Shown: piece after piece, positions 1 to 64,000 of the stretch | Numbering within the stretch: position 1 is the stretch's first letter | Layout of the letters: each line of letters begins with the position of its first letter | DNA from: Streptomyces cadmiisoli | GTDB lineage: Bacteria > Actinomycetota > Actinomycetes > Streptomycetales > Streptomycetaceae | Reading direction: 5' to 3' | Length of the DNA stretch: 64,000 nucleotides | Assembly: GCF_003261055.1 (NCBI RefSeq) | Contig: NZ_CP030073.1 | Span: 9,052,001 to 9,116,000, forward strand | Program-made: the position numbers and the translations under genes | Notes under the pieces: generated by a model | What the model saw: the letters and a program-made list of their open reading frames with translations, nothing else | Database searches by the model: none | Told to the model about the DNA's origin: nothing

Positions 1-255
1 GCCGCGTTTTTCCATGCGCGTCAGCTGATGGGCTACGCGGCTCTTGTCCCAGTCGAGAGACTCGGAGAGTTCGCCGACGCGCATCTCACGGCCGGCGGCC
101 TGCCACAGAGTAACTAGCACGCTGAATTCCGCTTGCGAAATTCCACTACGACGCTGAAGGTCACGCTCCAGCTCCCTGGTGAGTAGGCGCTGTGCGCGCA
201 GCCAGGTGTCCCAGAACTTCCGCTCCTCAGGATCCAGTGATCGAGGTTTCGTCAT
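1..255 (-). CDS. MarR-family transcriptional regulator, N-terminal part (runs off window)
   Basis: Reading the minus strand from the ATG at 255 gives 85 codons open to the window edge. The protein begins MTKPRSLDPEERKFWDTWLR and continues with ISQAEFSVLVTLWQAAGREM, then RVGELSESLDWDKSRVAHQL and TRMEKRG. This is the first helix plus most of the winged helix-turn-helix of MarR regulators, which bind palindromic operators as dimers and often respond to phenolic or oxidant ligands. The C-terminal dimerisation part lies outside the window, so ligand and target cannot be judged. The region upstream of its start (256-519) holds no gene. Family assignment is firm; function is not. Confidence 0.85.
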   Translation of the reverse strand, partial: MTKPRSLDPEERKFWDTWLRAQRLLTRELERDLQRRSGISQAEFSVLVTLWQAAGREMRVGELSESLDWDKSRVAHQLTRMEKRG

Positions 256-519
256 GTTATCAATTTACCGTGACCTGCACAGTTGCCACTTCAACTCCTT
301 CCGTCAAGGTCAGCGCCTGCACCTGCGGCCTGATGACCTTTCCCCACTCGCTGACACCGCCGAGCATGCCGATGGGGAACGCCAGATCCCCTCGGCAACC
401 ATCAAAACCTCCTGCTCGGCCCCGGCACCGCCTTACCCGCCAGGTCATAAGCGTCCTCGGAGAAGCCGGCGCCGCCGTTGCCTGGGCCGGCGAACACGGC
501 GTCCGCTACTACGCCGAGC

Positions 520-931
520 GGACATGACCCGCTTCCCCTCCGCCAAGCACCTGGCCTCCTGGACAGGGGTCTGCCCCGGTCACCACGAGTCCGCCGGCCG
601 CGCCAAGAGCACCAAGGTCCGACCCGGCAACTGCTACCTCAAGGGCGCACTGGGTCTGGCCGCGTTCGGAGCCAGCCGCATCAAGGACACGTTCTTACAG
701 GCCCGCTACCGACGCCTGACCAGCCGCCGTGGCCAAATGAGAGCCCTGGTCGCCGTCGAGCACTCCATCCTCTCAACGGTGTGGCACATGCTCACGCAGG
801 ACACCCGCTTCCACGATCTCGGCGGCGACTACTACACCACACACAACCCCGAACGCGCCCTGCGCCGGATCACCCGGCAAGCCAACGCGCTCGGCCTGAC
901 CGTCCGCTTCGAACCCATCGAAGCGGCGTGA
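520..931 (+). pseudogene. IS110-family transposase, C-terminal relic
   Basis: The frame reads DMTRFPSAKHLASWTGVCPG, then HHESAGRAKSTKVRPGNCYL, and ends in a plausible native C-terminus at the TGA near 931. This is the C-terminal Transposase_20-type part of IS110 transposases, including the conserved ESAGR serine region. The N-terminal DEDD (RuvC-like) half is missing and upstream sequence is in other frames, so it is a dead fragment. It abuts an IstB relic, so two old insertions meet here. Confidence 0.7.
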
Positions 932-972
932 CACTGGTTGCCTGGAGGCAGTCAGACGTTATTTTCGGATCA

Positions 973-1297
973 GGGGTGGCCGGTCAGCAACTCAGCACTT
1001 ACCTGCGGCCCAGCGTCCTGGTGGTCGATGAGGTCGGCTACCAGCCCCTCGAACGCGCCGCGGCGAACCTGGTCTTCCAGGTCATCTCCAAGCGCTACGA
1101 GAAGGGCTCGATCATCCTCACCTCGAACAAGACCTTCAGCCCCAGATGAATGGGGCCAGCTCTTCGGCGACGAAGTCTTGGCCACCGCGATCCTCGACCG
1201 GCTCCTCCACCACTGCGACGTGGTCTCCATCAACGGCCCCAGCTACCGGCTCAATAACCGACTGGCGGCCATCGAACGGGACACCCAAGTGGCCTGA
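973..1297 (+). pseudogene. IS21-type helper ATPase (IstB) C-terminal relic, frameshifted
   Basis: The first part reads LRPSVLVVDEVGYQPLERAA (Walker B VVDE) followed by NLVFQVISKRYEKGSIILTS and NKTF. Near 1145 the frame changes and the text resumes as EWGQLFGDEVLATAILDRLL, HHCDVVSINGPSYRLNNRLA. Together this is the C-terminal half of IstB, the AAA+ target-selection ATPase of IS21 elements. The Walker A half is absent and a short insertion breaks the frame, so it is non-functional. Confidence 0.75.
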
Positions 1298-1499
1298 CAC
1301 TGAGCACGTCTATCCGTACTTGGTTGAGCCACTGCAAGGAGTACGCCGACACCAGTTGTCGCAGGCAGGAGGGCATACGGGAAGATGGGCTCGCGGGCAT
1401 GGACTCGCTCGGTGCTCATACGGACTCGTCACCCACATGATCACCACCGGTCATGCCTGTTCTGCATCCAGGGGACCGCTGCCCACAGACGCTGACAAC

Positions 1500-1736
1500 C
1501 GATCACATGAGGGACCCGGCAGGCGAACCGCCCACCTCGAGACTTCTCAAGGCCCTGCCCTCCACACCGGCACCGGACCACGCGTCATGGCCACCTTCCG
1601 CAACCTCGGTATCGGCCTGCTCGAGGCCCTTGGCGCTGCCAATATCGCCAAGACCACCCGGGCAATCCGCGACCAGCCCGAACGAGCCCACCCACTCCTG
1701 GGCATCACCAACAACCCCGACGCTCAGGGAACTTGA
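1500..1736 (+). pseudogene. DDE transposase C-terminal relic (ISAs1-like)
   Basis: The end of this frame reads GPRVMATFRNLGIGLLEALG followed by AANIAKTTRAIRDQPERAHP and LLGITNNPDAQGT, then a stop. The GPRVMATFRNLAIGLLR-type ending is known from ISAs1-like DDE transposases common in Streptomyces. The upstream catalytic region is not recognisable between 1300 and 1500. This is a 3' relic only; the exact IS family is a judgement from memory of the ending. Confidence 0.55.
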
Positions 1737-1776
1737 TCAAGCCCTGGCGTGGGGTGCTCCAGAGTGGACATGGAGT

Positions 1777-2301
1777 TCATGACGGTTCCGGGAGAATCAC
1801 CGAATTCATCAGCCGACCCAGCGTTTCCCCTCGCGTGATTTGCTCCGGGTCGGTGACCGGCGGCGGCGCCTCACCCGGCCGTGCGGGCAGGGCGTGATCG
1901 ACGAAAATCTGCTCCAGACCCGGAGGTGTGTACATGAAGATCATCTTGGCGGCGTGGTTGCCTTTGTTCGTGAAACGATGACGCACCCCTCGAGGGATGT
2001 AGATGAAGTCACCTGCCACCGCAGTGAAGATGTGATCGCCGTCCAGGAACTCCAGTTCTCCGCTGAGAATGTAGAACGTCTCGTCCTCATCCGGATGTGC
2101 GTGGGGAATCGGACCGCCGCCCGCCGGAACTGTGGCCTCGATGAAACCGAACCCACCGTTCGTCTGCGCACCTGTGGCTTTGACCGTATAGACGTCACCC
2201 GCGGACCATACGGTCGGACCCTGACCTGACGGAACGTAGAGCGCGCCGCGCTTGTTCCAGTGCGGGTCGTCGGGGTGCAGTTCGGCCAGCGAAAAGGTCA
2301 T
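1777..2301 (-). CDS. cupin-domain protein
   Basis: A 174-residue single-domain cupin. The double-stranded beta-helix is visible through motif 1 (HAHPDEDETFYILSGELEF) and motif 2 (AGDFIYIPRGVRHRF), with the His/His/Glu/His set expected for metal binding. The ATG at 2301 (MTFSLAELHP) is chosen because the residues a longer reading would add are arginine-rich and not cupin-like. No signal peptide is seen, so it is probably cytoplasmic. Proteins of this type include quercetin-dioxygenase-like enzymes and isomerases; the substrate cannot be inferred. It lies downstream of the monooxygenase at 2523-4316 on the same strand but a strong hairpin separates them, so separate transcription is likely. Confidence 0.85.
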   Translation of the reverse strand: MTFSLAELHPDDPHWNKRGALYVPSGQGPTVWSAGDVYTVKATGAQTNGGFGFIEATVPAGGGPIPHAHPDEDETFYILSGELEFLDGDHIFTAVAGDFIYIPRGVRHRFTNKGNHAAKMIFMYTPPGLEQIFVDHALPARPGEAPPPVTDPEQITRGETLGRLMNSVILPEPS

Positions 2302-2473
2302 AAAGATCTCGATTCTGATCTGAGTTATGCAAACAGAAGGTGCCCGGCACTCGTCGGCGTGGCCTCGAACTCGCCGTTCCGCACGTCGATGCCGCCCTCG
2401 GCTGCCCGACCGCATGGCCGCACCACAAACGCCGACGCGCTAGTGGACAGAGCATCAGGGAAGACATGTGCCT

Positions 2474-2514
2474 GGAGGCGGCCCGCACGCCGATGACCGG
2501 TGCGGGCCGCCTCC
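2474..2514 (-). terminator. Rho-independent-type terminator after the FAD monooxygenase
   Basis: Perfect 15-bp inverted repeat (2474-2488 with 2500-2514) around an 11-nt loop, starting 9 bp past the monooxygenase stop at 2523. As is common in Streptomyces there is no clear U-tract. It separates the monooxygenase from the cupin gene. Confidence 0.75.
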
Positions 2515-2522
2515 GGCAGTGG

Positions 2523-4316
2523 TCACTCGCCGTCGGTGTGCAGGATCCGGCGGAAGGCGGCGGAGAGCACGGCCGCCGGGTCGTCGACCGACGCGGCGGA
2601 GCGGAAGGCGACATGTCCGTCCGGACGGACGAGCACCGCACCGGTGGTGGATATCTCCCGCTGCTTGGTCCACGCCAGTCGGGTGTCGACGAAGTCCACG
2701 TCACCGAGGCCCACCCGGGCCGCGCGCAGCGGGAGCTTCCGCTGCTCGGCGATCTGGGTGGCGGCTTCCACCCAGTCGTGGCCGTCCTCGCCCGCGATGA
2801 GGGCGAAGTGACCGCCGTGGATGAGTTCACGCAGTGCGGTGCGCTCACCGGCGCGGTCGACCCAGGCGTGGGGCAGTGGGTGGCCTGGGCGTGTGCTGGG
2901 CTGGTAGAGACGGATCGCGTCCAGCGGGGCGGGCGCCGGGGTGCTGTCGCCGACGATCGCGGGGGAGTCGTAGGTGTACCCGAAGTCGGTGTTGTGCTGG
3001 TGGAAGACCAGGGTCAGGTTGCCCAGCCACTGGGTGAACGCGTGCCGCCGCTCGACCGCACCGGGGCCGTCCTCCCAGAACAGCCGCAGCGCGGCCCAGT
3101 TCTCCTCCGCGCTCTTGTCGGGGGAGAGCCCCATCACCTCGGCGGCTCCGAACTGGGCGGGTGCGGCCTGCATCGCGGTGTCCAGGTTGTGCTGGTTGAC
3201 CGGGCGGCGTTCGGCGGAGTAGGTGTCGAGCAGGGCGTCGCCGGCACGACCGTCGAGGACGGCGGCGAGCTTCCAGCACAGGTTATAGGCGTCCTGGACG
3301 GCCGCGTTCAGACCGAGACCGCCGGCAGGCGGGACCTTGTGCGCGGCGTCTCCGAGCATGAACACCCGTCCGGCCCGGAAGTCGTCGGCGAGGTAGCCTC
3401 CCATGTCCCACTCGGCGATCGTCAGGACCTCGATGTCGATGTCGGGGAGCCCCACCGCCTCGCGGGCCCACTGCACCATCTTCTCCGGCTGCGAGGCGTC
3501 CATGCCCTCCCCGGTGACGTGCAGGACCCACTCCTTGGACTTCCGCCCCCACTCGGGGCCCTCCGGCACCAGTACGGCACCCCAGCCCAGGTGCCGCGGG
3601 TGGTCGGGGTTGAAGATCCAGTGGAAGACCGCGTCCTCCGCCTCGTCGAGATACGGCGAGAGATCCATCGACAGGTACATGCTGGTCAAGGTCATGATCT
3701 TCTCCGGACCGGAGAGCTGGACCCCTGCCAACTCGCCCACGGTCCGCCCGCCGTCGGCACCGAGGAGATAGCGGGACCGGACGGTGTAGGTCTCACCGGT
3801 ACCGCGGTCGAGGACCGTGGAGGTCACACCCGCCGCGTCCTGCTCCAGGCCCACCAGCTCGTGGTTGAACCTGATCGCGGCGTGGTCGTACCGCTCCGCG
3901 TGCTTCTTGAGGACGGGCTCGGAGCGCCGCAGGGACAGGTTCGCCGCGGCCTGCGGACTGGCGGCCACGTACTCGGGGTCGGTGTAGCCCCCGCCCCATG
4001 CCTCGATGGAGCCGATGCGGCGCCCGTGCCCGTTCTTCGGCCCCCCGCCCGCGAGTCCGGAGAGAAACCCGATGCGGGACATGTACTCCTGAGGGGCGCC
4101 CTTCGCCCGGATCTGGGAATCGACACCCATGTCGGCGAAGATCTCCATGCTGCGCTGGTTGAGCATGTGCGCCCGGGGCACGTGCGTGGTGCTCGGGTAG
4201 CGCGTCACCAGCAGGGACTCGATGCCCAGGCGGGACAGGAGAATCGACGAGGTCAAGCCGGCCCCACCGCCACCGACGATCAGGACGGGAATTTCAACAT
4301 CGTACTTCTTCGTCAT
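2523..4316 (-). CDS. FAD-dependent aromatic monooxygenase (PheA/TfdB type)
   Basis: 597 residues, the usual length for three-domain aromatic hydroxylases with a C-terminal thioredoxin-like domain. Visible motifs: the Rossmann FAD site VPVLIVGGGGAGLTSSILL-type with GGGGAG at about residues 15-20, the DG motif (YLLGADGGRTVG) near residue 188, and the GD motif (RVFMLGDAAHKVPPAGG) near residue 322. Such enzymes hydroxylate phenols or polyketide aromatic rings with NAD(P)H and O2 in the cytoplasm. The ATG at 4316 (MTKKYDVEIP) puts the FAD motif at its normal distance; a reading from 4499 adds a sequence unlike the family. It is transcribed alone and ends in a hairpin. The substrate is unknown. A second, unrelated-looking FAD monooxygenase lies at 27967-29469. 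Confidence 0.88.
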   Translation of the reverse strand: MTKKYDVEIPVLIVGGGGAGLTSSILLSRLGIESLLVTRYPSTTHVPRAHMLNQRSMEIFADMGVDSQIRAKGAPQEYMSRIGFLSGLAGGGPKNGHGRRIGSIEAWGGGYTDPEYVAASPQAAANLSLRRSEPVLKKHAERYDHAAIRFNHELVGLEQDAAGVTSTVLDRGTGETYTVRSRYLLGADGGRTVGELAGVQLSGPEKIMTLTSMYLSMDLSPYLDEAEDAVFHWIFNPDHPRHLGWGAVLVPEGPEWGRKSKEWVLHVTGEGMDASQPEKMVQWAREAVGLPDIDIEVLTIAEWDMGGYLADDFRAGRVFMLGDAAHKVPPAGGLGLNAAVQDAYNLCWKLAAVLDGRAGDALLDTYSAERRPVNQHNLDTAMQAAPAQFGAAEVMGLSPDKSAEENWAALRLFWEDGPGAVERRHAFTQWLGNLTLVFHQHNTDFGYTYDSPAIVGDSTPAPAPLDAIRLYQPSTRPGHPLPHAWVDRAGERTALRELIHGGHFALIAGEDGHDWVEAATQIAEQRKLPLRAARVGLGDVDFVDTRLAWTKQREISTTGAVLVRPDGHVAFRSAASVDDPAAVLSAAFRRILHTDGE

Positions 4317-4553
4317 CGGCCGATACCTTTTCGTGTCGCAAAAGTGTTGACATGTACGCGCGAGTGTGAAGGAGAGTGAGTCATCTCCGTAGCGTAAATC
4401 ACAATCACGCCGAGTTTTCCTCAGGTGTGGAATATGGTGCCAGTGTGCCGGGCGCGACCTCGGGTCGCCGATCAACCGCCGGGCCCGGAAGTAGGGCACT
4501 CATGTTACCTGTTTACGCAAACTGCCCGGCAACGCGTTGCTCGAACACTGATC

Positions 4554-4937
4554 TCAGCAGGCCCACGTGGCCATCGAGGAGTACCTGTCGTTCATTAGAT
4601 ACGAGACGTTCTGACCGTACCAGCCATAGACCATGTACTCGACGGTGCCCGAATAGTTCACATCATTGTAGAACGCCGCGCACCGGTCGGTGTTCTTCTG
4701 GACGGACGAAATGCTGTCGTTCAGGTTGACACCATTCGTGTAATAAAGGTGCCTGAAGTCCGAGTAGGCCGCGTAGGGGTCGAGCACGCGCGCGGAACCC
4801 GTGAAGTTGGCGTTCTGGTAAACGCAAATCTGATTTCCGCGGCATTCATATGCAGCGCTAGCTTGGGGTGCCACAACCACACTTGCCGCGAACGCCAGTG
4901 CCGTCATGGGAAGTACAGTAGCAAATTTCTTGATCAT
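4554..4937 (-). CDS. secreted I36-type peptidase-inhibitor-like protein
   Basis: 127 residues. The N-terminus MIKKFATVLPMTALAFAASV plus VVAPQASA/AYEC is a clear Sec signal peptide with cleavage after ASA. The mature part is a small cysteine-containing beta/gamma-crystallin-like domain: CRGNQICVYQNANFTGSARV, then NDSISSVQKNTDRCAAFYND and a second NxSGT strand. This is the pattern of peptidase inhibitor family I36 (SMI type, an inhibitor of Streptomyces metalloproteases). The ATG at 4937 follows an AGGGAAAA sequence and starts the signal peptide. Base composition is less GC-rich than its neighbours. It sits near two protease-rich regions, but its real target is unknown. A sequence-related secreted protein is encoded at 6794-7207. 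Confidence 0.8.
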   Translation of the reverse strand: MIKKFATVLPMTALAFAASVVVAPQASAAYECRGNQICVYQNANFTGSARVLDPYAAYSDFRHLYYTNGVNLNDSISSVQKNTDRCAAFYNDVNYSGTVEYMVYGWYGQNVSYLMNDRYSSMATWAC

Positions 4938-5078
4938 TGCAGGATTTTCCCTTTTAGATCGATGACGATACTGCAAAGCAGTGGCCCGGCAGAGTTGACA
5001 AGATTCAGTTCTGACGGGCAGGTGGACGAGCCCGCAAGGGCGTGTGAACTGAGGCGCCTTCGCGAGGGTTCCAGATCG

Positions 5079-5111
5079 TTCGGCCCGGGTACGTGGCGGA
5101 CCCGGGCCGAA
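5079..5111 (-). terminator. terminator after duplicated-domain lipoprotein 1
   Basis: Perfect 12-bp inverted repeat (5079-5090 with 5100-5111), 9-nt loop, about 20 bp beyond the stop codon at 5133. Confidence 0.7.
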
Positions 5112-5132
5112 TATCCCTGCGGAGGTCCTGAG

Positions 5133-6353
5133 TCAGCTGCCGCTGGAGCGCTGCCACACCGGGTCGAGGGCCATCTGCTTGAGTTGCCGGATGTCCAGTG
5201 CGGGTTCGCTGCGGTCGGGGGGTAGCCCGTAAGCGCGTGCATTGACCGCCGAAATCACGACGCGCAGGCCGTTCTTACGGAGGGCGTCGACGCTCCATTC
5301 GACCGCTCCCTTGCCGCCCCGGGGAGCAGCTCGCTTATTGATTCTGATGCGAGTGCCATCGGGCAGAGTGGCAGCCTTCTTGAACAGCTCTGTCATGCCG
5401 GAGTCGTCCGGCTTCCACCGCTGGACGTTGGAGGTGACGAGACTCTTGCCGCGGCTGTCGTCGACGACGATGTGACCAAAGCCCTCCGACCCGCCCCGCC
5501 GACTGGCGTGCAGATCTGCCGGCAGCAAGTGCTCGATGGTTCGGCTGATCTGTTCGCCGGTCATTCTCGGTGCCGATTCCGTCCGGGCGCCGGAGGGCGG
5601 CGCAGGGATCGAAGACAGAACGGGCTTCCAGGCACTCGAGGTGGCAATGTCCGAGATCTGCTTGAGGGTCAATGGCAGCGGGGTGTCACCAGCCGCTGTC
5701 TTGTCGCCGGGATCGCCGACCTCGGACACGTAAACATGCCCACCGTCCTTGTACGCCAGCAGTGTGCTGAACAGCCTTGCGCCGGACGGATCGTCCTCGT
5801 TCTTCGGCGACTGGTCCCGCACGAGGACTGCTCCACCGGGCAGTTGAGTCTCGGTGCATTGGCTGTACGGGTGGTAGGCCGTGTCAGGACACCGCATGAC
5901 CTGCTCGGGAACCGGCACGGGATACTTGTTGAGGATCACCGTTACCTTCGCTGCCCTACCACCCCTGTCGAAGACCAGTTGGGCTGAGGGCGGCGGTCCC
6001 GACTTGTCGCCCAGCCCCTTACCCTGCTGCGACGAGAACTTCCCTTCAGGTAGCAGATTCTCGAGAAGAGACACCATGCGCTGGGCTGATACCGGCGTCG
6101 GGGCGGACGTAGGGGACTGGCCGTCAGCATCGATGGAGGTGCAACCTGCGAGCACAACGGCGCTCAGGCCAGCCGACAGGACCGAGGAAAATATGCGCCG
6201 CCGCTCTGCAAAGCTACCGTCCACCTGTGCCACACGGACACGAGCCGGAAGCCTTATGGCTGTCGCCGATGGAGATTTCCGCACTCGTGAACCGCCTGCA
6301 ATCGTCGTGGAAATGGGTTGTGGGACCGACTGGCGAGGCCCCATGGAGTCCAT
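5133..6353 (-). CDS. duplicated-domain lipoprotein, copy 1 (unknown function)
   Basis: 406 residues when started at the ATG at 6353. A lipobox (VVLAGC) places the lipidated cysteine at residue 71, after an unusually long N-terminal stretch. The mature protein has two related halves. Half one starts VSAQRMVSLLENLLPEGKFS and ends near TLKQISDIATSSAWKPVL; half two starts MTGEQISRTIEHLLPADLHA and ends DIRQLKQMALDPVWQRSSGS. I do not recognise a named family. A paralogue with the same architecture lies at 51724-52932 on the other strand, with its Cys also at residue 71 when started equivalently, which supports this start. A decayed third copy begins at about 35800. It is probably membrane-anchored outside the cell. 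A terminator follows. The start could lie nearer the lipobox, for example at a GTG about 25 residues before it. Confidence 0.75.
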   Translation of the reverse strand: MDSMGPRQSVPQPISTTIAGGSRVRKSPSATAIRLPARVRVAQVDGSFAERRRIFSSVLSAGLSAVVLAGCTSIDADGQSPTSAPTPVSAQRMVSLLENLLPEGKFSSQQGKGLGDKSGPPPSAQLVFDRGGRAAKVTVILNKYPVPVPEQVMRCPDTAYHPYSQCTETQLPGGAVLVRDQSPKNEDDPSGARLFSTLLAYKDGGHVYVSEVGDPGDKTAAGDTPLPLTLKQISDIATSSAWKPVLSSIPAPPSGARTESAPRMTGEQISRTIEHLLPADLHASRRGGSEGFGHIVVDDSRGKSLVTSNVQRWKPDDSGMTELFKKAATLPDGTRIRINKRAAPRGGKGAVEWSVDALRKNGLRVVISAVNARAYGLPPDRSEPALDIRQLKQMALDPVWQRSSGS

Positions 6354-6793
6354 AAACATTAAAGACCACCGCGTAACGGCTTTTCGGAAGGTTTGAACCG
6401 GGGAAGGCCGGAGTGTTGAGGGCACCTACAGCAATGACGCGCACACAGGAGCACGCAACCGGAGGAGCACAAAAATCCCGGCCGACATGGCCCGAGCGTC
6501 GGGGCTGGCCTCCACAAGCCATGGGTGTCCTAGTGCGAGTGAGACAAGATCTGCTATAGCGTGCCGCCGAATGGTGTGGCCGATAGCGCTATAAAATCCC
6601 AGCTCACAACCGGAACAGGGGCACACGGCGGCTGCGCTCACCGTGATGGGCCGTCAGCCTGTGGCCCTGGCGGCGAGCCGCCGTTCTGCCACCTGGCGGC
6701 TGATTATCGGTGAAGACTACAAGCGTTATCGGCTACACGGCTCTAATGGGGGCAAAAGCCTAGGAGAGTGTCGCTGCCGCCCCCGTTTCCGCG
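6354..6793. other. gene-free stretch
   Basis: Upstream of lipoprotein 1. No coding frame resembles a protein. It should hold the lipoprotein promoter, but no clear -35/-10 pair or TTGA-N4-TCAA palindrome was found. Confidence 0.5.
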
Positions 6794-7207
6794 TCAGTTG
6801 TAGGCGGGACCATACGAGGAGATGGCGTCGTTGTAAGGGTAATTCAGCACGCTCCACGTAAACATGGGGTCGAAAAATCCGTAGGTTCCCGTATAATTCG
6901 CGTTATTCCACGTCTGGAGGCCGTATTCGTTCGTCTTGATGGACGAGATTGTGTCGTTCCACAAGTATTCGACGTAATTCGTCCATTCGGGCTTGGTGTA
7001 GCCGCCCAGGCAATAGCCTTGCGAACCCACCAGGTAGCGGCGGTCACACATTTGCCACTGGTGGATTGAGGCCGAGGTGGAGGCCGAGGTGGCCGAGGGG
7101 GAGGCCGAGGAGGAGGCCGAAGCTGAGGTGGAGGTGACGCCGACGAGTGCGCCGGCGCACGTGAAGGCTGCAGCAGCCCCCAGAGCGACCTTGTTGGGGT
7201 TTCGCAT
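6794..7207 (-). CDS. secreted I36-like small protein with Ser/Ala linker
   Basis: 137 residues. Signal peptide MRNPNKVALGAAAAFTCAGA followed by LVGVTSTSASA, then a serine/alanine low-complexity linker to about residue 47. The mature domain contains two repeats of the NDxISS motif (WNDTISSIKTNEYGLQTWNN and YNDAISSYGPAYN) and NxNYTGT, matching the pattern of the I36-type protein at 4554-4937 (NDSISSVQKN, VNYSGT). It has few cysteines. It is probably an exported inhibitor-like or wall-associated protein. A TTGA-N4-TCAAG element lies 69 bp upstream of the start. Base composition is less GC-rich than average. The I36 assignment is weaker than for the first gene. Confidence 0.72.
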   Translation of the reverse strand: MRNPNKVALGAAAAFTCAGALVGVTSTSASASSSASPSATSASTSASIHQWQMCDRRYLVGSQGYCLGGYTKPEWTNYVEYLWNDTISSIKTNEYGLQTWNNANYTGTYGFFDPMFTWSVLNYPYNDAISSYGPAYN

Positions 7208-7276
7208 GTGCTCTCTCTTTATGGAAGGCCAGGCTTCTTTCGCTTGTCACGACAGAACAGCCCCGGCCGGAGAAGC

Positions 7277-7288
7277 TTGACCGTTCAA
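7277..7288 (-). promoter_or_regulatory. TTGA-N4-TCAAG element upstream of I36-like gene
   Basis: TTGACCGTTCAA inside the perfect-arm palindrome GCTTGA-N4-TCAAGC (7275-7290). Read toward the I36-like gene it is TTGAACGGTCAAG. It belongs to a set of six such sites in the window, all in non-coding DNA. Confidence 0.55.
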
Positions 7289-7479
7289 GCATATGAAATT
7301 GCGAATGCTGCGTCAAGTGCCGGTTCGTCCGGCCCCTGCTACCGGCCACGTATCCTTTCGTCACTCGTGGAACCGTCCGATGAAGAGCAGCCTCCCCGTT
7401 CTACTTCGGATGGCTGTGCATCAGGGTGAAGCGGTGGTTTCGGTTGCTTGTTGCTGGGCTGGGCCTGGCAGGGGCCCGA

Positions 7480-7665
7480 CGACGCGGGTCGGGTTCTCCA
7501 GGGTTCCTCGGGTGGTGGGTGGCCATAGACGGGATCCACCCGGACCATGCGGCCGACGATCGAGGTCGACGCCGCCATCGAGACGGGGACGCCCTCCGGG
7601 GCCTGCCGGAACGTGAAGTGCATGTCGCCGAAACGCGAGTCTTCCCGGGAGCCGACGTCGATCAA
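7480..7665 (-). pseudogene. possible GNAT acetyltransferase relic
   Basis: The minus frame reads FRQAPEGVPVSMAASTSIVG then RMVRVDPVYGHPPPEEP, which resembles the core strand pair of GNAT N-acetyltransferases just before the acetyl-CoA loop (ARVGPVYTPPExRGRG). The acetyl-CoA-binding part itself is not readable and no full frame exists. Low confidence. Confidence 0.3.
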
Positions 7666-7944
7666 GTCGATGGAGCGCTGCTCCCCGATGTCGACGTTGA
7701 GAACTCACGGCACCAGTGCGCGATTTGGTCACGGTCCTTGCCCGTGAGACGGCCCTGGCCTTCCGGTCGCGGCTGCGGCGGGGTGAGCGCGCCGAGATGA
7801 GCGTATCCACCGGGGGTGGCCGAGGGCGTGGCAGGGACCTGCCATCGCGCAGGTGTGGGATGGCAGTGCGGTGACGCCTGCGGGCTAGGTGTTTTCCTCA
7901 GTTGCGGAAAAACTCTCTGGAGCCTTACACTCCACGTTGTACGA

Positions 7945-8262
7945 ACGAGTAGGAGCGGCGAATGGGCCGTGCATCGCCGCTCAATGCGGCCTGCCTGCCA
8001 GGCGACGAGCCGGTGCCCACGGTCCAGCTGGCCGCTGCTCATGACCTGTCACCCAGCCACCTGAACAAGGTGCTCCAATGCCTGGTCAGGGCTGGCATCC
8101 TGCAGTCCATGTCGGGACTGCGAGGCGCTTGCCGCTTGGCTCGCCCCCTGGCGACGATTTCGATGCTGGCCGTAGTGACGGCGGTCGAAGGCGATCAGTC
8201 GGTCTACCACTGTGCGGAGATCCGCCAGCATGGCACCGTCGGGGAACAGTTTCCGAAAGCAG
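7945..8262 (+). pseudogene. Rrf2-family regulator relic
   Basis: The readable core is TVQLAAAHDLSPSHLNKVLQ, CLVRAGILQSMSGLRGACRL, ARPLATISMLAVVTAVEGDQ and SVYHCAEIRQHG. This matches the winged helix and following segment of Rrf2 regulators (LAAAHxLSPxYLxKVLQxLVRAGILxSxxGxxGGYxLARP). The first helix (GEWAVH) is in another frame, so the 5' end is broken, and the C-terminus runs into unrelated sequence. It is open to the start of the next gene only by chance. Confidence 0.65.
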
Positions 8263-8354
8263 CTTCTCCAGGCCCGCCCGGTGAAGACTGCAAACATTTG
8301 CCGCGCACTCGGCCCCACCTGAGTAAACGCACCTTGCACGAGAACTGGTACCAA

Positions 8355-9554
8355 ATGTTGAGATGGCACCGCTGGCGGCTCATTATGGCCGCGTTCCTGG
8401 CGGTCATAGGAGTAAGCGTCACCTCGGTGGCGTCAGCATCGGCAGCCCCTTCACCTTCGCGAGATGGGGTCCCGATTACGATGAAGGGGACTGCGAGCCC
8501 CAGCGCGGACAAGAAGGCCAAGGTCTCGAGCGCGGCGAAGAAAGCCAAGGGCACGAGCACGAAGAAGAAGGCCAAGGACTCCAGCGCGAAGAAGGCCGGA
8601 GGCCCCGGCACAGCAGCTCAGTGGCCGTGGGAAAGGCCCCAGGGTCCGAACAACATCATCTCGAGCGACAGTGCCGCCGCCGCCACCGTGGCGGGGTCGA
8701 ACAACCAGCTGAGGGTTTGGCGAGGGGAGGGTGGTGGGGCTACTCCCCTCTACTACTCCTTCGAAGGCGAAGACGCCCGAGAAATACCAGGTGGCGCCCG
8801 TACGGCCAACGCCCCGGCTGTGGCGTGGTTCGATGACTACATGTACGTCTTCCACCGGGGGACTGACAACCGCGTCTACTACATGCGTTACGATCCGGAC
8901 TTCGGTGGCGACTGGCACGACGGCCAGGGATGGACCGCCCTTCCTCAGAGTGTGCTGACCCTGGCGACACCGTCAGTGACGTCGTACCACAGCCACACGA
9001 ATCTGATGGTGACCTGGCGCGGCACGGACAGCCGCATGTACCTGGGACGACTGGACCAGAACCTTGGATGGCACGGCATGGGCGAAGTCGGCGGCAACGG
9101 CCTGACTCCGAGTTCCCCCGCGATCGCCGAAATGGGAACCATAGTAACCGCTCCGGAAAACGCCGGAGACTGGCTGCTGGTGGCGCACCGTGGCAACGAC
9201 AACCACGTTTACCTCCAGGTCGGTATCTGGTTCCGAGGCCAGGATCACATCACATGGAATCCGAATTGGCACCGGTTGGGTGACTGGCGAACGAATTCCA
9301 GGCCGAGCATCGCCACTACTGGCACCACCAATCAGTATGGGCAGGTCAGTATTCGAACGCTGGACGACACCCTCGCCTGGATAGATCTTATCCAGACCGA
9401 AGGTGGCGAGGGCCTGTCCCTTGGTGACTGGATCAGGGACCAGGCTAACGCGGACCTCAGCTCTGCCCCCACCCTCTACCGGTTGGGATTCACCATCGTC
9501 GCTGTCGGCATGGATTGGTGGAACCACAGGCTGCAGGAGAAGCGAATCTGGTAA
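8355..9554 (+). CDS. secreted beta-propeller (PLL-like) protein
   Basis: 399 residues from the ATG at 8355. Signal peptide: RWHRWRLIMAAFLAVIGVSV, TSVASASAAP. Residues about 40-85 are a lysine/alanine/serine tract of repeated KKAK units, a flexible basic linker. From about residue 90 at least five blades of about 55-60 residues repeat the pattern xPSVxxxxxxLxVxxRGTDxxxYxxxxD: VFHRGTDNRVYYMRYD, VTWRGTDSRMYLGRLD, VAHRGNDNHVYLQVG and weaker copies to the end. This blade pattern is that of PLL/fucose-lectin-like propellers, which bind glycans or surfaces. No catalytic motif is seen. An open frame continues upstream into the Rrf2 relic, but the signal peptide fixes the start. Function is not known; sugar binding is inference. 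Confidence 0.78.
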   Translation: MLRWHRWRLIMAAFLAVIGVSVTSVASASAAPSPSRDGVPITMKGTASPSADKKAKVSSAAKKAKGTSTKKKAKDSSAKKAGGPGTAAQWPWERPQGPNNIISSDSAAAATVAGSNNQLRVWRGEGGGATPLYYSFEGEDAREIPGGARTANAPAVAWFDDYMYVFHRGTDNRVYYMRYDPDFGGDWHDGQGWTALPQSVLTLATPSVTSYHSHTNLMVTWRGTDSRMYLGRLDQNLGWHGMGEVGGNGLTPSSPAIAEMGTIVTAPENAGDWLLVAHRGNDNHVYLQVGIWFRGQDHITWNPNWHRLGDWRTNSRPSIATTGTTNQYGQVSIRTLDDTLAWIDLIQTEGGEGLSLGDWIRDQANADLSSAPTLYRLGFTIVAVGMDWWNHRLQEKRIW

Positions 9555-10565
9555 TTTTTCAGTCCGTGCTGGCTCTTTCGTCAGGAGTCTGAAAGAGCAC
9601 AACCAGCCCGACTGCATGTGAAGCCTCAGGTGGACGCATCTCGAAAATCCCCGTCCACCGAGGTTTCATTTGTGTGCACACCTGTCGAGGAACCGTCCGG
9701 CTCGTCATTCTCGAGCGTGATGCAGACCAGCGGGGTGGCTTTCGGGGCTGCCGGCTCAGAACCCAAACCCGGCAGGCGCTGGGCTCAGGCACTTCCCACG
9801 AGCCGGTCACGGTAGGGCTTGTGAGCGGGACGAACTTCAAGCGCTCTTCCCGGCTCCTCGGTCGTGCCGACGAGTAGATCCTCCGCCGTTGGCCCACAGC
9901 CGGACGCACGCGTGGCTTCTGCGTCGACAAGCTCCGCGTCGAAGATCGGATGGTTCGTTGCCGCCCGCGCCAGGCGACGTCGCAAGCCGTACAGACAGCC
10001 ACCTTCGGCGGGCCCGATCCGGTACGGAAGTAGGGCCGTCGCGACTTTTGAAGCTTCTTGAGGGTGTGCGGGTGCCGATAAGGTGGTCTGCGAGCGACGA
10101 AAGGTGGCGGTCGCCGCCAAAGATGCCGTGGACCATCAGGCCACGTCAATGCCATGCGGTTCTCCGATCTTGCAACTGCAGCCGCACCCAGCTGCCCAGG
10201 CTCACCATGGTCCGCAGCGTCAAACGTCTTGTTCGACGGCCGCGGTGCACCGCCCGTCGTCAGGTCGGTCTGCCCCACTGCACGGCCCGGCACGTGGGCC
10301 GGTGATCCGGAGGTGTCGGATGAGGACCTGTTCAGGCAAGATGGTGTCCGGCCCGCCTTCTCGGCTTCCGCAGGGCTCGAGTCTGCATGATCGGCGAGAG
10401 GCGTGGTCCCCGTTTCGGCATCGCCGCCGGCCCGCCATCTCATCGGGCGATGCGAGTGCGCATCAGTCCTGATAAAGGGCCCGGCAGGATGAGCCGGGCG
10501 GGTCGGCCGCACAGAGGACGTGCGGACGTCTTGGCGTCGAGTCTGATCGGGAATCCGGGGAGTCT
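9555..10565. other. about 1 kb without a supportable gene
   Basis: Several long open frames exist on both strands but all have arginine- or proline-rich, out-of-phase compositions and overlap one another. I read no conserved motif. It looks like decayed coding DNA before the TetR gene. Confidence 0.5.
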
Positions 10566-10631
10566 GTCATTTCTAAGGAAGCGCAGTCGCGTGATCGCGG
10601 AACCGCCAAGGACAGGATCCTTGACGCAGCC

Positions 10632-11126
10632 GTGGTCGCCTTCGCCGAGTCCGGATACGACGGTGTAGGACTGCGGGAGATCGCGGTGGCGGCCGGCGTG
10701 AACTCCCGCTTGATCAGTCACTACTTCGGTTCGAAGGAAGGCTTGTTCCGCGCTGTGCTTGACCGGGTCAGCGACGGTCCGTTCCTGCTGACCCCTGAGG
10801 GGGCGCAGGGGTTCATGACCGTCGATCCGCCCTTCGACGACCTTGCGGGCCTGCTGACGATGCTCCGCTCCACATCAAGCCGACAGGCCATGGCCATCAT
10901 CCGCGGCGAGGTCGCAAACCGCTACGAGGCCGACCTGGCCGCAAGCCTGACGGGCCCGGACGCCCGCGGACGGGCAGCCCTGATCAACGCCATCACCGTC
11001 GGCATCCGCCTGATGCGCGAAGTCGTGGGCAACGAGGCGCTGAAAGGCGAAGACGCAGCAGCGATCGTTCCGTACCTGGACGCCATTGCACGGATCCTGT
11101 ACGACGCCCCAGCCGATAAGCACTGA
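10632..11126 (+). CDS. TetR/AcrR-family transcriptional regulator
   Basis: 164 residues from the GTG at 10632. The helix-turn-helix is clear: VGLREIAVAAGVNSRLISHY-FGSKEGLFRAVLDR, followed by an all-helical ligand-binding domain. The homologous reading continues upstream without a stop (SKEAQSRDRGTAKDRILDAA), so the true start is probably at about 10566, where a GGGGAG sequence (10557-10562) precedes a GTC-ATT pair rather than a normal start codon. Either a rare ATT start is used or a GTG has mutated. The full-length protein would be about 186 residues, a normal TetR length. A terminator follows. No divergent target gene is obvious because the upstream kilobase is decayed. Confidence 0.8.
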   Translation: MVAFAESGYDGVGLREIAVAAGVNSRLISHYFGSKEGLFRAVLDRVSDGPFLLTPEGAQGFMTVDPPFDDLAGLLTMLRSTSSRQAMAIIRGEVANRYEADLAASLTGPDARGRAALINAITVGIRLMREVVGNEALKGEDAAAIVPYLDAIARILYDAPADKH

Positions 11127-11232
11127 GCGTTGTCAGCGCTGCTGTTGCAGGCGGGGTCGACGATTCCCGAGGTCTGGGCTGCATCAGGAATCGCGTAGCA
11201 AGGGTGATCGGGCCAGCTGTTTCGTAACGCCA

Positions 11233-11267
11233 CGGAGCCCCGGCGGGCAGCATTTCCGGGGGCTCCG
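11233..11267 (+). terminator. terminator after TetR gene
   Basis: 9-bp perfect stem (11233-11241 with 11259-11267), about 105 bp beyond the TetR stop. Confidence 0.55.
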
Positions 11268-11409
11268 CGGCGTATGGAGTTGCGCTGTTTCAACGATGCC
11301 ACCGCTTCCGTGTCACGCGGCGGTCCGGGGGCTACCAGCGCATGTCGAGGGTGTTGAGGTCGTTACTGTCCAGGACCCGGGGGAACCTTAATGTGATGAC
11401 CGTGGCGTC

Positions 11410-11965
11410 TTGGCCGCGATCGTCTATGTCGCTACCGCAGGCTGCACTTGGCGTCAGCTACCGCCGGTCGTCGGCGCCTCCCGGCAGACGGTGCACCGGC
11501 GATTCAACGGACTGGTCGCGAGCCCGGGTCTGGGCGAAGTTGCACCGCGTGGTGCTGGACCGGCTCGGCGCGGCTGGCGTGCTGGACTGGTCTCGCTGCG
11601 CGATGGACTCGGTCATTGTCTGCGCGGTCAAAAGAGGGCTCTCGACCGGACGGAGTCCGACCGATCGAGCAAAGTTGGGTTCGAGATTTACGTCATCTGC
11701 GACCTCAGCGGGTTGCCCATTTTGGTCGGCGTCTCCGGCGCCAACCATCTCGACAGCCAAGCTCTTATCCCTCAGATGCGCGGGATCCCTCCGATCCGTT
11801 CCCGCTACGGGCCCCGGCGTCGCCGACCGGGCAAGCTCCACGCGGATAAGGGTTACGACTTTGACCACCTGCGAGGATGGTTGCGCCGTCGGCAGATTGT
11901 GCCGCGCATTGCCGGCCGCGGCATCGAATCGTCCAGCCGCTTGAGACGGCATCGCCTGGCTGCAC
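11410..11965 (+). pseudogene. IS5-family transposase relic with two frameshifts
   Basis: N-terminal text AAIVYVATAGCTWRQLPPVV, then after a frame change WAKLHRVVLDRLGAAGVLDW and SRCAMDSVIVCAVKRG, then back to the first frame with KVGFEIYVICDLSGLPILVG, VSGANHLDSQALIPQMRGIP and GKLHADKGYDFDHLRGWLRR. The catalytic aspartates (AMDSV, ADKGYD) are readable but the chain is broken by compensating frameshifts and lost after SSRLRRHR, so the last catalytic Glu region is missing. Confidence 0.75.
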
Positions 11966-12364
11966 GTTCGCTGCCACTCTGGAGACGGCCCGCACCGCCC
12001 CCCGTGCACGGTGGCGGAGGGGAGATCTCTCCCCCCCCGGCGCACCGCGCACCATCACCGTGCGTAATGAGGATGGAGGGTGGCGAACTTGCCGTTCCGA
12101 GCCCCGTGGGCCGGGGTAGGCACGGTTCGCAAATGCGTGTCCTGCCGGACGCGAACGGACTGCCCTTACGGGCCGGGCTCTCCGCGGCTGACACCCATGA
12201 AAGTTTGCTCTGAAGCCGATGCTGTCCCATTTCCACATGGGACACGAATCCAGCCCCGGCGGCGTCCCCGTGCCGCCCAGGACGAACAGCAGTCGTGGGA
12301 AGAACGGGTAGCGATGGGCGGCGGACCTCCAGGACCACAGCGGCACCAGGCCCCCGAGAGGGGG
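11966..12364. other. gene-free stretch with a near-palindromic G/C run
   Basis: No supportable gene. Around 12017-12036 a GGGGAGATCTCTCCCC-like near-palindrome runs into a row of eight or more C. This may be where the IS5 relic was truncated. Confidence 0.4.
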
Positions 12365-13015
12365 TCAGTAGCCGACGGTGAAGCGCTCACCGGCGTGCTG
12401 GGGGTTTTCGATTTCGTCGATGAGGGCGACGGCGTAGTCCTCAGTGGAGATGCGGCTGTTGCCGTGGTCGTCGATGATCAGGTCGTCCAGGTCGGTGCGG
12501 TAGGTGCCGGTGCGTTCGCCTGGCTCGATGGATGCCGGGGGGCTGCAGTTCGTCCACGGCACATCGGTGACCGTGCGGTAGAGGTCCAGGGCGTCCCCGT
12601 GGGCGTGCATGACCTGGAGCAGGTCCTCGGGCAGGCCTTCCGCGTCCCAGACCAGGTCGCCGGTCGGGGTGCGCAGTGAGCCGGCACCTCCGACCGCGAT
12701 GAGCAGTGGTGGGTCGTCCCCCGCTGCGCGGAGTCCAGCGATCAGCGATTCTGCACTGGGCCTGATGGTGGCGACGTGGCCTGGACCGTCACCGCCACCG
12801 ACCGCGCTGACCACGACGTCCTGGCCGTGGGCGACGGAGGCGACGGAGGCGGGGTCCAGGACGTCGCCGGTGACGACCGTCAGGTATGTCCCGGACTTGG
12901 TGTACTTCGACGGGTCACGCACGACAGCGGTGACGTGATGGCCGCGGTTGAGCGCCTCGTCCACGAGGCGGGTGCCAATAGTTCCGGTCGCTCCGAATAC
13001 GGCGATTTTGGACAC
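12365..13015 (-). CDS. NAD(P)-binding Rossmann protein (NmrA/atypical SDR type)
   Basis: 216 residues. The start is the GTG at 13015 (SKIAVFGATGTIGTRLVDEA), five nucleotides after a GGGAGAG ribosome site. The N-terminal GATGTIG is the GxxGxxG dinucleotide-binding loop of atypical SDR/NmrA-like proteins. Later segments VVTGDVLDPASVASVAHGQD, VVVSAVGGG and VGGAGSLRTPTG fit NAD(P)H-binding single-domain relatives such as YwnB/SCO-type reductases and biliverdin reductase B-like proteins. There is no Tyr-x-x-x-Lys pair of classical SDRs. It is a single-gene unit on this strand. Substrate unknown. Confidence 0.85.
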   Translation of the reverse strand: MSKIAVFGATGTIGTRLVDEALNRGHHVTAVVRDPSKYTKSGTYLTVVTGDVLDPASVASVAHGQDVVVSAVGGGDGPGHVATIRPSAESLIAGLRAAGDDPPLLIAVGGAGSLRTPTGDLVWDAEGLPEDLLQVMHAHGDALDLYRTVTDVPWTNCSPPASIEPGERTGTYRTDLDDLIIDDHGNSRISTEDYAVALIDEIENPQHAGERFTVGY

Positions 13016-13399
13016 GAGGCTCTCCCGTTCTCGTTGATCGACTCCCGGTCGCCTGCGCTGGACGTGTGGCGCTGCCCGCGCCCGCACAGGCCCGACAGTG
13101 CCTTATTCGCCATTTTAGGCAGATATTCCCGGTAAGCCGCGACGGCATTGTGAGCCGCGATAGCGATGCCGCCGTCCGCTCCGGCGCGAATCCCGCCCGT
13201 AGTCCGAGGGCCAAGACCTCACCACCAGCGTTCACACTTCCAGTCAGGGTGCCGACGCCGGGATCGAAACTGCGGATCGCGATCGTGACCTGGATCGAGA
13301 GGACCTGTCCCGATGCAGCCGCCCTCGGTGGCGACATGGAATTCTCCGGCGGCACCTTCGGATCCAGAGGCTTCATCCCGGTCCCGAAGCGGTGGGCGG

Positions 13400-14110
13400 T
13401 TGGGATCTGTCAAACACAGTGCGCTCATGGAGTCTGTTGCTCTGCTGACTCGGGGTCTCGGTCCGGATGCGGCGGCTGTACCAGCCGGGCGGACGGGTGC
13501 GGCGTTCGCGGAGTTCGGCGAGTTCTCGCTGGTCGGCGTGGGCGATGAGGCAGTGGGGCCAGCGGCTCTCCCGGCGGGTGGTGATCCAGCCGCGTTGATC
13601 CAGGCGTAGAGGGTGGAGATGATCATGTCCAGCTCAAAGTAGGGTGCTTGAGCCACCACTTGTTGGGGCCGGGCTCCGCGCCAGGTGGTGCAGGGCGGTG
13701 CCGGTGGACGCGGCCTGCGGGACAGGCGAGGCGGCGCATGAGGTCGCGGACGGTGGCTGCGGAGATCCGTTTGCCGCCTTTCGCGGGCCGGAATCCCTCG
13801 GTCTCCAGGCGGTCGGCGATCCCGTGGCTACGATGCCCTGGCCTGCGAGTTCGCGGATCCGATCGGTCAGATGCGGGTAGTAGCTGAGCTGTTCCAGCCG
13901 CTGGACCGGGCGGATATGACCTCTCCCGCTGTGGTGGTCCCGCCGGCCCAGACGATCGTGACCTTCACGCGCTCGCCGGTGCCGAGCACGGTGACGACGA
14001 CCTTGTCGACGAACGCGCGCTCCTATCTGCGCTGCCCCGACGCGCCACGTTTGATCACCCCAGGAGCCCGGGTCCCGGGCCAGGCTTACAGTTCCACCGG
14101 CTCGCGGACG
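13400..14110 (-). pseudogene. recombinase C-terminal relic, multiply frameshifted
   Basis: Pieces in three minus frames line up in order as one protein: ERAFVDKVVVTVLGTGERVK with VTIVWAGGTTTAG, then IRPVQRLEQLSYYPHLTDRI with RELAGQG, then GFRPAKGGKRISAATVRDLM, and finally STLYAWINAAG. This resembles the C-terminal part of large serine-recombinase/transposon-associated proteins in Streptomyces (IRPVxRLxQLSYYPQL). No full frame survives. The family label is from memory of that C-terminal pattern. Confidence 0.5.
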
Positions 14111-14333
14111 GTGGCGGCATGAGCAACCTGACCAGGACCTCCGCGGATGCGCCGCCACTTGGGCCAGCTCCGGGCCAGGGCTGCAGAATTTGGTGACTGG
14201 CATAACCGCTGCCAGCCCTCGGTATCGGCCCCTGCAGCGAGTCCGGCGGACCGACGCGGTCATGGGAGTCGCAGTCGCTCCTGGGCATGCCGCGGGAATC
14301 GGGGCTGGCCGCGGTGCGCTCGGCGGTGCCCGT

Positions 14334-14831
14334 TCAGATTTGTTCGACGTGGGCCTTCATGGCTTGGGCAATGGCATCGGTGAACCGGGCGATGACATCG
14401 AGCTCGCTGGCGTTGAACTGATCGAGTATCGCGTTGGTGGACTCGTCCAGTGGGCCGAAGAAGGCCAGGGCAGTGCGCATGCCTTCTTCTTTGTAGCGCA
14501 GCCGTACCTTGCGGTGGTCGTCCGCGTCCTCGCGGCTTCGGCGTACGTGACCGGAGGCTTCGAGGCGGTCGATGAGGTAGCTCGTCCCGGCAGACGACAG
14601 GCGCAGGTGACCTTGCAGCTCGCCGGGAGTCAGCGGAGTGCTGGCACCCTCAGCCGACATGATCGCCACTAGGGCGAACAGGTCTACTGGGCGCAGCTGG
14701 TGCTGGGAGGCGAAAGCGTGTGTCAGGCGGGTTGAGTCCGTCCCGTAGCGGCGCAGCGCGTCGATGATCCGCCATTGGCGCTGGTCGCTTGGGTCTTCAC
14801 CGGGATAAAAGCCGTCGGTTGTCACGGGCAC
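14334..14831 (-). CDS. MarR-family repressor, divergent from MMPL exporter
   Basis: 165 residues starting at the GTG at 14831 (another GTG lies two codons in). The winged helix reads LFALVAIMSAEGASTPLTPG, ELQGHLRLSSAGTSYLIDRL, EASGHVRRSREDADDHRKVR, with the DxRxxR wing typical of MarR. It is divergent from the MMPL gene, with only 26 bp between start codons. In such pairs the MarR protein usually represses the exporter and itself, and an exporter substrate releases it. That role is inference from layout. Confidence 0.87.
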   Translation of the reverse strand: MPVTTDGFYPGEDPSDQRQWRIIDALRRYGTDSTRLTHAFASQHQLRPVDLFALVAIMSAEGASTPLTPGELQGHLRLSSAGTSYLIDRLEASGHVRRSREDADDHRKVRLRYKEEGMRTALAFFGPLDESTNAILDQFNASELDVIARFTDAIAQAMKAHVEQI

Positions 14832-14857
14832 AGGATAGGCGGCGTTATGCTCACAAC
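14818..14857. promoter_or_regulatory. compact divergent promoter/operator between MarR and MMPL genes
   Basis: Only 26 bp separate the two start codons. A TATGCT -10-like box (14846-14851) lies 6 bp before the exporter ATG, suggesting a leaderless or nearly leaderless transcript. GTTGT (14818-14822) and ACAAC (14853-14857) form an interrupted inverted repeat spanning the region and could be the MarR site. Confidence 0.4.
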
Positions 14858-17008
14858 ATGAAACTCTCAGAAACTGAGCGATCGGGGGTGGCGGCCCTTG
14901 CCCGCTGGTCCATCGCCCATCGGTGGACGGTGATCGTGGCCTGGCTGGTGCTGGCGCTCGCGGGGGCCGCCGCCGCGCAGTCGGACAGTCGGCTGTCGTT
15001 CGCCTTCGATCTGCCCGGGCAGCCTGCTTACGAGACCAATGAGCGCATCTTGGACTCGTTCGGTTCGGGCGGCAGCAACGCGCCTTTGATAGTTGTTGCC
15101 CGCCTTCCCGAAGGCGGTCTGTCCTCGCCGCAGGCGCAGAGCGAGTTGCACATCCTCGATGAGCGGGTGCGGCGTGCGGTGCCCGGGGCTAGGACGGCTT
15201 CGGCTGTCAGCGACCCTGCCGGCGCGGCGTCATTCGTGTCCAAGGACGGCCGCACCACTTTTGCCATGGTCTACCCGGTTCCTGATTTCACCAGCGCAGA
15301 CCCCTACTCAAAAGCTCTCCCCGCCATCGAGGACGCGCTCTCGGCAATCCGGGTGGGCGGCGAACCAGTGCGCATCACCGGCGCCTCCGTGCTCGCGGCC
15401 GGCGGATCCAGCAGCAGCACCAGTGTGCTGGTGGAGACCATTCTCGCCGGAGTGGCAGCCCTCGTAGTTCTGGCGATCGTCTTCGGTTCCCTGCTCGCGC
15501 TGCTGCCGTTGCTCATCGCGGCAATAGCCATCCCGACGACATTCGTCGGCATATACGCCCTGACCTACGCCACGACCATGTCCACTCTGGTGCAGAACAT
15601 CGTGGCCCTGGTCGGCCTCGGCGTTGCGATCGACTACGCCCTGCTCGTAGTTACCCGCTGGCGCGAGGAACGAGCCGCTGGCCGCTCAAACCGGGACGCG
15701 GTCCTGGCATCCGCTTCGACCGCCGGCAGCAGTGTCGTCTTCTCGGGGATCACGGTCACCGTCAGCCTTGCCGCGCTGGCTCTGACCAATGTGCCGTTCC
15801 TGCGAAGCATCGGCCTGGCTGGCATGCTCATCCCTCTCATCAGCGTCGCCGTCTCCATCACCTTGCTCCCCGTCATCCTTGATGCAGCAGGCTCCCGCCT
15901 GGAATGGCCCCGCAAACGCCCTCCCACCTCGGTCAGCCGCATGTGGACCACCATCGCCGCCTGGGTTGTACGCCATCGCATCGCCGGCACCGCTGGTTCC
16001 TTGGCTCTGATAGCGGCGCTCATCATTCCGGGTTTCTCCCTCCAGTTGGGTCAGCCGCAGGCCGCAGCACAAGCCACCACAGCCTCCGCCCAGGCCAGTG
16101 CCGGCCTGCAAGCGCTCACCGACTCCGGCATCGGGGCCGGCGTACTGCGCCCCACCGAAGTGGTTCTGCCGGCTGGTCGGTCCCTGACCGCGCCGGACGG
16201 CATCACCCTCGTCCGACCGGCAGCCTGGAACCGCGATGGCATTCACGTCGCCGCTGCCTGGAGCAGTGCCGACGCGTCCACGGATGCGGGGGAGAAGGCT
16301 CTGACGCAGCTGCAAGCCGCCGCCAACGTCGTACCCGGCGCACAGATCGGCGGCTCTCCGGCACAGGACCGCGATTTCATTGACGCGCTCTACGGCAGCA
16401 ACCTGTGGATCATCATCGCCGTCATCACGGTGGTGACCTTCCTGCTGCTCAGCCGTGCCCTGCACTCCATCTGGCTGCCCGTCAAGGCCTTGCTGTTGAA
16501 CGCCATTTCGCTTGCGGCTGCGTTTGGCGTCCTCACCCTGATTTGGCAAGAGGGGCACGGCTCAGGACTGTTCTCCAGCCCTGCCACCGGGGCGATCACC
16601 CTATGGGTGCCACTGGCCGTGTTCGCCCTGCTGTTCGGGCTGTCCATGGACTATGAAGTGTTCATCCTGACCCGCATCAACGAGGAATACGCCGCGGGCC
16701 ATACGGCCGACAGGGCAGTCATCCGAGGCATTGGCCACACCGGACGCCTGGTGAGCTCCGGAGCCCTCATCCTCGTCTTCGCCTTCGTCGCCCTTGGCGG
16801 AGTGCCTCAGACCGACGTCAAGATCCTTTCGACCGGCCTTGCCGCGGGCATCGTCATCGACGCAACCATCATCCGCGGTGTACTCGCGCCGGCACTCGTC
16901 TCCCTTCTCGGCCACCTCAACTGGTGGCTCCCCAGGCGAGTTCAGCGAATCTTGCGCATCGCCCCCATCCGCCCGCAGAACCCACCTTCCTCCTCACCGC
17001 GAAAGTAG
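14858..17008 (+). CDS. MMPL-family (RND superfamily) exporter
   Basis: 716 residues from the ATG at 14858, normal for actinomycete MMPL/ActII-3-like exporters. The N-terminal segment RWTVIVAWLVLALAGAAAAQ is TM1; a large external loop follows to about residue 190; TM2-6 include LVGLGVAIDYALLVVTRWRE, the first proton-relay helix with the conserved Asp-Tyr. A second TM1-like helix (AGSLALIAALIIPGFSL), a second external loop and a matching FGLSMDYEVFILTRINEEYA helix show the internal duplication of the fold. These proteins use proton motive force to export lipids, antibiotics or siderophores. The divergent MarR gene suggests substrate-induced export. Substrate not known. Confidence 0.9.
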   Translation: MKLSETERSGVAALARWSIAHRWTVIVAWLVLALAGAAAAQSDSRLSFAFDLPGQPAYETNERILDSFGSGGSNAPLIVVARLPEGGLSSPQAQSELHILDERVRRAVPGARTASAVSDPAGAASFVSKDGRTTFAMVYPVPDFTSADPYSKALPAIEDALSAIRVGGEPVRITGASVLAAGGSSSSTSVLVETILAGVAALVVLAIVFGSLLALLPLLIAAIAIPTTFVGIYALTYATTMSTLVQNIVALVGLGVAIDYALLVVTRWREERAAGRSNRDAVLASASTAGSSVVFSGITVTVSLAALALTNVPFLRSIGLAGMLIPLISVAVSITLLPVILDAAGSRLEWPRKRPPTSVSRMWTTIAAWVVRHRIAGTAGSLALIAALIIPGFSLQLGQPQAAAQATTASAQASAGLQALTDSGIGAGVLRPTEVVLPAGRSLTAPDGITLVRPAAWNRDGIHVAAAWSSADASTDAGEKALTQLQAAANVVPGAQIGGSPAQDRDFIDALYGSNLWIIIAVITVVTFLLLSRALHSIWLPVKALLLNAISLAAAFGVLTLIWQEGHGSGLFSSPATGAITLWVPLAVFALLFGLSMDYEVFILTRINEEYAAGHTADRAVIRGIGHTGRLVSSGALILVFAFVALGGVPQTDVKILSTGLAAGIVIDATIIRGVLAPALVSLLGHLNWWLPRRVQRILRIAPIRPQNPPSSSPRK

Positions 17009-17345
17009 GTCAGCGCCACCAACGCTTCAAGTCCTTGATGTGTCCCGCTCGGCCTTCGGGCGCATCCGCGGATGCGGCGCCTGGGCCTCGGCGAGCACTC
17101 GACCGTGCTGCGTTTCGGAGTGCTCATGGCGGAGCTCCAACTCGCTATCGTGGCTCGACCACCTTGCCGGGGCTCGTTCTGCGTCGAGAACAGAAATGAT
17201 CACTATTGGCCACCGGCATTCATCGTCGGGGCTGCCTCCACCGCCCCTGATGCTCAACGAACGTGACAGCCAGTCAGCCTGCGGAGGACAACATACTGCT
17301 CAAGTCGATCTTCTCCGGTTCCGACTGCCGGAGACGACCCTCTTC
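17009..17345. other. gene-free stretch
   Basis: Between the convergent MMPL and cupin genes. No supportable gene and no strong hairpin. Confidence 0.45.
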
Positions 17346-17804
17346 CTACGGTTGCGGGACCTTGAGCTCGTCTCCTGTGTTGGAGACGAAGACGACCAGC
17401 AGCTTCCCCGGTTCCGTCTCGCTGGTGTTCTCCGTCAGCACGTGGTAGGCGCCCGGCGGCTCGACCCAGTACTCGCCCTCCTTGTAGGTCTCCACCGGCT
17501 GTCCTTCGAGCTGGCTGCGGAAGGTGCCCTCGAGTACGTAGGCGTAGACGAACGCGTCGCCGTGACGATGCGGCACCGCGTGTCCGTTGGGTGGAAAGTC
17601 CACGGTCGCCGAGGTGAACGACTTTCCCTTGATGTTCGGAAGTTCTTGCTCGTAGGTGATCTTGAACGTCTCGTAGGGTCGCTCCGAAGCCGTCGCGGCG
17701 ACCGGCACCTTGCCGCTTGCCCGTTGTGCAGCCGGGGCGCAGGACAGCGCCGTGGCCGCCAGACCAACGGCCAGAAAACCCCAAGAGAAACGCACCTTGA
17801 CCAT
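17346..17804 (-). CDS. exported cupin-domain protein, possible lipoprotein
   Basis: 152 residues from the ATG at 17804, preceded by GGGAG at eight nucleotides. The N-terminus RFSWGFLAVGLAATALSCAP is a signal sequence; the ALSC ending is close to, but not a textbook, lipobox. The mature domain is a cupin: ATVDFPPNGHAVPHRHGDAF and VYAYVLEGTFRSQLEGQPVE, then YWVEPPGAYHVLTENTSETE. The His-x-His and downstream His support metal binding. It is probably a periplasm-side small-molecule-binding or dioxygenase-like protein. Confidence 0.8.
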   Translation of the reverse strand: MVKVRFSWGFLAVGLAATALSCAPAAQRASGKVPVAATASERPYETFKITYEQELPNIKGKSFTSATVDFPPNGHAVPHRHGDAFVYAYVLEGTFRSQLEGQPVETYKEGEYWVEPPGAYHVLTENTSETEPGKLLVVFVSNTGDELKVPQP

Positions 17805-18154
17805 CACTGCTCTCCCATTCGGCCTTCCATGACCGGAATATTCACCCCTGGTCGGAAAGCGGAACGACAGGCGCGCCGGAGAAGGCAGCATCCAGACGCC
17901 GATGGTGGCGTGGCTGCCTCTGGTCGGCGGCATCGCGCGGATCGGCGTGCTGTGCGTCACCGCCGAGCGGCTCACCCCGGCTCTGCTGGACGGTGCCACA
18001 CAGCTGGCCGCGGTGACGGTGTTGACTATTCTGCCCAAGAGCGGGTTCAGCGACCTGTTCAGCCGTTCTGCCCGCCGGCGCCCGATGACTACTGCGGCTG
18101 AGATGGTGTGGGCGTTTTTGCCTCCGCGCACGCTACGGAGTGCCGTCTCTCTGC
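17805..18154. other. gene-free stretch
   Basis: Upstream of the cupin. One plus-strand frame (from about 17902) has a hydrophobic run (MVAWLPLVGGIARIGVLCVT) but no recognisable family or ribosome site. I do not call a gene. Confidence 0.4.
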
Positions 18155-18173
18155 GGCCACCCGCTGGGTGGCC
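18155..18173 (-). terminator. terminator after pirin gene
   Basis: 8-bp perfect stem GGCCACCC/GGGTGGCC with a 3-nt loop, 10 bp past the pirin stop. Confidence 0.6.
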
Positions 18174-18182
18174 CGTGCGCTG

Positions 18183-18959
18183 TTACCAGCCCCGGACAGT
18201 GGCGTGCATCTCCCATACGAGGATCTCCGCACCTGCAGGCTCTTCGGCCGTGATGCGCTGGCCGCCAGTTGCAGTGAAGCGCACCGCGTCCCCCTCCTGA
18301 AGCTTGCCTGTGCCTTCCAGGACGATTCTTCCCCTTGGCACGTACAGATGGAGGAAGGGAGCCTCGGGCAGTGCGACCGAGTCGCCTGACGAGAGCCGGG
18401 CCGCGTGCAGCGCTGCGTACTTGTTCCGGATGCGGATGGCAGTGGTGTCCGAGTGCTTGTCCATGCCGGAGGCGACGGTGGTCAGGCCACGGCGCAAGAG
18501 CTCGTCGTCGATCTCCAACTGTTCGTAACCCGGTGGGATCCCGGCCTCATCCGGTACGATCCACATTTGCACAAAGTGCACTGGATCGGAATGGGTGCTC
18601 CCGCCCTCCAAGCGCCAGGAGTCGTTCTTCTCCGAATGTAGAATTCCCGTTCCCGCACTCATCCTCTGGGCCAGACCAGGATAGATCAAGCCAGAATGTC
18701 CTGTGGAATCTTGATGTACTAAAGACCCCTGCAATACCCATGTGACGATTTCCATGTCCTGATGGGGGTGGGTCTCGAAACCTGTTCCTGCTGTGACGAT
18801 GTCGTCGTTGCTGACCAGCAGAAGGCCGTGATGAGTATTTTGCGGGTCGAAGTGATGGGAAAACGAGAAGGAGTGTTTGGAATCAAGCCAGGACAGGTTT
18901 GTTCGGAAGCGTTCCCGGCTGTGTCGCACGTCGACGGTCGGTTGCATCATTGGAGTCAA
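18183..18959 (-). CDS. pirin-family protein (YhhW-like)
   Basis: 258 residues. Pirin signature: SKHSFSFSHHFDPQNTHHGL, FETHPHQDMEIVTWVLQGSL, HQDSTGHSGLIYPGLAQRMS and AGTGILHSEKN. The His/His/His/Glu metal ligands of the N-terminal cupin are present. YhhW/pirin proteins can act as quercetin 2,3-dioxygenases in vitro and may sense iron redox state. A TTG at 18959 has an AGAGG ribosome site at six nucleotides; the ATGs at 18950 and 18947 are alternatives with poorer spacing. It lies 31 bp downstream of a possible small gene on the same strand. Confidence 0.9.
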   Translation of the reverse strand: MTPMMQPTVDVRHSRERFRTNLSWLDSKHSFSFSHHFDPQNTHHGLLLVSNDDIVTAGTGFETHPHQDMEIVTWVLQGSLVHQDSTGHSGLIYPGLAQRMSAGTGILHSEKNDSWRLEGGSTHSDPVHFVQMWIVPDEAGIPPGYEQLEIDDELLRRGLTTVASGMDKHSDTTAIRIRNKYAALHAARLSSGDSVALPEAPFLHLYVPRGRIVLEGTGKLQEGDAVRFTATGGQRITAEEPAGAEILVWEMHATVRGW

Positions 18960-18990
18960 CGCCGGCCTCTGTCAGCGGGGATGTGAGCGG

Positions 18991-19179
18991 TCACAGCTTT
19001 GCCCTCCACAGGTTCGGCACGGCGATCTCAGGAACGTGGTCGCCGGAGGAGCCGACATGGAGCTGAGTGCAGTGCTGATCGGCAATCTCTGCACAGATCC
19101 CCGCCACTTGCTCACAAAGAGGCTCCCCGAGGTCCGCGGCGGTCAAGGCCATGATCATTTTGTACTTAAGATCCTCCAC
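18991..19179 (-). CDS. small hypothetical protein upstream of pirin
   Basis: 62 residues from a GTG at 19179, four nucleotides after GGAGG; an in-frame ATG at 19191 has no ribosome site. Sequence EDLKYKMIMALTAADLGEPL, CEQVAGICAEIADQHCTQLH looks like a real amphipathic protein rather than a shadow frame. No family recognised. It could be co-transcribed with the pirin gene (31-bp gap). Confidence 0.45.
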   Translation of the reverse strand: MEDLKYKMIMALTAADLGEPLCEQVAGICAEIADQHCTQLHVGSSGDHVPEIAVPNLWRAKL

Positions 19180-19549
19180 CCGTCCTCCCATGCTGCTGGC
19201 CTATCAGTACGCTATGTGAGCCCTTTGATCCTCGCCAGCCGGACCGTGGCGGACCTGCAGAGGTTGTAGCCCGAAGGGGAACGAGGGCGAAACAAGCCTG
19301 CGTCCCCGGCAGGTCGGGCGCGTGGACTAGCCGGCGGAGCGGATCCGTGCACGTCGAGCAACGTCGTGGCTCAGTACGGTTCAGCAAACACGGTGAATGC
19401 GTCGAAATTCTGGCGCCGGTCCCTGGGCATCGAGTCATTCACCGTTGTGGCGTCACTGCGTTCTTGTCGCGTATCGCTGCGCGCCTGGCGTTCGCGGCAG
19501 GACGGGTTGGGGCGGTCAAGCGGATGCGGCACGGCTCTCCGCGTGTGCA

Positions 19550-20455
19550 TGGTGGAGTCGTCCGAGGCCCTGATCCTGGCGCGGCGCTGCCGGCAACATC
19601 CCTCGGCACCTTCACCTTCCTTCGGCGATCTTGCGGAGGTATTACTCCCGGCCGCGCCCATCGTTACGGATCTGGCAGACAGCGATGATGTGAAGCGCGC
19701 TGTTCAGAGCCCTGATGCCTCCGATGTTGAGCCGATGGCGTACCCGTTTGCCGCTGGAGGCGTCCAAGGGCGCGCTGCCGACGTAGCTGGCGAAGTGGTG
19801 GTCTGTCGGGAAGCGGCTGATGTCGCCGACATGGCCCAGGAGCTTCGCAGCCAGTACCGTGCCCAGCCCGGGCAGCGAGGTCAGGCTGGTTCGTGCGGCA
19901 GCGAGAGCATCGCGCATCTGGGCCTCGTTGTCCTTGACCTGCCGGTCAAGCCTGCGCAGGTCGGCCAGCAGATCACGAGCGATGTCCCCAAGGCAGTGGT
20001 CCGTCGCAGTGGCCGGCCGGATGCCCTTCATCAAAGTCGCGGCCTTCTCTGCCGAAAGCCGGGTGCGGGCACCACCGGGCAACAGGTCGCGAAGGACCGC
20101 GTGGAGACGGTTAACGATCCGCGTCCGCTCGCTGGTCAGGTCGTCGTGCCGCTCGGTCAGCAGCCGCAGGATCGTGGACTGGTCCTCCGCGGTGACCTTG
20201 CGCAGATCGGTGCGGAAAACCGCGACTTGGGCTACGTGGAGAGCGTCCGCGGGGTCGGTCTTCCGGTCCCCGCCGGTGGCCAGAAGACGGGCCCTGGCCG
20301 ACAAGGTGGAAGGCACGTCGACGACATCCTCGCCCGCAGCGGCCAGCTGCTGAGCGAGAGACCGGCCGAGACCGCCGGTACCTTCGACCGCGAACCGGCG
20401 CTCGGGCCACTGTGCGCACCAGTGCAGAAGCTGGCCATAGGCCCAGGTGCCGTCC
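19550..20455 (-). pseudogene. IS110-family transposase relic, 5'-truncated
   Basis: Continuous minus-strand text: CAQWPERRFAVEGTGGLGRS, LAQQLAAAGEDVVDVPSTLS, ARARLLATGGDRKTDPADAL (DEDD domain), through SLTSLPGLGTVLAAKLLGHV, to LDASSGKRVRHRLNIGGIRA, the C-terminal serine domain. The first about 60 residues with the leading catalytic Asp are missing where it meets the IS701 relic, and the last segment (RKIAEG) is frame-shifted. It cannot be functional as it stands. Confidence 0.75.
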
Positions 20456-21160
20456 GGGGCTTGAGGGCCATCACGAACGACAGGCCGACGGCGTACAGGT
20501 CTGAGCGGAAGCTGTCTGGGTCGCCGTAGGCGCAGTCCGCGGCCACCGCGCGGAAGTCCAGCCCGGCCGCCTTGGCCTGAGCGGCCAGGTCCGCCGCGAT
20601 CTGCAGTTTGGTGCGGAAGTCGGGTTCGCTCTTACCGCGGGGGGAAGTGATGGGCCGGAGTATAGGGACGGGCATGCACCGGGTAGTAGACGCGCTTATC
20701 CGACCAGCAGGTGGTCACGGTGACCACGCCACGGTCGATCTTCCCGACCGAGCCGAGACACTGCTTGCCCACGTGCGCGGTCGCCGTCCTGTCCTTGCGG
20801 TCGCCGGGGTCATCCACCACCAGTACCCCCTCCGGGTGCGGGGCGGTGGCTGGGTCGGCCCGCAGCAACTCGAGGCGACGGGCATTGACCGCTTCCTGGC
20901 TCCAAGCCGACTCGAACAGGAAGAACACTGCACCGTCGCGTGCTGGGCACCGGCCACCGGTTCGGCACCGGCCAGGCAGGTCAGCGTCTTGTTGCGGTCC
21001 CGGGGCAGCAGCAGCCCGGCCAGGTACTGGCGAAACCCACGCCGCTGGGCCAGAGTGCCGAAGAGATCATCGAAGCGGACGGCGTACGCTGCCAGCGGAT
21101 GGTGATGGCGAACTTCGGCTGCACGCCGGAAGGTGCCTGGGACATCCCGGTGGCCGTCTT
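20456..21160 (-). pseudogene. IS701-family transposase relic
   Basis: Text in order on the minus strand: YAVRFDDLFGTLAQRRGFRQ, YLAGLLLPRDRNKTLTCLAG, then after a frameshift AWSQEAVNARRLELLRADPA, EGVLVVDDPGDRKDRTATAH (catalytic DD region), and RAVAADCAYGDPDSFRSDLY, AVGLSFVMALKP. This is the N-terminal and central part of IS701-family DDE transposases. It stops where the IS110 relic begins, so the IS110 copy probably landed in or beside it. Confidence 0.75.
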
Positions 21161-21702
21161 CCAGCACGCGCGCGTCAGGTTGCGCACGGTTGCCGAAGCC
21201 GTCACTTCGACCGCTACCGGGCAGTCGATGCCAGCAGAGCTTCAGGCTCACTTCGTGAGGGCGGTGCAGGTGTGGCGCGCCGATCGGGACCACGTACGTA
21301 CGTCGATGGTGAGGCCTCCATCGTGGGAGTGGTGCCGACCTGCGGTCCCGGTGGTGCGCGAGATGAGCTGGGCGGTGGCTACAGGACCGCAGGCTCCCTC
21401 CAGATGACGCGTTGCTCGGGGTCGTGGGCGGGCCGCCAGATGAGTGCTGACGCCGACGGGCAGCGCCAGCCTCCTGATGACGCCGCCCCACATCCGTCGC
21501 GGCTCTAGCCATGCCCCATGGCGGGCGAAACGATCTATACGTCGCTGGTAGGACGAAACGAGGCCGATCCGTGCAGTTGCCAACCCGTTCGCCACGCCTG
21601 TCTAGCGACGGCGCGGCACCACGTTGAGGATGCTCTTGCTACGGCCGGTTGTTGGAGGGGGCTGTACCGGCCCCCTGCGCAACAGTCCGTTCAGGAGATG
21701 CG
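21161..21702. other. gene-free stretch
   Basis: Remnant DNA behind the IS701 relic and the promoter region of the YVTN gene. No coding text recognised. Confidence 0.45.
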
Positions 21703-22803
21703 ATGTCCGTAACCCAAGACAGTCTTGAGTGCACGCCAGCTAGGTGTACGAGGGGTAGACCGGCGCCGTTGTGGCACGCGCGAGTATGGCTGGTGGGCAT
21801 CCTGGTGGCGGTATGCACCGCGCTGCTGCCAGGTATCGCCCCGCAGGGGGCAGTAGCCAACCCCAAGCCTCCCCAAACCGTCAGCCGCGCCTATGTGACC
21901 AACTTTGACACCGACACGGTGACGGTGATCAACACCGACACGAACGCGGTGCTCACCACCATCCCCGTTGGCGAGACCCCGATCGACGTGGACGTAGACC
22001 AGGGTCGCGCCCGCGCCTACGTAGTCAATCGCGAGAGCGGCACGGTGACGGTGATCAACACCACTACGAACGCGGTGCTCACCACCATCCCCGTCGCCAA
22101 CGCCCCGACTGACGTGGAGGTAGACCCGGGCCGCGCCCGCGCTTACGTGACTAACGCGGCCGACGACACCGTGTCGGTGATCAATACCGACACGAATGCG
22201 GTGCTCACAACCGTTCCCGTCGGTACCGGTCCGACGGGCGTCGCGGTGGACCCGGCTCGTGCCCGCGCCTACGTTGCCAACAGAGAAGACGACACCGTGT
22301 CGGTGATCAACACCGACACGAACGCGGTGCTCACGACCGTCCCCGTCGGCGCCGGCCCGTTCGACGTCGGTGTAGACCCAGGTCGCGACCGCGCCTACGC
22401 GATCAACCAGTCCGGCAATTCGGTGTCGGTGATCAATACCGACACGAATGCGGTGCTCACAACCGTTCCCGTCGGTACCGGTCCGACGGGCGTCGCGGTG
22501 GACCCGGCCCGTGCCCGCACCTACGTTGTCAACGCGGAAAGCAACACGGTGACAGGTATCAACACCGACACGAATGCGGTAGTCGACACCCTCACCGTCG
22601 GCGACGAACCGGCCAGGGCAACGGCGGACCCGTCCCGCGCCCGCGTGTACGTGACCAACTACGCGTCCGGCACGATCTCGGTGATCAACACCAACACTGA
22701 CGAGGTGGTCGACACCATCGACGCTGGCGACGGCCCGGTCGGAGTGGCCATCGTGAGCTTGAGCTCGGCTCGTGAGGGCAAGTGCAGCGGTATCTGCGCC
22801 TGA
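21703..22803 (+). CDS. secreted seven-bladed YVTN beta-propeller protein
   Basis: 366 residues from the ATG at 21703, six nucleotides after CAGGAG. The signal peptide is ARVWLVGILVAVCTALLPGI-APQGAVA. Then seven 42-residue repeats follow, each of the form RAYVTNxxxDTVTVINTDTN-AVLTTIPVG-xxPTxVxVDPxR, making a complete propeller. Repeats 3 and 5 are almost identical at DNA level, 252 bp apart, a sign of recent gene conversion. YVTN proteins are surface or secreted proteins of unclear function; some bind partners at the cell surface. Asp/Asn-rich turns suggest metal binding. A terminator follows. Confidence 0.88.
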   Translation: MSVTQDSLECTPARCTRGRPAPLWHARVWLVGILVAVCTALLPGIAPQGAVANPKPPQTVSRAYVTNFDTDTVTVINTDTNAVLTTIPVGETPIDVDVDQGRARAYVVNRESGTVTVINTTTNAVLTTIPVANAPTDVEVDPGRARAYVTNAADDTVSVINTDTNAVLTTVPVGTGPTGVAVDPARARAYVANREDDTVSVINTDTNAVLTTVPVGAGPFDVGVDPGRDRAYAINQSGNSVSVINTDTNAVLTTVPVGTGPTGVAVDPARARTYVVNAESNTVTGINTDTNAVVDTLTVGDEPARATADPSRARVYVTNYASGTISVINTNTDEVVDTIDAGDGPVGVAIVSLSSAREGKCSGICA

Positions 22804-22825
22804 CGGACAGACACCGCTGTGAAGC

Positions 22826-22860
22826 GGAAGGGGTGCCCGGTTCTTCTGGGCACCTCTTCC
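22826..22860 (+). terminator. terminator after YVTN gene
   Basis: 13-bp stem with one mismatch (22826-22838 with 22848-22860), 9-nt loop, 22 bp after the stop. Confidence 0.7.
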
Positions 22861-23189
22861 GGTGCCAGACGCATGGGGTGGGCCTTGCGCCGTAGGCCGG
22901 TGGAGTCTGATTCGAAGATCCACCACCCCCGCGCGGTCCGGGACAACACCGCCCCCGCACCGCCGACGCCAGGTGCGTCATCGAGGACTCGCCGTCGCCG
23001 CCTTCCACTTCGGCGGGTCTTCGGCGCCAGTCGCCTGTCCCGTTGCTCGCCGACCAAAGATCGTGATCGGCCATGCGGGCGTAGAGTTCTCGGGTTCCTG
23101 TGTCGTTCGAGTTTTCCAGGGTGCGGGTGTCGTGGCCCCAGGCGTTGAGCGTGTCCAGTGCGCGGTCGCGTTTGTATCGGTCTGTGCGG

Positions 23190-23430
23190 GTGCTGAGCAC
23201 GCCGTTCTTCGCGCCGGCTTGCGGGAGTCTGCACGCCGACATGTGTTCGACTCACCCGGCCACGACCTGGTGCCCCTGCTCTTCGTCGAAGTCGACGACG
23301 GCACCGAGGCGCCGATCGTCGCACCCAAGATCGAACGCTACGCCCGGTTCTTCGCTCGCCGCGCCACCCTCTCCGGCGGTGAAGTCCCGCTGTGGTGGAC
23401 CGTCTGGCCGACCATGCCACGCCGATGGTT
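23190..23430 (+). pseudogene. replication-relaxation-like protein relic
   Basis: The plus frame reads HDLVPLLFVEVDDGTEAPIV and APKIERYARFFARRATLSGG-EVPLW, which matches the core of the Replic_Relax (replication-relaxation) family found on actinomycete plasmids and integrative elements. No start or native end remains. It suggests an old plasmid-type or integrative element passed through here. Confidence 0.55.
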
Positions 23431-23439
23431 GGGCAAACT

Positions 23440-23924
23440 TTGGCCTGCTCGCGGACACCCGCACTACGACGAACGGGCCCGAGGTCGAACAGGCCCTGGC
23501 GGGCGCGGACCTGGTGTCGCAGCCACGGGCCGCGGCGGTCCGTAACGCCCGTAGGCAGGCCCACGGCCCGGGGTGGGTCCTGGCCGGGGATGCCGGCCAC
23601 TACAAGGACCCCGTCTCGGCGCAGGGCATCTCCGATGCCTTCGCCGATGCCTATGTGCTCGCGGACGCCCTCGACGCCGGGCTCTCGGGCTCCACGGGCC
23701 TCGACAGTGCGCTGGCTGGCTACGCCGCGACCCGGGACGCGCAGCGCCTCGGGGCCTTCGCGTACACCTGCGAGCAGGCCGAACTGCGCCACTTCGGCGC
23801 CGGCGTCCTCGGCGACCTGGCCGGGACCGCCGCCGATGAGCGGGCCGTCGAGGCATTCCTGAACACCTTCGTCGGCTGCGACGCCCCCTCGGACCCGGGC
23901 TGGCTCGGCGAGTCCCACTACTGA
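23440..23924 (+). pseudogene. FAD-dependent monooxygenase C-terminal fragment, IS630 in stop codon
   Basis: Text EVEQALAGADLVSQPRAAAV, then GPGWVLAGDAGHYKDPVSAQ and GISDAFADAYVLADALDAGL. The GWVLAGDAGHYKDP segment is the GD motif region of FAD monooxygenases, so only the C-terminal third remains; the FAD Rossmann part is gone, replaced by the replication-relaxation relic. The frame ends ESH-Tyr-stop because the IS630 element at 23921 begins after TA; without it the reading would be ESH followed by a TAG stop. So the IS hit the native stop codon. Confidence 0.7.
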
Positions 23925-25074
23925 TCTTTTTGTAAGTTTGGTGGGTGTGGTGGCCTTGCGGCTGGGAGGCTGTCGGGGTGGCTTATCAACCCTCGGCTTC
24001 GGCTGCCGGCTCGCCTCTTCCTCCTTTGTCGCGACCTCAGTTGGCGGAGGCACGTCGTGTGCGTGCGGTCGGTTGTTCGAGGTGGGCGCCTCGAATGCGG
24101 AGATCGCACGGGCGGTGGGTGTGTGTGCCGAGAGTGTGCGGCGTTGGCGTCGGGTGTGGGAGGAGGGCGGCGTTTCGGCCCTGCGGCGCCGTGCGGCCAC
24201 CGGTCGCCCACCCAAGCTGGACGACGCCCAGGTCGAGACCGTCCGGGCCGCGTTGATGCGAGGTGCTCAGGCTCATGGATTCGAGGCCGACCTGTGGACC
24301 CTGGAACGAGTCGGCGCCGTCGTGGAGCGGGCGACGGGAGTGGCGCTGTCGAGGGCGTCGGTGTGGCGACTGCTGACCGGCTGGCTCGGATGGAGTTTGC
24401 AGCGGCCCGAGCGGAGGGCGGTCGAACGGGACGAGTCGGAGATCGCCCGTTGGATCGCGCACGAGTGGCCGCGCATCAAAAAGGGGCCGTGAACACACGT
24501 GCCTGAATCGTGTTCCTCGACGAATCAGGTGTCTCCCTGCTGCCCCCCGGATCCGCCGCACCTACGCACCACGAGGTCGAACCCCTCTTCTGCGATACCG
24601 CCTGAACTGGAAGCGCGCGTCGATGGCAGGGGCTCTGGGCTACCACTCCACCGACCCCGAACGCGGGGCCCGCCTGTGCTTCCACCTCAAACCCGGCAGC
24701 TACGACACCACCGCCCTCATCGAGGTCCTGGAACAGATGAAGGCGTTCTACCGCGGCGAGCATGCTGGTCTGGGAGGGCCTGTCCGCTCACTGGAGCCGG
24801 GCGATGCGGGCTTGGGTGGCCGAGCAGGACTGGCTGACCTTGGAGCGATTGCCCGCCTACGCTCCCGAGCTGAACCCGGTGGAACTGCTGTGGTCCTCAC
24901 TCAAGAAGCGTGAGCTCGCCAGACCTCGCCGGCGACCACCTCGCCGATGTCGCCGACGCCACCGAACAAGGCATCCACCGCGTCAACCACAACCCACGAC
25001 TGCCGTGGTCCTTCCTCGCCCACACAGGCCTGACCATCCACCCACCACACCCACCGAACTTACGAAAAGATCAG
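23921..25074 (+). mobile_element. degenerate IS630-family element with terminal inverted repeats and TA duplication
   Basis: Left end CTGATCTTTTTGTAAGTTTG and right end, read inward, CTGATCTTTTCGTAAGTTCG match over more than 30 bp with few differences. TA flanks both sides (23919-23920 and 25075-25076), the hallmark of IS630/Tc1-mariner insertion. Length is 1154 bp. The transposase inside is frameshifted, so the copy is dead unless served in trans. Confidence 0.85.
24060..25060 (+). pseudogene. IS630 transposase, frameshifted
   Basis: Pieces: FEVGASNAEIARAVGVCAES and VRRWRRVWEEGGVSALRRRA (helix-turn-helix), LTGWLGWSLQRPERRAVERD; after a shift VFLDESGVSLLPP (catalytic Asp), ALGYHSTDPERGARLCFHLK; later LERLPAYAPELNPVELLWSS (ELNPVE catalytic Glu). 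At least three frame changes, near 24060, 24490 and 24760, inactivate it. Confidence 0.8.
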
Positions 25075-25078
25075 TAGT

Positions 25079-25165
25079 GCCGCGGCAGGCAAACGTTCGC
25101 CCCGTCGCGACGCCCGGCACGCCGCCCCCACCGCCCGAAAGGCAGCACGCTCCCCACTCTCCGTT
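25079..25165 (+). repeat. partial copy of the MITE-like repeat of 53054-53171
   Basis: From just beyond the IS630 right flank, GGCAGGCAAACGTTCGCCCC and GTCGCGACGCCCGGCACGC match, in inverted orientation, the right end of the small repeat at 53054-53171. A short insertion interrupts the match before CTCCCCACTCTC resumes. Confidence 0.5.
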
Positions 25166-25189
25166 GTCGGCCGCAGTGCGGCGGATGTG

Positions 25190-25636
25190 AAGTCAGCGTC
25201 TCGACCTGACGACCAGCCGTGTCTCCGACAACTGGCGCTTCGGCACAGGCACGCGCACCTCGTGGACGTTCCGCTCGGACACCACCACCGCCAAGGCGCT
25301 GCTGCCGATGCTCCAGCTCGACTACGACGTACCGGTCGACGTCCGCAACGCGGTGGGCTCGCAGCGCAAGCACACTCTCGGTCTGGGTGTCCGCATGCAG
25401 GACGGCATGCCGGCTCCGACAGGTGTCTCGCTCAAAGTCGAGGCCTCGTACGACGACGGCAGGAACTGGACCCGGGCCACCACGGCCCGCAAGGGCAGCG
25501 GCTTCACCGCCACCGTCGCACGGCCCTCGCGTGTCCACGGCGACGCGTACGTGACGCTGCGCGTGACCGCGACCGACGCGGCCGGGAACAGCGTCACGCA
25601 GACGGTCGACCGCGCCTACCAGCACCGCGGCGCCTG
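25190..25636 (+). pseudogene. orphan C-terminal module of a subtilisin-type protease
   Basis: In-frame text from just after a TGA at about 25187: RLDLTTSRVSDNWRFGTGTR, TSWTFRSDTTTAKALLPMLQ, LDYDVPVDVRNAVGSQRKHT, VSLKVEASYDDGRNWTRATT and VTLRVTATDAAGNSVTQTVD, ending YQHRGA. It aligns end to end with the C-terminal module of the protease at 47261-50632 (TASWTFSSEYTAEPTLIPLS, VRVSYDQGAHWHKL, GNSVEQTINDAYLTH) and with the lipoprotein at 30427-31020. No start codon or ribosome site precedes it; the protease domain has been lost. A terminator still follows. Confidence 0.72.
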
Positions 25637-25654
25637 AACCGCACGGTGACCACA

Positions 25655-25676
25655 CCGCGGCCCTGACCGGCCGCGG
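25655..25676 (+). terminator. terminator after the orphan protease module
   Basis: CCGCGGCC/GGCCGCGG perfect 8-bp stem, 6-nt loop, 18 bp after the fragment's stop codon. Confidence 0.6.
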
Positions 25677-25831
25677 CGCGGCGGGTGTCGGATGCCCCCA
25701 GGCCCCCGGCACCTGCCGCGCCCTGGCCGACCGTACCGGGTTCGGCCCGTATGCGATCGACCTGCCCGGCCAGGACCCGAGGGTGTGCGCGAGCGCAATC
25801 GGTCTCAGTTCGGCGACTTCGGGGCCACTTA

Positions 25832-26804
25832 GAGCGCCCGGCGGTAGGCGTGTCTCGTTGATGAAGGCGACCCCGGAAGTCGAGCAGGCACGAGCCATGG
25901 TGATCATGGAGTTCTCTACGCTCAGTGATCACCGGAGGGCCCGTGCCTGTCCTGCCATCATGCCTGCTCGAACCCCTGTGGGACCAGTTCGCGACGCTGT
26001 TACCGGAGCACGTGGACAGCCACCCGCTGGGCTGCCACAACCCGCGCATCGCGGACCGCGTGGTGTTCGACCACGTAATCGCCGCCCTGGTGCACGGCTC
26101 CGGCTACGAGCGTGTCGCAACTCCTGGATGCTCGGACCGCACCATCCGACGACGAGTCGCCTACTGGGCCCAACTCGGAATAGCCGGGCAGTTGCACGCC
26201 CTGGTGCTTGAGGCGTACGACCGGATGATCGGCCTTGAGTTGAGCGAGTTGTCCGTGGACGGCTGCATCACGAAGGCTCCCTGCGGTGGCGAGGCCGCCG
26301 GGCGCTCCCCAGTGGACCGGGGCAAGCAGGGCCTCAAGCGCTCGGTGGCCACCGAGGCCCGCGGCATCCCGCTCGGCATCGTCTCAGCCGGGGCCAGCCG
26401 GCACGACTCACCGCTGCTCGTGCCCACCTTGGAGGCCGCGAAGGAGCAGGTCGGATGCCTGCCAGATCAGGTCAATGTCAACTTGGACCGTGGCTACGAC
26501 AGCCACAAGACCCGGGCCGCATTGTCGGAACTCGGCTTCACCGGCGAGATCGCCCGCAAGGGCGTGCCCGCTCCCATACAGGCCGGCAAGAGATGGGTGG
26601 TCGAGCGCAGTCACGCGTGGATGAACGGCTTCGGCAAACTGCGACGCTGCACCGAGAAACGCAGCCGGGTCGTCGACTTCTACCTCTACCTGTCCGCCGC
26701 CATCGTCACGCTCCGTATGCTCATCCGCCGCGCCACCCCGCTCTACCGATGGGACGGTCGCCCCACTACCAAACGCCTGAAGTAACGCCTACTGCCGGGT
26801 GCTC
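25832..26804 (+). mobile_element. intact IS5-family element with TTA target duplication
   Basis: Ends are inverted repeats: GAGCGCCCGGCGGTAGGCGT on the left and, read inward, GAGCACCCGGCAGTAGGCGT on the right, 18 of 20 identical. TTA flanks both sides (25829-25831, 26805-26807). The 973-bp element holds one open transposase. The right-hand TTA is the complement of the TAA stop codon of the acetyltransferase gene, so the insertion sits exactly at that stop. Confidence 0.88.
25925..26785 (+). CDS. IS5-family transposase, intact
   Basis: 286 residues. N-terminal DUF4096-like segment LLEPLWDQFATLLPEHVDSH; catalytic DDE set visible as ELSVDGCITKAPCGGEAAGR, VNVNLDRGYDSHKTRAALSE and WVVERSHAWMNGFGKLRRCT. 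It cuts and pastes its own element. No frameshift was seen, so it may be active. The start could also be one of the downstream valines; the given ATG lies 93 bp inside the left end. Confidence 0.88.
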   Translation: MITGGPVPVLPSCLLEPLWDQFATLLPEHVDSHPLGCHNPRIADRVVFDHVIAALVHGSGYERVATPGCSDRTIRRRVAYWAQLGIAGQLHALVLEAYDRMIGLELSELSVDGCITKAPCGGEAAGRSPVDRGKQGLKRSVATEARGIPLGIVSAGASRHDSPLLVPTLEAAKEQVGCLPDQVNVNLDRGYDSHKTRAALSELGFTGEIARKGVPAPIQAGKRWVVERSHAWMNGFGKLRRCTEKRSRVVDFYLYLSAAIVTLRMLIRRATPLYRWDGRPTTKRLK

Positions 26805-27662
26805 TTACACTCCGGCCAGCCGTGCCGTCAGCAGTTCCGGCATGCGGTCCAGGACGATGCCGAAGTGGTCCCGGTAGGCTTCCAGGACGGTTTCCTGCGG
26901 CAGTTCGACCTCGCTGCTGTGCCCGCCGTCGGTGATCACCAGGCGCTGTCCGCTGATCGTGACCCGGCCGTTCTCGGTGGGCAGTGAGCAGACCAGGTTC
27001 TGGGTGAAGTGCGCCTGCGGAGCGTTGCTGTGCCACCAGCAGGCTGTCGTGAAGTCGGAGAGCGCCCGCGGGCGGAGTTCGACGCGGTACTGCAACACGC
27101 CGTCTCGATAGACGTCCAGGTCACCGTCGGGTCCGTCCTCGATGCGATAGACACCGCCGGGTCCTCGCTGCTCCGCCCGGTCGTCCAGGCGGAGCGGGAA
27201 CTCGATCTGCCGCCCGAACCCCACGTCCACGAGATAGGGCTCGCCCTCCGCATCCACGCGTAGGGCGAGGTGGTCGAAGGGCGGGCCGAACCCGTCGCCC
27301 AGGAAGACCCGCGCGGACAGCAGGCTGACCCGGTAGCCCAGAGTGGTCAGCAGCGCGGCGAAGGCACCGTTCGACTCGTAGCAGATGCCGCCGCGCCGCT
27401 CCCGCGCGATCTTGTCGACGAGCGATCGGGCATCGAGTGCGATCTGCTCCCCGGCATGGATGCCCAGGTTCTCGAACGGCACGGTACGCACGTGCCTGAA
27501 CTGCAGGTCACGCAGATGCGCCGCGTCCGGCCGGCCGGGACGCGCGGCACCGATGCGCTCGAGGTAGCTCGTGACCCGGGCCTCGTCGATGTGGAGGTGG
27601 CTCGGCTGGTCCCCACTCTCCTTGTCCGGCACGGTTTCGGTGGCGGTTCGGTGTTCGCTCAT
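26805..27662 (-). CDS. nat: arylamine N-acetyltransferase
   Basis: 285 residues, typical NAT length. The catalytic triad is complete: Cys94 in RRGGICYESNGA, His131 in PPFDHLALRV and Asp146 in EPYLVDVGFG. NATs transfer acetyl (or other acyl) groups from CoA to aromatic amines and hydrazines; RifF-type relatives close macrolactams in ansamycin pathways. The ATG at 27662 follows AAGGAC at nine nucleotides. The stop TAA coincides with the TTA target of the IS5 element. A TTGA-N4-TCAAG element lies 156 bp upstream. It follows an FAD monooxygenase on the same strand, but the 305-bp gap with that element suggests its own promoter. Detoxification of aromatic amines or tailoring of a metabolite are both possible. 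Confidence 0.9.
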   Translation of the reverse strand: MSEHRTATETVPDKESGDQPSHLHIDEARVTSYLERIGAARPGRPDAAHLRDLQFRHVRTVPFENLGIHAGEQIALDARSLVDKIARERRGGICYESNGAFAALLTTLGYRVSLLSARVFLGDGFGPPFDHLALRVDAEGEPYLVDVGFGRQIEFPLRLDDRAEQRGPGGVYRIEDGPDGDLDVYRDGVLQYRVELRPRALSDFTTACWWHSNAPQAHFTQNLVCSLPTENGRVTISGQRLVITDGGHSSEVELPQETVLEAYRDHFGIVLDRMPELLTARLAGV

Positions 27663-27818
27663 GTTGTTGTCGTCCTTGGTTGTCCGGACCCACGGCGCTG
27701 CGGCGCGGCAAGCGGCATCAGAGGTCCACGGTTCGCACGAGGGCGGCGGCCCGTCCGGGCGGCGTGATGCGGCCAGGTGGCCGGGGCGTCCCCCGATTTC
27801 TCGCCCTCAGCCATTTAC

Positions 27819-27830
27819 TTGACCAGTCAA
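27819..27830 (-). promoter_or_regulatory. TTGA-N4-TCAAG element upstream of nat
   Basis: TTGACCAGTCAA; arms TTGAC/GTCAA are perfect. Toward nat it reads TTGACTGGTCAAGTAAATGG, very similar in phase to the site before the monooxygenase (TTGATCCGTCAAGTAATG). Confidence 0.6.
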
Positions 27831-27966
27831 CATTCTAGATCCCGTGTCGTTCGCTAATCAACCGCAACGGGTTCCCCGCGGCGCGGGCCGACGGGCCGAC
27901 GGCGGGCGGCCGCCGGTCGGGGCGCGCCTCCAGCCGTGCCACCCGTCCGTGAAGGTGCGGTCGGCA

Positions 27967-29469
27967 CTACGCGGTGTGCTCCGGCCCGGTCACCCCCGCC
28001 ACGGTGAGCGCCGTGCTCGCCGCGGCCGTCAGACGCTGGTCGTCCGTCTCCTCGCAGGCCCAGGCCACATGGCCGTCGGGTCGCACCAGCGCGGCGCGTA
28101 CGCCGCTCCAGTCCGCCCGGTCCTCGGTGAGCGCGCCGGTGTACGGCGTGACCATCCGCTCGCCAGGCACCGCACCATCCGTGGCCTTCACCACGAGCCC
28201 GTCCGTGAGATCGAGCAGGACGTGACGGCCCGGTCGCAGCTGTGTCAATAGGCTGGTGCCCCCACGGAGTCGGAGGTCAGGTGTCCTGCGGCCCACGAGC
28301 GGATGGGCGTCGGGGGAGTCCGGCGGGTAGGCCACCGACAGCGCCGAGACAGCTTCGGCCAGGTACCTCGAGAATTCGGGCTGCCGCTCGATGGCGTTGC
28401 CCAGGAAGGAACGCAGGCTCCTGCCCTGGGGTGTCCAGGCCGTCATCAGGACGCTCTGGGCGTCGGTCGCCTCCAGGAGTTCCGCGCCCACGGGACGGCG
28501 CTCCTGTTCGTAGCTGTCCAGAAGTCCTGCCGGCGCCCAGCCCCGCAGCGTGGCGGCCAGTTTCCAGCCTAGGTTCCACGCGTCCTGCAGTCCGAGGTTC
28601 AGGCCCACGCCGCCGGCCGGGAGGTGCCGGTGGGCGGCGTCCCCGACGAGCAGGACACGGCCCGAGCGGTAGTGGTCCGCCAGTTTCGCGCCGTTGCCGG
28701 TGCGCGACACCCACTGCGGATCGCGCAGGCCGAAGTCGGTGCCGGCCACGGCAGCCGTCTTGGCGCGGAGTTCCTCGACCGTGTAGCCGGCCCATTCGGC
28801 GCTACGGTCCTCGAGGTCGAGACCGCCCACGCGGTACACGCCGGGTGACATCGGCACGATCATCAAGGTGCCTCTGGCGTTGACATGGGAGAAGGGGATC
28901 GTGTTCGGGGGTTCGTCGAGAGCGACGTCGGCCAGCCATCCGTACCAGGTGGAGTCGGTTCCGGAGAGCCCGATACCCGCGCTCTCACGGACCGCGCTGC
29001 GGGTGCCGTCGCAGCCGACCAGGTAGTCGGCTTCGAGCGCGTATCCGCCGTCGGGTCCCTGGACCTGGGCGAGGACCGAGTGCGGCTTGTCCGTGAGCCC
29101 GGTGAAGGTGTGCCCGCGGCGGATGTCCGCACCCAGCTGGAGCGCGTACTCCTCCAGCAACTCCTCGACCTTGGGCTGCGGCAGCATCAGGGTGTACGGG
29201 AAGGGGGTGTCCAGCCTGCTGAAGTCCATGCGCTGATCGAGGAGACCGAAGTGGCCGCTGGGGATCCGCTTGCCCTGCCGGACGAAGCGGTCCGCTATGC
29301 CACGCGACGCCCAGACCTCCATGGTGCGGGGGTGGATGGTGAATCCCTTGCTGTGCGGAGAGCGTTCGGGGAGCTGTTCGATGACGGTGACGTCCACTCC
29401 CCGCAGTCGCAGTTCAGCAGCCGTCCACAGTCCGGAAGGGCCACCTCCGACAACGATCACGCTACCCAC
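27967..29469 (-). CDS. FAD-dependent monooxygenase (PHBH/rifampicin-monooxygenase type)
   Basis: 500 residues from a GTG at 29469, five nucleotides after GAGGA. Motifs: GSVIVVGGGPSGLWTAAELR (GGGPSG at 8-13), YLVGCDGTRSAVRESAGIGL (DG motif) and RVLLVGDAAHRHLPAGGVGL (GD motif near residue 276), then a thioredoxin-like C-terminal domain. The class A flavin hydroxylases of this length include rifampicin monooxygenases and polyketide hydroxylases. It is divergent from a VOC protein and upstream of nat. A TTGA-N4-TCAAG element is 98 bp before the start. Co-occurrence with an acetyltransferase suggests aromatic or amine tailoring/detoxification; substrate unknown. Confidence 0.88.
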   Translation of the reverse strand: MGSVIVVGGGPSGLWTAAELRLRGVDVTVIEQLPERSPHSKGFTIHPRTMEVWASRGIADRFVRQGKRIPSGHFGLLDQRMDFSRLDTPFPYTLMLPQPKVEELLEEYALQLGADIRRGHTFTGLTDKPHSVLAQVQGPDGGYALEADYLVGCDGTRSAVRESAGIGLSGTDSTWYGWLADVALDEPPNTIPFSHVNARGTLMIVPMSPGVYRVGGLDLEDRSAEWAGYTVEELRAKTAAVAGTDFGLRDPQWVSRTGNGAKLADHYRSGRVLLVGDAAHRHLPAGGVGLNLGLQDAWNLGWKLAATLRGWAPAGLLDSYEQERRPVGAELLEATDAQSVLMTAWTPQGRSLRSFLGNAIERQPEFSRYLAEAVSALSVAYPPDSPDAHPLVGRRTPDLRLRGGTSLLTQLRPGRHVLLDLTDGLVVKATDGAVPGERMVTPYTGALTEDRADWSGVRAALVRPDGHVAWACEETDDQRLTAAASTALTVAGVTGPEHTA

Positions 29470-29567
29470 GGCATCCTCATTCTCCGGTTCGGATCTTCCC
29501 TTGCGGCCGGAAGACAGGGGGCGGTGTGTGCCTCCGAGCGTTCATGCCGCCACCACGCCTACATTAC

Positions 29568-29579
29568 TTGACGGATCAA
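29568..29579 (-). promoter_or_regulatory. TTGA-N4-TCAAG element between monooxygenase and VOC genes
   Basis: TTGACGGATCAA, read toward the monooxygenase as TTGATCCGTCAAGTAATG. It shares the TCAAGTAA extension with the nat site. It could also act on the divergent VOC gene, whose start is 238 bp away. Confidence 0.58.
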
Positions 29580-29817
29580 ATATATGGGGCGGTGGGTCGT
29601 CGCGGGCGCGGGCGGCGTCTCTGCGCCGGCTCGGCCGGTGAAGCGCCAGGCAGTGAAGGCGCGCTCGCTTCGAGCACGAGTCAGCCACCCGTGCCCGTCG
29701 CAGATCCGCCCTGTGTCCCGCCCGCACTCCGTTCCACCGTCGGATACCCCCGTCGGTTTGAGCCCGGGACGCGCACGGTACGGACAGTTCCACCACTCAC
29801 TGCGAGGACTCAACGCC

Positions 29818-30291
29818 ATGGACCTGAAGCTCGAAGTCATTGTGCTGCCCGTCTCCGACACCGACCGGGCCAAAGCCTTCTACGAAGACCTGGGCTGGCG
29901 CTTGGACCTGGACACGGGCCCCAGTGACGACTTCCGAGGTGTGCACTTCACGCCCCCGGGCTCCGGGTGCTCGATCATGTTCGGTGAGGGAATGACCGCT
30001 GCCGCCCCGGGCTCGGTGCAGGGCCTGTACCTCATCGTCTCCGATATCGAGGCGGCCCAGAGGGAGCTGAGGGAGCGGGGTATCGACGTGAGCGACGTGT
30101 TCCACGACGCGGGAGGGGTACTGTTCCACGGCCATGAGGACGGAGACGTGACCCACCGCCTGCCGGGCCAGGAGCGCTTGGCGGGCCGACACCCGCAGGG
30201 CACCAGTTACTCGTCCTTTGCCACCTTCGCGGACCCGGACGGAAACGGCTGGGTCCTCCAGGAGATCACGGAGCGGTTTCCCGGCCGCTGA
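29818..30291 (+). CDS. VOC-family (glyoxalase/bleomycin-resistance fold) protein
   Basis: 157 residues from the ATG at 29818 (GAGGA about eleven nucleotides upstream). Text LKLEVIVLPVSDTDRAKAFY, EDLGWRLDLDTGPSDDFRGV, HFTPPGSGCSIMFGEG, then YLIVSDIEAAQRELRERGID and SSFATFADPDGNGWVLQEIT is the paired beta-alpha-beta-beta-beta fold of the vicinal oxygen chelate family. The closing FxDPDGNGWxLQE contains the usual metal-ligand Glu. Enzymes and antibiotic-binding proteins share the fold; the role here is open. It is divergent from the monooxygenase. A longer reading upstream has arginine/proline-rich sequence and was not used. Confidence 0.87.
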   Translation: MDLKLEVIVLPVSDTDRAKAFYEDLGWRLDLDTGPSDDFRGVHFTPPGSGCSIMFGEGMTAAAPGSVQGLYLIVSDIEAAQRELRERGIDVSDVFHDAGGVLFHGHEDGDVTHRLPGQERLAGRHPQGTSYSSFATFADPDGNGWVLQEITERFPGR

Positions 30292-30351
30292 TGGCACGTC
30301 ATCGAGCGGCCCGTGCTCGTCAGACGCCGGCCCGGGGCCGATGAGACGGAC

Positions 30352-30394
30352 GAGGGCGGCGTAGGCCGACGCGATGTCGGTGTACGCCGCCCTC
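30352..30394. terminator. bidirectional terminator between VOC and lipoprotein genes
   Basis: 12-13-bp perfect stem (30352-30363 with 30383-30394) with an inner CCGAC/GTCGG stem, lying between two convergent stops at 30291 and 30427. Confidence 0.75.
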
Positions 30395-30426
30395 GCACTA
30401 CCGGGCGATCAGCATCCGGCCGTGGT

Positions 30427-31020
30427 TCAGCGCAGTTTGTACGCCGTGGGCAGGGTCTGCTTCACGGTGTTGCCTTCGCTGTCGCTCGCGGTGATACGAA
30501 GTGCGACGCCGTCGGCGGCCCGGTCGCGCCTGGGGTGTTCGATCTTCGTGCTGAAAGTGTTCCTGCCCTGGGCCCTGGTGGCGGCGGAGTGCCATGTCTT
30601 GCCGCCGTCGAAGCTGGCCTCGGCCTTCAGCGTGGTCACCTTGGGCAGGGCGGTGAGGCTTTGCTGGTAGTAGCCGGTGATCGTGATTTCGTGCGTGTCC
30701 CCGGCCTTCGCGGTCTTGTCCAAAGCCAGGTCGAGGTCGTACCGCAGGAAGATCAGCGGCTCGGGGCGGCAGGGCTCGTGGTTGGTGCCGATCACCTCGC
30801 CGGTGCAGGGCTGCTGCTCGGGGGCGACATCCTTGGTCACCTGGGCGGAGGTGTACTGCCAGACGGTCTTGACCCCGTTGGTCTGCGTCTCGAGCGTGTA
30901 CCGGGCCGGTTCGGGCGGCAGCTGGTACGCGGCGCATCCGGAGAGAGCGAACACCGCCGCGGTCGCGAACGCCGCAAGGGCCCCCTTCCGGTGCCGCGGC
31001 GTCGGCACGGGTGTGTTCAT
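30427..31020 (-). CDS. lipoprotein homologous to protease C-terminal module
   Basis: 197 residues from the ATG at 31020, about nine nucleotides after AAGGAG. Signal sequence ALAAFATAAVFALSGC gives a clean lipobox with Cys29. The mature part PARYTLETQTNGVKTVWQYT, LIFLRYDLDLALDKTAKAGD, TTLKAEASFDGGKTWHSAAT and VALRITASDSEGNTVKQTLP aligns over its length with the C-terminal module of the protease at 47261-50632 and with the orphan fragment at 25190-25636. It starts 29 bp after the stop of the large protease, which lacks that module, so the pair looks like one protein split in two, the second half gaining its own lipid anchor. It may complete or tether the protease; that is inference. Confidence 0.8.
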   Translation of the reverse strand: MNTPVPTPRHRKGALAAFATAAVFALSGCAAYQLPPEPARYTLETQTNGVKTVWQYTSAQVTKDVAPEQQPCTGEVIGTNHEPCRPEPLIFLRYDLDLALDKTAKAGDTHEITITGYYQQSLTALPKVTTLKAEASFDGGKTWHSAATRAQGRNTFSTKIEHPRRDRAADGVALRITASDSEGNTVKQTLPTAYKLR

Positions 31021-31049
31021 CGCGTTGATCTCCTTGGGTGTGCGGTGCG

Positions 31050-34000
31050 TCATCGCCGGCTCCAGGGCTCGTGTTCCGGCGTGACGCCAAGGTCGCCGCG
31101 GTGCCTGAACTCGACGTTGTAGCTGAGTTCGTCGCCCTGCTCGTCGAACAACTTGAAACCGCAGGCGGGCGGCGGGCAGGACGGGGTCACGAAGGGATCG
31201 GTGAGGTTGACCGGGGCGATGGCGCCGAACATGGTCTGGGGTGCGCCCGCGCCGCTGGTCAGGGCGAAGGCCGGGTAGAAGGTGTTGCCCTGGCGGCAGC
31301 CCACGCACGGCGTTCCGGTCGGCAGCTCGAAGCCGGACCTGGTCCGCACGGGTGCCACGGCCCCCGGCACGGTCGGGCCCTCGTTCCAGCGCAGCTCGTT
31401 CCTGCTGCCGAGGACGGTGTCCTGTCGCTCGCGGCCGGCCCATACCAGGAGAGAGTCCTGGACCTGGTCGGCCCAGACGGAGTCGAACCGGTGGACGGCG
31501 TCGTCCTGCCGCTTGAAGTAGGTGGTGAGGGTCTGCTGCATGGCCGTGCGCGGCAGCGGCAGCGGCACCACGCTCGCACCGGACTTGGCATGCTGCTCCC
31601 AGGTGAGGTGCGTGACCTGCTGGGGTCGGTCGGCGAGGAAGGAGTGGTCGACCCGGTCGACGTCTTCTTCCCTGAGCCGGTACGTCAGGTTCGACGGGAT
31701 CTGGCCGTCGGTGGAGTATCGGGCGCCGTAGACGGTCGGCTCAGCGCTGCCGCCGAGGATGATCTGAACCTTCGACGGGGCTGCCTCGAGGCGCTTGATC
31801 AGGCGTTCGGCCTCACTGTACGGCAGGTGCACGATCGGCAGTGCCGCGTAGGGCTTGACCTCCGGACAGCTCTTGAGCCCGTCGGTGCACGCGAAGTACC
31901 CCGCGCTCCCATAGGCCAGGTCGCGGAGGCCCGGTGCGGCCACCAGGACCCCCACGGCGCCGGCGGCGTGGGCGGCTGCAACCCGCTCGTCCCTGAGCTT
32001 CTCGAACGTGCATTGGCCTGCGCCGCAGATGTCGGTCGGTGTCATCAGTACCAGCCTGCCGCGGGCGTTGACCTTGGCGATCTCGGTGGCGGTGCCGGTG
32101 CCGGCGTGCACCACCGGCAGATGGCCCTTGACCGGCAGTCGCGGTATCAGGACTCTGGCCTCGCCCGTCACCTCCTTCCCGTTCTCCTGCCAGGTACGCG
32201 TTCCGCCGCCGACGGAGACGTCCGAGGTCTGGTAGCGCGGGGACAGGCCGAACGGGGATCCGCCCCCGACGGCCCGCATGGTGACGACGGGAGCCGTGCG
32301 CACGCTGTGCAGTTCGTGAGTGAGGGTGCCGGTGCGGACCTTGGCGGTCGGCAGTGCCCACAGCTTCCCGGAGGCGTTGCTTCGTCCGACATAGGTCTCG
32401 ATGGCCCATTTGCCAGTCGCGGAGGTTCGTTTGACGAGATGCCGGCTCTCGTAGTTCTCGGTCGACTCCGGAGTCTGGACGGTGAGCGGCTTGAGCTTGC
32501 GCAGGTCGAACGTGATCGTGGTCGCCTTGGTGAGACTCACCTCCGCCGCGATGGGCAGTGCGGCGTGCCGGTTGCCGTCCTCGTCATGCCAATCGACTTT
32601 GGCGCTGACCGAATAGGTGCCGGGAACCAAGCGGGTGCTCACTGGGGCAGTCAGCTCGTCGACGCGTTCCGGGCCTTCCTGCGTAGTGTTCTCGTCGAGC
32701 GGCAGGAAGGTCGTGGGACCGAAGTTGAGGTGCAGGGCGCCCGGCGGCCGGATGACGTTCACGGTCAGCGGGAACTTCTCGCGCTCCAGGTAGGCGCCCA
32801 GGCGTGTGCTGCCCCGCAGCGCCCCCGAGGAGTCGTGGGCGTCCAGCCGGCCCCGGTAGGCGCCGAAGGGCCCCTCGGTGCCCAGTACCCGGCCGTCGAT
32901 GGTCACCGGAACGTCGGCAGCCCCGTTGGCGGGAACGACCACTTCGCCCGCGTGGCTGACCAGGCCGTCCGGAGCGGGCGTGGTGCCGACGGACATCGAC
33001 GCCGTGAGCTTCAACGTGACCGGGGCGTCGGTGTGGTTCCGGTAGCTGACCTTCTGCGTCAGCGGCGAGTGCGGGAAGACATGGCGGCCGTACTCGAGGT
33101 TCCGCTTCGCGGTGATCATCGGGTCGAGTGCGGCGGCGCTGTTCACCCGGCCGGCGCCCTGGGCGAAGACGTCGTGCCCCACGTCGGTGGCGGTGCTCAT
33201 CAGCACGGCCTTTATCTCGTCGCCGGTCAGGTTCGGGCGCTGTTGGGCGATGAGGGCGGCGGCGCCGGCCACGTGCGGTGCGGCCATCGAGGTCCCGCTG
33301 GCACGGGTGTAGTGCTCGTCCACCACCGTGCCCATGGCCGTGCCGGCGGCTCGGGCGGCGACGATGCCGACACCAGGAGCCGCGATGTCCGGCTTGAAGG
33401 CCCCGTCCCCGAACCGCGGCCCGCGGCTGGAGAAGGAGGCCATCTCGTCCTCCCTGTCGACCGCCGCCACGGTCAGCGCCTCGTCGGCGGCACCCGGGGA
33501 TCCGACCGTCTCGCTGAACGGACCCCTGTTGCCTGCCGCGACCACGAACAGGGTCCCGGTGGAGCGGCTGATCTGGTTGAGCGCCTGGCTCGACACATCG
33601 GTCCCGTCGGTGGGACCACCACCGAGGCTCATGTTGACGACCTTGGCCCCCGAGCGGCCGGCCCACTCCATGCCCGCGATGATGTCCGATGTGTATCCGG
33701 AACCTTCGTCGTCGAGCACCTTGCCGACCCGCAGCTTGGCGCCGGGCGCGACACCCTTGCGCAGCCCCTTGGACGCTGCTCCGCTGCCCAGGACCGTGGC
33801 CGCCACGTGAGTGCCGTGTCCATGCCCGTCACGGGCACCGGGGGCGGCGCCGGTGAAGTCGACCTGTTCGATGAGGTTCCCGGACACGTCCGGGTGGTCC
33901 GGGTCGATGCCGGTGTCCAGCACCGCCACGGACACACCCGTACCGTCGTACCCGCGATCCCAGGCGGACTTCGCCCCGATCTGCGGGACGGACGTTTCGA

Positions 34001-34715
34001 GGTCGACCTTGACCACGGAGTCGAGCCATACCTTCTTGACCCCGGCCAGGGAACCGGCGGACCGGGCGGCGGCACCGGCGCCCTTGTCGGCAGATGTGCC
34101 TCGCGCTCCCTGCCACCACCTGCCGTTGCCGGCTATCTCCCACGCGCGGCCGTTGATGCTCGACAGGTGCCTCTCGGCGCTCGCCCCGGCAGCCTTCGGC
34201 GCCCTGCGCGCCGTGTCCTTCCCGGAGTACGTGACGAGCACCGGCACCTCGCCGACCCGCCCCGCCGCGACCAGCGACACCAACTGGGCCAGGTCGAACA
34301 GCCCCCAGTCGAGCAACCCCTCGTGGACCAGCCCGAGAGCGTCGTCCGGAACGACGTGCACCTTGCCGTTGCGGGTGAGGGTCTGGAACTCGACCGGGGA
34401 TCCATCGGGTCGCACCGCACTCGTGAAGTCGCGGGCGACCACCTTTCCGTCGGCGTCAATGCCGACCTGCACCTTGTCACCGGTGATCAGCGTCACCGTG
34501 ACGCTCCCGCCGGCCGCGGCGACGATCCGCTTCAGGTCGCCGTCGGCGGTCACCACCACGTTCTTCGTGCGCGCGGTGTCGGTGATCGGCGCCTTGCCGT
34601 CAGGCTCCGCGGCGTGTGTCGCCATGGGCGACACCACGGTCCCGAAGACGGTCAGACCGATGGTCAATGCGCCCAGGCGTCTCCCGAGACGCCGCAAAGT
34701 CGGTCTATGCCTCAT
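31050..34715 (-). CDS. subtilisin-type (S8) exoprotease with PA-like insert, lacking its C-terminal module
   Basis: 1221 residues. Sec signal LGALTIGLTVFGTVVSPMAT-HAA. The N-terminal propeptide-like region runs to about residue 240. Catalytic triad: Asp267 (VAVLDTGID), His300 (HGHGTHVAATV), Ser476 (ASGTSMAAPHVAGAA), oxyanion Asn396 (VVAAGNRG). A fibronectin/beta-sandwich region follows (about 540-760), then a PA-like segment near RGRLVLMTPTDICGAGQCTF. The start ATG at 34715 has AGGAG at seven nucleotides. It ends at SYNVEFRHRGDLGVTPEHEP-WSRR, at the point where the paralogue at 47261 continues into its C-terminal module; here that module is the next gene, a lipoprotein. It is a secreted endopeptidase; substrate unknown. 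Confidence 0.92.
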   Translation of the reverse strand: MRHRPTLRRLGRRLGALTIGLTVFGTVVSPMATHAAEPDGKAPITDTARTKNVVVTADGDLKRIVAAAGGSVTVTLITGDKVQVGIDADGKVVARDFTSAVRPDGSPVEFQTLTRNGKVHVVPDDALGLVHEGLLDWGLFDLAQLVSLVAAGRVGEVPVLVTYSGKDTARRAPKAAGASAERHLSSINGRAWEIAGNGRWWQGARGTSADKGAGAAARSAGSLAGVKKVWLDSVVKVDLETSVPQIGAKSAWDRGYDGTGVSVAVLDTGIDPDHPDVSGNLIEQVDFTGAAPGARDGHGHGTHVAATVLGSGAASKGLRKGVAPGAKLRVGKVLDDEGSGYTSDIIAGMEWAGRSGAKVVNMSLGGGPTDGTDVSSQALNQISRSTGTLFVVAAGNRGPFSETVGSPGAADEALTVAAVDREDEMASFSSRGPRFGDGAFKPDIAAPGVGIVAARAAGTAMGTVVDEHYTRASGTSMAAPHVAGAAALIAQQRPNLTGDEIKAVLMSTATDVGHDVFAQGAGRVNSAAALDPMITAKRNLEYGRHVFPHSPLTQKVSYRNHTDAPVTLKLTASMSVGTTPAPDGLVSHAGEVVVPANGAADVPVTIDGRVLGTEGPFGAYRGRLDAHDSSGALRGSTRLGAYLEREKFPLTVNVIRPPGALHLNFGPTTFLPLDENTTQEGPERVDELTAPVSTRLVPGTYSVSAKVDWHDEDGNRHAALPIAAEVSLTKATTITFDLRKLKPLTVQTPESTENYESRHLVKRTSATGKWAIETYVGRSNASGKLWALPTAKVRTGTLTHELHSVRTAPVVTMRAVGGGSPFGLSPRYQTSDVSVGGGTRTWQENGKEVTGEARVLIPRLPVKGHLPVVHAGTGTATEIAKVNARGRLVLMTPTDICGAGQCTFEKLRDERVAAAHAAGAVGVLVAAPGLRDLAYGSAGYFACTDGLKSCPEVKPYAALPIVHLPYSEAERLIKRLEAAPSKVQIILGGSAEPTVYGARYSTDGQIPSNLTYRLREEDVDRVDHSFLADRPQQVTHLTWEQHAKSGASVVPLPLPRTAMQQTLTTYFKRQDDAVHRFDSVWADQVQDSLLVWAGRERQDTVLGSRNELRWNEGPTVPGAVAPVRTRSGFELPTGTPCVGCRQGNTFYPAFALTSGAGAPQTMFGAIAPVNLTDPFVTPSCPPPACGFKLFDEQGDELSYNVEFRHRGDLGVTPEHEPWSRR

Positions 34716-35229
34716 CCATCATCTCCTGTTGGGAAATCTTCCGTCGGAAATGTCCGGGAACGGCTGGAGGCGTGGGCGCCAAGAGAAGCCGCCCGCAGCG
34801 GTCCGTGCATCTGCCCGGCCGGGGGAGCGGACCCACTGGTACGGGGCCCTCCCTCACTGGATCTACGGGCACGGCAGGGTCACATGACTGCTCGGCCATA
34901 GGGGTATCCGCGGACATCACGGTGACGAGTGTCCAAGCAAGGCCGGGCCCTGATCGATTGACCAGATGAGGGAATTAAATCCCTTCTTTCCCAGAGCGGT
35001 TCGCGGCAAATATTTTCGTCATCGACCGGCGGGGAACTGCTGCGTCAGGTGGGCGCGGCCCGCGATCCGGCGCCAGGACCGCCAGGACCGTCACGGGCTG
35101 GCAACACCGTGGCGCCCGGTTCCGCATCGCGGACGCGGGCGGGTCCGACGGCTACCGCACTCACGCCTCGACACCGGATCCCGCGGCGTCGGCGGCCGGA
35201 CGGGCTGCCGACTGGCACGGCCGCGCCGA
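34716..35229. other. gene-free stretch upstream of the protease
   Basis: Should contain the protease promoter. No TTGA-N4-TCAA palindrome (TTGACCAGATGA at about 34957 is only a half match) and no readable gene. Confidence 0.45.
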
Positions 35230-35601
35230 TCAGTAGGAGTGCCGTCGCATCCGCCACACGGACACGGCGACGAGCGCGGCAGCGAGCGTCAGACACAGAC
35301 CCGTCACCGTCCACTGCAACGGCCACAGGTGCGAGACCGGGTGGAACTCGGCCCAGTGGCCGGTGATCCCGCGCGACTCCAGGCACTTTCCGTAGTCGGT
35401 CCGGGCCTAGCAGTCGGTGACGTCGAGCACGCGTCGGCCGTGCGTGGACAGCCGACCGTCCGCGAGCAGCCACGCGCTGTCCGGCGCGTTCGGATGCGTG
35501 GTGTTCCGGGCGTTCGTGGTGGTGACAGGCCACAGAGACGGACGGACCCATTCGAGCAGCGCGAACAGTCCGGCTCCGGCGACGAGGGTGGCCCCGCTCA
35601 T
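35230..35601 (-). pseudogene. small two-helix membrane protein with in-frame TAG
   Basis: One frame runs from an ATG at 35601 (MSGATLVAGAGLFALLEWVR) through DGRLSTHGRRVLDVTDC, meets a TAG at 35407-35409, and continues as ARTDYGKCLESRGITGHWAE to a second helix (GLCLTLAAALVAVSVWRMRR) and a TGA at 35230. Two membrane helices flank an external loop with Cys residues on either side of the stop. Either a single point mutation killed the gene, or the stop is read through. No family recognised. Confidence 0.5.
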
Positions 35602-35785
35602 ACTTTGGCAGGGAAGTCTTGCGCCTGAGCCCCATGCCGTGGGCACCCGGGACCCGGGGGCGCACCTGAGATCCGTGAGGTTCGAGGCGCGCTGCACCTT
35701 GGTGGTGGCGCAGTCGTAGTCAGCGGTGCGGGGCCGCCTGTGCGGGGCTCGCCTTCGCCGTCGAGCCGACAGCACCCAGAGATGG

Positions 35786-35797
35786 TTGACTCGTCAA
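35786..35797 (+). promoter_or_regulatory. TTGA-N4-TCAAG element upstream of lipoprotein relic and PIG-L gene
   Basis: TTGACTCGTCAAG with perfect TTGAC/GTCAA arms. It lies at the same distance from a conserved CACGACG-containing leader as the element at 51617, ahead of lipoprotein copy 2, so the promoter region was duplicated with the gene. Confidence 0.6.
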
Positions 35798-35799
35798 GG

Positions 35800-36012
35800 T
35801 TCCGGTACGGTGGGATTCACGACGAAGGCGGCCTCCGTGCACTGATGTGGGCGTGCCGCGGTCGGCTCTGATGCTCGGCTCGAACGGATAACGGCGGTCT
35901 GCGATGGCGCTCGACCCGAAGCGTCTCCGCACGGTTCTCGGACGGCGCCGCTCGGCCTCGCTGGTGCCGGATGCCTGATCGCGATGGCGGTGTCCGCCTG
36001 CCCCTCGCCACG
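35800..36012 (+). pseudogene. 5' relic of duplicated-domain lipoprotein, copy 3
   Basis: The leader (35815-35903) and first codons align with those of copy 2 at 51724: MALDPKRLRTVLGRRRSA against MAMSNDPMRPRTVSRPRRSP. An internal deletion then joins to the signal-peptide region (LVP...LIAMAVSACPSP against MVPTALIAVALSTCTSPQ), frame-shifted, after which similarity stops about 100 bp before the PIG-L gene. Only the promoter, the N-terminus and the lipobox region remain. The surviving promoter may now serve the PIG-L gene. Confidence 0.6.
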
Positions 36013-36119
36013 GGTCGGCGGTCCTCGCCCCACGCCCCGCCGACACCGGCCGCCCCAAGATCGGGGTACGCGCACCGCGCACCCGGACCAAGACGTATTT
36101 CTGCAGGAGGACTGTTTCA

Positions 36120-36953
36120 ATGACTGGCCGGCCCTTGACGCTCATGGCGGTACACGCGCACCCCGATGACGAGGCCACCGGAACCGGAGGGGTTCTCGCG
36201 CGGTACGCGGCGGAGGGTATCCGTACGGTTCTCGTGACGTGTACCGACGGCCGGTGCGGTGACGGACCAGGGGGTGTGAAACCGGGCGATCCCGGACACG
36301 ATCCGGCGGCGGTCGCCTTGATGCGCCGGCACGAACTCAAGGCGAGCTGCGACGTCCTGAAGGTCAGCGATCTGGAGATGCTGGACTATGCCGACTCCGG
36401 AATGACGGGCTGGCCGAGCAACGACGCCCCCGGATCCTTCTGGCAGACCCCCGTGCGGGAAGGCGCGGCCCGACTCGCGGAACTCATGCGGCACTACCGA
36501 CCTGATGTCGTCGTCACCTACGACGAGAACGGCTTCTACGGGCACCCCGACCACATCCAGGCCCACCGCATCACGATGGCGGCGCTGGAGATGACCGCGC
36601 TGGCGCCGAAGGTGTACTGGACCACGATGCCTCGCTCGATCGTGCGGCGGTTCGGCGAGATCATGGGCGATTCTCCTGAGGACATGCCGGAGCTGGATCC
36701 TGCCGAGGCCGCCGCCATGGCCGAGATCGGCCTCCCCGACTCCGAGATCACCACATGGGTGGACACCACCGCGTTCAGTGGTCAGAAGTTCGACGCGTTG
36801 GCCGCGCACGCCAGTCAGGGCGAGAACATCCACTTCCTCAGGATGGGCAAGGAGAACTTCGAAGAGTTGATGGGCACGGAGACCTTCGTCCGTGTCCAGG
36901 ACGCCACCGGCGCCGCCCTGCCCGAGAACGATCTCTTCGCCGGACTGCGCTGA
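36120..36953 (+). CDS. PIG-L family zinc deacetylase (MshB/Mca-like)
   Basis: 277 residues from the ATG at 36120, with AGGAGG at about eight nucleotides. The metal-binding motif HAHPDDE (residues 12-18) and the second motif GHPDHIQAH (about 141-149) are those of the LmbE/PIG-L fold, which removes N-acetyl groups from glucosaminyl compounds or cleaves mycothiol S-conjugates. MshB and Mca act in mycothiol metabolism; many Streptomyces paralogues act in secondary metabolism. It could partner a detoxification route with the monooxygenase and nat, but it is not in their operon. It lies downstream of the TTGA-N4-TCAAG element at 35786 and the lipoprotein relic. Confidence 0.88.
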   Translation: MTGRPLTLMAVHAHPDDEATGTGGVLARYAAEGIRTVLVTCTDGRCGDGPGGVKPGDPGHDPAAVALMRRHELKASCDVLKVSDLEMLDYADSGMTGWPSNDAPGSFWQTPVREGAARLAELMRHYRPDVVVTYDENGFYGHPDHIQAHRITMAALEMTALAPKVYWTTMPRSIVRRFGEIMGDSPEDMPELDPAEAAAMAEIGLPDSEITTWVDTTAFSGQKFDALAAHASQGENIHFLRMGKENFEELMGTETFVRVQDATGAALPENDLFAGLR

Positions 36954-37862
36954 TCCGCCCGCCCGCCCGGCCGGGAAAGCGCATCGACCGCACGCCCGGC
37001 GGGTCGAGTCATGACGGAGGCGGCAGCCACCCGGCCGCCCCCTCCGCTCACTTCTCGGTCGACCGCGACATGTCAGCTCTGACCGTGCCGGTCGGCTTGC
37101 TCACCGCCGAGCCGTCCTTGTGGCCGGTGCGGAGCGCGATCACCTTCACGGTGATCTTCGTGCAGGACGTCGGTGGCGGCGGCGGTGACCTGGTGACAGG
37201 TCAGCGTGCCGGGTTCGCCGCACACACCGGCCAGGGACGGGCCGCCGACCTTCGACGCGGCGGACTTCACGCAGCCCGCCGGCAAGAAGGTCTGCGACCG
37301 CCTCGCCACGACCAACGGCTGGACGCTGTGCGCGCTGACCCGGGGCAGGCCCACACCGTGCTGCTCACCGGCCGGGACCTGACCGCGACGTACACGCTCA
37401 CCCGACGCGACGGACCGCGAGCGCCTCCTCGAGCACGGAGAACTTCGCCGCCACGCCGCCGGAGGTGTTGACCAGCTGGAGGACCTCCGCCTTCGTGTGC
37501 GCGTCAGCCGGAATGTTCAGGCACCGCGAGAAGACTCCGTCCCCGGTGCGCGGCGTGGCCTTTCCGTCGTCGGCGGTGAAGCTCCCGGCCGGCAGGACCG
37601 GGTAGTCGTTCGCGGCGTCGGTGCGGTGGAAGGCGATGGTGTAGGGGCCCGTTGCGTCGTCGCCGACGTCATGGGTGTGCACCAGCGCCCGGTTGGGAGC
37701 CGGGCCGGTCAGCGCGCACTCGCCGTCCGCCAGCTCCGTCGACGTGCACTGTGCGGCGCCGTCCCGGTCGTAGACCGCTGGTTCCTCAGTCGCTGGGGAT
37801 GCGCAGCCGATGTCGCGACGGAACTGGTCGGCCCGTGAGACACCGGCGACTGCGCGATACAC
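36954..37862. pseudogene. scrambled fragments of secreted-protein genes
   Basis: Two opposed pieces carry related text. On the plus strand near 37285-37410: VCDRLATTNGWTLCALT and GQAHTVLLTGRDLTATYTLT. On the minus strand near 37580-37770: CTSTELADGECALTGPAPNR and ALVHTHDVGDDATGPYTIAF. Both look like the same repeated extracellular domain, now head to head with no complete frame. A minus-strand end (TKITVKVIALRTGHKDGSAV) near 37070-37160 may be another piece. I do not know the family. Confidence 0.4.
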
Positions 37863-37905
37863 CGGTCGCTCCCTCAGGTGTGAGCGCGGTACTGCGCTGG
37901 GTTCA

Positions 37906-39111
37906 TCAACCGTTCAGGGCGGCTGTCGGCGGCGTCTTCGAGGCCCGGACAGCCGGGTAGAGGCCGGCGACTGCTCCGATCAGCATGGTCACGCCGATAC
38001 CACCGACGAACACGGTGGGAGGTACCGAGACGGGCCAGCCGTTCGTCACGGCGAACGTGGCGATGACTGCGAACCCCAGGGCCGTCCCGACAAGTCCGCC
38101 CAGCGTGGACAGCAGGAGGGCCTCAACGAGGAACTGTGTGCGGATGTGCCCTCGGGTGGCGCCGAGGGCACGCGACAGACCGATCTCCTTTCGCCGTTCC
38201 AGTACGGAGATGACCATGGTGTTGGCGACACCGATGCCTCCGACGAGCAGCGCGACAAAGCCGAGCCCTACCAGAAGCCCGGTGAACGCGACGTCTGCAG
38301 CGTTCTTTGCCGCCAGCGCATCCGAGGGCCGCGAAACACTCACATTCTCGGGATGTTCCGGGTTCACTGTGCGGGGCAGGAGGTCGCGTACTGCTTCCAC
38401 CTCCTCGTCGGCCGAACGTTCGAAGATGGTGGTCGGTTTGCCGTCCCAGCCGAACCGCTCGAGCGCGATCGCCTCACCGATGAACGCGGAGGTGTCCAGT
38501 TCCGGGGCGAGAGGCAGGGCATCGAGTATCCCGACGACCGTGAACTCGGTGCTGCCGAGCCAGACGCGGCTTCCTGGAGTCACGATACCGAGCCGGTCTG
38601 CGGCGATGCTGCCGAGTGCGACGGTGGGGTAGTTCGCGGTCGCTCTGTTGAGCCATGTTCCCTGGCGCAGTGTGCCGTCGAGGAGGCCGAGGAGGTGGAG
38701 GTCGGCGACCTGCACATCGATGCCACCTGACTTGTCCGGGTCGATGAGCCGGCTCCGGTACACCTTGACGTCGGGCAGCGTGGCGACCGCTCCGGCGCTC
38801 GTCACCCCCGGGATCAGGCGCACCTTGCCGGTGGATCCGGCCGGCAACGTCGTGTCCTGGCCCGTGAGTGACATGCCTGGCTGGACGCTCAGCAGGTTGG
38901 TGCCCAGCGACGCCAGCTCGTTGTCGAGCTTTGCCCTGCTCGAGGTGGTGATGCCCACAACGGCGATCATGGCCGCGATACCGATCGCGATGCCGAGCGC
39001 GGACAGGAGAACCCGGGTGGGCCGGGATCTCAGTCCCGATATGCCCAAGTGACAGATGTCGGAGGGGAGCAGGCGAGACCGGCCTGTCTCGGTCTGGTTG
39101 TCACGACTCAT
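37906..39111 (-). CDS. ABC transporter permease (FtsX/MacB type)
   Basis: 401 residues. TM1 near RVLLSALGIAIGIAAMIAVV; an external MacB-PCD-like domain to about residue 270; then three helices: GLLVGLGFVALLVGGIGVAN, the coupling segment SVLERRKEIGLSRALGATRG, TLGGLVGTALGFAVIATFAV and VGGIGVTMLIGAVAGLYPAV. The arrangement is that of MacB/LolE mechanotransmission permeases, which move substrates on the outer face rather than through the membrane. It overlaps the ATPase gene by 4 bp (ATGA), and the adaptor and lipoprotein genes precede it in the same operon. Confidence 0.9.
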   Translation of the reverse strand: MSRDNQTETGRSRLLPSDICHLGISGLRSRPTRVLLSALGIAIGIAAMIAVVGITTSSRAKLDNELASLGTNLLSVQPGMSLTGQDTTLPAGSTGKVRLIPGVTSAGAVATLPDVKVYRSRLIDPDKSGGIDVQVADLHLLGLLDGTLRQGTWLNRATANYPTVALGSIAADRLGIVTPGSRVWLGSTEFTVVGILDALPLAPELDTSAFIGEAIALERFGWDGKPTTIFERSADEEVEAVRDLLPRTVNPEHPENVSVSRPSDALAAKNAADVAFTGLLVGLGFVALLVGGIGVANTMVISVLERRKEIGLSRALGATRGHIRTQFLVEALLLSTLGGLVGTALGFAVIATFAVTNGWPVSVPPTVFVGGIGVTMLIGAVAGLYPAVRASKTPPTAALNG

Positions 39112-39797
39112 GCCGACGCCGCCTGCTCGTCGTCGACGAGGTGACCGTCGCGAAGGGTGATCCGCCTGGGTATCCGGTCCGCGAGCTGCACGTCATGGGT
39201 GATCACGACGACAGTGGTGCCCGTGGCGTTGAGCTCGTGCAGCAGCTTCATCACGCTCGCGCCGGAGCGCTGGTCGAGATTGCCGGTGGGCTCGTCCGCC
39301 AGCAGCAGCGTCGGATCGGACACCGTCGCCCGAGCGATGGCGACGCGCTGCCGTTCCCCTCCAGACATCTGGTGAGGCTTGTGGTCGAGGCGGTGTCCCA
39401 GTCCGACGCGGGTAAGGCTTGCCACCGCCCTGCGCCGCCTTTGGGCGCGGCGTGTTCCGGTGTAGATGAGGCCGTCCGCGACGTTGTCGAGCGCGCTGAC
39501 CCCGTCCTTGAGATGGAACTGCTGGAAGACGAACCCGATCCGGTACGCGCGCAGCGCCGAGAGTTCCTCGTCGCTCATCGCGTCGACGTCGTGGCCGTCG
39601 ATGGCCATACGTCCGCTCGTGGGCCGGTCGAGAGTGCCGATGATGTTGAGCAGAGTCGACTTGCCCGAGCCGCTCGGGCCGACGATGGCGACGAATTCAC
39701 CGCGAGCGACCGACAGCGACACGTGGTCGACCGCTCGCACCGGTGGATGGCCGTGGTCGCGGACCACCTGATCGAGTTCGATGACGGAATCGCTCAT
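39108..39797 (-). CDS. ABC transporter ATPase (LolD/MacB type)
   Basis: 229 residues. Walker A GPSGSGKST at 40-48, Q-loop region VFQQFHLKDGVSALDNVADG, signature MSGGERQRVAIARATVSDPT, Walker B LLLADEPTGNLD and the H-loop TTVVVITHDVQLADRI. Powers the FtsX-type permease, whose gene it overlaps by 4 bp; its own start overlaps the adaptor stop by 4 bp. The uninterrupted overlaps imply one translationally coupled operon. Confidence 0.93.
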   Translation of the reverse strand: MSDSVIELDQVVRDHGHPPVRAVDHVSLSVARGEFVAIVGPSGSGKSTLLNIIGTLDRPTSGRMAIDGHDVDAMSDEELSALRAYRIGFVFQQFHLKDGVSALDNVADGLIYTGTRRAQRRRRAVASLTRVGLGHRLDHKPHQMSGGERQRVAIARATVSDPTLLLADEPTGNLDQRSGASVMKLLHELNATGTTVVVITHDVQLADRIPRRITLRDGHLVDDEQAASA

Positions 39798-40921
39798 ACT
39801 GTCGGGACCACGACTTTCTGACCTGCGTGAAGTCCGTCGCCGGTCACTTCGACGGAACCGCCGGCGAACAGTCCGGTCTTCACCATGACCGTCCGCGTCG
39901 TACCGGCGTCGCCGGCCACTTCGACGCCGTACCCACCGTCCGGGAGGGCGATGAGTGCGGCGACCGGTACGGCCAACACGTCCTCGCGACTCGCCGTGGG
40001 GAAGTCGACCAGCATCGACACCTCCTGGAGCGTGCCGGCGTCGGCGGGCCGGTCGAGGGTGATGCTCACCGGGACGGTGACCGCCTTCTCCTCACTGTCC
40101 TTCCGTTGCCGGGGCACGCCGACTCCGGAGATGGTGCCGGTCGTTGTTTTGCCGCCGGGCAGGTTCACGGTCACCTTGCCACCCACTTCGGCGACCGTCT
40201 GGTCCGCTGCCTTGAGGTCGACGGTGACGATCTTTTCGAGCCCCGACAGTTTCAGGACGGGCGTACCGGCCGCGACTTCGTCGCCGAGGTGTGCGACGGT
40301 CTCCGCGACGCGCACGTCGCCGGGGGCGAAGACGATCCGCCCACGCTGGATCGAGCCGGTCTCCTTGACGTTGATGGCGTCCTGCCAGTGCAGGATCGCG
40401 ACCGTCGTGTGCCAGTCGAAGTGTGCGTCGGGAGTCCCGGTGAAGTGGCCCAGAGTCTGGAGACCCCGCTCCAGTTGGCGTACGTCCGGCCCGTCGCTCA
40501 TCCCGCTCTCGAACGCCCGCCACACCGGGAGCCGACCGTGCAGCAGCACCAATGGCTCGTTGTCGATCGAGTGCAGCACGCCGCCCAGTCTCACCTTGCT
40601 TCCCGCGTCCGGCAGGCGCGTGATGGTGCCGGAGCGGCCGGCGGTGAGCGGGCTCGCCTCGCTGTAGCTGAGCGACCCGGGCGACGTGATGGTCTCCTGC
40701 AGTGTCTTTCGTTCCACGAGCGCGGTGTTCGCCACTTGTTTCTGCCCGGTCTGCTCGGCAGAGCCGTCCTCGGACAGGATCGTCATCGAGGTCGCGGCCG
40801 CACCGAGGGCGATGCCGGTCACGGCTGCGATCGCCAGTACCCGCTTGCGGCCAAGTCTTCGCGGCTCGGACTCGTGCCCCGGCTCACCTGAGGAGTGCTC
40901 GACCGTCACTTTTTGTAGCAC
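39794..40921 (-). CDS. MacA/HlyD-like adaptor with peptidoglycan-binding domain
   Basis: 375 residues. One membrane anchor (KRVLAIAAVTGIALGAAATS) near residue 25-45, then a beta-barrel/lipoyl-type region: SPLTAGRSGTITRLPDAGSK-VRLGGVLHSIDNEPLVLL. Residues about 145-185 read DVRQLERGLQTLGHFTGTPD-AHFDWHTTVAILHWQ, a PG_binding_1 domain, which would hold the adaptor to the cell wall. The rest is a second barrel and a C-terminal membrane-proximal domain. In Gram-positives such adaptors link MacB-type pumps to the wall. Its start overlaps the end of the small lipoprotein gene by 16 bp. Confidence 0.88.
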   Translation of the reverse strand: MLQKVTVEHSSGEPGHESEPRRLGRKRVLAIAAVTGIALGAAATSMTILSEDGSAEQTGQKQVANTALVERKTLQETITSPGSLSYSEASPLTAGRSGTITRLPDAGSKVRLGGVLHSIDNEPLVLLHGRLPVWRAFESGMSDGPDVRQLERGLQTLGHFTGTPDAHFDWHTTVAILHWQDAINVKETGSIQRGRIVFAPGDVRVAETVAHLGDEVAAGTPVLKLSGLEKIVTVDLKAADQTVAEVGGKVTVNLPGGKTTTGTISGVGVPRQRKDSEEKAVTVPVSITLDRPADAGTLQEVSMLVDFPTASREDVLAVPVAALIALPDGGYGVEVAGDAGTTRTVMVKTGLFAGGSVEVTGDGLHAGQKVVVPTV

Positions 40922-41379
40922 TCCTCGAACGCGTCCTGGGAAACGCCCTCAGGAAACTCGATCTGGGGAGCCTGATTGGCTCCGGGGTCGGTGACCTCGG
41001 CGCCGTTGTCGCGGAAGCACTGGAGCGTCTTGAGATGCTCCTCTTTCAGTTCCTCGGCGGACTTCTTGGAGCGCTCACCAGTGACCTGTGGTGCCTTTCC
41101 GATCTTCTTCCTGCAGGCGTCAGACGCCACCCGGTACGCGTCCTGCCGGTCACCGAAGTCGACCTTTCCGGCTTCCTTCGGAAGGTCGAACCCCTTGTCA
41201 CTCAAACAGGACCGGAACTTGTTCTCCCACTCGTCGTACCGCTGGTCGAACGTGCCGGATTTTGAACCAGATGCCGACGAGCCCGCCTCATCAGCATTCT
41301 CGCAACCGGCCAGCAAGCCAGCGAGTGCGAACGTCGCCAGTGCGAGACCGGTTCGAGGGAGATGGAGCGCGCTGATCAT
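40906..41379 (-). CDS. small cysteine-containing lipoprotein at head of MacAB-like operon
   Basis: 157 residues from the ATG at 41379. The lipobox ALAGLLAGC gives Cys26. The mature part is charged and helical with three or four spaced cysteines (KFRSCLSDKGFDLP, SDACRKKIG, LQCFRDNGAEV, FEECYKK), the pattern of a conserved actinomycete lipoprotein that sits next to MacA-like adaptors. It could sense or hold the substrate. A longer reading from 41448 lacks a signal sequence at its start and was not used. The last 16 bp overlap the adaptor gene. Confidence 0.78.
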   Translation of the reverse strand: MISALHLPRTGLALATFALAGLLAGCENADEAGSSASGSKSGTFDQRYDEWENKFRSCLSDKGFDLPKEAGKVDFGDRQDAYRVASDACRKKIGKAPQVTGERSKKSAEELKEEHLKTLQCFRDNGAEVTDPGANQAPQIEFPEGVSQDAFEECYKK

Positions 41380-41430
41380 GGCAGTTTCACTTTCGGTGGC
41401 TGGGGCCGCCAGGCGATCGGGCGGGATGAC

Positions 41431-41458
41431 GGGCGGAGCAACGGACAACGCTCCGCCC
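41431..41458 (-). terminator. hairpin between kinase gene and ABC operon
   Basis: GGGCGGAGC/GCTCCGCCC, perfect 9-bp stem, 10-nt loop. It lies about 195 bp past the kinase stop and 52 bp before the lipoprotein start, so it either ends the regulator transcript or is a leader element of the transport operon. Confidence 0.55.
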
Positions 41459-41653
41459 CCGAGGCCGGTACGCCTCCGGGGTGCATGTCAGCCACCGTGC
41501 CTGGTGCGGGCGTCCGTACCGCCGCGGTCGTGCATCCATGACCGCTCTGCTGTGTATCGGTTGTGTGTCAGCCCTCGGTCGCAGCAGCCCGGGTCCCTGT
41601 TCGTGGCCGAGGTGAGCGATGCGCGGGTGCGCTCGGGGAGCCTCGGGCAGACG

Positions 41654-42916
41654 TCAGCCCTGTGGGCCGATCTCGCTGCGCAGCCGGAGTGTGGCGATCG
41701 CCCCGCCTTCCGGGGCGTTGGTGAACGCAAGAGCGGCGCCGATCACGCGTGCCTGGCCGGTGGCGATGGTCAGGCCCAGACCGTGCCCCTGGCCGCGTTC
41801 GGCCGCACCGGTGCGGAACCGCTGCGGTCCCTCTGCCAGCAACTCGTCCGGGAAGCCGGGGCCGTGGTCGCGTACGACGATCGATGCACCGTTCACCGTG
41901 ACATCGACCGGAGCGCGTCCGTGGCGATGGGCGTTGGAGACGAGGTTGGAGATGATCCGGTCGAGGCGGCGCGGATCGGTGTCGGCGACCGGATCGCCGA
42001 TCACCGTCAGGCGGGCCTGGACCCCCGTACGGGCCACGGATTCCTCGACGAGCCGGCCCAACGGCACCGAGGCGCGGTCGGCCCGCTCCGCGCCCGAGTC
42101 GAGCCGGGAGATCTCCAGCAGGTCCTCCACCAGTTCGCGCAGCACTTGGACCCGGTCCCTGACCAGTGCGGTGGCCTCGCCGTCCGGGAGCAGGTCGGTG
42201 GAGACGACAAGGCCCATCAGCGGGGTGCGCAACTCATGGGCAACATCCGCAGTGAAGCGCTGCTCACTCAGCAGCCGGTCCCGCAGAGCGTCGGCCATCG
42301 AGTCGAGGGTGACGGAGATCTCGGTGATCTCGTCGCCGCCGCGGCCATCCACCATCGTGCGGGCTTCCAGGTCGCCGTCAGCAATACGTCGCGCGGTCCG
42401 AGCCACCTTCCGCAGTCGTCGGTGGGGCAGCTCTGCGGCCAGCACCGCCAGGGGCACGACTACCGCGAGCACGGCCAGCGAGGCCGCGACGATGTTGCGG
42501 TCCAGGGCCTGCAAGCTCCGCATCTCGGACCCCATGTCGACCCGCACGGCGAGGATGCGGCCGTCGACCGGCTGCACCGCCCACATCCAGGGAATCTCGG
42601 ACCGGCGGTCGTCGTACCAGGTTCTGTGCTGCCCGGTGCTGACCGCCTGCTGGAGCAGCGCGGGCGGAATCTGTGCGGGGTCCGCATCGGTCGGCGTTGC
42701 GCCCGTGCGGCTGTAATCGTCCAGCGCGGACACCAGGGCGGAGAAGGCCCGGTCCCTCCCCAGGCCCATGAGCCGCTCCGAAGTGCTCCGGTGGACCAGT
42801 ACACCGACGGTCGTGGCAACGGCACAGGACGCCAAGGCCACCAGCGCGGCGATCTTCCAGCGCAGCGACCTCCAGTTCGACAACCCGCGATTCCGCCGGG
42901 CCACGGCCCGCCCCAT
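41654..42916 (-). CDS. sensor histidine kinase
   Basis: 420 residues from the ATG at 42916, one base after the response-regulator stop. TM1 is KIAALVALASCAVATTVGVL, an external sensor loop of about 115 residues follows, then TM2 SLAVLAVVVPLAVLAAELPH, HAMP, the H-box FTADVAHELRTPLMGLVVST, the N-box IISNLVSNAHRHGRAPVDVT, and GPGFPDE / GQGHGLGLTIATGQA G-boxes. A typical group IIIA/OmpR-type sensor kinase. It is translationally coupled to the regulator and probably controls the downstream lipoprotein-adaptor-ABC operon. Confidence 0.92.
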   Translation of the reverse strand: MGRAVARRNRGLSNWRSLRWKIAALVALASCAVATTVGVLVHRSTSERLMGLGRDRAFSALVSALDDYSRTGATPTDADPAQIPPALLQQAVSTGQHRTWYDDRRSEIPWMWAVQPVDGRILAVRVDMGSEMRSLQALDRNIVAASLAVLAVVVPLAVLAAELPHRRLRKVARTARRIADGDLEARTMVDGRGGDEITEISVTLDSMADALRDRLLSEQRFTADVAHELRTPLMGLVVSTDLLPDGEATALVRDRVQVLRELVEDLLEISRLDSGAERADRASVPLGRLVEESVARTGVQARLTVIGDPVADTDPRRLDRIISNLVSNAHRHGRAPVDVTVNGASIVVRDHGPGFPDELLAEGPQRFRTGAAERGQGHGLGLTIATGQARVIGAALAFTNAPEGGAIATLRLRSEIGPQG

Positions 42917-42917
42917 C

Positions 42918-43646
42918 TCAGTGCCGGAACTTGTAGCCGAAGCCGCGGACCGTCTCGATCCGGTCGTGGCCGATCTTCTTACGCAACCGCTGCACACACA
43001 GGTCGACCACACGGCTGTCACCCTCCCAGCCGTAGTCCCAGACACCGCGCAGCAACGTCTGCCGGCTCAACACGATCCCCGGATTCGCCGCGAACTCCAG
43101 CAGCAGACGCAACTCGGTGGGAGCCAGCGCCACCAGCTCACCGGCGCGACGCACCTCCAGCCCTCGGGTGTCGACGGACACATCACCGAACACCAAACGG
43201 GTGCTGGTACCGCGAGCGGGCTCCGGAGCGTGATTCGTGCCGGGGGAGAAGGAAGCCCGACGCAGCAGCGAACGGATCCTGGCGACCAGCACGGAGGTAT
43301 CGACAGGTTTGACGACGTAGTCATCAGCCCCTGCCTCCAGGCCCGCGACCACGTCCAGGGCGTCACCACGCGCGGACATCATCAGGATCGGGGCCAGGCT
43401 CCACTCACGGACCCTCCGGCACAGCCCGATCCCGTCCAGCCCCGGCAGCATCACGTCGAGCAGCAGCAGATCGTGTCCCCGCTCCCGGAACAGTTCGAGA
43501 CCGGTCAGACCGTCATTCGCCGTGCTCACACGGTAGCCGTAGCGATCCAGTGCCATCGCCACCGCCTTGCGGATCACTGCATCGTCCTCGACGAGAAGAA
43601 CCGTGACAGGAGTGGCCGGCCTGCTACCGACACCAGAAACCAACAT
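42918..43646 (-). CDS. OmpR-family response regulator (CseB-like)
   Basis: 242 residues from the ATG at 43646. Receiver domain with acidic pair (LLVEDDAVIRKAVAMALDRY), phospho-acceptor Asp64 (LLLLDVMLPGLDGIGLCRRV) and Lys in ADDYVVKPVDTSVLVARIRS. The C-terminal winged helix reads APTELRLLLEFAANPGIVLS, VWDYGWEGDSRVVDLCVQRL and RKKIGHDRIETVRGFGYKF. The receiver closely resembles CseB, but the usual sigma-E neighbours are absent. A GGGGAG sequence sits too close to this ATG; the TTG one codon later or the GTG at 43667 are alternative starts. Confidence 0.9.
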   Translation of the reverse strand: MLVSGVGSRPATPVTVLLVEDDAVIRKAVAMALDRYGYRVSTANDGLTGLELFRERGHDLLLLDVMLPGLDGIGLCRRVREWSLAPILMMSARGDALDVVAGLEAGADDYVVKPVDTSVLVARIRSLLRRASFSPGTNHAPEPARGTSTRLVFGDVSVDTRGLEVRRAGELVALAPTELRLLLEFAANPGIVLSRQTLLRGVWDYGWEGDSRVVDLCVQRLRKKIGHDRIETVRGFGYKFRH

Positions 43647-43667
43647 CACTCCCCAACCGTGACGCAC

Positions 43668-44772
43668 GCGCTAGTGACACATGACAATACAAGGAGACCC
43701 CTCGGCGCTTCCTGCGCGTTCCGACACTGTCATGGCCGCCGACGCCGGTGTGACCTGCGCTGGGCCTTCGGGTCGACGACGTGGTGGCCGTCAACGACAC
43801 CGACCGCACCGTGGTCCGGCTGATTCGATGCGATGTCATCGCTCACGTCTCTCCGTCGGTGCATGCCGACGGCGCTCCGCTCCAGTGAGAGCTGGGCCAC
43901 CACCCCTGCGGGGCCGATACTCCGGAGGGCGCGCTTGAGCCGCCGCCTACGACCAGGACGGTTTCGGCATCACGCTGTGGGCCTCTTGCGAGTCGGCTGC
44001 CGCGCCGGACGATGCGGCAGCCCGGTACGCGCAAGCACCACTCCGGCGCCATGGCCATGTGTCGCCGACGGACGGCCGGCCCCGGATGTCGGTCCGTGAA
44101 ACCCGCCCGGCGGCTCGACCCGGTACTCGCCCTTCTTCTCCGCCCAAAGTCCACGACCGACAAGGTGAACGACGTCATCTACGCCGGACATCCCGATGTC
44201 CGTGTCGGGCTGATAGGGCTGCATCACTCCGAGGTAACCGATCCGGTCACAGCACCAGCACGTGTGACCGGGACGTCGGGCCGGCGGCGGCCGAGTCGGG
44301 CGGTGTCCGCTGCTCGACCTGGTCGACGGCCGGCGCCCACCGGTAACCGATGGCGGTCGGTCCGGTCGGCCACATACCGGCACACCACCGTGTCGACGGG
44401 CAGCCACTCTGCGGAGTCCAGGTCGTCCTTCTGCCGGTTCGACCGCGCGGTCACCGCCGCCAGCGCCCTGCTGATCACCTGGAGCGTGCGCGTCCCGCTC
44501 CCGCCGATCCGGCGGCCGGTTGAAGGCCCTCGGGTCCACGCTTCGGCCTGCAGCTCGGCCGCGGCCCGGCGAGCGGGCCGCGGCCGAGAAGCCCGTCGGC
44601 CGCGGCGTCCCGGGCGAGGTGAAGGGTGACGTCCCGGGGCCCGGTCACGCCGTTGCCCGCGTCAGTACTCCTGAAGTGCGTCCCAGGGCTCCCGTGCGAC
44701 ATCCGGGCCCGGCCGCGCAGTGGCACGACAACCCACGACTTCCGCGCGCTGTTCTCGGCGGTAGGCGGCGAT
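43668..44772. other. decayed region, no supportable gene
   Basis: A minus-strand piece near 44090-44145 reads GEYRVEPPGGFH, like the second cupin motif of the lipoprotein-type cupin at 17346, and nearby MISRALAAVTARSNRQKDDL is weakly protein-like. No frame can be assembled. Confidence 0.4.
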
Positions 44773-45231
44773 TCACTGATGGGGCGTCACCAGAGGCTTT
44801 CCATGCTCGATCTGGTAGGTGGACAGCATCTTCGTCTGGACCTTCCCGATGTTGCGGGCATTGTGAATGACACCGTGCGGGATGAAGAAGGGGTCACCGG
44901 TACGCAACCGTTGCCAGGGGCGGTCGTCGAACTCCATCAAGATGTCGCCTTGGATGATGTAGCCGACCTCCACCCCAGGGTGGCTGTGGCGCCCGGACTC
45001 AACACCCCTGGGGATCTGAACGAGCGTCTGCACAAGCTCCCAGCCCGGGGCCGGCGAGAGGTGTCGCTGCAGTTCGGTGCGCGTGATGCCGTCCGCCGAG
45101 ACAGGGGTGACGGCGGGTGCCTCGCTGGAGTTTCGATGTGCTTCGGCGGAGGAGGATCCGAGGGCGATCAGACCGAGCGATCCGACTGTGGCTGCACTGC
45201 TGCTACGCATCAACGAACGGCGAGTGATCAC
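44773..45231 (-). CDS. Tat-exported cupin-domain protein
   Basis: 152 residues from a GTG at 45231 with AAGGAT about seven nucleotides upstream. The N-terminus TRRSLMRSSSAATVGSLGLI has a twin arginine followed by a hydrophobic run and an AEA cleavage site, so Tat export is likely. The mature cupin reads LVQTLVQIPRGVESGRHSHP, GVEVGYIIQGDILMEFDDRP and FFIPHGVIHNARNIGKVQTK; the His-x-His, Glu and later His metal ligands are present. Tat export of a cupin fits cofactor loading in the cytoplasm. Function unknown. Confidence 0.82.
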   Translation of the reverse strand: MITRRSLMRSSSAATVGSLGLIALGSSSAEAHRNSSEAPAVTPVSADGITRTELQRHLSPAPGWELVQTLVQIPRGVESGRHSHPGVEVGYIIQGDILMEFDDRPWQRLRTGDPFFIPHGVIHNARNIGKVQTKMLSTYQIEHGKPLVTPHQ

Positions 45232-45999
45232 GATTCATCCTTGATTGAGGGCGGGGCACGCCATGTTCAGTGGCGACGCCGACTCGGTGGAACGCTCCGG
45301 AGGTGGTGGTAACACTCACACGGGGTCCGTCACCTGTCAAGCCGGTGACGCTAGTTGGAGGCTTTCCTGTGTGCGCACAGCTGACGCAGGGCCGTCCACT
45401 CATATCGCCGACGCTGCGGCAGGGGCACCGAACCCGCGGCTCGCACGTCAGCGCCCGTTGCGCCAGCCGTCGTTCTCGCGCCGGTCTCGGCTGTGCCGAC
45501 CCCGCGGTAGTTCACCACTTGAGGGCCTCCCACCCGGCGCCGTACAGTCTCTGCCCGGCTACGGGGGCAGGCGGCGGTCAAGGCTTCGTCCGTCGGCTCG
45601 GCGTTGTCCGCCGTGTCTCAGCGGCCGGCAGTTCGAAACGCCCCATGCCCTGGACTGCGGTCTTCTCCCGGCCACGTTGCTGCTCACGCCCGGCACCGTC
45701 AGGGCGGAGGGCTCGACCGTGACCACACCACCGGTCCGCGGCTCCTCCACCAGTGCGGAACCCAACGGCGACCCGGTGATGTCCGGACCAGTATTACGCG
45801 CCACATGCTGCAGGCCGATGGCATCGCGTGGCCCCGCCTGACAGGCGGTGTCAAGACCAGCCTCCCGGCGTGTGCCGGAGCCGGACCCCAACGAATCGCG
45901 GGCGGCCATCGGCACGGGTCGAGCCACAATCGCATTCCACGCGTCGGAAGGAGTAGTGACCTCGACCGCGAACTCCGCCGTGAGTTAGGCGGAATCCAG
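45232..45999. other. gene-free stretch
   Basis: Open frames on both strands but none with recognisable or consistent protein text. Confidence 0.4.
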
Positions 46000-46276
46000 C
46001 TCCGACGCCGCGGCTTGCGCGGACCAACCCGTCGGTGGCAAGAATGTCGGCGAAGTAGCGCAGGGTGCCGGCGGCGTCCGGCCGCAGCCGCTGCTGGCGG
46101 ATGCGTCCCAACGAGGTGTCTACGGGGGAAAGTTCCCGCATCCCGGCAGACACCGTGGCTTCACGGACACCAGCCGTACGGGCGACCGCTCTGATCCCGC
46201 CGTGATCGAGGGACTGGGCCTCTGCCTCGATCAACAGACTGCGCTGCCGCTCATCGAGATGTGGCAGAATCGCCAC
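46000..46276 (-). pseudogene. possible ISAzo13-type transposase N-terminal relic
   Basis: Text PHLDERQRSLLIEAEAQSLD then HGGIRAVARTAGVREATVSA-GMREL resembles the first helices of ISAzo13 transposases (LDERQRRLLAAxEARALGxGGIxxVARAxGVSRxTVxxGxxEL). It degenerates by about 46080 and no catalytic domain remains. Confidence 0.45.
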
Positions 46277-47260
46277 GAACTTCGCGCCCGGGACTGCCCC
46301 GTCGCATCTCCTGCCTGCTCATGCGAGACCGACGAACCACCGGTGAGAAGGCACGAGTTCAAGATCTGCACGCCCCAAGCGTGCTATCGCCAAGCCGGCC
46401 GCGACGTCGGCAATCCGGGATGGTCCGGCTTGCCCCGGGGGCATCGAGTCGATCTGGCGGAATTCTGATCCGGCGTCGAGGTGGACGCGGTGCCCATGGG
46501 TTTCGTCGAGCCAGCCTTCCCGCTCGGCTTTCATACGGTCGCGGAAGTGGCCGCGGATCCCCACGAGTCGGCTGCGACGGGCCGGTGGGGAGCGCGACCC
46601 GGACCGGGGAGAACATTGATGCGTACGCCATGTGGTGCGGCCTTGGCCGCGGCGATCTCCACGCCCATGGGGAAGGACAGCCGTGCGTCGACAGAGGTGA
46701 TGTCCACGATGGCGACAAGCCGGTGCCTTGCTGTCTCTGCTGGAGCACCGGCTTGCTGTCCGAGCCGGTCACCCGCCCACTCGAATTTCTTCGTCCCTGG
46801 GCCGACGCCCGTCCGAATTTATTCGGCGGATCCCCGGAGTCGCCGAGGATGTCCGATTCGGTGATGCGGCGCGCGGGTGGGCTCCGCTGATGCGTGACGT
46901 CGTCCAGGCCGACTGACCGTCTGGGCGTGACGCTGGCTGGTACTTACGTGTGACCCGTTCCCCTGGGGGATGCGGCAGTCAGCGAGCGGACGCACCGGGG
47001 GTGCGATCAGCCCCGGTCGTCGGTTCGATCAGCACTCCGGAATTCATTCGTCGCTCGTGTTTTTTCGTCCTCCGCGGCAAGTGATGCAATTTTTTCGTCA
47101 GCTGCCGGATCGGTAAGCGTCCACGCGGCGGCGCTGGCAATCTCGCACGTCAGACCGGCTATTGACACCTTCTTCACGCTGGTGTTTCCCTGTGCGCGCC
47201 TCGACCTGTGTTCGATAACGAGCCCGGGGGCGGAGGCTGACAGACGAACGAGAGGAAATC
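46277..47260. other. decayed region before the second protease
   Basis: A minus-strand piece near 46420-46560 (MKAEREGWLDETHGHRVHLD) is weakly similar to linker segments of recombinases. The last 200 bp should hold the protease promoter. No gene can be called. Confidence 0.4.
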
Positions 47261-50200
47261 GTGAATTTCCAGTTCCACAGAACCGCGCGTGACAGTGCGG
47301 TTGTGGCCATCAGCATGCTGCTGGTCGCCGCCACCGCGTCGACATCCGTGGCTCTTTCCGGGCCCATCGGCACGTCGGTATCGCCGACGTCGGTCCCGGC
47401 CGCTCCGGTGGACTCCGCTGCTCCGACCGGCGCCGCACAGCGTTGGATTCCGCTGCTGACCGGCGACCAGGTCGCGGTGAACGCGCAGGGAGAGATCGTC
47501 TCCACACGGCCCGCCAAGGGCCGGGAGGGCATCCCCGTCCTGCGGGAAACCCTCAACGGACACACGTATGTGGTACCGGCCGACGCTCGGCGCCTCATCC
47601 AGAGCGGGCGGCTGGACCGGCGGCTGTTCGACATCACCACCCTCAGCTCCCCCGCCTACGCGCAGCGCCAGGACCTGCGGCTCATCGTGCGGTACGACAC
47701 GGCCCGCCCGGCCGCCAGGACGGCCCTGCGCGCCGGCGCCCGGACGCAGCGCCCTTTGAACAGCATCAACGCGGACGCCCTCACCGCTCCCGCCGGTGAC
47801 GCGCAGCTGTGGTCCACGCTCACCACCGGGCCGGCCGGCGCCGCCAACCGCGGCACCGCGCCGGGCATCGCCTCCGTATGGCTCGACGCCGTCGTCGAGG
47901 TGAGCCTGGACAAGAGCGTGCCGCAGATCGGCGGCCCCCAGGCCTGGAAGGCGGGGCTGGACGGGACCGGATCGCGTATCGCCGTCCTCGACACCGGTAT
48001 CGACGCCACCCATCCCGACCTGGCCGGGCAGGTGGTTGCCGAGCGCAACTTCACCGACTCGCCGGACACGCTCGACCGCTTGGGCCATGGCACCCATGTC
48101 GCGTCCACCGCGGCCGGCACCGGCGCGAAGTCCGGCGGCCTGTACAAGGGTGTGGCGCCGGGCGCAAGGATCCTCAACGCCAAGGTCCTGGGCGACCGGG
48201 GCTTCGGTGCCCACTCCGGCATCATCGCCGGCATGGAGTGGGCGGTGGCCGAGAAGGCCGACGTGGTCAACCTCAGCCTCGGCGGCACGGATACGCCCGG
48301 TGTCGATCCGGTGGAGGAGGCCGTCAACAACCTGTCGGCCGAGACCGGAACACTGTTCGTCATCGCCGCCGGCAACCTCGGCAGTCAGGGTGCCGGCAGC
48401 ATCGGTTCGCCGGGCAGCGCGGACGCCGCCCTGACCGTCGGCGCGGTGGACAAGCAGGACCGCCTCGCCTCCTTCTCCAGCATCGGCCCGCGGGTCGGCG
48501 ACGGCGCGATCAAGCCCGACCTCACGGCGCCCGGTGTGGACATCGGCGCGGCGAGGTCGAAGGACGGCGGACTGTCCGGCGCTCCCGTCGCCGACGGCTA
48601 CTTCGCCCTGAGCGGCACCTCCATGGCCACCCCGCACGTCGCCGGTGCCGCCGCCATTCTCGCGCAGCAGCACCCCGACTGGAGCGGCGAGGACATCAAG
48701 CACGCGCTGACCGCTTCCGCGACGCCGAGTGCCTACACCGTCTTCCAGCAGGGGGCCGGGCGGGCCGACCTGGGCGCGGCGATCCAGCAGTCGGCGGTCA
48801 CCCGGCAGACGTCGCTGCCCTTCGGCACCGCACAATGGCCGCACGCAGACGACGAGCCGATCACCAAGGACCTGACCTACCGCAACCTGGGCAGCACACC
48901 GCTCACCCTGAAGCTGACCACGGAGGTCACCGGGCCTGACGGCGTGCCCGCGCCCGACGGTATGTTCACCGTCGACGAGCAGGTCACCATCGCGCCCGGC
49001 GGCGAGAAGACGGTGAAGGTCACCGCCGACACCCGGATCGGGGACCGAACGGGACTCTTCAGCGGTCGGGTCAAGGCGACCGGCGGCGGGCAGACCGTCC
49101 GTACCCCGCTGGTCGTAGAACTCGAGGCGGAGATGTACACCCTCACGGTCAAGGCTCTCGACCGCGCCGGCAAGCCTGCCGCTCCGTCCTGGTGGGCCGC
49201 GGTGGCGGGCCTGTCCGGCACCGCCGAAGGAGACTCCTCCTACCTCCACGACGGCTCGTCCTCCATGCGGTTGCCCAAGGGCCGGTACTTCCTCAGCGCG
49301 ACGCTCCCGGCGGACCCGGCGGGGTCGTTCTCCCAGGGCGTCGACTTCATCAACCAGCCCCGGCTGGACCTCACACGCGACACCACGGTGACGCTGGACG
49401 GGCGCACCACCAAGCCGTTCGACATCACCGTCCCGAACCGCTCCGCATACCCAGTGGCCGCCGACACGAGTGTCTTCAGCGGGATGACCAACGGGAAGGG
49501 CGCCGGGTTCGGCATCGGAATCACGACCGGGACCACGCCGGACATCGACCCGCACAAGGCGATACGCACCGCGCACCTGGGCCCCAAGGTGAACCTCCAG
49601 GAGCAGCACCTGCGGCAGAACCTCGGGTTCTCGTTCTCCACCGGCGCCAAGGGCCGTGACGAGTACCACCTGCTGTACCTGCACAAGAGCGACACCGTGA
49701 CGACCGGGTTCACCCGCCACACCAAGCGACACGACTTCGCGAACGTCGACGTCACGATGGGGGCAACGGCCAAGAACAAATTCGGTCTCTACACCCCGGG
49801 CATATCAGAGGTAGGTGGTGGCTACGCAACCGCCCACCCCTTGCCGTACACCGGCACCGTTCACCTGCTCGGGCCGAGCAACACCTGGCGTTTCGGGTTC
49901 AGCCAGGCCAACTCCGACGTCCGCCCGGAAGCCAGCTATACCAACACGTCCGCGGACGTGTTCAAACCGGGCCGCACCTACCGCAAGACGTTCAACATGG
50001 GTGTTTTCGGCCCCGACCTGCGACCGGGTTTCGGGATCATCCGTGAAGGCGCGATGGTCAACGGAGCCCTGCCGATGTTCTCGGACAACGCCGGCAACCA
50101 CAACGACAACAACAGTGTGCACAGTGAAACCTCCACGACACTCCACCGCAACGGCGAACTCGTCTACGAGAACACTGCCACGCCCGCGGCCTTCCATTTC

Positions 50201-50632
50201 GTACTGGACGACGAGCGAGCCGACTACCGGCTGACGGCCTCGATCGCTCGCGCGGGGGTGTCCGACGTCTCCACGAGGGTCACGGCGAGCTGGACGTTCT
50301 CCTCGGAGTACACCGCCGAACCGACCCTCATCCCGCTGTCCGTCGTCCGTTTCACGCCCGAACTGTCCCTCGACAACACCGCGCGGGCCGGAGCGAAGAT
50401 GAAGGTGCCGGTGAGCGTGAAGGGTGCCGCGGAGGGACGCAATCTCAAGTCCCTGAGTGTGCGGGTCTCCTATGACCAGGGTGCCCACTGGCACAAGCTG
50501 ACGGTGCGCGACGGTGCCGTCCAGGTCACCAACCCCCGCGCCGGAGGCAGTGTCTCCTTCAAGGCCGTGGCCGTCGACAAGCAGGGCAACTCCGTCGAGC
50601 AGACCATCAACGACGCCTACCTGACGCACTGA
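47261..50632 (+). CDS. subtilisin-type (S8) exoprotease with fused C-terminal module
   Basis: 1123 residues from a GTG at 47261, four to five nucleotides after AGAGGA. Signal peptide SAVVAISMLLVAATASTSVA. Triad: Asp244 (IAVLDTGIDATHPD), His276 (LGHGTHVASTAAG), Ser453 (SGTSMATPHVAGAAA), oxyanion Asn371 (VIAAGNLG). The catalytic domain is followed by long beta-rich regions and ends with the module LIPLSVVRFTPELSLDNTAR, LKSLSVRVSYDQGAHWHKLT, VDKQGNSVEQTINDAYLTH, the same module that exists as a separate lipoprotein at 30427-31020. It is paralogous to the 31050-34715 protease. Secreted endopeptidase, substrate unknown; a strong terminator follows. Confidence 0.93.
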   Translation: MNFQFHRTARDSAVVAISMLLVAATASTSVALSGPIGTSVSPTSVPAAPVDSAAPTGAAQRWIPLLTGDQVAVNAQGEIVSTRPAKGREGIPVLRETLNGHTYVVPADARRLIQSGRLDRRLFDITTLSSPAYAQRQDLRLIVRYDTARPAARTALRAGARTQRPLNSINADALTAPAGDAQLWSTLTTGPAGAANRGTAPGIASVWLDAVVEVSLDKSVPQIGGPQAWKAGLDGTGSRIAVLDTGIDATHPDLAGQVVAERNFTDSPDTLDRLGHGTHVASTAAGTGAKSGGLYKGVAPGARILNAKVLGDRGFGAHSGIIAGMEWAVAEKADVVNLSLGGTDTPGVDPVEEAVNNLSAETGTLFVIAAGNLGSQGAGSIGSPGSADAALTVGAVDKQDRLASFSSIGPRVGDGAIKPDLTAPGVDIGAARSKDGGLSGAPVADGYFALSGTSMATPHVAGAAAILAQQHPDWSGEDIKHALTASATPSAYTVFQQGAGRADLGAAIQQSAVTRQTSLPFGTAQWPHADDEPITKDLTYRNLGSTPLTLKLTTEVTGPDGVPAPDGMFTVDEQVTIAPGGEKTVKVTADTRIGDRTGLFSGRVKATGGGQTVRTPLVVELEAEMYTLTVKALDRAGKPAAPSWWAAVAGLSGTAEGDSSYLHDGSSSMRLPKGRYFLSATLPADPAGSFSQGVDFINQPRLDLTRDTTVTLDGRTTKPFDITVPNRSAYPVAADTSVFSGMTNGKGAGFGIGITTGTTPDIDPHKAIRTAHLGPKVNLQEQHLRQNLGFSFSTGAKGRDEYHLLYLHKSDTVTTGFTRHTKRHDFANVDVTMGATAKNKFGLYTPGISEVGGGYATAHPLPYTGTVHLLGPSNTWRFGFSQANSDVRPEASYTNTSADVFKPGRTYRKTFNMGVFGPDLRPGFGIIREGAMVNGALPMFSDNAGNHNDNNSVHSETSTTLHRNGELVYENTATPAAFHFVLDDERADYRLTASIARAGVSDVSTRVTASWTFSSEYTAEPTLIPLSVVRFTPELSLDNTARAGAKMKVPVSVKGAAEGRNLKSLSVRVSYDQGAHWHKLTVRDGAVQVTNPRAGGSVSFKAVAVDKQGNSVEQTINDAYLTH

Positions 50633-50689
50633 CACCCGTCCCGGGCCGGTAGCTTCAGTCTGGACAAAATCTGCTGGAAAGACCCATAG

Positions 50690-50721
50690 GGTGCCGGCAC
50701 GGTCCGAACCGTGTCGGCACC
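50690..50721 (+). terminator. terminator after second protease
   Basis: 13-bp stem with one mismatch (50690-50702 with 50709-50721), 6-nt loop, 57 bp after the protease stop. Confidence 0.75.
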
Positions 50722-50910
50722 GCCTCATGACCCTAGCTGGTCGACAGAGCGTAAAGTCTGATCTGCTCCGCACCCCGGCGTGCGACTCGGCAGTATCGCT
50801 GTCGGCGCATCGCCGATGCGACCCGCGCGTTCCGGTCGGAGCGCCACCGTGCACGCTGCTTCTGCGGCTCGCCGCGCGGTCCGGGTGTGACCCGACCCAG
50901 TCACCCTTGA

Positions 50911-51325
50911 TCAACTCCAGGGCCGCCTCGATGCCGGACGATGCCTCGACGGGAGGCCGTCCTCACGGTTCCACGCCTTGATCTTGACGAAGGGCTTCCA
51001 CTGTTCGTGGAAGCCCTGGGTCGCAAGGCTTGCATGGACCTCGGGGTTGAGTATCAGCACAAGGACAGGGCTGTGGCCTGGGTCCAGTGGTCCAGCGCCT
51101 GTGAAGGGCAGACCCGAGGTCGGCGTTGCCATGGGAGCCGACGACCAGGCCGATTCCGGTCAGCAGCCCGGTGACTGCGGCGGCCAGAAAGGGATTCAGC
51201 CGGCGAAGACCGCGGTGACAGCGGAGTCCGTGGCCGACCAGACCGCTTCGGAGCCGGCTCCCTGATTCCAGGATGCTCGGGAGCAGCGAAAGAGATCTCG
51301 ATGCATAAGAATTACCTGAGATCAT
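50911..51325 (-). pseudogene. possible decayed small membrane-protein gene
   Basis: One frame contains a hydrophobic helix (NPFLAAAVTGLLTGIGLVVG then SHGNADLGS) and another continues as GAGPLDPGHSPVLVLILNPE, VHASLATQGFHEQWKPFVKI. Joined by one frameshift near 51110 they would make a small membrane protein with an extracellular tail. No family recognised. A TTGA-N4-TCAA palindrome sits at its presumed 5' end. Confidence 0.35.
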
Positions 51326-51336
51326 TGATGCGTCAA
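51325..51336. promoter_or_regulatory. TTGA-N4-TCAA palindrome
   Basis: TTGATGCGTCAA; on the minus strand TTGACGCATCAA, one base different from the site at 29568. It lacks the trailing G seen in the other five. It lies upstream of the decayed membrane-protein gene. Confidence 0.45.
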
Positions 51337-51341
51337 CTTAC

Positions 51342-51616
51342 TTGTGGGTATCGGGGGGCGCCGAGTCGCCCCCGGCCCTTCGGTCGCGGAATAGGTATAT
51401 GAGCGCAAGGGCGCTCACCTGGTGCCGCGGTTCGTGTGTGCCGGCTTTCGCGCCCGCCGGAAAGTCGGGATGCCGGCCGAAATCATCATTTCGGGCCGTC
51501 GCGCAAGCCTGGAGCCGAGGTCGACTCGCCATCGAGCGCATCGTCGGCGCGTCACTGAAGTCATGCCCGGATTGGGGTGAAGGTGAAATTTCAGGTCGAC
51601 ATGGAAGCCCGATTGG
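51342..51616. other. gene-free stretch
   Basis: No supportable gene between the two TTGA-N4-TCAA sites. Confidence 0.4.
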
Positions 51617-51628
51617 TTGAAGCATCAA
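51617..51628 (+). promoter_or_regulatory. TTGA-N4-TCAAG element upstream of lipoprotein copy 2
   Basis: TTGAAGCATCAAG, 95 bp before the ATG at 51724. It aligns with the element at 35786 in front of the copy 3 relic, 19-20 bp ahead of a shared CACGACG leader segment. Confidence 0.6.
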
Positions 51629-51723
51629 GTATCGGCTAGAGTCGAATCACGACGTACGCGGCTTCCGTGCACCGAGGTGGGCGCGTCGCGGTCTGCTCCG
51701 ATGCACTGCTCCGATGGATAACG

Positions 51724-52932
51724 ATGGCGATGTCAAACGACCCGATGCGTCCCCGCACAGTTTCCCGGCCGCGCCGCTCACCCAAAACGTGGGTCGGAAC
51801 GCAGTCACACCCCCTCACTGCTTTCCCCGGATCCGCCCGCAGATTGTGGTGGAACGCCGACCGCCATGCCAGGAAATCTGTAGCCGTCGGCTCGATGGTG
51901 CCAACTGCCCTGATCGCGGTGGCGCTGTCCACGTGCACCTCCCCGCAGGCCACCCCCTCGCCGGTATCGGCCGACGAGATGGTGCAACTCCTGGAGGGCC
52001 TGGTCCCCGAGGGGAAGCTGTCCGCGCAGCACGGGAGGGGTCAGACCCGGGGGGAGAAGCCCGGCCCGCCGCCCTCCGCGGAACTGGTCCTGGAGCGGAA
52101 TGGACGTGCAGCCAAGGTGCAGGTGACCCTGAGCCGGTATCCGGTTCCGCTTCCCCCAGCGATCTCGGAATGCCCTGAAACGGCCTACCGCCCCCTCAGT
52201 CGCTGCACGCAGACGCTGTTGCCGGGTGGAGCCAGTCTCGTGCTGGATCAGTCCCCGAAGGACGAGAAGTACCCGTCCGGTGCCCGACACGCCAGTGCGT
52301 TGCTGACCCAGAAAGACGGCCGGCGGGTCATCGTGACCCAGGCTGGTGACCCGCGCGGTAAGAACCCGGCCGAGGATACGCCGCTCCCGCTCACCCCGAA
52401 GCAGCTCACCGTTGTTGCCACCTCTCAGGTATGGGACCCCCACACACGGGCGCTGCCCGAACCTGCCGCCGACATACCCACGTCCCCGCCGGTCAGCAAG
52501 ATGGCCGCGCAGCAGATCAGCAGCCTCATCATGCGGCTGCTGCCCAGGGGACTCGAAGCGGAAAGATCGCGCGGATCGCAGGACTTTGGCCACGTCATCG
52601 TCGACGACGGCCACGGCAAGAGCCTCGTGGCCGCTACGGTCCAGCAATGGCCACACCACGAGTCCAGCCTGGACGAGGTGTTCAAGAAGGCTGACATCCT
52701 GCCCGACGGTACCCGCATGATCAGCCGCAAGGGCCCCGCTGCCAGGGGCGGCAAGGGCACCGTAAGGTGGGAAGTCGACACCCTCAGCAAGAACGGCGTG
52801 CGCGTCGTCGTCTCCGCGGTCAACGCACGTGCCTACCAACTCCCGGCCAACCGGGCCAACCCCGCCCTCAGTTTGGAACAGCTGCGACGCATCGCGATTG
52901 ATCCCGCCTGGCAGACCGTCGACGGATCCTGA
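51724..52932 (+). CDS. duplicated-domain lipoprotein, copy 2 (unknown function)
   Basis: 402 residues from the ATG at 51724, which aligns with the first codon of the copy 3 relic. Cys71 follows LIAVALST, a weaker lipobox (Thr at -1) than in copy 1 (VVLAGC). The rest aligns along its whole length with copy 1 at 5133-6353: VSADEMVQLLEGLVPEGKLS, GPPPSAELVLERNGRAAKVQ, LPGGASLVLDQSPKDEKYPS, then GFGHIVVDD-like FGHVIVDDGHGKSLVAATVQ and RVVVSAVNARAYQLPANRAN. The two internal halves are again related. No known family. Probably surface-anchored. A TTGA-N4-TCAAG element precedes it, whereas copy 1 has none. Confidence 0.78.
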   Translation: MAMSNDPMRPRTVSRPRRSPKTWVGTQSHPLTAFPGSARRLWWNADRHARKSVAVGSMVPTALIAVALSTCTSPQATPSPVSADEMVQLLEGLVPEGKLSAQHGRGQTRGEKPGPPPSAELVLERNGRAAKVQVTLSRYPVPLPPAISECPETAYRPLSRCTQTLLPGGASLVLDQSPKDEKYPSGARHASALLTQKDGRRVIVTQAGDPRGKNPAEDTPLPLTPKQLTVVATSQVWDPHTRALPEPAADIPTSPPVSKMAAQQISSLIMRLLPRGLEAERSRGSQDFGHVIVDDGHGKSLVAATVQQWPHHESSLDEVFKKADILPDGTRMISRKGPAARGGKGTVRWEVDTLSKNGVRVVVSAVNARAYQLPANRANPALSLEQLRRIAIDPAWQTVDGS

Positions 52933-53907
52933 CCTCAAGCGCAACGAGAAGACGGCCACGTACCTCAGCGGGAGTGTCCGACCTGGGTTCCGTACGAGGG
53001 TCCGCCCGCGGCCTACGCAGTGAGCAGCCCGTCGCGCATAGCCTCCTGGTGCCGTGGCAGGCAACGTATGCCCGTCAAGGAGCGGCGTCGTAGGAGCCCC
53101 CTCAGGCTCGAGCGAAGCCGAGAGTGGGGGAGCGTGCCCGGCGTCGCGACGGGGCGAGCGTTGCCTGCGACGAAGCGGTCCTTGCTCCTTACCTGGTGAG
53201 TCGGCACGATAGTCCTTGCCGTCCCGCAGGAGGAGAGACACGTCGGCGTCGCCCGGGGATCAGGGGAGTGCCGCTGCCGGTGGGCCGGATGGACGGTACG
53301 GCGTGGTCAGGGGGACGTGCGGGGAGTGGCCGGGGAGGTCATCGTGATGGTGGTGGTTGAGGGAGGCGCTCCGGTCGGCTCTGACCCTCCGCTACTGGGA
53401 AGAAGCCACCGGCTTCCTCGCCCCGGCACACCGATCACTGCTTTCCTGACCATCTCCTTGGCAGGGTCCTGAGTCAGCTGCTACTGGCTGTGCGCGGCGC
53501 TGGCCCCCGTCGTCGCCCTCGCCTTCTGCTTCGCCTCGCCGTCCCGCCCGGCACGCTCGACAGACTGTTCCGTCAGACCGGGCGCGGCTCGGCACGTCTG
53601 TTCGTCGCCGGGCCCGCGAGTGAGGCAGTCGAGCGCCGTGGCCTGCCCGGACAGCGTCCGGACGCTGCGCGCATGCCGGTGCCGGCCGTCGATGTCGAGA
53701 CCCTCGCCGCAGCCCTCGCAGGCGGTTCCCTCATTGCCGCGCTGTGACCGGACGCCAGGTCGAACGGTGCGCGTCGCAGTCATGGCCGCATTCGTCGCAC
53801 AGGAGCCCATCACCGTCGCCGCGAAGCCTGTCTGCGAGGCCTGGCAGCGCCGCTCCGGCGGCTCGACAGGCAGCGGGCCTAGGATCGCTGGCGACGTAGG
53901 GAGAGGC
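52933..53907. other. gene-free stretch carrying a small repeat
   Basis: Contains the MITE-like repeat at 53054-53171. Open frames at 53400-53900 have no recognisable protein text. Confidence 0.45.
53054..53171. repeat. 118-bp MITE-like inverted-repeat element
   Basis: The ends GTGGCAGGCAACGTATGCCC and, read inward from the right, GTCGCAGGCAACGCTCGCCC match at 16 of 20 positions. There is no coding capacity. The right end recurs in inverted orientation at 25079-25165. Confidence 0.5.
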
Positions 53908-54660
53908 ATGGCAAGTGAGACGAGCCCGCAGAGGCCGAAGTACCAGCGGATTGCCGACGACCTGAAGACGGCGATCGAGTCCGGCCTCTACGGCCCCGGC
54001 GATCGACTGCCGGCTGAGAGCGTGCTCGCCGTCCGGTACGACGTCGCTGAGGTCACCGCCCACCAAGCACTCAAGATGTTGAGGATCGAGGGACTGGTGG
54101 AAACGGAGAAGGCGGCTGGTCCCCGAGTCATCGAGTTCCGCCCGATCCGGCGTCACGGCATTCAGCGGCTGGCATCTGAGCAGTGGGGTGCCGGCAAATC
54201 CATCTGGTCCGCCGACGAGGATCGGCCGGTCACCATTGACGTCCGCGTCGACACGGTGGCGGTCCCCGTACACATCGCCCGGTTGCTGGACGTGGACGAG
54301 AGCGCACTGGTCTGCGCTCGCTCCCGACGTTTCCTGCTGGGCGACAGGCCCGTCATGCTCGCGACCTCCTACCTGCCCCTTGGGCTGGTTGAAGGAACGG
54401 CGATCATGCGTTACGACACCGGGGACGGCGGCACGTACGCCCGGCTCGCTGAGATCGGTCACGCACCCACGCACTTCCGAGAGGAGATCCGGTGCCGACT
54501 GCCTGTAGCCGAAGAGGCCGAAGGTCTTGCCATGCCCTCGGAGCGCCCGGTCATGAAGTTGTGCCGCACGGCCTTCGACGCGGAACTTCGAGCGGTCGAA
54601 GTGAACGAGATGACCACGGACAGCGCGGCGTACGTGCTGGAGTACGCGTTTGATGCCTGA
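53908..54660 (+). CDS. GntR-family regulator, HutC (UTRA) type
   Basis: 250 residues from the ATG at 53908, right after GGGAGAGGC. The winged helix reads KYQRIADDLKTAIESGLYGP, GDRLPAESVLAVRYDVAEVT and AHQALKMLRIEGLVETEKAA. The effector domain has the UTRA pattern: DTVAVPVHIARLLDVDESAL-VCARSRRFLLGDRPVMLATS and TYARLAEIGHAPTHFREEIR. Effectors of this class are often sugars, amino acids or phosphonates. The neighbour gene at 55073 is in the same direction 412 bp later, so control of it is possible but not shown. Confidence 0.9.
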   Translation: MASETSPQRPKYQRIADDLKTAIESGLYGPGDRLPAESVLAVRYDVAEVTAHQALKMLRIEGLVETEKAAGPRVIEFRPIRRHGIQRLASEQWGAGKSIWSADEDRPVTIDVRVDTVAVPVHIARLLDVDESALVCARSRRFLLGDRPVMLATSYLPLGLVEGTAIMRYDTGDGGTYARLAEIGHAPTHFREEIRCRLPVAEEAEGLAMPSERPVMKLCRTAFDAELRAVEVNEMTTDSAAYVLEYAFDA

Positions 54661-55043
54661 GCATCCCGACTTGCGCACCTCAAGCCCCTTCATGACTGAT
54701 CTTCGTGTGCGGGCCACGACACTCGCCAGAGCCGAAACGCAACATCACAGCGCCTTGTCGAAGCTCGTGCACACCGGTATTGACGGGTTTTCAACATGTT
54801 GCACCCACCGACTTCGTAACCCTTCACTCGCCGTAGAAGGTCGCATCCGTTGTGCACCTCGCAATTGCTCCCCGTGCCGGTGGGAGTTGAGGCTCGGGGT
54901 GTGCGGGCTGTGCCGAGGTGTCGCAAGTCGGGTGAGAGCGGGGTTGCTGGTGCGGCTTCACCACGTGAACGCTGTCCGACCGACTCGGGCCGATGGTGAA
55001 CAAGCCTCCTTGCCTGTTGGGCGACGACCTGTAGACTCCAAAC

Positions 55044-55061
55044 TAATTGTCGCATCAACTA
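55044..55061 (+). promoter_or_regulatory. operator-like quasi-palindrome upstream of NmrA-like gene
   Basis: TAATTG-TCGCAT-CAACTA, arms matching in five of six positions, only 11 bp before the GTG at 55073, so a bound protein would block the promoter or translation start region. It overlaps TTGTCGCATCAA, a loose variant of the TTGA-N4-TCAA sites. Confidence 0.45.
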
Positions 55062-55072
55062 TCGGGGTTTGT

Positions 55073-56050
55073 GTGGAGAGCAAGAAGGTCATCGCTGTAG
55101 TCGGGGCGACGGGCAAGCAGGGCGGGGGATTGGTGGACGCAGTCCTCACTGATCCGGACAGCCCATTCGTGGTGCGAGCCCTGACGAGAGACGCGAGTTC
55201 GCGTGCTGCGAAGGAGATGGCGGCACGCGGCGTGGAAGTCGGCGAAGCCGATCTGGACAGCGAAATCAGCCTGGTTCAGGCTTTCGCGGGAGCACATGGC
55301 GTCTTCGTCGTGACAGATTTCTGGTCCCCGCTGACCCCCGAGCAGGAAGCGGTCAGGCCCCGCACGATCAGAGAGTTCGAGCAGGCGACCAATGCGGCGC
55401 GAGCGGCGAAGGCCGCCGGTGTCAGCCATGTGGTGTGGTCCACCCTGGAGGACACTCGACCCCATTTCGAGAGAACAGGTGACGCGGTTCCGCGGGTCAT
55501 GGGCGGATACACGGCGCCGCACTTCGATGTGAAGGCCAGTGCGGACGCGGTCTTCGCCGAACTGCAGGTGCCCACAACCTTCTTGCGCTTGCCATTCTTC
55601 TACGAGACGGTTTTCCTCGGTATGGGCCCCGTCCGCAATGAGCGTGGCGAGCTGATCCTCTCCATTCCCATCGCTGATCGCAAGATGACGGTGATCGGAG
55701 CACAGGACATAGGCCGAACGGTGCACCGCATCTTCAAGGCTGCCGATCACTGGATCGGTGAAACGGTGTCCATCGCGGCAGAACACGTAACCGGCGCAGA
55801 ACTCGCCGCGATGCTCTCGGCCGCCATCGGCGAGAAGGTCACCTACCAGCCCTTCAGTTGGCCCGAGTTCCGAGGCTTGGACGTCCCACATGCGATCGCT
55901 GTCTCCAACGGACTTCAGTTCCTCGCCGAGAGGTCGGAAGACACGGAGATCCGGGACATCGAACTGACCCACAACCTCAACCCCGAGCTGGAAAGTTACG
56001 AGGCGTGGATCGGGAGGCACGGGGCTGCCCTGCGCGCCCTCAACGCCTGA
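55073..56050 (+). CDS. NmrA-like NAD(P)-binding protein
   Basis: 325 residues from a GTG at 55073 (ESKKVIAVVGATGKQGGGLV). The GATGKQGGG loop is the NmrA form of the GxxGxxG nucleotide site. Further text VRALTRDASSRAAKEMAARG-VEVGEADLDSEISLVQAFAG, HGVFVVTDFWSPLTPEQEAV, VSHVVWSTLEDTRP and TFLRLPFFYETVFLGMGPVR fits NmrA/HSCARG redox sensors, which bind NADP(H) but often lack SDR catalytic residues. The SDR Tyr-Lys pair is not evident. It may sense redox state or act as a reductase. Confidence 0.88.
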   Translation: MESKKVIAVVGATGKQGGGLVDAVLTDPDSPFVVRALTRDASSRAAKEMAARGVEVGEADLDSEISLVQAFAGAHGVFVVTDFWSPLTPEQEAVRPRTIREFEQATNAARAAKAAGVSHVVWSTLEDTRPHFERTGDAVPRVMGGYTAPHFDVKASADAVFAELQVPTTFLRLPFFYETVFLGMGPVRNERGELILSIPIADRKMTVIGAQDIGRTVHRIFKAADHWIGETVSIAAEHVTGAELAAMLSAAIGEKVTYQPFSWPEFRGLDVPHAIAVSNGLQFLAERSEDTEIRDIELTHNLNPELESYEAWIGRHGAALRALNA

Positions 56051-56435
56051 TCACTGCACCTTGAGCGGGCAGCGGACCTGTCGCGGTCCAAGACTCTGCC
56101 CGTTCGGCCAGTACACGTGGGCGAGTTGAAGGCGCGGCCTGACCATCTGCCTGGCACGGGCCGGACCTCGGCGCCTCTGGGATGTCCGGCCACTCCGCTT
56201 TTGTCAGATCGGAGGCAACACCGGCGCGGCTCTGCTCGTCCACGCGTCGCCGAGCCTGCGAGTGCAAGCAGTCAAACGCCGGAGACGGCGCACAGCCGAG
56301 CTTGGCGGAGCCGCTGTCCGTCAGATCGCAGGCCGGGGCGAGACTGAATTCTCTCCCCGACCGTCCCCTTCTTGTCGGCCTGTCACGGCTCGGCAGGCCC
56401 CACCTGCCTGATCTTCTGCCTCCACCCCGCCCTTG
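56051..56435. other. gene-free stretch
   Basis: Between the convergent NmrA-like gene and the dead permease. No supportable gene. Confidence 0.4.
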
Positions 56436-58797
56436 CTATTCGGCGGTGCCCATCGCCGTGACCGGGCTGACGCGGGCCGCGCGGCGAGCGGGCAGCAGTC
56501 CGGCGAGCGCGGTGACGGCGAGCAGGCTCAGGAAGACCGTCAGCAGTTGCCGTAGGGCAGGAGCAGCGGTGCCCCGAAGTTGCCTGCGCGGATCGTAAGC
56601 CAGGCGTAGGGCACGCCGAGGGCCAGGCCGAGGGTGCCGCCCATGGCACCGTACAGGCCGGCTTCCATGCCGATCGCGAGGCGGAGTCCGCGCCGGCCGA
56701 GTCCCAGGGCGCGCAGCAGTCCGGATTCTCGGGTGCGTTCCAGCACGGTGAGTCCGGTCGTGGTGCCGACGCCGATGACGGCCATGAGCACCGTGAGCCC
56801 GAGCAGACCCAGTGACGTCGTGGCCCACAGCTTTAGGTGGCGGAGCTGTTGTCGCGCTCCTCGGCGAGGATGCTCAGGTCGGTACCACCGTTCGGGCCCG
56901 TGGTGCGCAGGATCGCCTTCTCCGCCGCGGTGCGCGCCGCCTGCCCGCCTTGGGCGGCGTTCGCCAGGACCCCGTTCCGCAGCCGTGAGGCGCCCATACG
57001 GTCCAGGTCGGCGGGCGCGACGATCACATCGGCGGTGAGCGGTGCGTCGCTGGGCAGCGTGGCGGCGACGGTCACACGGACAGTGCGCTTGCTCACCGAG
57101 GTGAGGGTGAGGCTGTCGCCCTCCGTCACGTCCAGCTCCTGGGCGACTCGGGCATTTGCGATCACCCGGCCCGGACCGAGATTGCTCAGGGTGCCGTCGG
57201 CCGGATACAGATGTCGTGAGGAGGGCAGAGCGGCCGGCTCCAGGTCGGTGGCGACGGCGTCGGTTCCGTCGATGGAGATCTCGGTCTTGCGGTAGGCGGT
57301 CGCGTGTGTCAGCTCGGGCAGGGCTTTGATCCGTTGTACGAACTCAGCGCTGAGGCCCCTGTCGTCGCCGCGCAGGTCGAAGTCCGCTGGTGCGTTGACG
57401 GCGAGGTGCCGGTCCGTGTGGCCCTGCAGGCTCGCGATGCCGACGAGGGTCCCGGAGACCAGGGCGACGCCGAGCGCCACGATGGTCGATACGGCGGCGG
57501 CGCGGCGGGGGGTGCCTCCGACGCCGCCGACGGCGAGTGTGCCCGTGGGCCCCCGCTGGCGCAGCGGCCATCCGACGGTGGCCAGCACCGGGCGGACAAG
57601 CAGCGGGCCGAGGGCGACCAGCGCGAGGAAGGCCATGGCGCCTGAGAGGACGGCGATGGTCATGCCCGCGGCCCGTGCGTAGTTCGTGTCGCCCGGTTCC
57701 GGCAGATTGCTGAAGACCACGCCGATCAGTCCGAGGGCGCCGGCGGCGAGGAACAGGCCGGTACCCAGGCGCGCGCGACCGATACCGCGTTCGCCCGCCA
57801 CCGTTCCGGCGCGGCGCAGAGCCAGCAGAGGGGACACCCCGGACGCCGACAGCGCGGGAGCGAGGACTGCGCCGACCGTCACCAGCACGGCCCCGAGCAC
57901 CACCGCCAGGGCCGCCGGAACGGGAACTCCCGGTATCGAGAGACTCTGTCCGGTGGTGTTCGCGATCGCCGGGACGGCATGTCCGGCGCCGAGTGCCAGT
58001 AGCACCCCGGCCGTCCCGGCTACCAGGCCCACCAGCGCTCCCTCGACGGCGAGGGCCCGCACGAGCTGGCCGCGGTGCGCGCCGATGGTGCGCAGAAGTG
58101 CCAGTTGGCGCAGCCGCTGCGCGAAGACGATCCGGAACGTGGACGTCGCCACGAGGGCTGCGGCGACCACGGCGGCGGCCAGGAATGCCGCGATGAGCTC
58201 GAAGAGGGCCTCGTACTGCGACGCCGCCGCCCGGGCTTCCTCGGCCCGCACGGTGTCGCCGGGGACGAAGGCGGCGACCTCCGGAAGGGCGGGTGAGCAC
58301 CGGACGCAGCCGTTGGGACAGAGCCGCCGCGGAGACTCCGGCTTCCGCGCGGATGTCGACCCGCGGATACCCCTTGGTGCGGTTCAGCTCGTTGAGGATC
58401 GCGGCGGGGGCGTAACCGATGGCCACCCGGTCGGAGTTGGCCTTCACCACCCCTGTGACGATCACAGGGGCCGTTCTTGTCTCCTGTGAGTCCTCTTCGC
58501 GTGGGAAGAGCAGGCCGATCCGGTCGCCGGGCTCGATGGCCAGGCGCTGCGAAGCCTGCTGGTTCACGGCCATCTTGCCGGGGCCGTCCGGATAGCTGCC
58601 CGCCACGACCTGTACCCGCGACAGCCGCCCGGAACCCGGGTCTCCTTGAAGCTGCAGATGACGCTGTGTGCCGGCGAGTGAGGCTTCCACCCCTTCCAGG
58701 GTACGGGGGGCCGCCTCCGCCACACCCGGCACCGCTCGGATGGCAGCGAGGTCCGTGTCGGTGATGGGATTGGTGTTCAGGTCCGAGGAGACCATCG
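56436..58797 (-). pseudogene. FtsX/MacB-type ABC permease, inactivated
   Basis: Continuous similarity in three frames. The first piece (about 58797-58290) reads SLAPGDAADAALTMVSSDLN, then VPGVAEAAPRTLEGVEASLA. After a frameshift the central piece has helices LIAAFLAAAVVAAALVATST, FAQRLRQLALLRTIGAHRGQ, GALVGLVAGTAGVLLALGAG and runs to a stop at 56833. The last part (GVGTTTGLTVLERTRESGLL, ALGLGRRGLRLAIGMEAGLY, then shifted LLTVFLSLLAVTALAGLLPA) is again frame-broken. It is a duplicated 8-10-helix permease whose 5' end is cut off by the IS3 sequence at 58798. No ATPase gene remains next to it. Confidence 0.8.
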
Positions 58798-59113
58798 TGA
58801 GCGCGGCATCCGCGGCGTCACCCGGCGCAAGAGACGTTCGCTGACCCGGCCGGATACGAAGGCGAAACCGGCCCCGGACCTGATCGGCCGCGACTTCCAC
58901 GCCGATCGGCCCGGGACCAGATTGGTCGGTGACATCACTTACCTGCCCATCGCAGAAGGCTGGCTCTACCTCGCCTGCTGGCTGGACCTGGCCAGCCGCG
59001 AGGTCGTCGGCTACGCCATGGCCGACCACCACCGCGCCGAGCTCGTCGTCGACGCACTCGACATGGCCCACGGCCGGGGCGGACTGGAGCCCGGCTGCAT
59101 AATCCACAGCGAT
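58798..59113 (+). pseudogene. IS3-family transposase OrfB, left part (interrupted)
   Basis: Text GIRGVTRRKRRSLTRPDTKA, PDLIGRDFHADRPGTRLVGD, ITYLPIAEGWLYLACWLDLA, SREVVGYAMADHHRAELVVD and GLEPGCIIHSD is the integrase core (rve) of IS3 OrfB up to the HSD motif. It stops exactly where the IS110 element begins and resumes at 60496. The element's own 5' part (OrfA) is missing. Confidence 0.8.
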
Positions 59114-59129
59114 AGTGAGTATGTGAAGT

Positions 59130-59330
59130 ACCGGGTGTCCCGGGCCTCTTGACCCGCACAGCGATGGACGCGCCAGGATGACGGTGCCGGGATGCTCTCG
59201 CGGCCTCCTGACCCGCACTCCGACCGACGGCGCTGTCCTTCCTCGGACTTGTCGGTGGCCCGGGAGCATCCCGGCGAGGCGCTCGCCTCGCCGACGGGAG
59301 TGACTTAAGGAGAGCCTGGCCAAGGTCCCA
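59130..59330 (+). ncRNA. candidate bridge RNA of the IS110 element
   Basis: IS110-group elements encode a bridge RNA in the non-coding 5' end. Here a 12-bp perfect stem (59186-59197 with 59264-59275) encloses an inner ACCGAC/GTCGGT stem (59223-59228 with 59251-59256), and a GGCGAGG/CCTCGCC hairpin follows at about 59274-59293. A 15-bp direct repeat (59145-59159 and 59204-59218, 14 identical) marks two similar loops. CACAGCGAT at 59157-59165 repeats the left flank of the insertion site (59105-59113), as a target guide should. Exact RNA ends are not known. Confidence 0.5.
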
Positions 59331-59402
59331 TCACTGTCTTGTCCGCCGCCTCGGTGAACGCGCGCCGACCCACCGCGCTCTTTCATCCGCGAGGAGGCCG
59401 AC

Positions 59403-60479
59403 ATGGCCAGCATCCCACCCGTCTCCCGCACCGTCATCGGCGGCGTGGACACCCACAAGGACCTGCACGTCGCCGCCGTGATCGACACCGACGACCACGT
59501 GCTGGGCACGGAAGCGTTCTCCACCACCCGCGCCGGTTACCGCGCGATGCTCCGATGGATGCGGACCTTCGGCGACGTGCGCCGCATCGGTATCGAGGGC
59601 ACTGGCTCCTACGGCGCCGGACTCCTGCGTCACCTGCAGCTGGCCGGCATCGAGATCCTCGAGGTCAACCGCCCAGATCGCTCCGACCGTCGTCGGCGAG
59701 GCAAGGACGACACCCTCGACGCCGAGAACGCCGCCCATGCCGCCCTGGCCGGCCACCGCACCATCACGCCCAAGACCCGCGACGGCATGGTCGAGTCCCT
59801 GCGCGTTCTGCGGGTCGCCCGCTCGACCGCGGTCAAGGCCCGCCGCGTCGCGCTGCAGATGCTCCGCTGCCAGATCATCTCCGCACCCGAAGAACTGCGT
59901 GACCAGGTACGCAACCTGACCCGGATGCAGCTGATCCGCACCTGTGCGGCCTGGCGGCCGGACGAGACCGCCTTCCGTGACCCCACCTCCGCCACCCGCA
60001 TCGCGATCAAGTCGCTGGCCCGCCGCTACCTCGAGCTCAACGACGAGGTCGCCGACCTCGACTCGATGATCGAGCCCCTGGTCCACGAGCTGGCCCCGAC
60101 GCTGCTGGAGCGGACCGGCTTCGGCATCGAGAACACCGCCCAACTGCTGGTTACCTGCGGCGACAACCCCGAACGCGTCACGGACGAGGCCCGTTTCGCG
60201 AAACTCTGCGGCGTCGCCCCACTGCCTGCCTCGTCCGGAAAGGTGCAACGGCACCGGCTCAACCGCGGTGGTGACCGCCAGGCCAACTCCGCCATCCACA
60301 TGGCTGTCGTCTGCCGCCTGCACTACGACGAGAACACAAAGAAGTACGTCGAACGCCGCACCAACGAGGGCAAGTCCAAGATGGAGATCATCCGCTGCCT
60401 CAAACGGTACGTCGCCCGGGAGGCGTACTACGCGATCAAGCAGGACAGCACCCCCAACAGGACCGTCCAGAGAGGTTGA
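59403..60479 (+). CDS. IS110-family transposase, intact
   Basis: 358 residues from the ATG at 59403, five nucleotides after GAGGAGG. The N-terminal RuvC-like DEDD domain shows TVIGGVDTHKDLHVAAVIDT (first Asp), RRIGIEGTGSYGAGLLRHLQ (Glu) and RGKDDTLDAENAAHAAL (two Asp). The C-terminal Transposase_20 domain shows RFAKLCGVAPLPASSGKVQR with the catalytic Ser and HRLNRGGDRQANSAIHMAVV. It recombines without free ends, guided by the element's RNA. No frame defect was seen. Confidence 0.92.
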   Translation: MASIPPVSRTVIGGVDTHKDLHVAAVIDTDDHVLGTEAFSTTRAGYRAMLRWMRTFGDVRRIGIEGTGSYGAGLLRHLQLAGIEILEVNRPDRSDRRRRGKDDTLDAENAAHAALAGHRTITPKTRDGMVESLRVLRVARSTAVKARRVALQMLRCQIISAPEELRDQVRNLTRMQLIRTCAAWRPDETAFRDPTSATRIAIKSLARRYLELNDEVADLDSMIEPLVHELAPTLLERTGFGIENTAQLLVTCGDNPERVTDEARFAKLCGVAPLPASSGKVQRHRLNRGGDRQANSAIHMAVVCRLHYDENTKKYVERRTNEGKSKMEIIRCLKRYVAREAYYAIKQDSTPNRTVQRG

Positions 60480-60495
60480 CATACAGGAGAGCGTC

Positions 60496-60792
60496 CGAGG
60501 CAGCGAATACACGTCTGCCCAGTTCCGGCACCGGATACGGGAGTTGGGGCTGCGGCAGAGCTGCGGACGCACCGGATCATGCTTCGACAACGCTGCCGCG
60601 GAGAGTTTCTGGGCCCTGCTCAAGGAGGAGATCGGCGCCCGTACCTGGTCCGACCGGGCCACCGTCCGGGCCGAGGTCTTCTCCTTCATCGAGACCTTCT
60701 ACAACCGCCGCCGCCTTCGCAAACACAAGGTCTTCGGCTACCTCAGGCCGTCCGAAACCCGGCTGCGGCATCAGCACACCCTCGCGGCATAA
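60496..60792 (+). pseudogene. IS3-family transposase OrfB, right part (interrupted)
   Basis: Resumes as RGSEYTSAQFRHRIRELGLR, QSCGRTGSCFDNAAAESFWA, LLKEEIGARTWSDRATVRAE and RRRLRKHKVFGYLRPSETRL, ending HTLAA-stop. With 58798-59113 it restores an unbroken OrfB integrase core, including the DDE-region Glu, so only the IS110 insertion and the lost 5' end inactivate it. Confidence 0.8.
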
Positions 60793-61030
60793 CAATCACG
60801 TGTCCGGGATCACGGGGAAACTTCACTTACGAGGTGCCTTGCTTCGTGGGACTGGTGTGGGCGTAGGAACTCCTATCATCCAAGGTCTCAGCAGGCATCT
60901 CTTCTCTTTCCGTCACCCACAGACCGAGCATCACGCGGCGGATCCAGGCTCATCTGTTGCCGCCGTTCGTCAAATGTGCGCAAGTCCGCCTCAACTGGAC
61001 CAATCGAGCGCTGGCCCCTATATTGGCGAA

Positions 61031-61432
61031 ATGCTTGAACTAGGAAACAGTGGAGTGAAGATAAGCGAACTCGCGTGCGTGAAGGCGCCCTTCATTCCTG
61101 AAGGCTCCGATGTCGTGACCGAGTTCCTGGAACTGCCGCCTGGTGATCAGGGGGCGGGTCCGCATCGTCACTCGGGCCCGGTATTCGGGTACGTCATCGA
61201 AGGGAAGATCCTCTTCGAGATTGAAGGAGAGGCTCCTTACTCGATCGAGGCGGGTCAGGCGTTCTGGGAGCCAGGCGGTGAGGTCGTGCACTATCGTGTC
61301 GCGAACCTGTTGTCGGACGCCTCGAGCAAGTTCGTTGTCGTAATGCTGTGTGCGCCTGACGTACCCAAGATCACTATGCTGACAGACGAAGAGATCGCCG
61401 AACGCGCCCACCTGCGGTTTTCGGCCGACTGA
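61031..61432 (+). CDS. cupin-domain protein
   Basis: 133 residues from the ATG at 61031 (MLELGNSGVKISELACVKAP). Cupin motif 1 GPHRHSGPVFGYVIEGKILF and motif 2 AGQAFWEPGGEVVHYRVANL are clear, with His-x-His and a later His. No signal sequence. Neither this ATG nor the in-frame ATG at 60974 has a good ribosome site; the shorter form matches where cupin homology begins. It lies between an IS3 end and an intact IS630. Function unknown. Confidence 0.78.
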   Translation: MLELGNSGVKISELACVKAPFIPEGSDVVTEFLELPPGDQGAGPHRHSGPVFGYVIEGKILFEIEGEAPYSIEAGQAFWEPGGEVVHYRVANLLSDASSKFVVVMLCAPDVPKITMLTDEEIAERAHLRFSAD

Positions 61433-61460
61433 TACAGGACCTGAATCGCGTTCATACCTA

Positions 61461-62632
61461 GTGTCTCGTGATCCTGTTCATGGAACCTGAGGCTTCTGTG
61501 ATCGTTGAGTCTGGTGTGCATCTCACCTCTGAACAGATGGCGGAACTGCGGGAGTTGGCCGGGTCGCGGGATGTTCCGGCCGATGTGGCGCTTCGCGCAA
61601 GGATCGTGCTGTGGTCCGGCGAAGGACGCCGACGCAAGGACATTGCCGAGCTCGCCGGTGTGGCGCCGCTGACGGTGGACCGCTGCAAGACCCGTTATGC
61701 CGAGCGGGGCCTTGCCGGTCTGGAGGAGAAGCGCCGCGGCGGGCCGCGTACCCAGGTGCCGCCGCAGGTGCGGGCCCGGTTGATCGCTTTGACGAGGATG
61801 TCGCCGCCGGCGGAATCCGGTCTGTCGCACTGGTCGACGCGGACGCTGGCCGACCATCTGAAGCGGCGGGAGGGCATCTCGGTGTCGTGGCATTACGTCG
61901 CCCGCGTCTGGCGTGAGGAGAATCTGAAGCCGCACCGCTCGGGCACCTTCAAGATCTCGAAAGACCCGGCGTTCGCGGAGAAGGTCGCCGATGTCGTCGG
62001 TCTGTACCTGGCCCCGCCCGGTGGCGCCGTGGTGCTGTCGGTCGACGAGAAGACGCAGGTGCAGGCCCTGGACCGGACCCAGCCGGTGCTGCCGGTGACT
62101 TTCGCGGCCACCGAGAAGCGCACTCACGACTATGTGCGGCACGGCACCACGAACCTGTTCGCCGCGCTGAACGTCGCGACCGGTGAAGTGCTGGGCGAGT
62201 GCAGGCCGAACCGGAGCGGCGCGACCTTCCTGGCGTTCCTGAAGAAGGCCGTCAAGCCGCATGCGGAGAAGGAAATCCATGTCGTCCTGGACAACCTCTC
62301 CACGCACACCACCCCGGACGTGAAGGCGTGGCTGGCGAAGAACCCGCACGTCCACTTTCATTTCACCCCCGTCGGCTCCTCGTGGTTGAACCAGATCGAG
62401 ATCTGGTTCGGGATCATCACCCGGCAGTCCATCCGCCGCGGCACGTTCGCAAGCGTCAATGTCCTGGTCAAACAGATCCGCGACTACGTCAACTCCTGGA
62501 ACGAGAACGCGAAACCCTTCACCTGGACCGCCACCACCGACGAGATCCTCGCCAAGGTCCGACTCGTCCAGACCAGCGTGAAGAAACTCGTCAATAACAA
62601 CGCGAAGTAACGCAATCAGGATCACGAGACAC
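61461..62632 (+). mobile_element. intact IS630-family element
   Basis: Ends GTGTCTCGTGATCCTG and its inverted copy at the right (62617-62632), flanked by TA on both sides (61459-61460, 62633-62634). 1172 bp, one uninterrupted transposase. It is inserted 27 bp after the cupin stop codon. It is a different IS630 lineage from the degenerate copy at 23921. Confidence 0.9.
61468..62610 (+). CDS. IS630-family transposase, intact
   Basis: 380 residues from a GTG at 61468 that overlaps the terminal repeat; the ATG at 61480 (EPEASVIVESGVHLTSEQMA) is an equally possible start. Helix-turn-helix RRRKDIAELAGVAPLTVDRC. DDE residues: VVLSVDEKTQVQALDRTQPV, EIHVVLDNLSTHTTPDVKAW and VGSSWLNQIEIWFGIITRQS. Full length and frame intact, so the element may be mobile. 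Confidence 0.92.
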   Translation: MILFMEPEASVIVESGVHLTSEQMAELRELAGSRDVPADVALRARIVLWSGEGRRRKDIAELAGVAPLTVDRCKTRYAERGLAGLEEKRRGGPRTQVPPQVRARLIALTRMSPPAESGLSHWSTRTLADHLKRREGISVSWHYVARVWREENLKPHRSGTFKISKDPAFAEKVADVVGLYLAPPGGAVVLSVDEKTQVQALDRTQPVLPVTFAATEKRTHDYVRHGTTNLFAALNVATGEVLGECRPNRSGATFLAFLKKAVKPHAEKEIHVVLDNLSTHTTPDVKAWLAKNPHVHFHFTPVGSSWLNQIEIWFGIITRQSIRRGTFASVNVLVKQIRDYVNSWNENAKPFTWTATTDEILAKVRLVQTSVKKLVNNNAK

Positions 62633-62645
62633 TAGCCTCGATCTT

Positions 62646-62684
62646 GCGTGAGGGTCCACCGACGGAGTCGGTGGACCCTCACGC
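62646..62684 (+). terminator. 18-bp perfect hairpin at the group II intron entry point
   Basis: GCGTGAGGGTCCACCGAC pairs with 62667-62684 across a 3-nt GGA loop. The intron begins two bases later (after TT). Group IIC introns insert just behind terminator hairpins, so this is both a terminator and the intron's likely target. Confidence 0.8.
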
Positions 62685-62686
62685 TT

Positions 62687-63515
62687 GTGCGCCCAGCATG
62701 GGCGATTGCTTGGGGGTGGAAGTCCCCTGGGGGAAGAGGTGGTGCTAACCCCGAGCCGGAGGCAAGGGCGTCATCGTGAGGTGGGGTCTGGAGGAAGCCC
62801 GAGGCGAGACCTGGGTACCGAGGAACACGAACCGTGTATGAGGCGTGCTGGTCGGGTGAGCCTGCAAGCGAAGGTGATGCCCGTCTCCACCAAGAAGGCC
62901 AGTGCGTAAACGCGGCGGGGATCCAGGGACAGTGATCGTTCTTACCTGGGGAGATCTGTCCGGGTGTCGGTTGTGCTGAGGTGTCGCCGCGCCGACGGTC
63001 CGTGCCGGGAGGTGCGGGCTGACCGGGCAGAAGCCAGCAGAGGTCGTAGTACCAGCCGGGATGAGTACGGCGGCTGGGAAGGGCCGAACATCGAGTGGAA
63101 CGGATGATGTGGTGACTGCTCGTGCCGGTCACGGTGATCGCAGCAATACCGCTTCGGCGGTGCCGTCCGGAGAGGGACCGGTGCATTCCGGAAGTGCCCC
63201 GGCGGAGCGTAGTGGCCGGTCGGCGCGTCTCACGGAGGACGTTCACCGCGAACAGGCGTCCTCGCTGTGGGAGCTGTTGCTCTCGAAGGAGAACCTGCTC
63301 GCGGCGCTCGACCGCGTCGAGGCGAACCGGGGTGTTCCCGGGGTGGACGGCATGACCACGGCTGAGTTGTGGCCGTGGATCGCGGTGCACTGGCCCGAGG
63401 TGAGGGCCGAACTCGACGCGGGCACTTACCGGCCGGCGCCGGTCCGTCAGGTGATCATCCCGAAGCCTGGCGGCGGTGAGCGGATGCTGGGGGTGCCGAC
63501 GGTCCTCGCATAGGG
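62687..63515 (+). mobile_element. group II intron (class C type), 3'-truncated
   Basis: The 5' end GTGCGCCCAGCATGGGC is a group II intron start, followed by about 370 bp of structured non-coding sequence and the start of an intron reverse transcriptase at 63061. The element breaks off in the reverse transcriptase; domains V and VI and the 3' splice site are absent. It cannot splice or move. Confidence 0.75.
63061..63513 (+). pseudogene. group II intron reverse transcriptase/maturase, N-terminal fragment
   Basis: 150 residues from the ATG at 63061. After a variable leader the RVT_N/RT-0 region is clear: SSLWELLLSKENLLAALDRV, EANRGVPGVDGMTTAELWPW and TYRPAPVRQVIIPKPGGGER-MLGVPTVLA, then a stop where the family continues with DR-x-x-QQAI. 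The catalytic YADD, maturase X and zinc domains are lost. Confidence 0.82.
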
Positions 63516-63539
63516 CCGCATCGTCCAGGCAGTCGTTGG

Positions 63540-63770
63540 GTTCGCTGGTGGTCACCCACCCGTTCCATCCGTTGTCCGGCTGCGAGTTGGAGATTCTGTA
63601 CGTCAAGCGCCGGAGCGATGCGCTGGTCTTCGTCTGCGCGAGCGGTGCGGGCCGGAGCGTGACGCTGCCGCAGGCGTGGACCGACCGAGGGGTTGCGGCC
63701 GAGGAGCACCCGCTCGCGGTCGAGGGCCCGTGTGCTGCCCGTGCCCTGGTGAATGCCCTAGCCTCCGTGT
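63540..63770 (+). pseudogene. DUF5372-like protein relic
   Basis: In-frame text VVTHPFHPLSGCELEILYVK, RRSDALVFVCASGAGRSVTL, PQAWTDRGVAAEEHPLAVEG resembles the small DUF5372 family (VTHPFHPLxGxExxLxxxR...LPAxWTD) that accompanies transposon recombinase genes. No start is seen and the open frame runs on into unrelated text to the window end. Confidence 0.5.
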
Positions 63771-63916
63771 TTCGGTTCGGGTCGGCTGAGCTGGGTGAAC
63801 GCCCGTGCCGGAGGTCGTGGGGCTGCTGTTGGATGGTGGGCATGCCGCAGGCCCGGCGCGATGGCCGGGTGCTCCTGGGTCCTCGGGTCGTGGGTGGTCA
63901 GTGGCGGTCTTGTCTG

Positions 63917-64000
63917 TCACGTGGCCGGTCGGGGCAGTGCGACGAGGCGGCTGAACGCGGCGGTCAGCTCGTGGCGCCAGGGCCAGGTAGTGGCGATCCG
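63917..64000 (-). CDS. transposase C-terminal end (partial, runs off window)
   Basis: The minus frame entering from the window edge reads RIATTWPWRHELTAAFSRLV-ALPRPAT and stops. The WPWxxxLxxAxxRLxALP ending is like that of IS1380-type transposases. Only 27 residues are visible, so this is tentative. Confidence 0.35.
   Translation of the reverse strand, partial: RIATTWPWRHELTAAFSRLVALPRPAT

Follow-up and report, generated by a model that had tools for sequence, protein, structure and literature searches.

TTGA-N4-TCAA palindromes of Streptomyces cadmiisoli as a predicted dispersed operator set of AbsC/SCO3205-type MarR repressors

A 64-kb window of the Streptomyces cadmiisoli genome (the whole stretch of DNA analyzed, 64,000 nucleotides) contains six TTGA-N4-TCAA palindromes that are probably operators of dimeric MarR repressors of the AbsC/SCO3205 type, with a clade named SLSGMTR after its recognition helix as the likely reader. 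The predicted operator consensus is TTACTTGACGCGTCAAGTAA, and the predicted repressor regulon is a dispersed one of oxidoreductase and modifying-enzyme genes. The operator type was already known; the proposed reader clade and the predicted target gene set are new. The enrichment and position of the sites, their consensus, their co-occurrence and linkage with the clade, and the similarity to AbsC and SCO3205 were computed.

Abundance and position of the palindromes

Rescanning of the window recovered all six sites at the coordinates reported in the initial annotation, and none lay inside a gene predicted by our codon-usage caller, as had been claimed; since the gene calls came from our own script, "intergenic" is approximate here and below. 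Some mechanical open reading frames overlap sites; position 29568, for instance, is covered by 28885-29571 and 29526-29927. None of 100 shuffles of the window reached six palindromes, and the mean expectation was 0.26 per 64 kb. The proposed surplus was thus borne out, and the earlier chance estimate of 0.1 was right in kind and slightly low. The sites at 35786 and 51617 were not independent, because they lie in homologous promoter copies with 74% DNA identity over 171 bases. Furthermore, five of the six sites recur in identical segments, in inverted orientation, close to the left chromosome end; the site at 7277 was absent from the inverted-repeat copies.

Such duplicates would be consistent with sites that arose by chance in AT-richer intergenic DNA and whose number was inflated by promoter duplication. 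Examination of 1.65 Mb (contig C2, the right arm and the window) detected 18 intergenic and 0 coding matches with a spacer of 4, compared to 2.63 expected from intergenic half-site counts, and other spacers (0 to 3 and 5 to 12) gave 0 to 8 intergenic matches each. These counts indicated that the set was enriched in noncoding DNA with a fixed spacer, at spacer 4 only. Together with the matrix searches described below, in which all six sites were recovered from other-genome data and most clade loci were matched by the window sites, they leave chance a negligible probability.

In the whole genome, 40 matches were found versus 8 for the reversed control, comprising 6 in rRNA leaders, 5 repeat copies and 29 others. 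One of the 29 starts 15 bp upstream of the tmRNA gene, and this site and the six rRNA-leader sites were set aside from the regulon as something else. Some of the 29 adjoin other regulators, including a GntR-UTRA gene (L054) and an HTH_5/ArsR-like gene (L050), and an HxlR gene (C2:855240) is near the site at 855995. These neighbors, and the different nature of the rRNA and tmRNA sites, would be consistent with a mixed origin in which unrelated MarR, HxlR, GntR and ArsR-like regulators share a short palindrome without forming a single regulon. However, the TTA/TAA flanks outside the core of the window sites were common to operators adjoining clade genes elsewhere, and we consider a mixed origin improbable. 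Not all of the 29 sites need belong to the regulon.

Predicted operators and target genes of the window

A matrix was built from 46 sites of other genomes and scored in bits, with a threshold of ≥15; as these training sites were chosen by the pattern TTG[AC]N4[TG]CAA, only the flanks and inner bases provide independent information. All six window sites were recovered, at 19.1 to 28.3 bits, and the window contained seven matches versus 0 in its reversed form. The seventh, upstream of an NmrA-like gene, had been overlooked by the exact pattern owing to its diverged core. The whole of contig C2 had 10 matches versus 5 in reverse. The TCAAG extension claimed for five sites was present at each, on both strands at 7277, on the minus strand at 27819 and 29568 and on the plus strand at 35786 and 51617, and the longer sequence shared by the nat and monooxygenase sites was confirmed as TCAAGTAA.

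The predicted operator TTGACTGGTCAAG (27819..27830, minus strand, 19.4 bits) is upstream of nat, an arylamine N-acetyltransferase gene (26805..27662, minus strand, PF00797) and predicted target. It is placed 1 bp past the -10 element of a predicted promoter, TTGATT-18-TAGAAT, and therefore lies over the predicted nat transcription start; its 12-bp core also occurs upstream of a paralogous monooxygenase gene (C1:8599852). The best-scoring site of the window, the predicted operator TTGATCCGTCAAG(TAATGT) (29568..29579, minus strand, 28.3 bits), is upstream of a predicted target encoding an FAD aromatic monooxygenase (27967..29469, minus strand, PF01494 and PF21274), and a divergent glyoxalase/VOC gene (29818..30291, plus strand) may be its second target. 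The predicted operator TTGACTCGTCAAG (35786..35797, plus strand, 19.1 bits) is in the promoter copy now ahead of a PIG-L deacetylase gene (36120..36953, plus strand), a predicted target whose product is MshB/Mca-like yet below the curated cut-offs. In the homologous promoter, the predicted operator TTGAAGCATCAAG(TA) (51617..51628, plus strand, 23.8 bits) precedes a putative lipoprotein gene (51667..52932, plus strand), so named in the initial annotation, for which Pfam gave no match at 0.01. Two operator-like palindromes carry no strand assignment: TTGACCGTTCAA (7277..7288, 19.7 bits), between open reading frames 6794-7207 (minus) and 7293-7616 (plus), and TTGATGCGTCAA (51325..51336, 19.8 bits), at the 5' end of open reading frame 50963-51325 (minus). 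The diverged seventh predicted operator, TTGTCGCATCAA (55047..55058, plus strand, 16.8 bits), is 14 bp upstream of the gene for an NmrA-like NAD(P)-binding protein (55073..56050, plus strand; scanned from 55217), also a predicted target. This protein had no BLASTP match at 1e-3 to the NmrA target of genome G020.

Retention of the site upstream of orthologues, the lack of which had been named as refuting in the initial annotation, was examined among the targets for the monooxygenase alone and did not hold, a result that tells in part against the proposed regulon: the exact site was present at none of 26 Streptomyces homologues (≤57% identity) and none of three Microbispora homologues (58 to 60% identity). 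An own-genome paralogue with 80% identity retained it (L065). One exact match (L080) was located 2 kb past a 30% homologue. The palindromes could alternatively represent the rifamycin-associated element (RAE), described in the available accounts as a 19-bp palindrome upstream of rifampin monooxygenase-type genes, and a rifampin monooxygenase was indeed the second-best structure match of the window enzyme (332 bits, against 335 for the best, a polyketide oxygenase). Against this, the enzyme scored 411 bits with the rifampin monooxygenase profile NF033145, below the curated cut-off of 800, and a different palindrome, TTGGTC-N3-GACCAA, was found at 7 of the 26 homologues. The identity with the RAE was rejected on the score and on the palindrome of the homologues, and is very improbable.

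Co-occurrence with the SLSGMTR clade

A matrix of the six window sites, used at ≥12 bits, matched 24 of 28 loci with clade MarR genes from other genomes. By comparison, it matched 1 of the 28 loci when reversed and 10% of 200 chunks drawn at random from the own arm and C2. These 28 were the loci available among at least 42 clade matches outside the own genome, and some overlap and share a site (L303/L321 and L252/L319). Ten of 25 nonclade MarR loci, which were weaker matches and in many cases from other genera, were also matched. Among 392 genomes of the genus, the mean number of sites, transcribed by hand, was 2.68 in 22 clade-positive and 0.56 in 370 clade-negative genomes (P = 1.1e-6; P = 4.6e-6 without the own genome); clade assignment was based on a set number of scored candidates per genome, so that at least 22 are positive. 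The strict form CTTGACNNGTCAAG was present in 9 of the 22 versus 23 of the 370, and 8 of its 37 places were no more than 5 kb from a clade gene. TTGAHNNDTCAAGYA was absent from 4 of the 22 clade-positive genomes (G068, G183, G212 and G336) and occurred at least once in 145 of the 370 clade-negative genomes. Across the genus the strict motif was sporadic and not enriched, the reversed control being commoner as judged by eye from unsummed counts.

The matches at nonclade loci raise the question of whether core-chromosome orthologues of AbsC, SCO3205 or SCO7727, and not a mobile clade, read the sites. In the available part of the published study (PMC3737563), a relationship among the three proteins is reported, along with matching upstream motifs, and SCO3205 binds an operator, O3204, that contains TTGA-N4-TCAA (...TACTTGAACTCTCAATC...). 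The same text describes SCO3205 as well represented in actinomycete genomes, yet site-rich genomes were few and tracked the mobile clade; hence core orthologues are unlikely readers, if somewhat less so than a mixture of unrelated regulators.

The SLSGMTR clade has four own-genome copies among the matches listed: C2:433498-433938, on the 0.97-Mb contig; C1:1060139-1060576; C1:1102142-1102579, with one TGA flagged within the match; and C1:1103825-1104253. Sites at C1:1059755/1059798 and C2:431595/436998 were less than 4 kb from clade genes. CTTGCGTGAGCAAG is upstream of the C2 copy, two TTGA-N4-GCAA variants are 18 and 46 bp upstream of the clade gene of G040, and a near-site was not found in the promoter of C1:1060139. 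A dispersed regulon under the control of a MarR dimer, as the initial annotation envisaged, thus gained genome-wide, cross-genome and structural support, all computational. The window's own MarR proteins were rejected as readers, and the predicted readers are encoded elsewhere. The MarR gene at 14334..14831 (minus strand) is outside the operator-linked clade, with a clade match at just E = 0.10, and the one cut by the window start (C1:9051962) was missing from the matches recorded in its own genome at E ≤ 1e-15, for which 39 of 61 candidates were scored.

One predicted reader (L057:6499-6942) had PF12802 and PF01047 above the cut-off over residues 20 to 147 and was modeled with a mean pLDDT of 87.9 from an alignment of 20 rows, one entered twice. 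Its closest structures, both by sequence and by fold, were AbsC (3ZMD) and SCO3205-DNA (3ZPL), with 27% identity to SCO3205 over 144 aligned residues. Of the 17 DNA contacts given for SCO3205 in the available structural description, 7 were identical, 3 conservative (T62S, S76T and H77R) and 7 changed in an ungapped reading. SCO3205 is described there as contacting T7/C15/A16 through Ser73 and G8 through His77 (PMC3737563); in the clade, Ser73 is kept, His77 is replaced by Arg, and Arg72 and Arg74 are lost.

Clade-gene neighbors included FMN reductases and flavin oxidoreductases, and several clade genes are on megaplasmids (plasmid loci H1, H4, H5, H6 and H8 of 30 listed were examined). On megaplasmids NBC_01450 and NBC_01483 (L323 and L324), the exact core did not occur in the 15 kb to either side of the clade gene, although L324 had matrix matches of up to 21.7 bits.

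Proposed mechanism and known systems

Binding, repression, a ligand and the pairing of clade copies with sites are inferred, and the proposed mechanism is as follows. One recognition helix of the dimer would occupy each TTGA half-site, the full form being TTACTTGA-N4-TCAAGTAA. As the predicted operators lie over the predicted transcription start (nat) or beside the -10 element (monooxygenase), RNA polymerase would be blocked while a dimer is bound, and a small ligand would free the DNA. Oxidoreductases and group-transfer enzymes make up the predicted targets (FAD and luciferase-like monooxygenases, FMN reductases, N-acetyltransferase, NmrA, SDR and glycosyltransferases), which points to an aromatic, quinone-like or other reactive compound as the probable ligand. 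It is possible, though we lean against it, that the clade and its dispersed operators spread together, carried by linear megaplasmids and chromosome arms, with several paralogues in each genome, some of them plasmid-borne, jointly controlling detoxification genes on both replicons; if so, subtelomeric genes of the chromosome would be rewired by a repressor encoded on a plasmid. An anonymous motif becomes a testable switch with a consensus, candidate readers and a target list, and, if right, a ready-made repressor-operator pair for Streptomyces. There is a hint that the chromosome-end N-acetyltransferase, aromatic monooxygenases, glycosyltransferases and mycothiol-type deacetylase share one chemical signal, read by regulators present on megaplasmids too.

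Apart from PMC3737563, no paper in which this motif is printed as an operator was recognized in a literature search. As in the accessible account of SCO3205 of Streptomyces coelicolor (3ZPL), the predicted system would comprise a MarR dimer, TTGA and TCAA four apart, a retained Ser73 base contact and two operators between divergent genes. The consensus published for SCO3205 is TTnAAnnnTCAA, with five genome matches (PMC3737563, available text), whereas that of the clade is TTACTTGACGCGTCAAGTAA, with more sites. AbsC (SCO5405; 3ZMD) is linked in the same text to zinc-dependent antibiotic production (PMC3737563); in contrast, clade genes adjoin FMN reductases or flavin oxidoreductases and several are on megaplasmids. 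MhqR-type quinone-sensing MarR proteins, in the partial accounts available, are repressors with a quinone-linked regulon, and NAD(P)H-dependent oxidoreductases are recurrent neighbors here; the likeness is one of theme, and its ligand side is predicted. Finally, the sites resemble the RAE, as far as the available accounts describe it, in being palindromes that overlap promoter elements of actinobacterial drug-modifying enzyme genes, and differ from it in that the window monooxygenase is below the rifampin monooxygenase cut-off and its homologues bear a different palindrome.

TTGA-N4-TCAA palindromes in the genome

The initial annotation had proposed that six TTGA-N4-TCAA palindromes (at 7277, 27819, 29568, 35786, 51325 and 51617), five extended to TCAAG, may mark a scattered regulon. 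All six were found exactly at these places, and the extension was present in five. Dinucleotide-preserving shuffles of the window contained a mean of 0.26 palindromes, and none of 100 shuffles reached six. Across the 10.24-Mb genome, comprising contig NZ_CP030073.1 (C1), with the window at C1:9052001-9116000, and a second contig (C2), the palindrome occurred 40 times versus 8 times for a reversed control. The observation was upheld, with a broader occurrence than had been stated.

Six of the 40 sites were copies of one sequence in rRNA operon leaders, and another started 15 bp before tmRNA. The leader sequence, TTGAGTTCTCAAG, lay ∼160 bp upstream of the 16S rRNA and was present in each of the six leaders identified (L006, L007, L009, L010, L013 and L014), where a palindrome of this class is used separately. 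Removal of these six and of five repeat copies left 29 sites, none of which was inside a gene called by our own gene caller. In 1,653,901 bases (all of C2, C1:8.40-9.02 Mb and the window; 499,803 bases intergenic), 18 intergenic palindromes were detected, compared to 2.63 expected from half-site counts, and none in coding DNA. The P value for TTGA (4.8e-10) was by far the lowest among the 13 half-sites printed with the highest ratio. A spacer of 4 gave 18 sites in these bases versus 0 to 8 for spacers of 0 to 3 and 5 to 12.

Genes and promoters at the sites

Window sites adjoined nat (26805..27662, minus strand), an FAD aromatic monooxygenase gene (27967..29469, minus strand), a glyoxalase/VOC gene (29818..30291, plus strand), a PIG-L (MshB/Mca-like) gene (36120..36953, plus strand) and an ORF initially named a lipoprotein; an NmrA-like gene (55073..56050, plus strand) adjoined a seventh, diverged site (55047-55058). 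The nat site was immediately 3' of the -10 element in a TTGATT-18-TAGAAT promoter, and TAATGT directly followed the monooxygenase site, positions that would fit repression. A second nat/monooxygenase cassette elsewhere in the genome, whose site had the same 12-bp core, encoded paralogues with 80% (monooxygenase) and 76% (nat, over 186 residues) identity. Adjoining this cassette was an acyltransferase gene (PF01553) with tandem operator-like palindromes of up to 26.5 bits immediately 5' of it (L055:2631-2678). Other genomic sites neighbored EryCIII-like glycosyltransferase genes (C1 and C2), a multicopper oxidase gene and, ∼1 kb away, a PIG-L gene.

Four 3-kb segments of window 26318-53129, carrying five sites, recurred without mismatch in inverted orientation toward the left end of C1 (C1:164-191 kb), and hence five promoters were present twice. 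For the four segments compared, this arrangement is as in a terminal inverted repeat. Promoter regions at window 35786-36230, locus L056 and window 51617 were homologous; compared with L056, ∼620 bp were missing from the 35786 copy, and this absence places its promoter ahead of the PIG-L gene. Group II intron domains were matched at window 62770-63084 (plus strand; RF02001, 127.6 bits; RF01998, 52.8 bits).

A MarR clade as candidate reader

In a comparison with 100 relatives, TTGANNNNTCAAGTA matched 8 times in the own genome, 7 and 5 times in two related genomes (G027 and G020) and 0 to 3 times in others. Inspection of these places yielded a longer form, TTACTTGACNNGTCAAGTAA, adjoining genes for luciferase-like monooxygenases, SDR, NmrA, FMN reductase, enoyl-CoA hydratase and SnoaL. 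Two MarR genes of this genome, C2:433498 and C1:1060139, were 85% identical and each lay <4 kb from sites. With the C2 copy as the query, 46 matches at E ≤ 1e-38 were detected, spread over 22 of the 392 genomes of the genus and including four in this genome, and the SLSGMTR recognition helix was nearly constant across the aligned loci of this clade. Clade genes were accompanied by FMN_red genes in four scanned loci (L294, L295, L296 and L220). On plasmids of NBC_01558 and S. tendae 139, their neighbors were LLM flavin oxidoreductases, and in S. clavuligerus a clade gene was located between genes for tyrosinase and homogentisate dioxygenase. In the last species, an inverted repeat, TTACTTTC-CGAA-GAAAGTAA (L407:5951-5970), was present 9 bp before the clade gene start; its 8-bp arms, 4 apart, retained the operator layout with a changed half-site.

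TTGAHNNDTCAAGYA averaged 2.68 per clade-positive genome (n = 22) versus 0.56 per negative genome (n = 370; Mann-Whitney P = 1.1e-6), and co-occurrence was detected without the own genome (P = 4.6e-6). CTTGACNNGTCAAG was present in 9/22 clade-positive versus 23/370 negative genomes; of its 37 occurrences, 8 were no more than 5 kb from a clade gene. A matrix of the six window sites scored ≥12 bits in 24/28 clade loci of other genomes versus 10/25 other MarR loci, 1/28 reversed clade loci and 10% of 200 random chunks. Reciprocally, all six window sites scored 19.1 to 28.3 bits with a matrix of 46 sites from other genomes, which gave forward versus reverse hits of ≥15 bits of 7/0 in the window, 5/0 in the arm and 10/5 in C2.

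Several results ran against a MarR regulon. The directional motif was absent from 4 of the 22 clade-positive genomes and occurred at least once in 145 of the 370 negative ones, and the strict motif was not enriched over the whole genus. The exact core was missing from two of five plasmid loci. No site was found in the promoter of C1:1060139, whose two sites were 3' of the gene end, ahead of a glycosyltransferase gene. Monooxygenase homologues of ≤60% identity lacked the exact site (0/26 and 0/3); 7 of the 26, from other Streptomyces (L159, L161, L163, L164, L166, L167 and L169), had a different palindrome, TTGGTC-N3-GACCAA, upstream of position 1501. Its arms paired at up to 10/10 positions over 21 bp, and it is possibly the rifamycin-associated element. 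Overall, a MarR-type repressor regulon was the best reading and a probable one. The sites are unlikely to be read by the MarR proteins encoded in the window; one or more of the four clade copies would act there, and AbsC/SCO3205 proteins of the core chromosome may share the sites. Any effector is a guess from gene content.

Relation to AbsC and SCO3205

The nearest solved proteins to the clade, by sequence search and predicted structure, were AbsC and SCO3205. Apart from the SCO3205 study, no publication printing this motif as an operator was recognized in the open-access literature. The SCO3205 study gives a consensus of TTnAAnnnTCAA, a footprint of CAATACTTGAACTCTCAATCTTTA and base contacts by three recognition-helix residues, Arg72, Ser73 and His77 (PMC3737563). 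Relative to the contacts described there, the clade keeps Ser73 but has Arg instead of His77 and lacks Arg72 and Arg74; 7 of 17 DNA contacts are altered in the clade protein, a further result against the MarR reading. The operator type was thus already known; the proposed reader clade, the longer consensus and the gene set are new.
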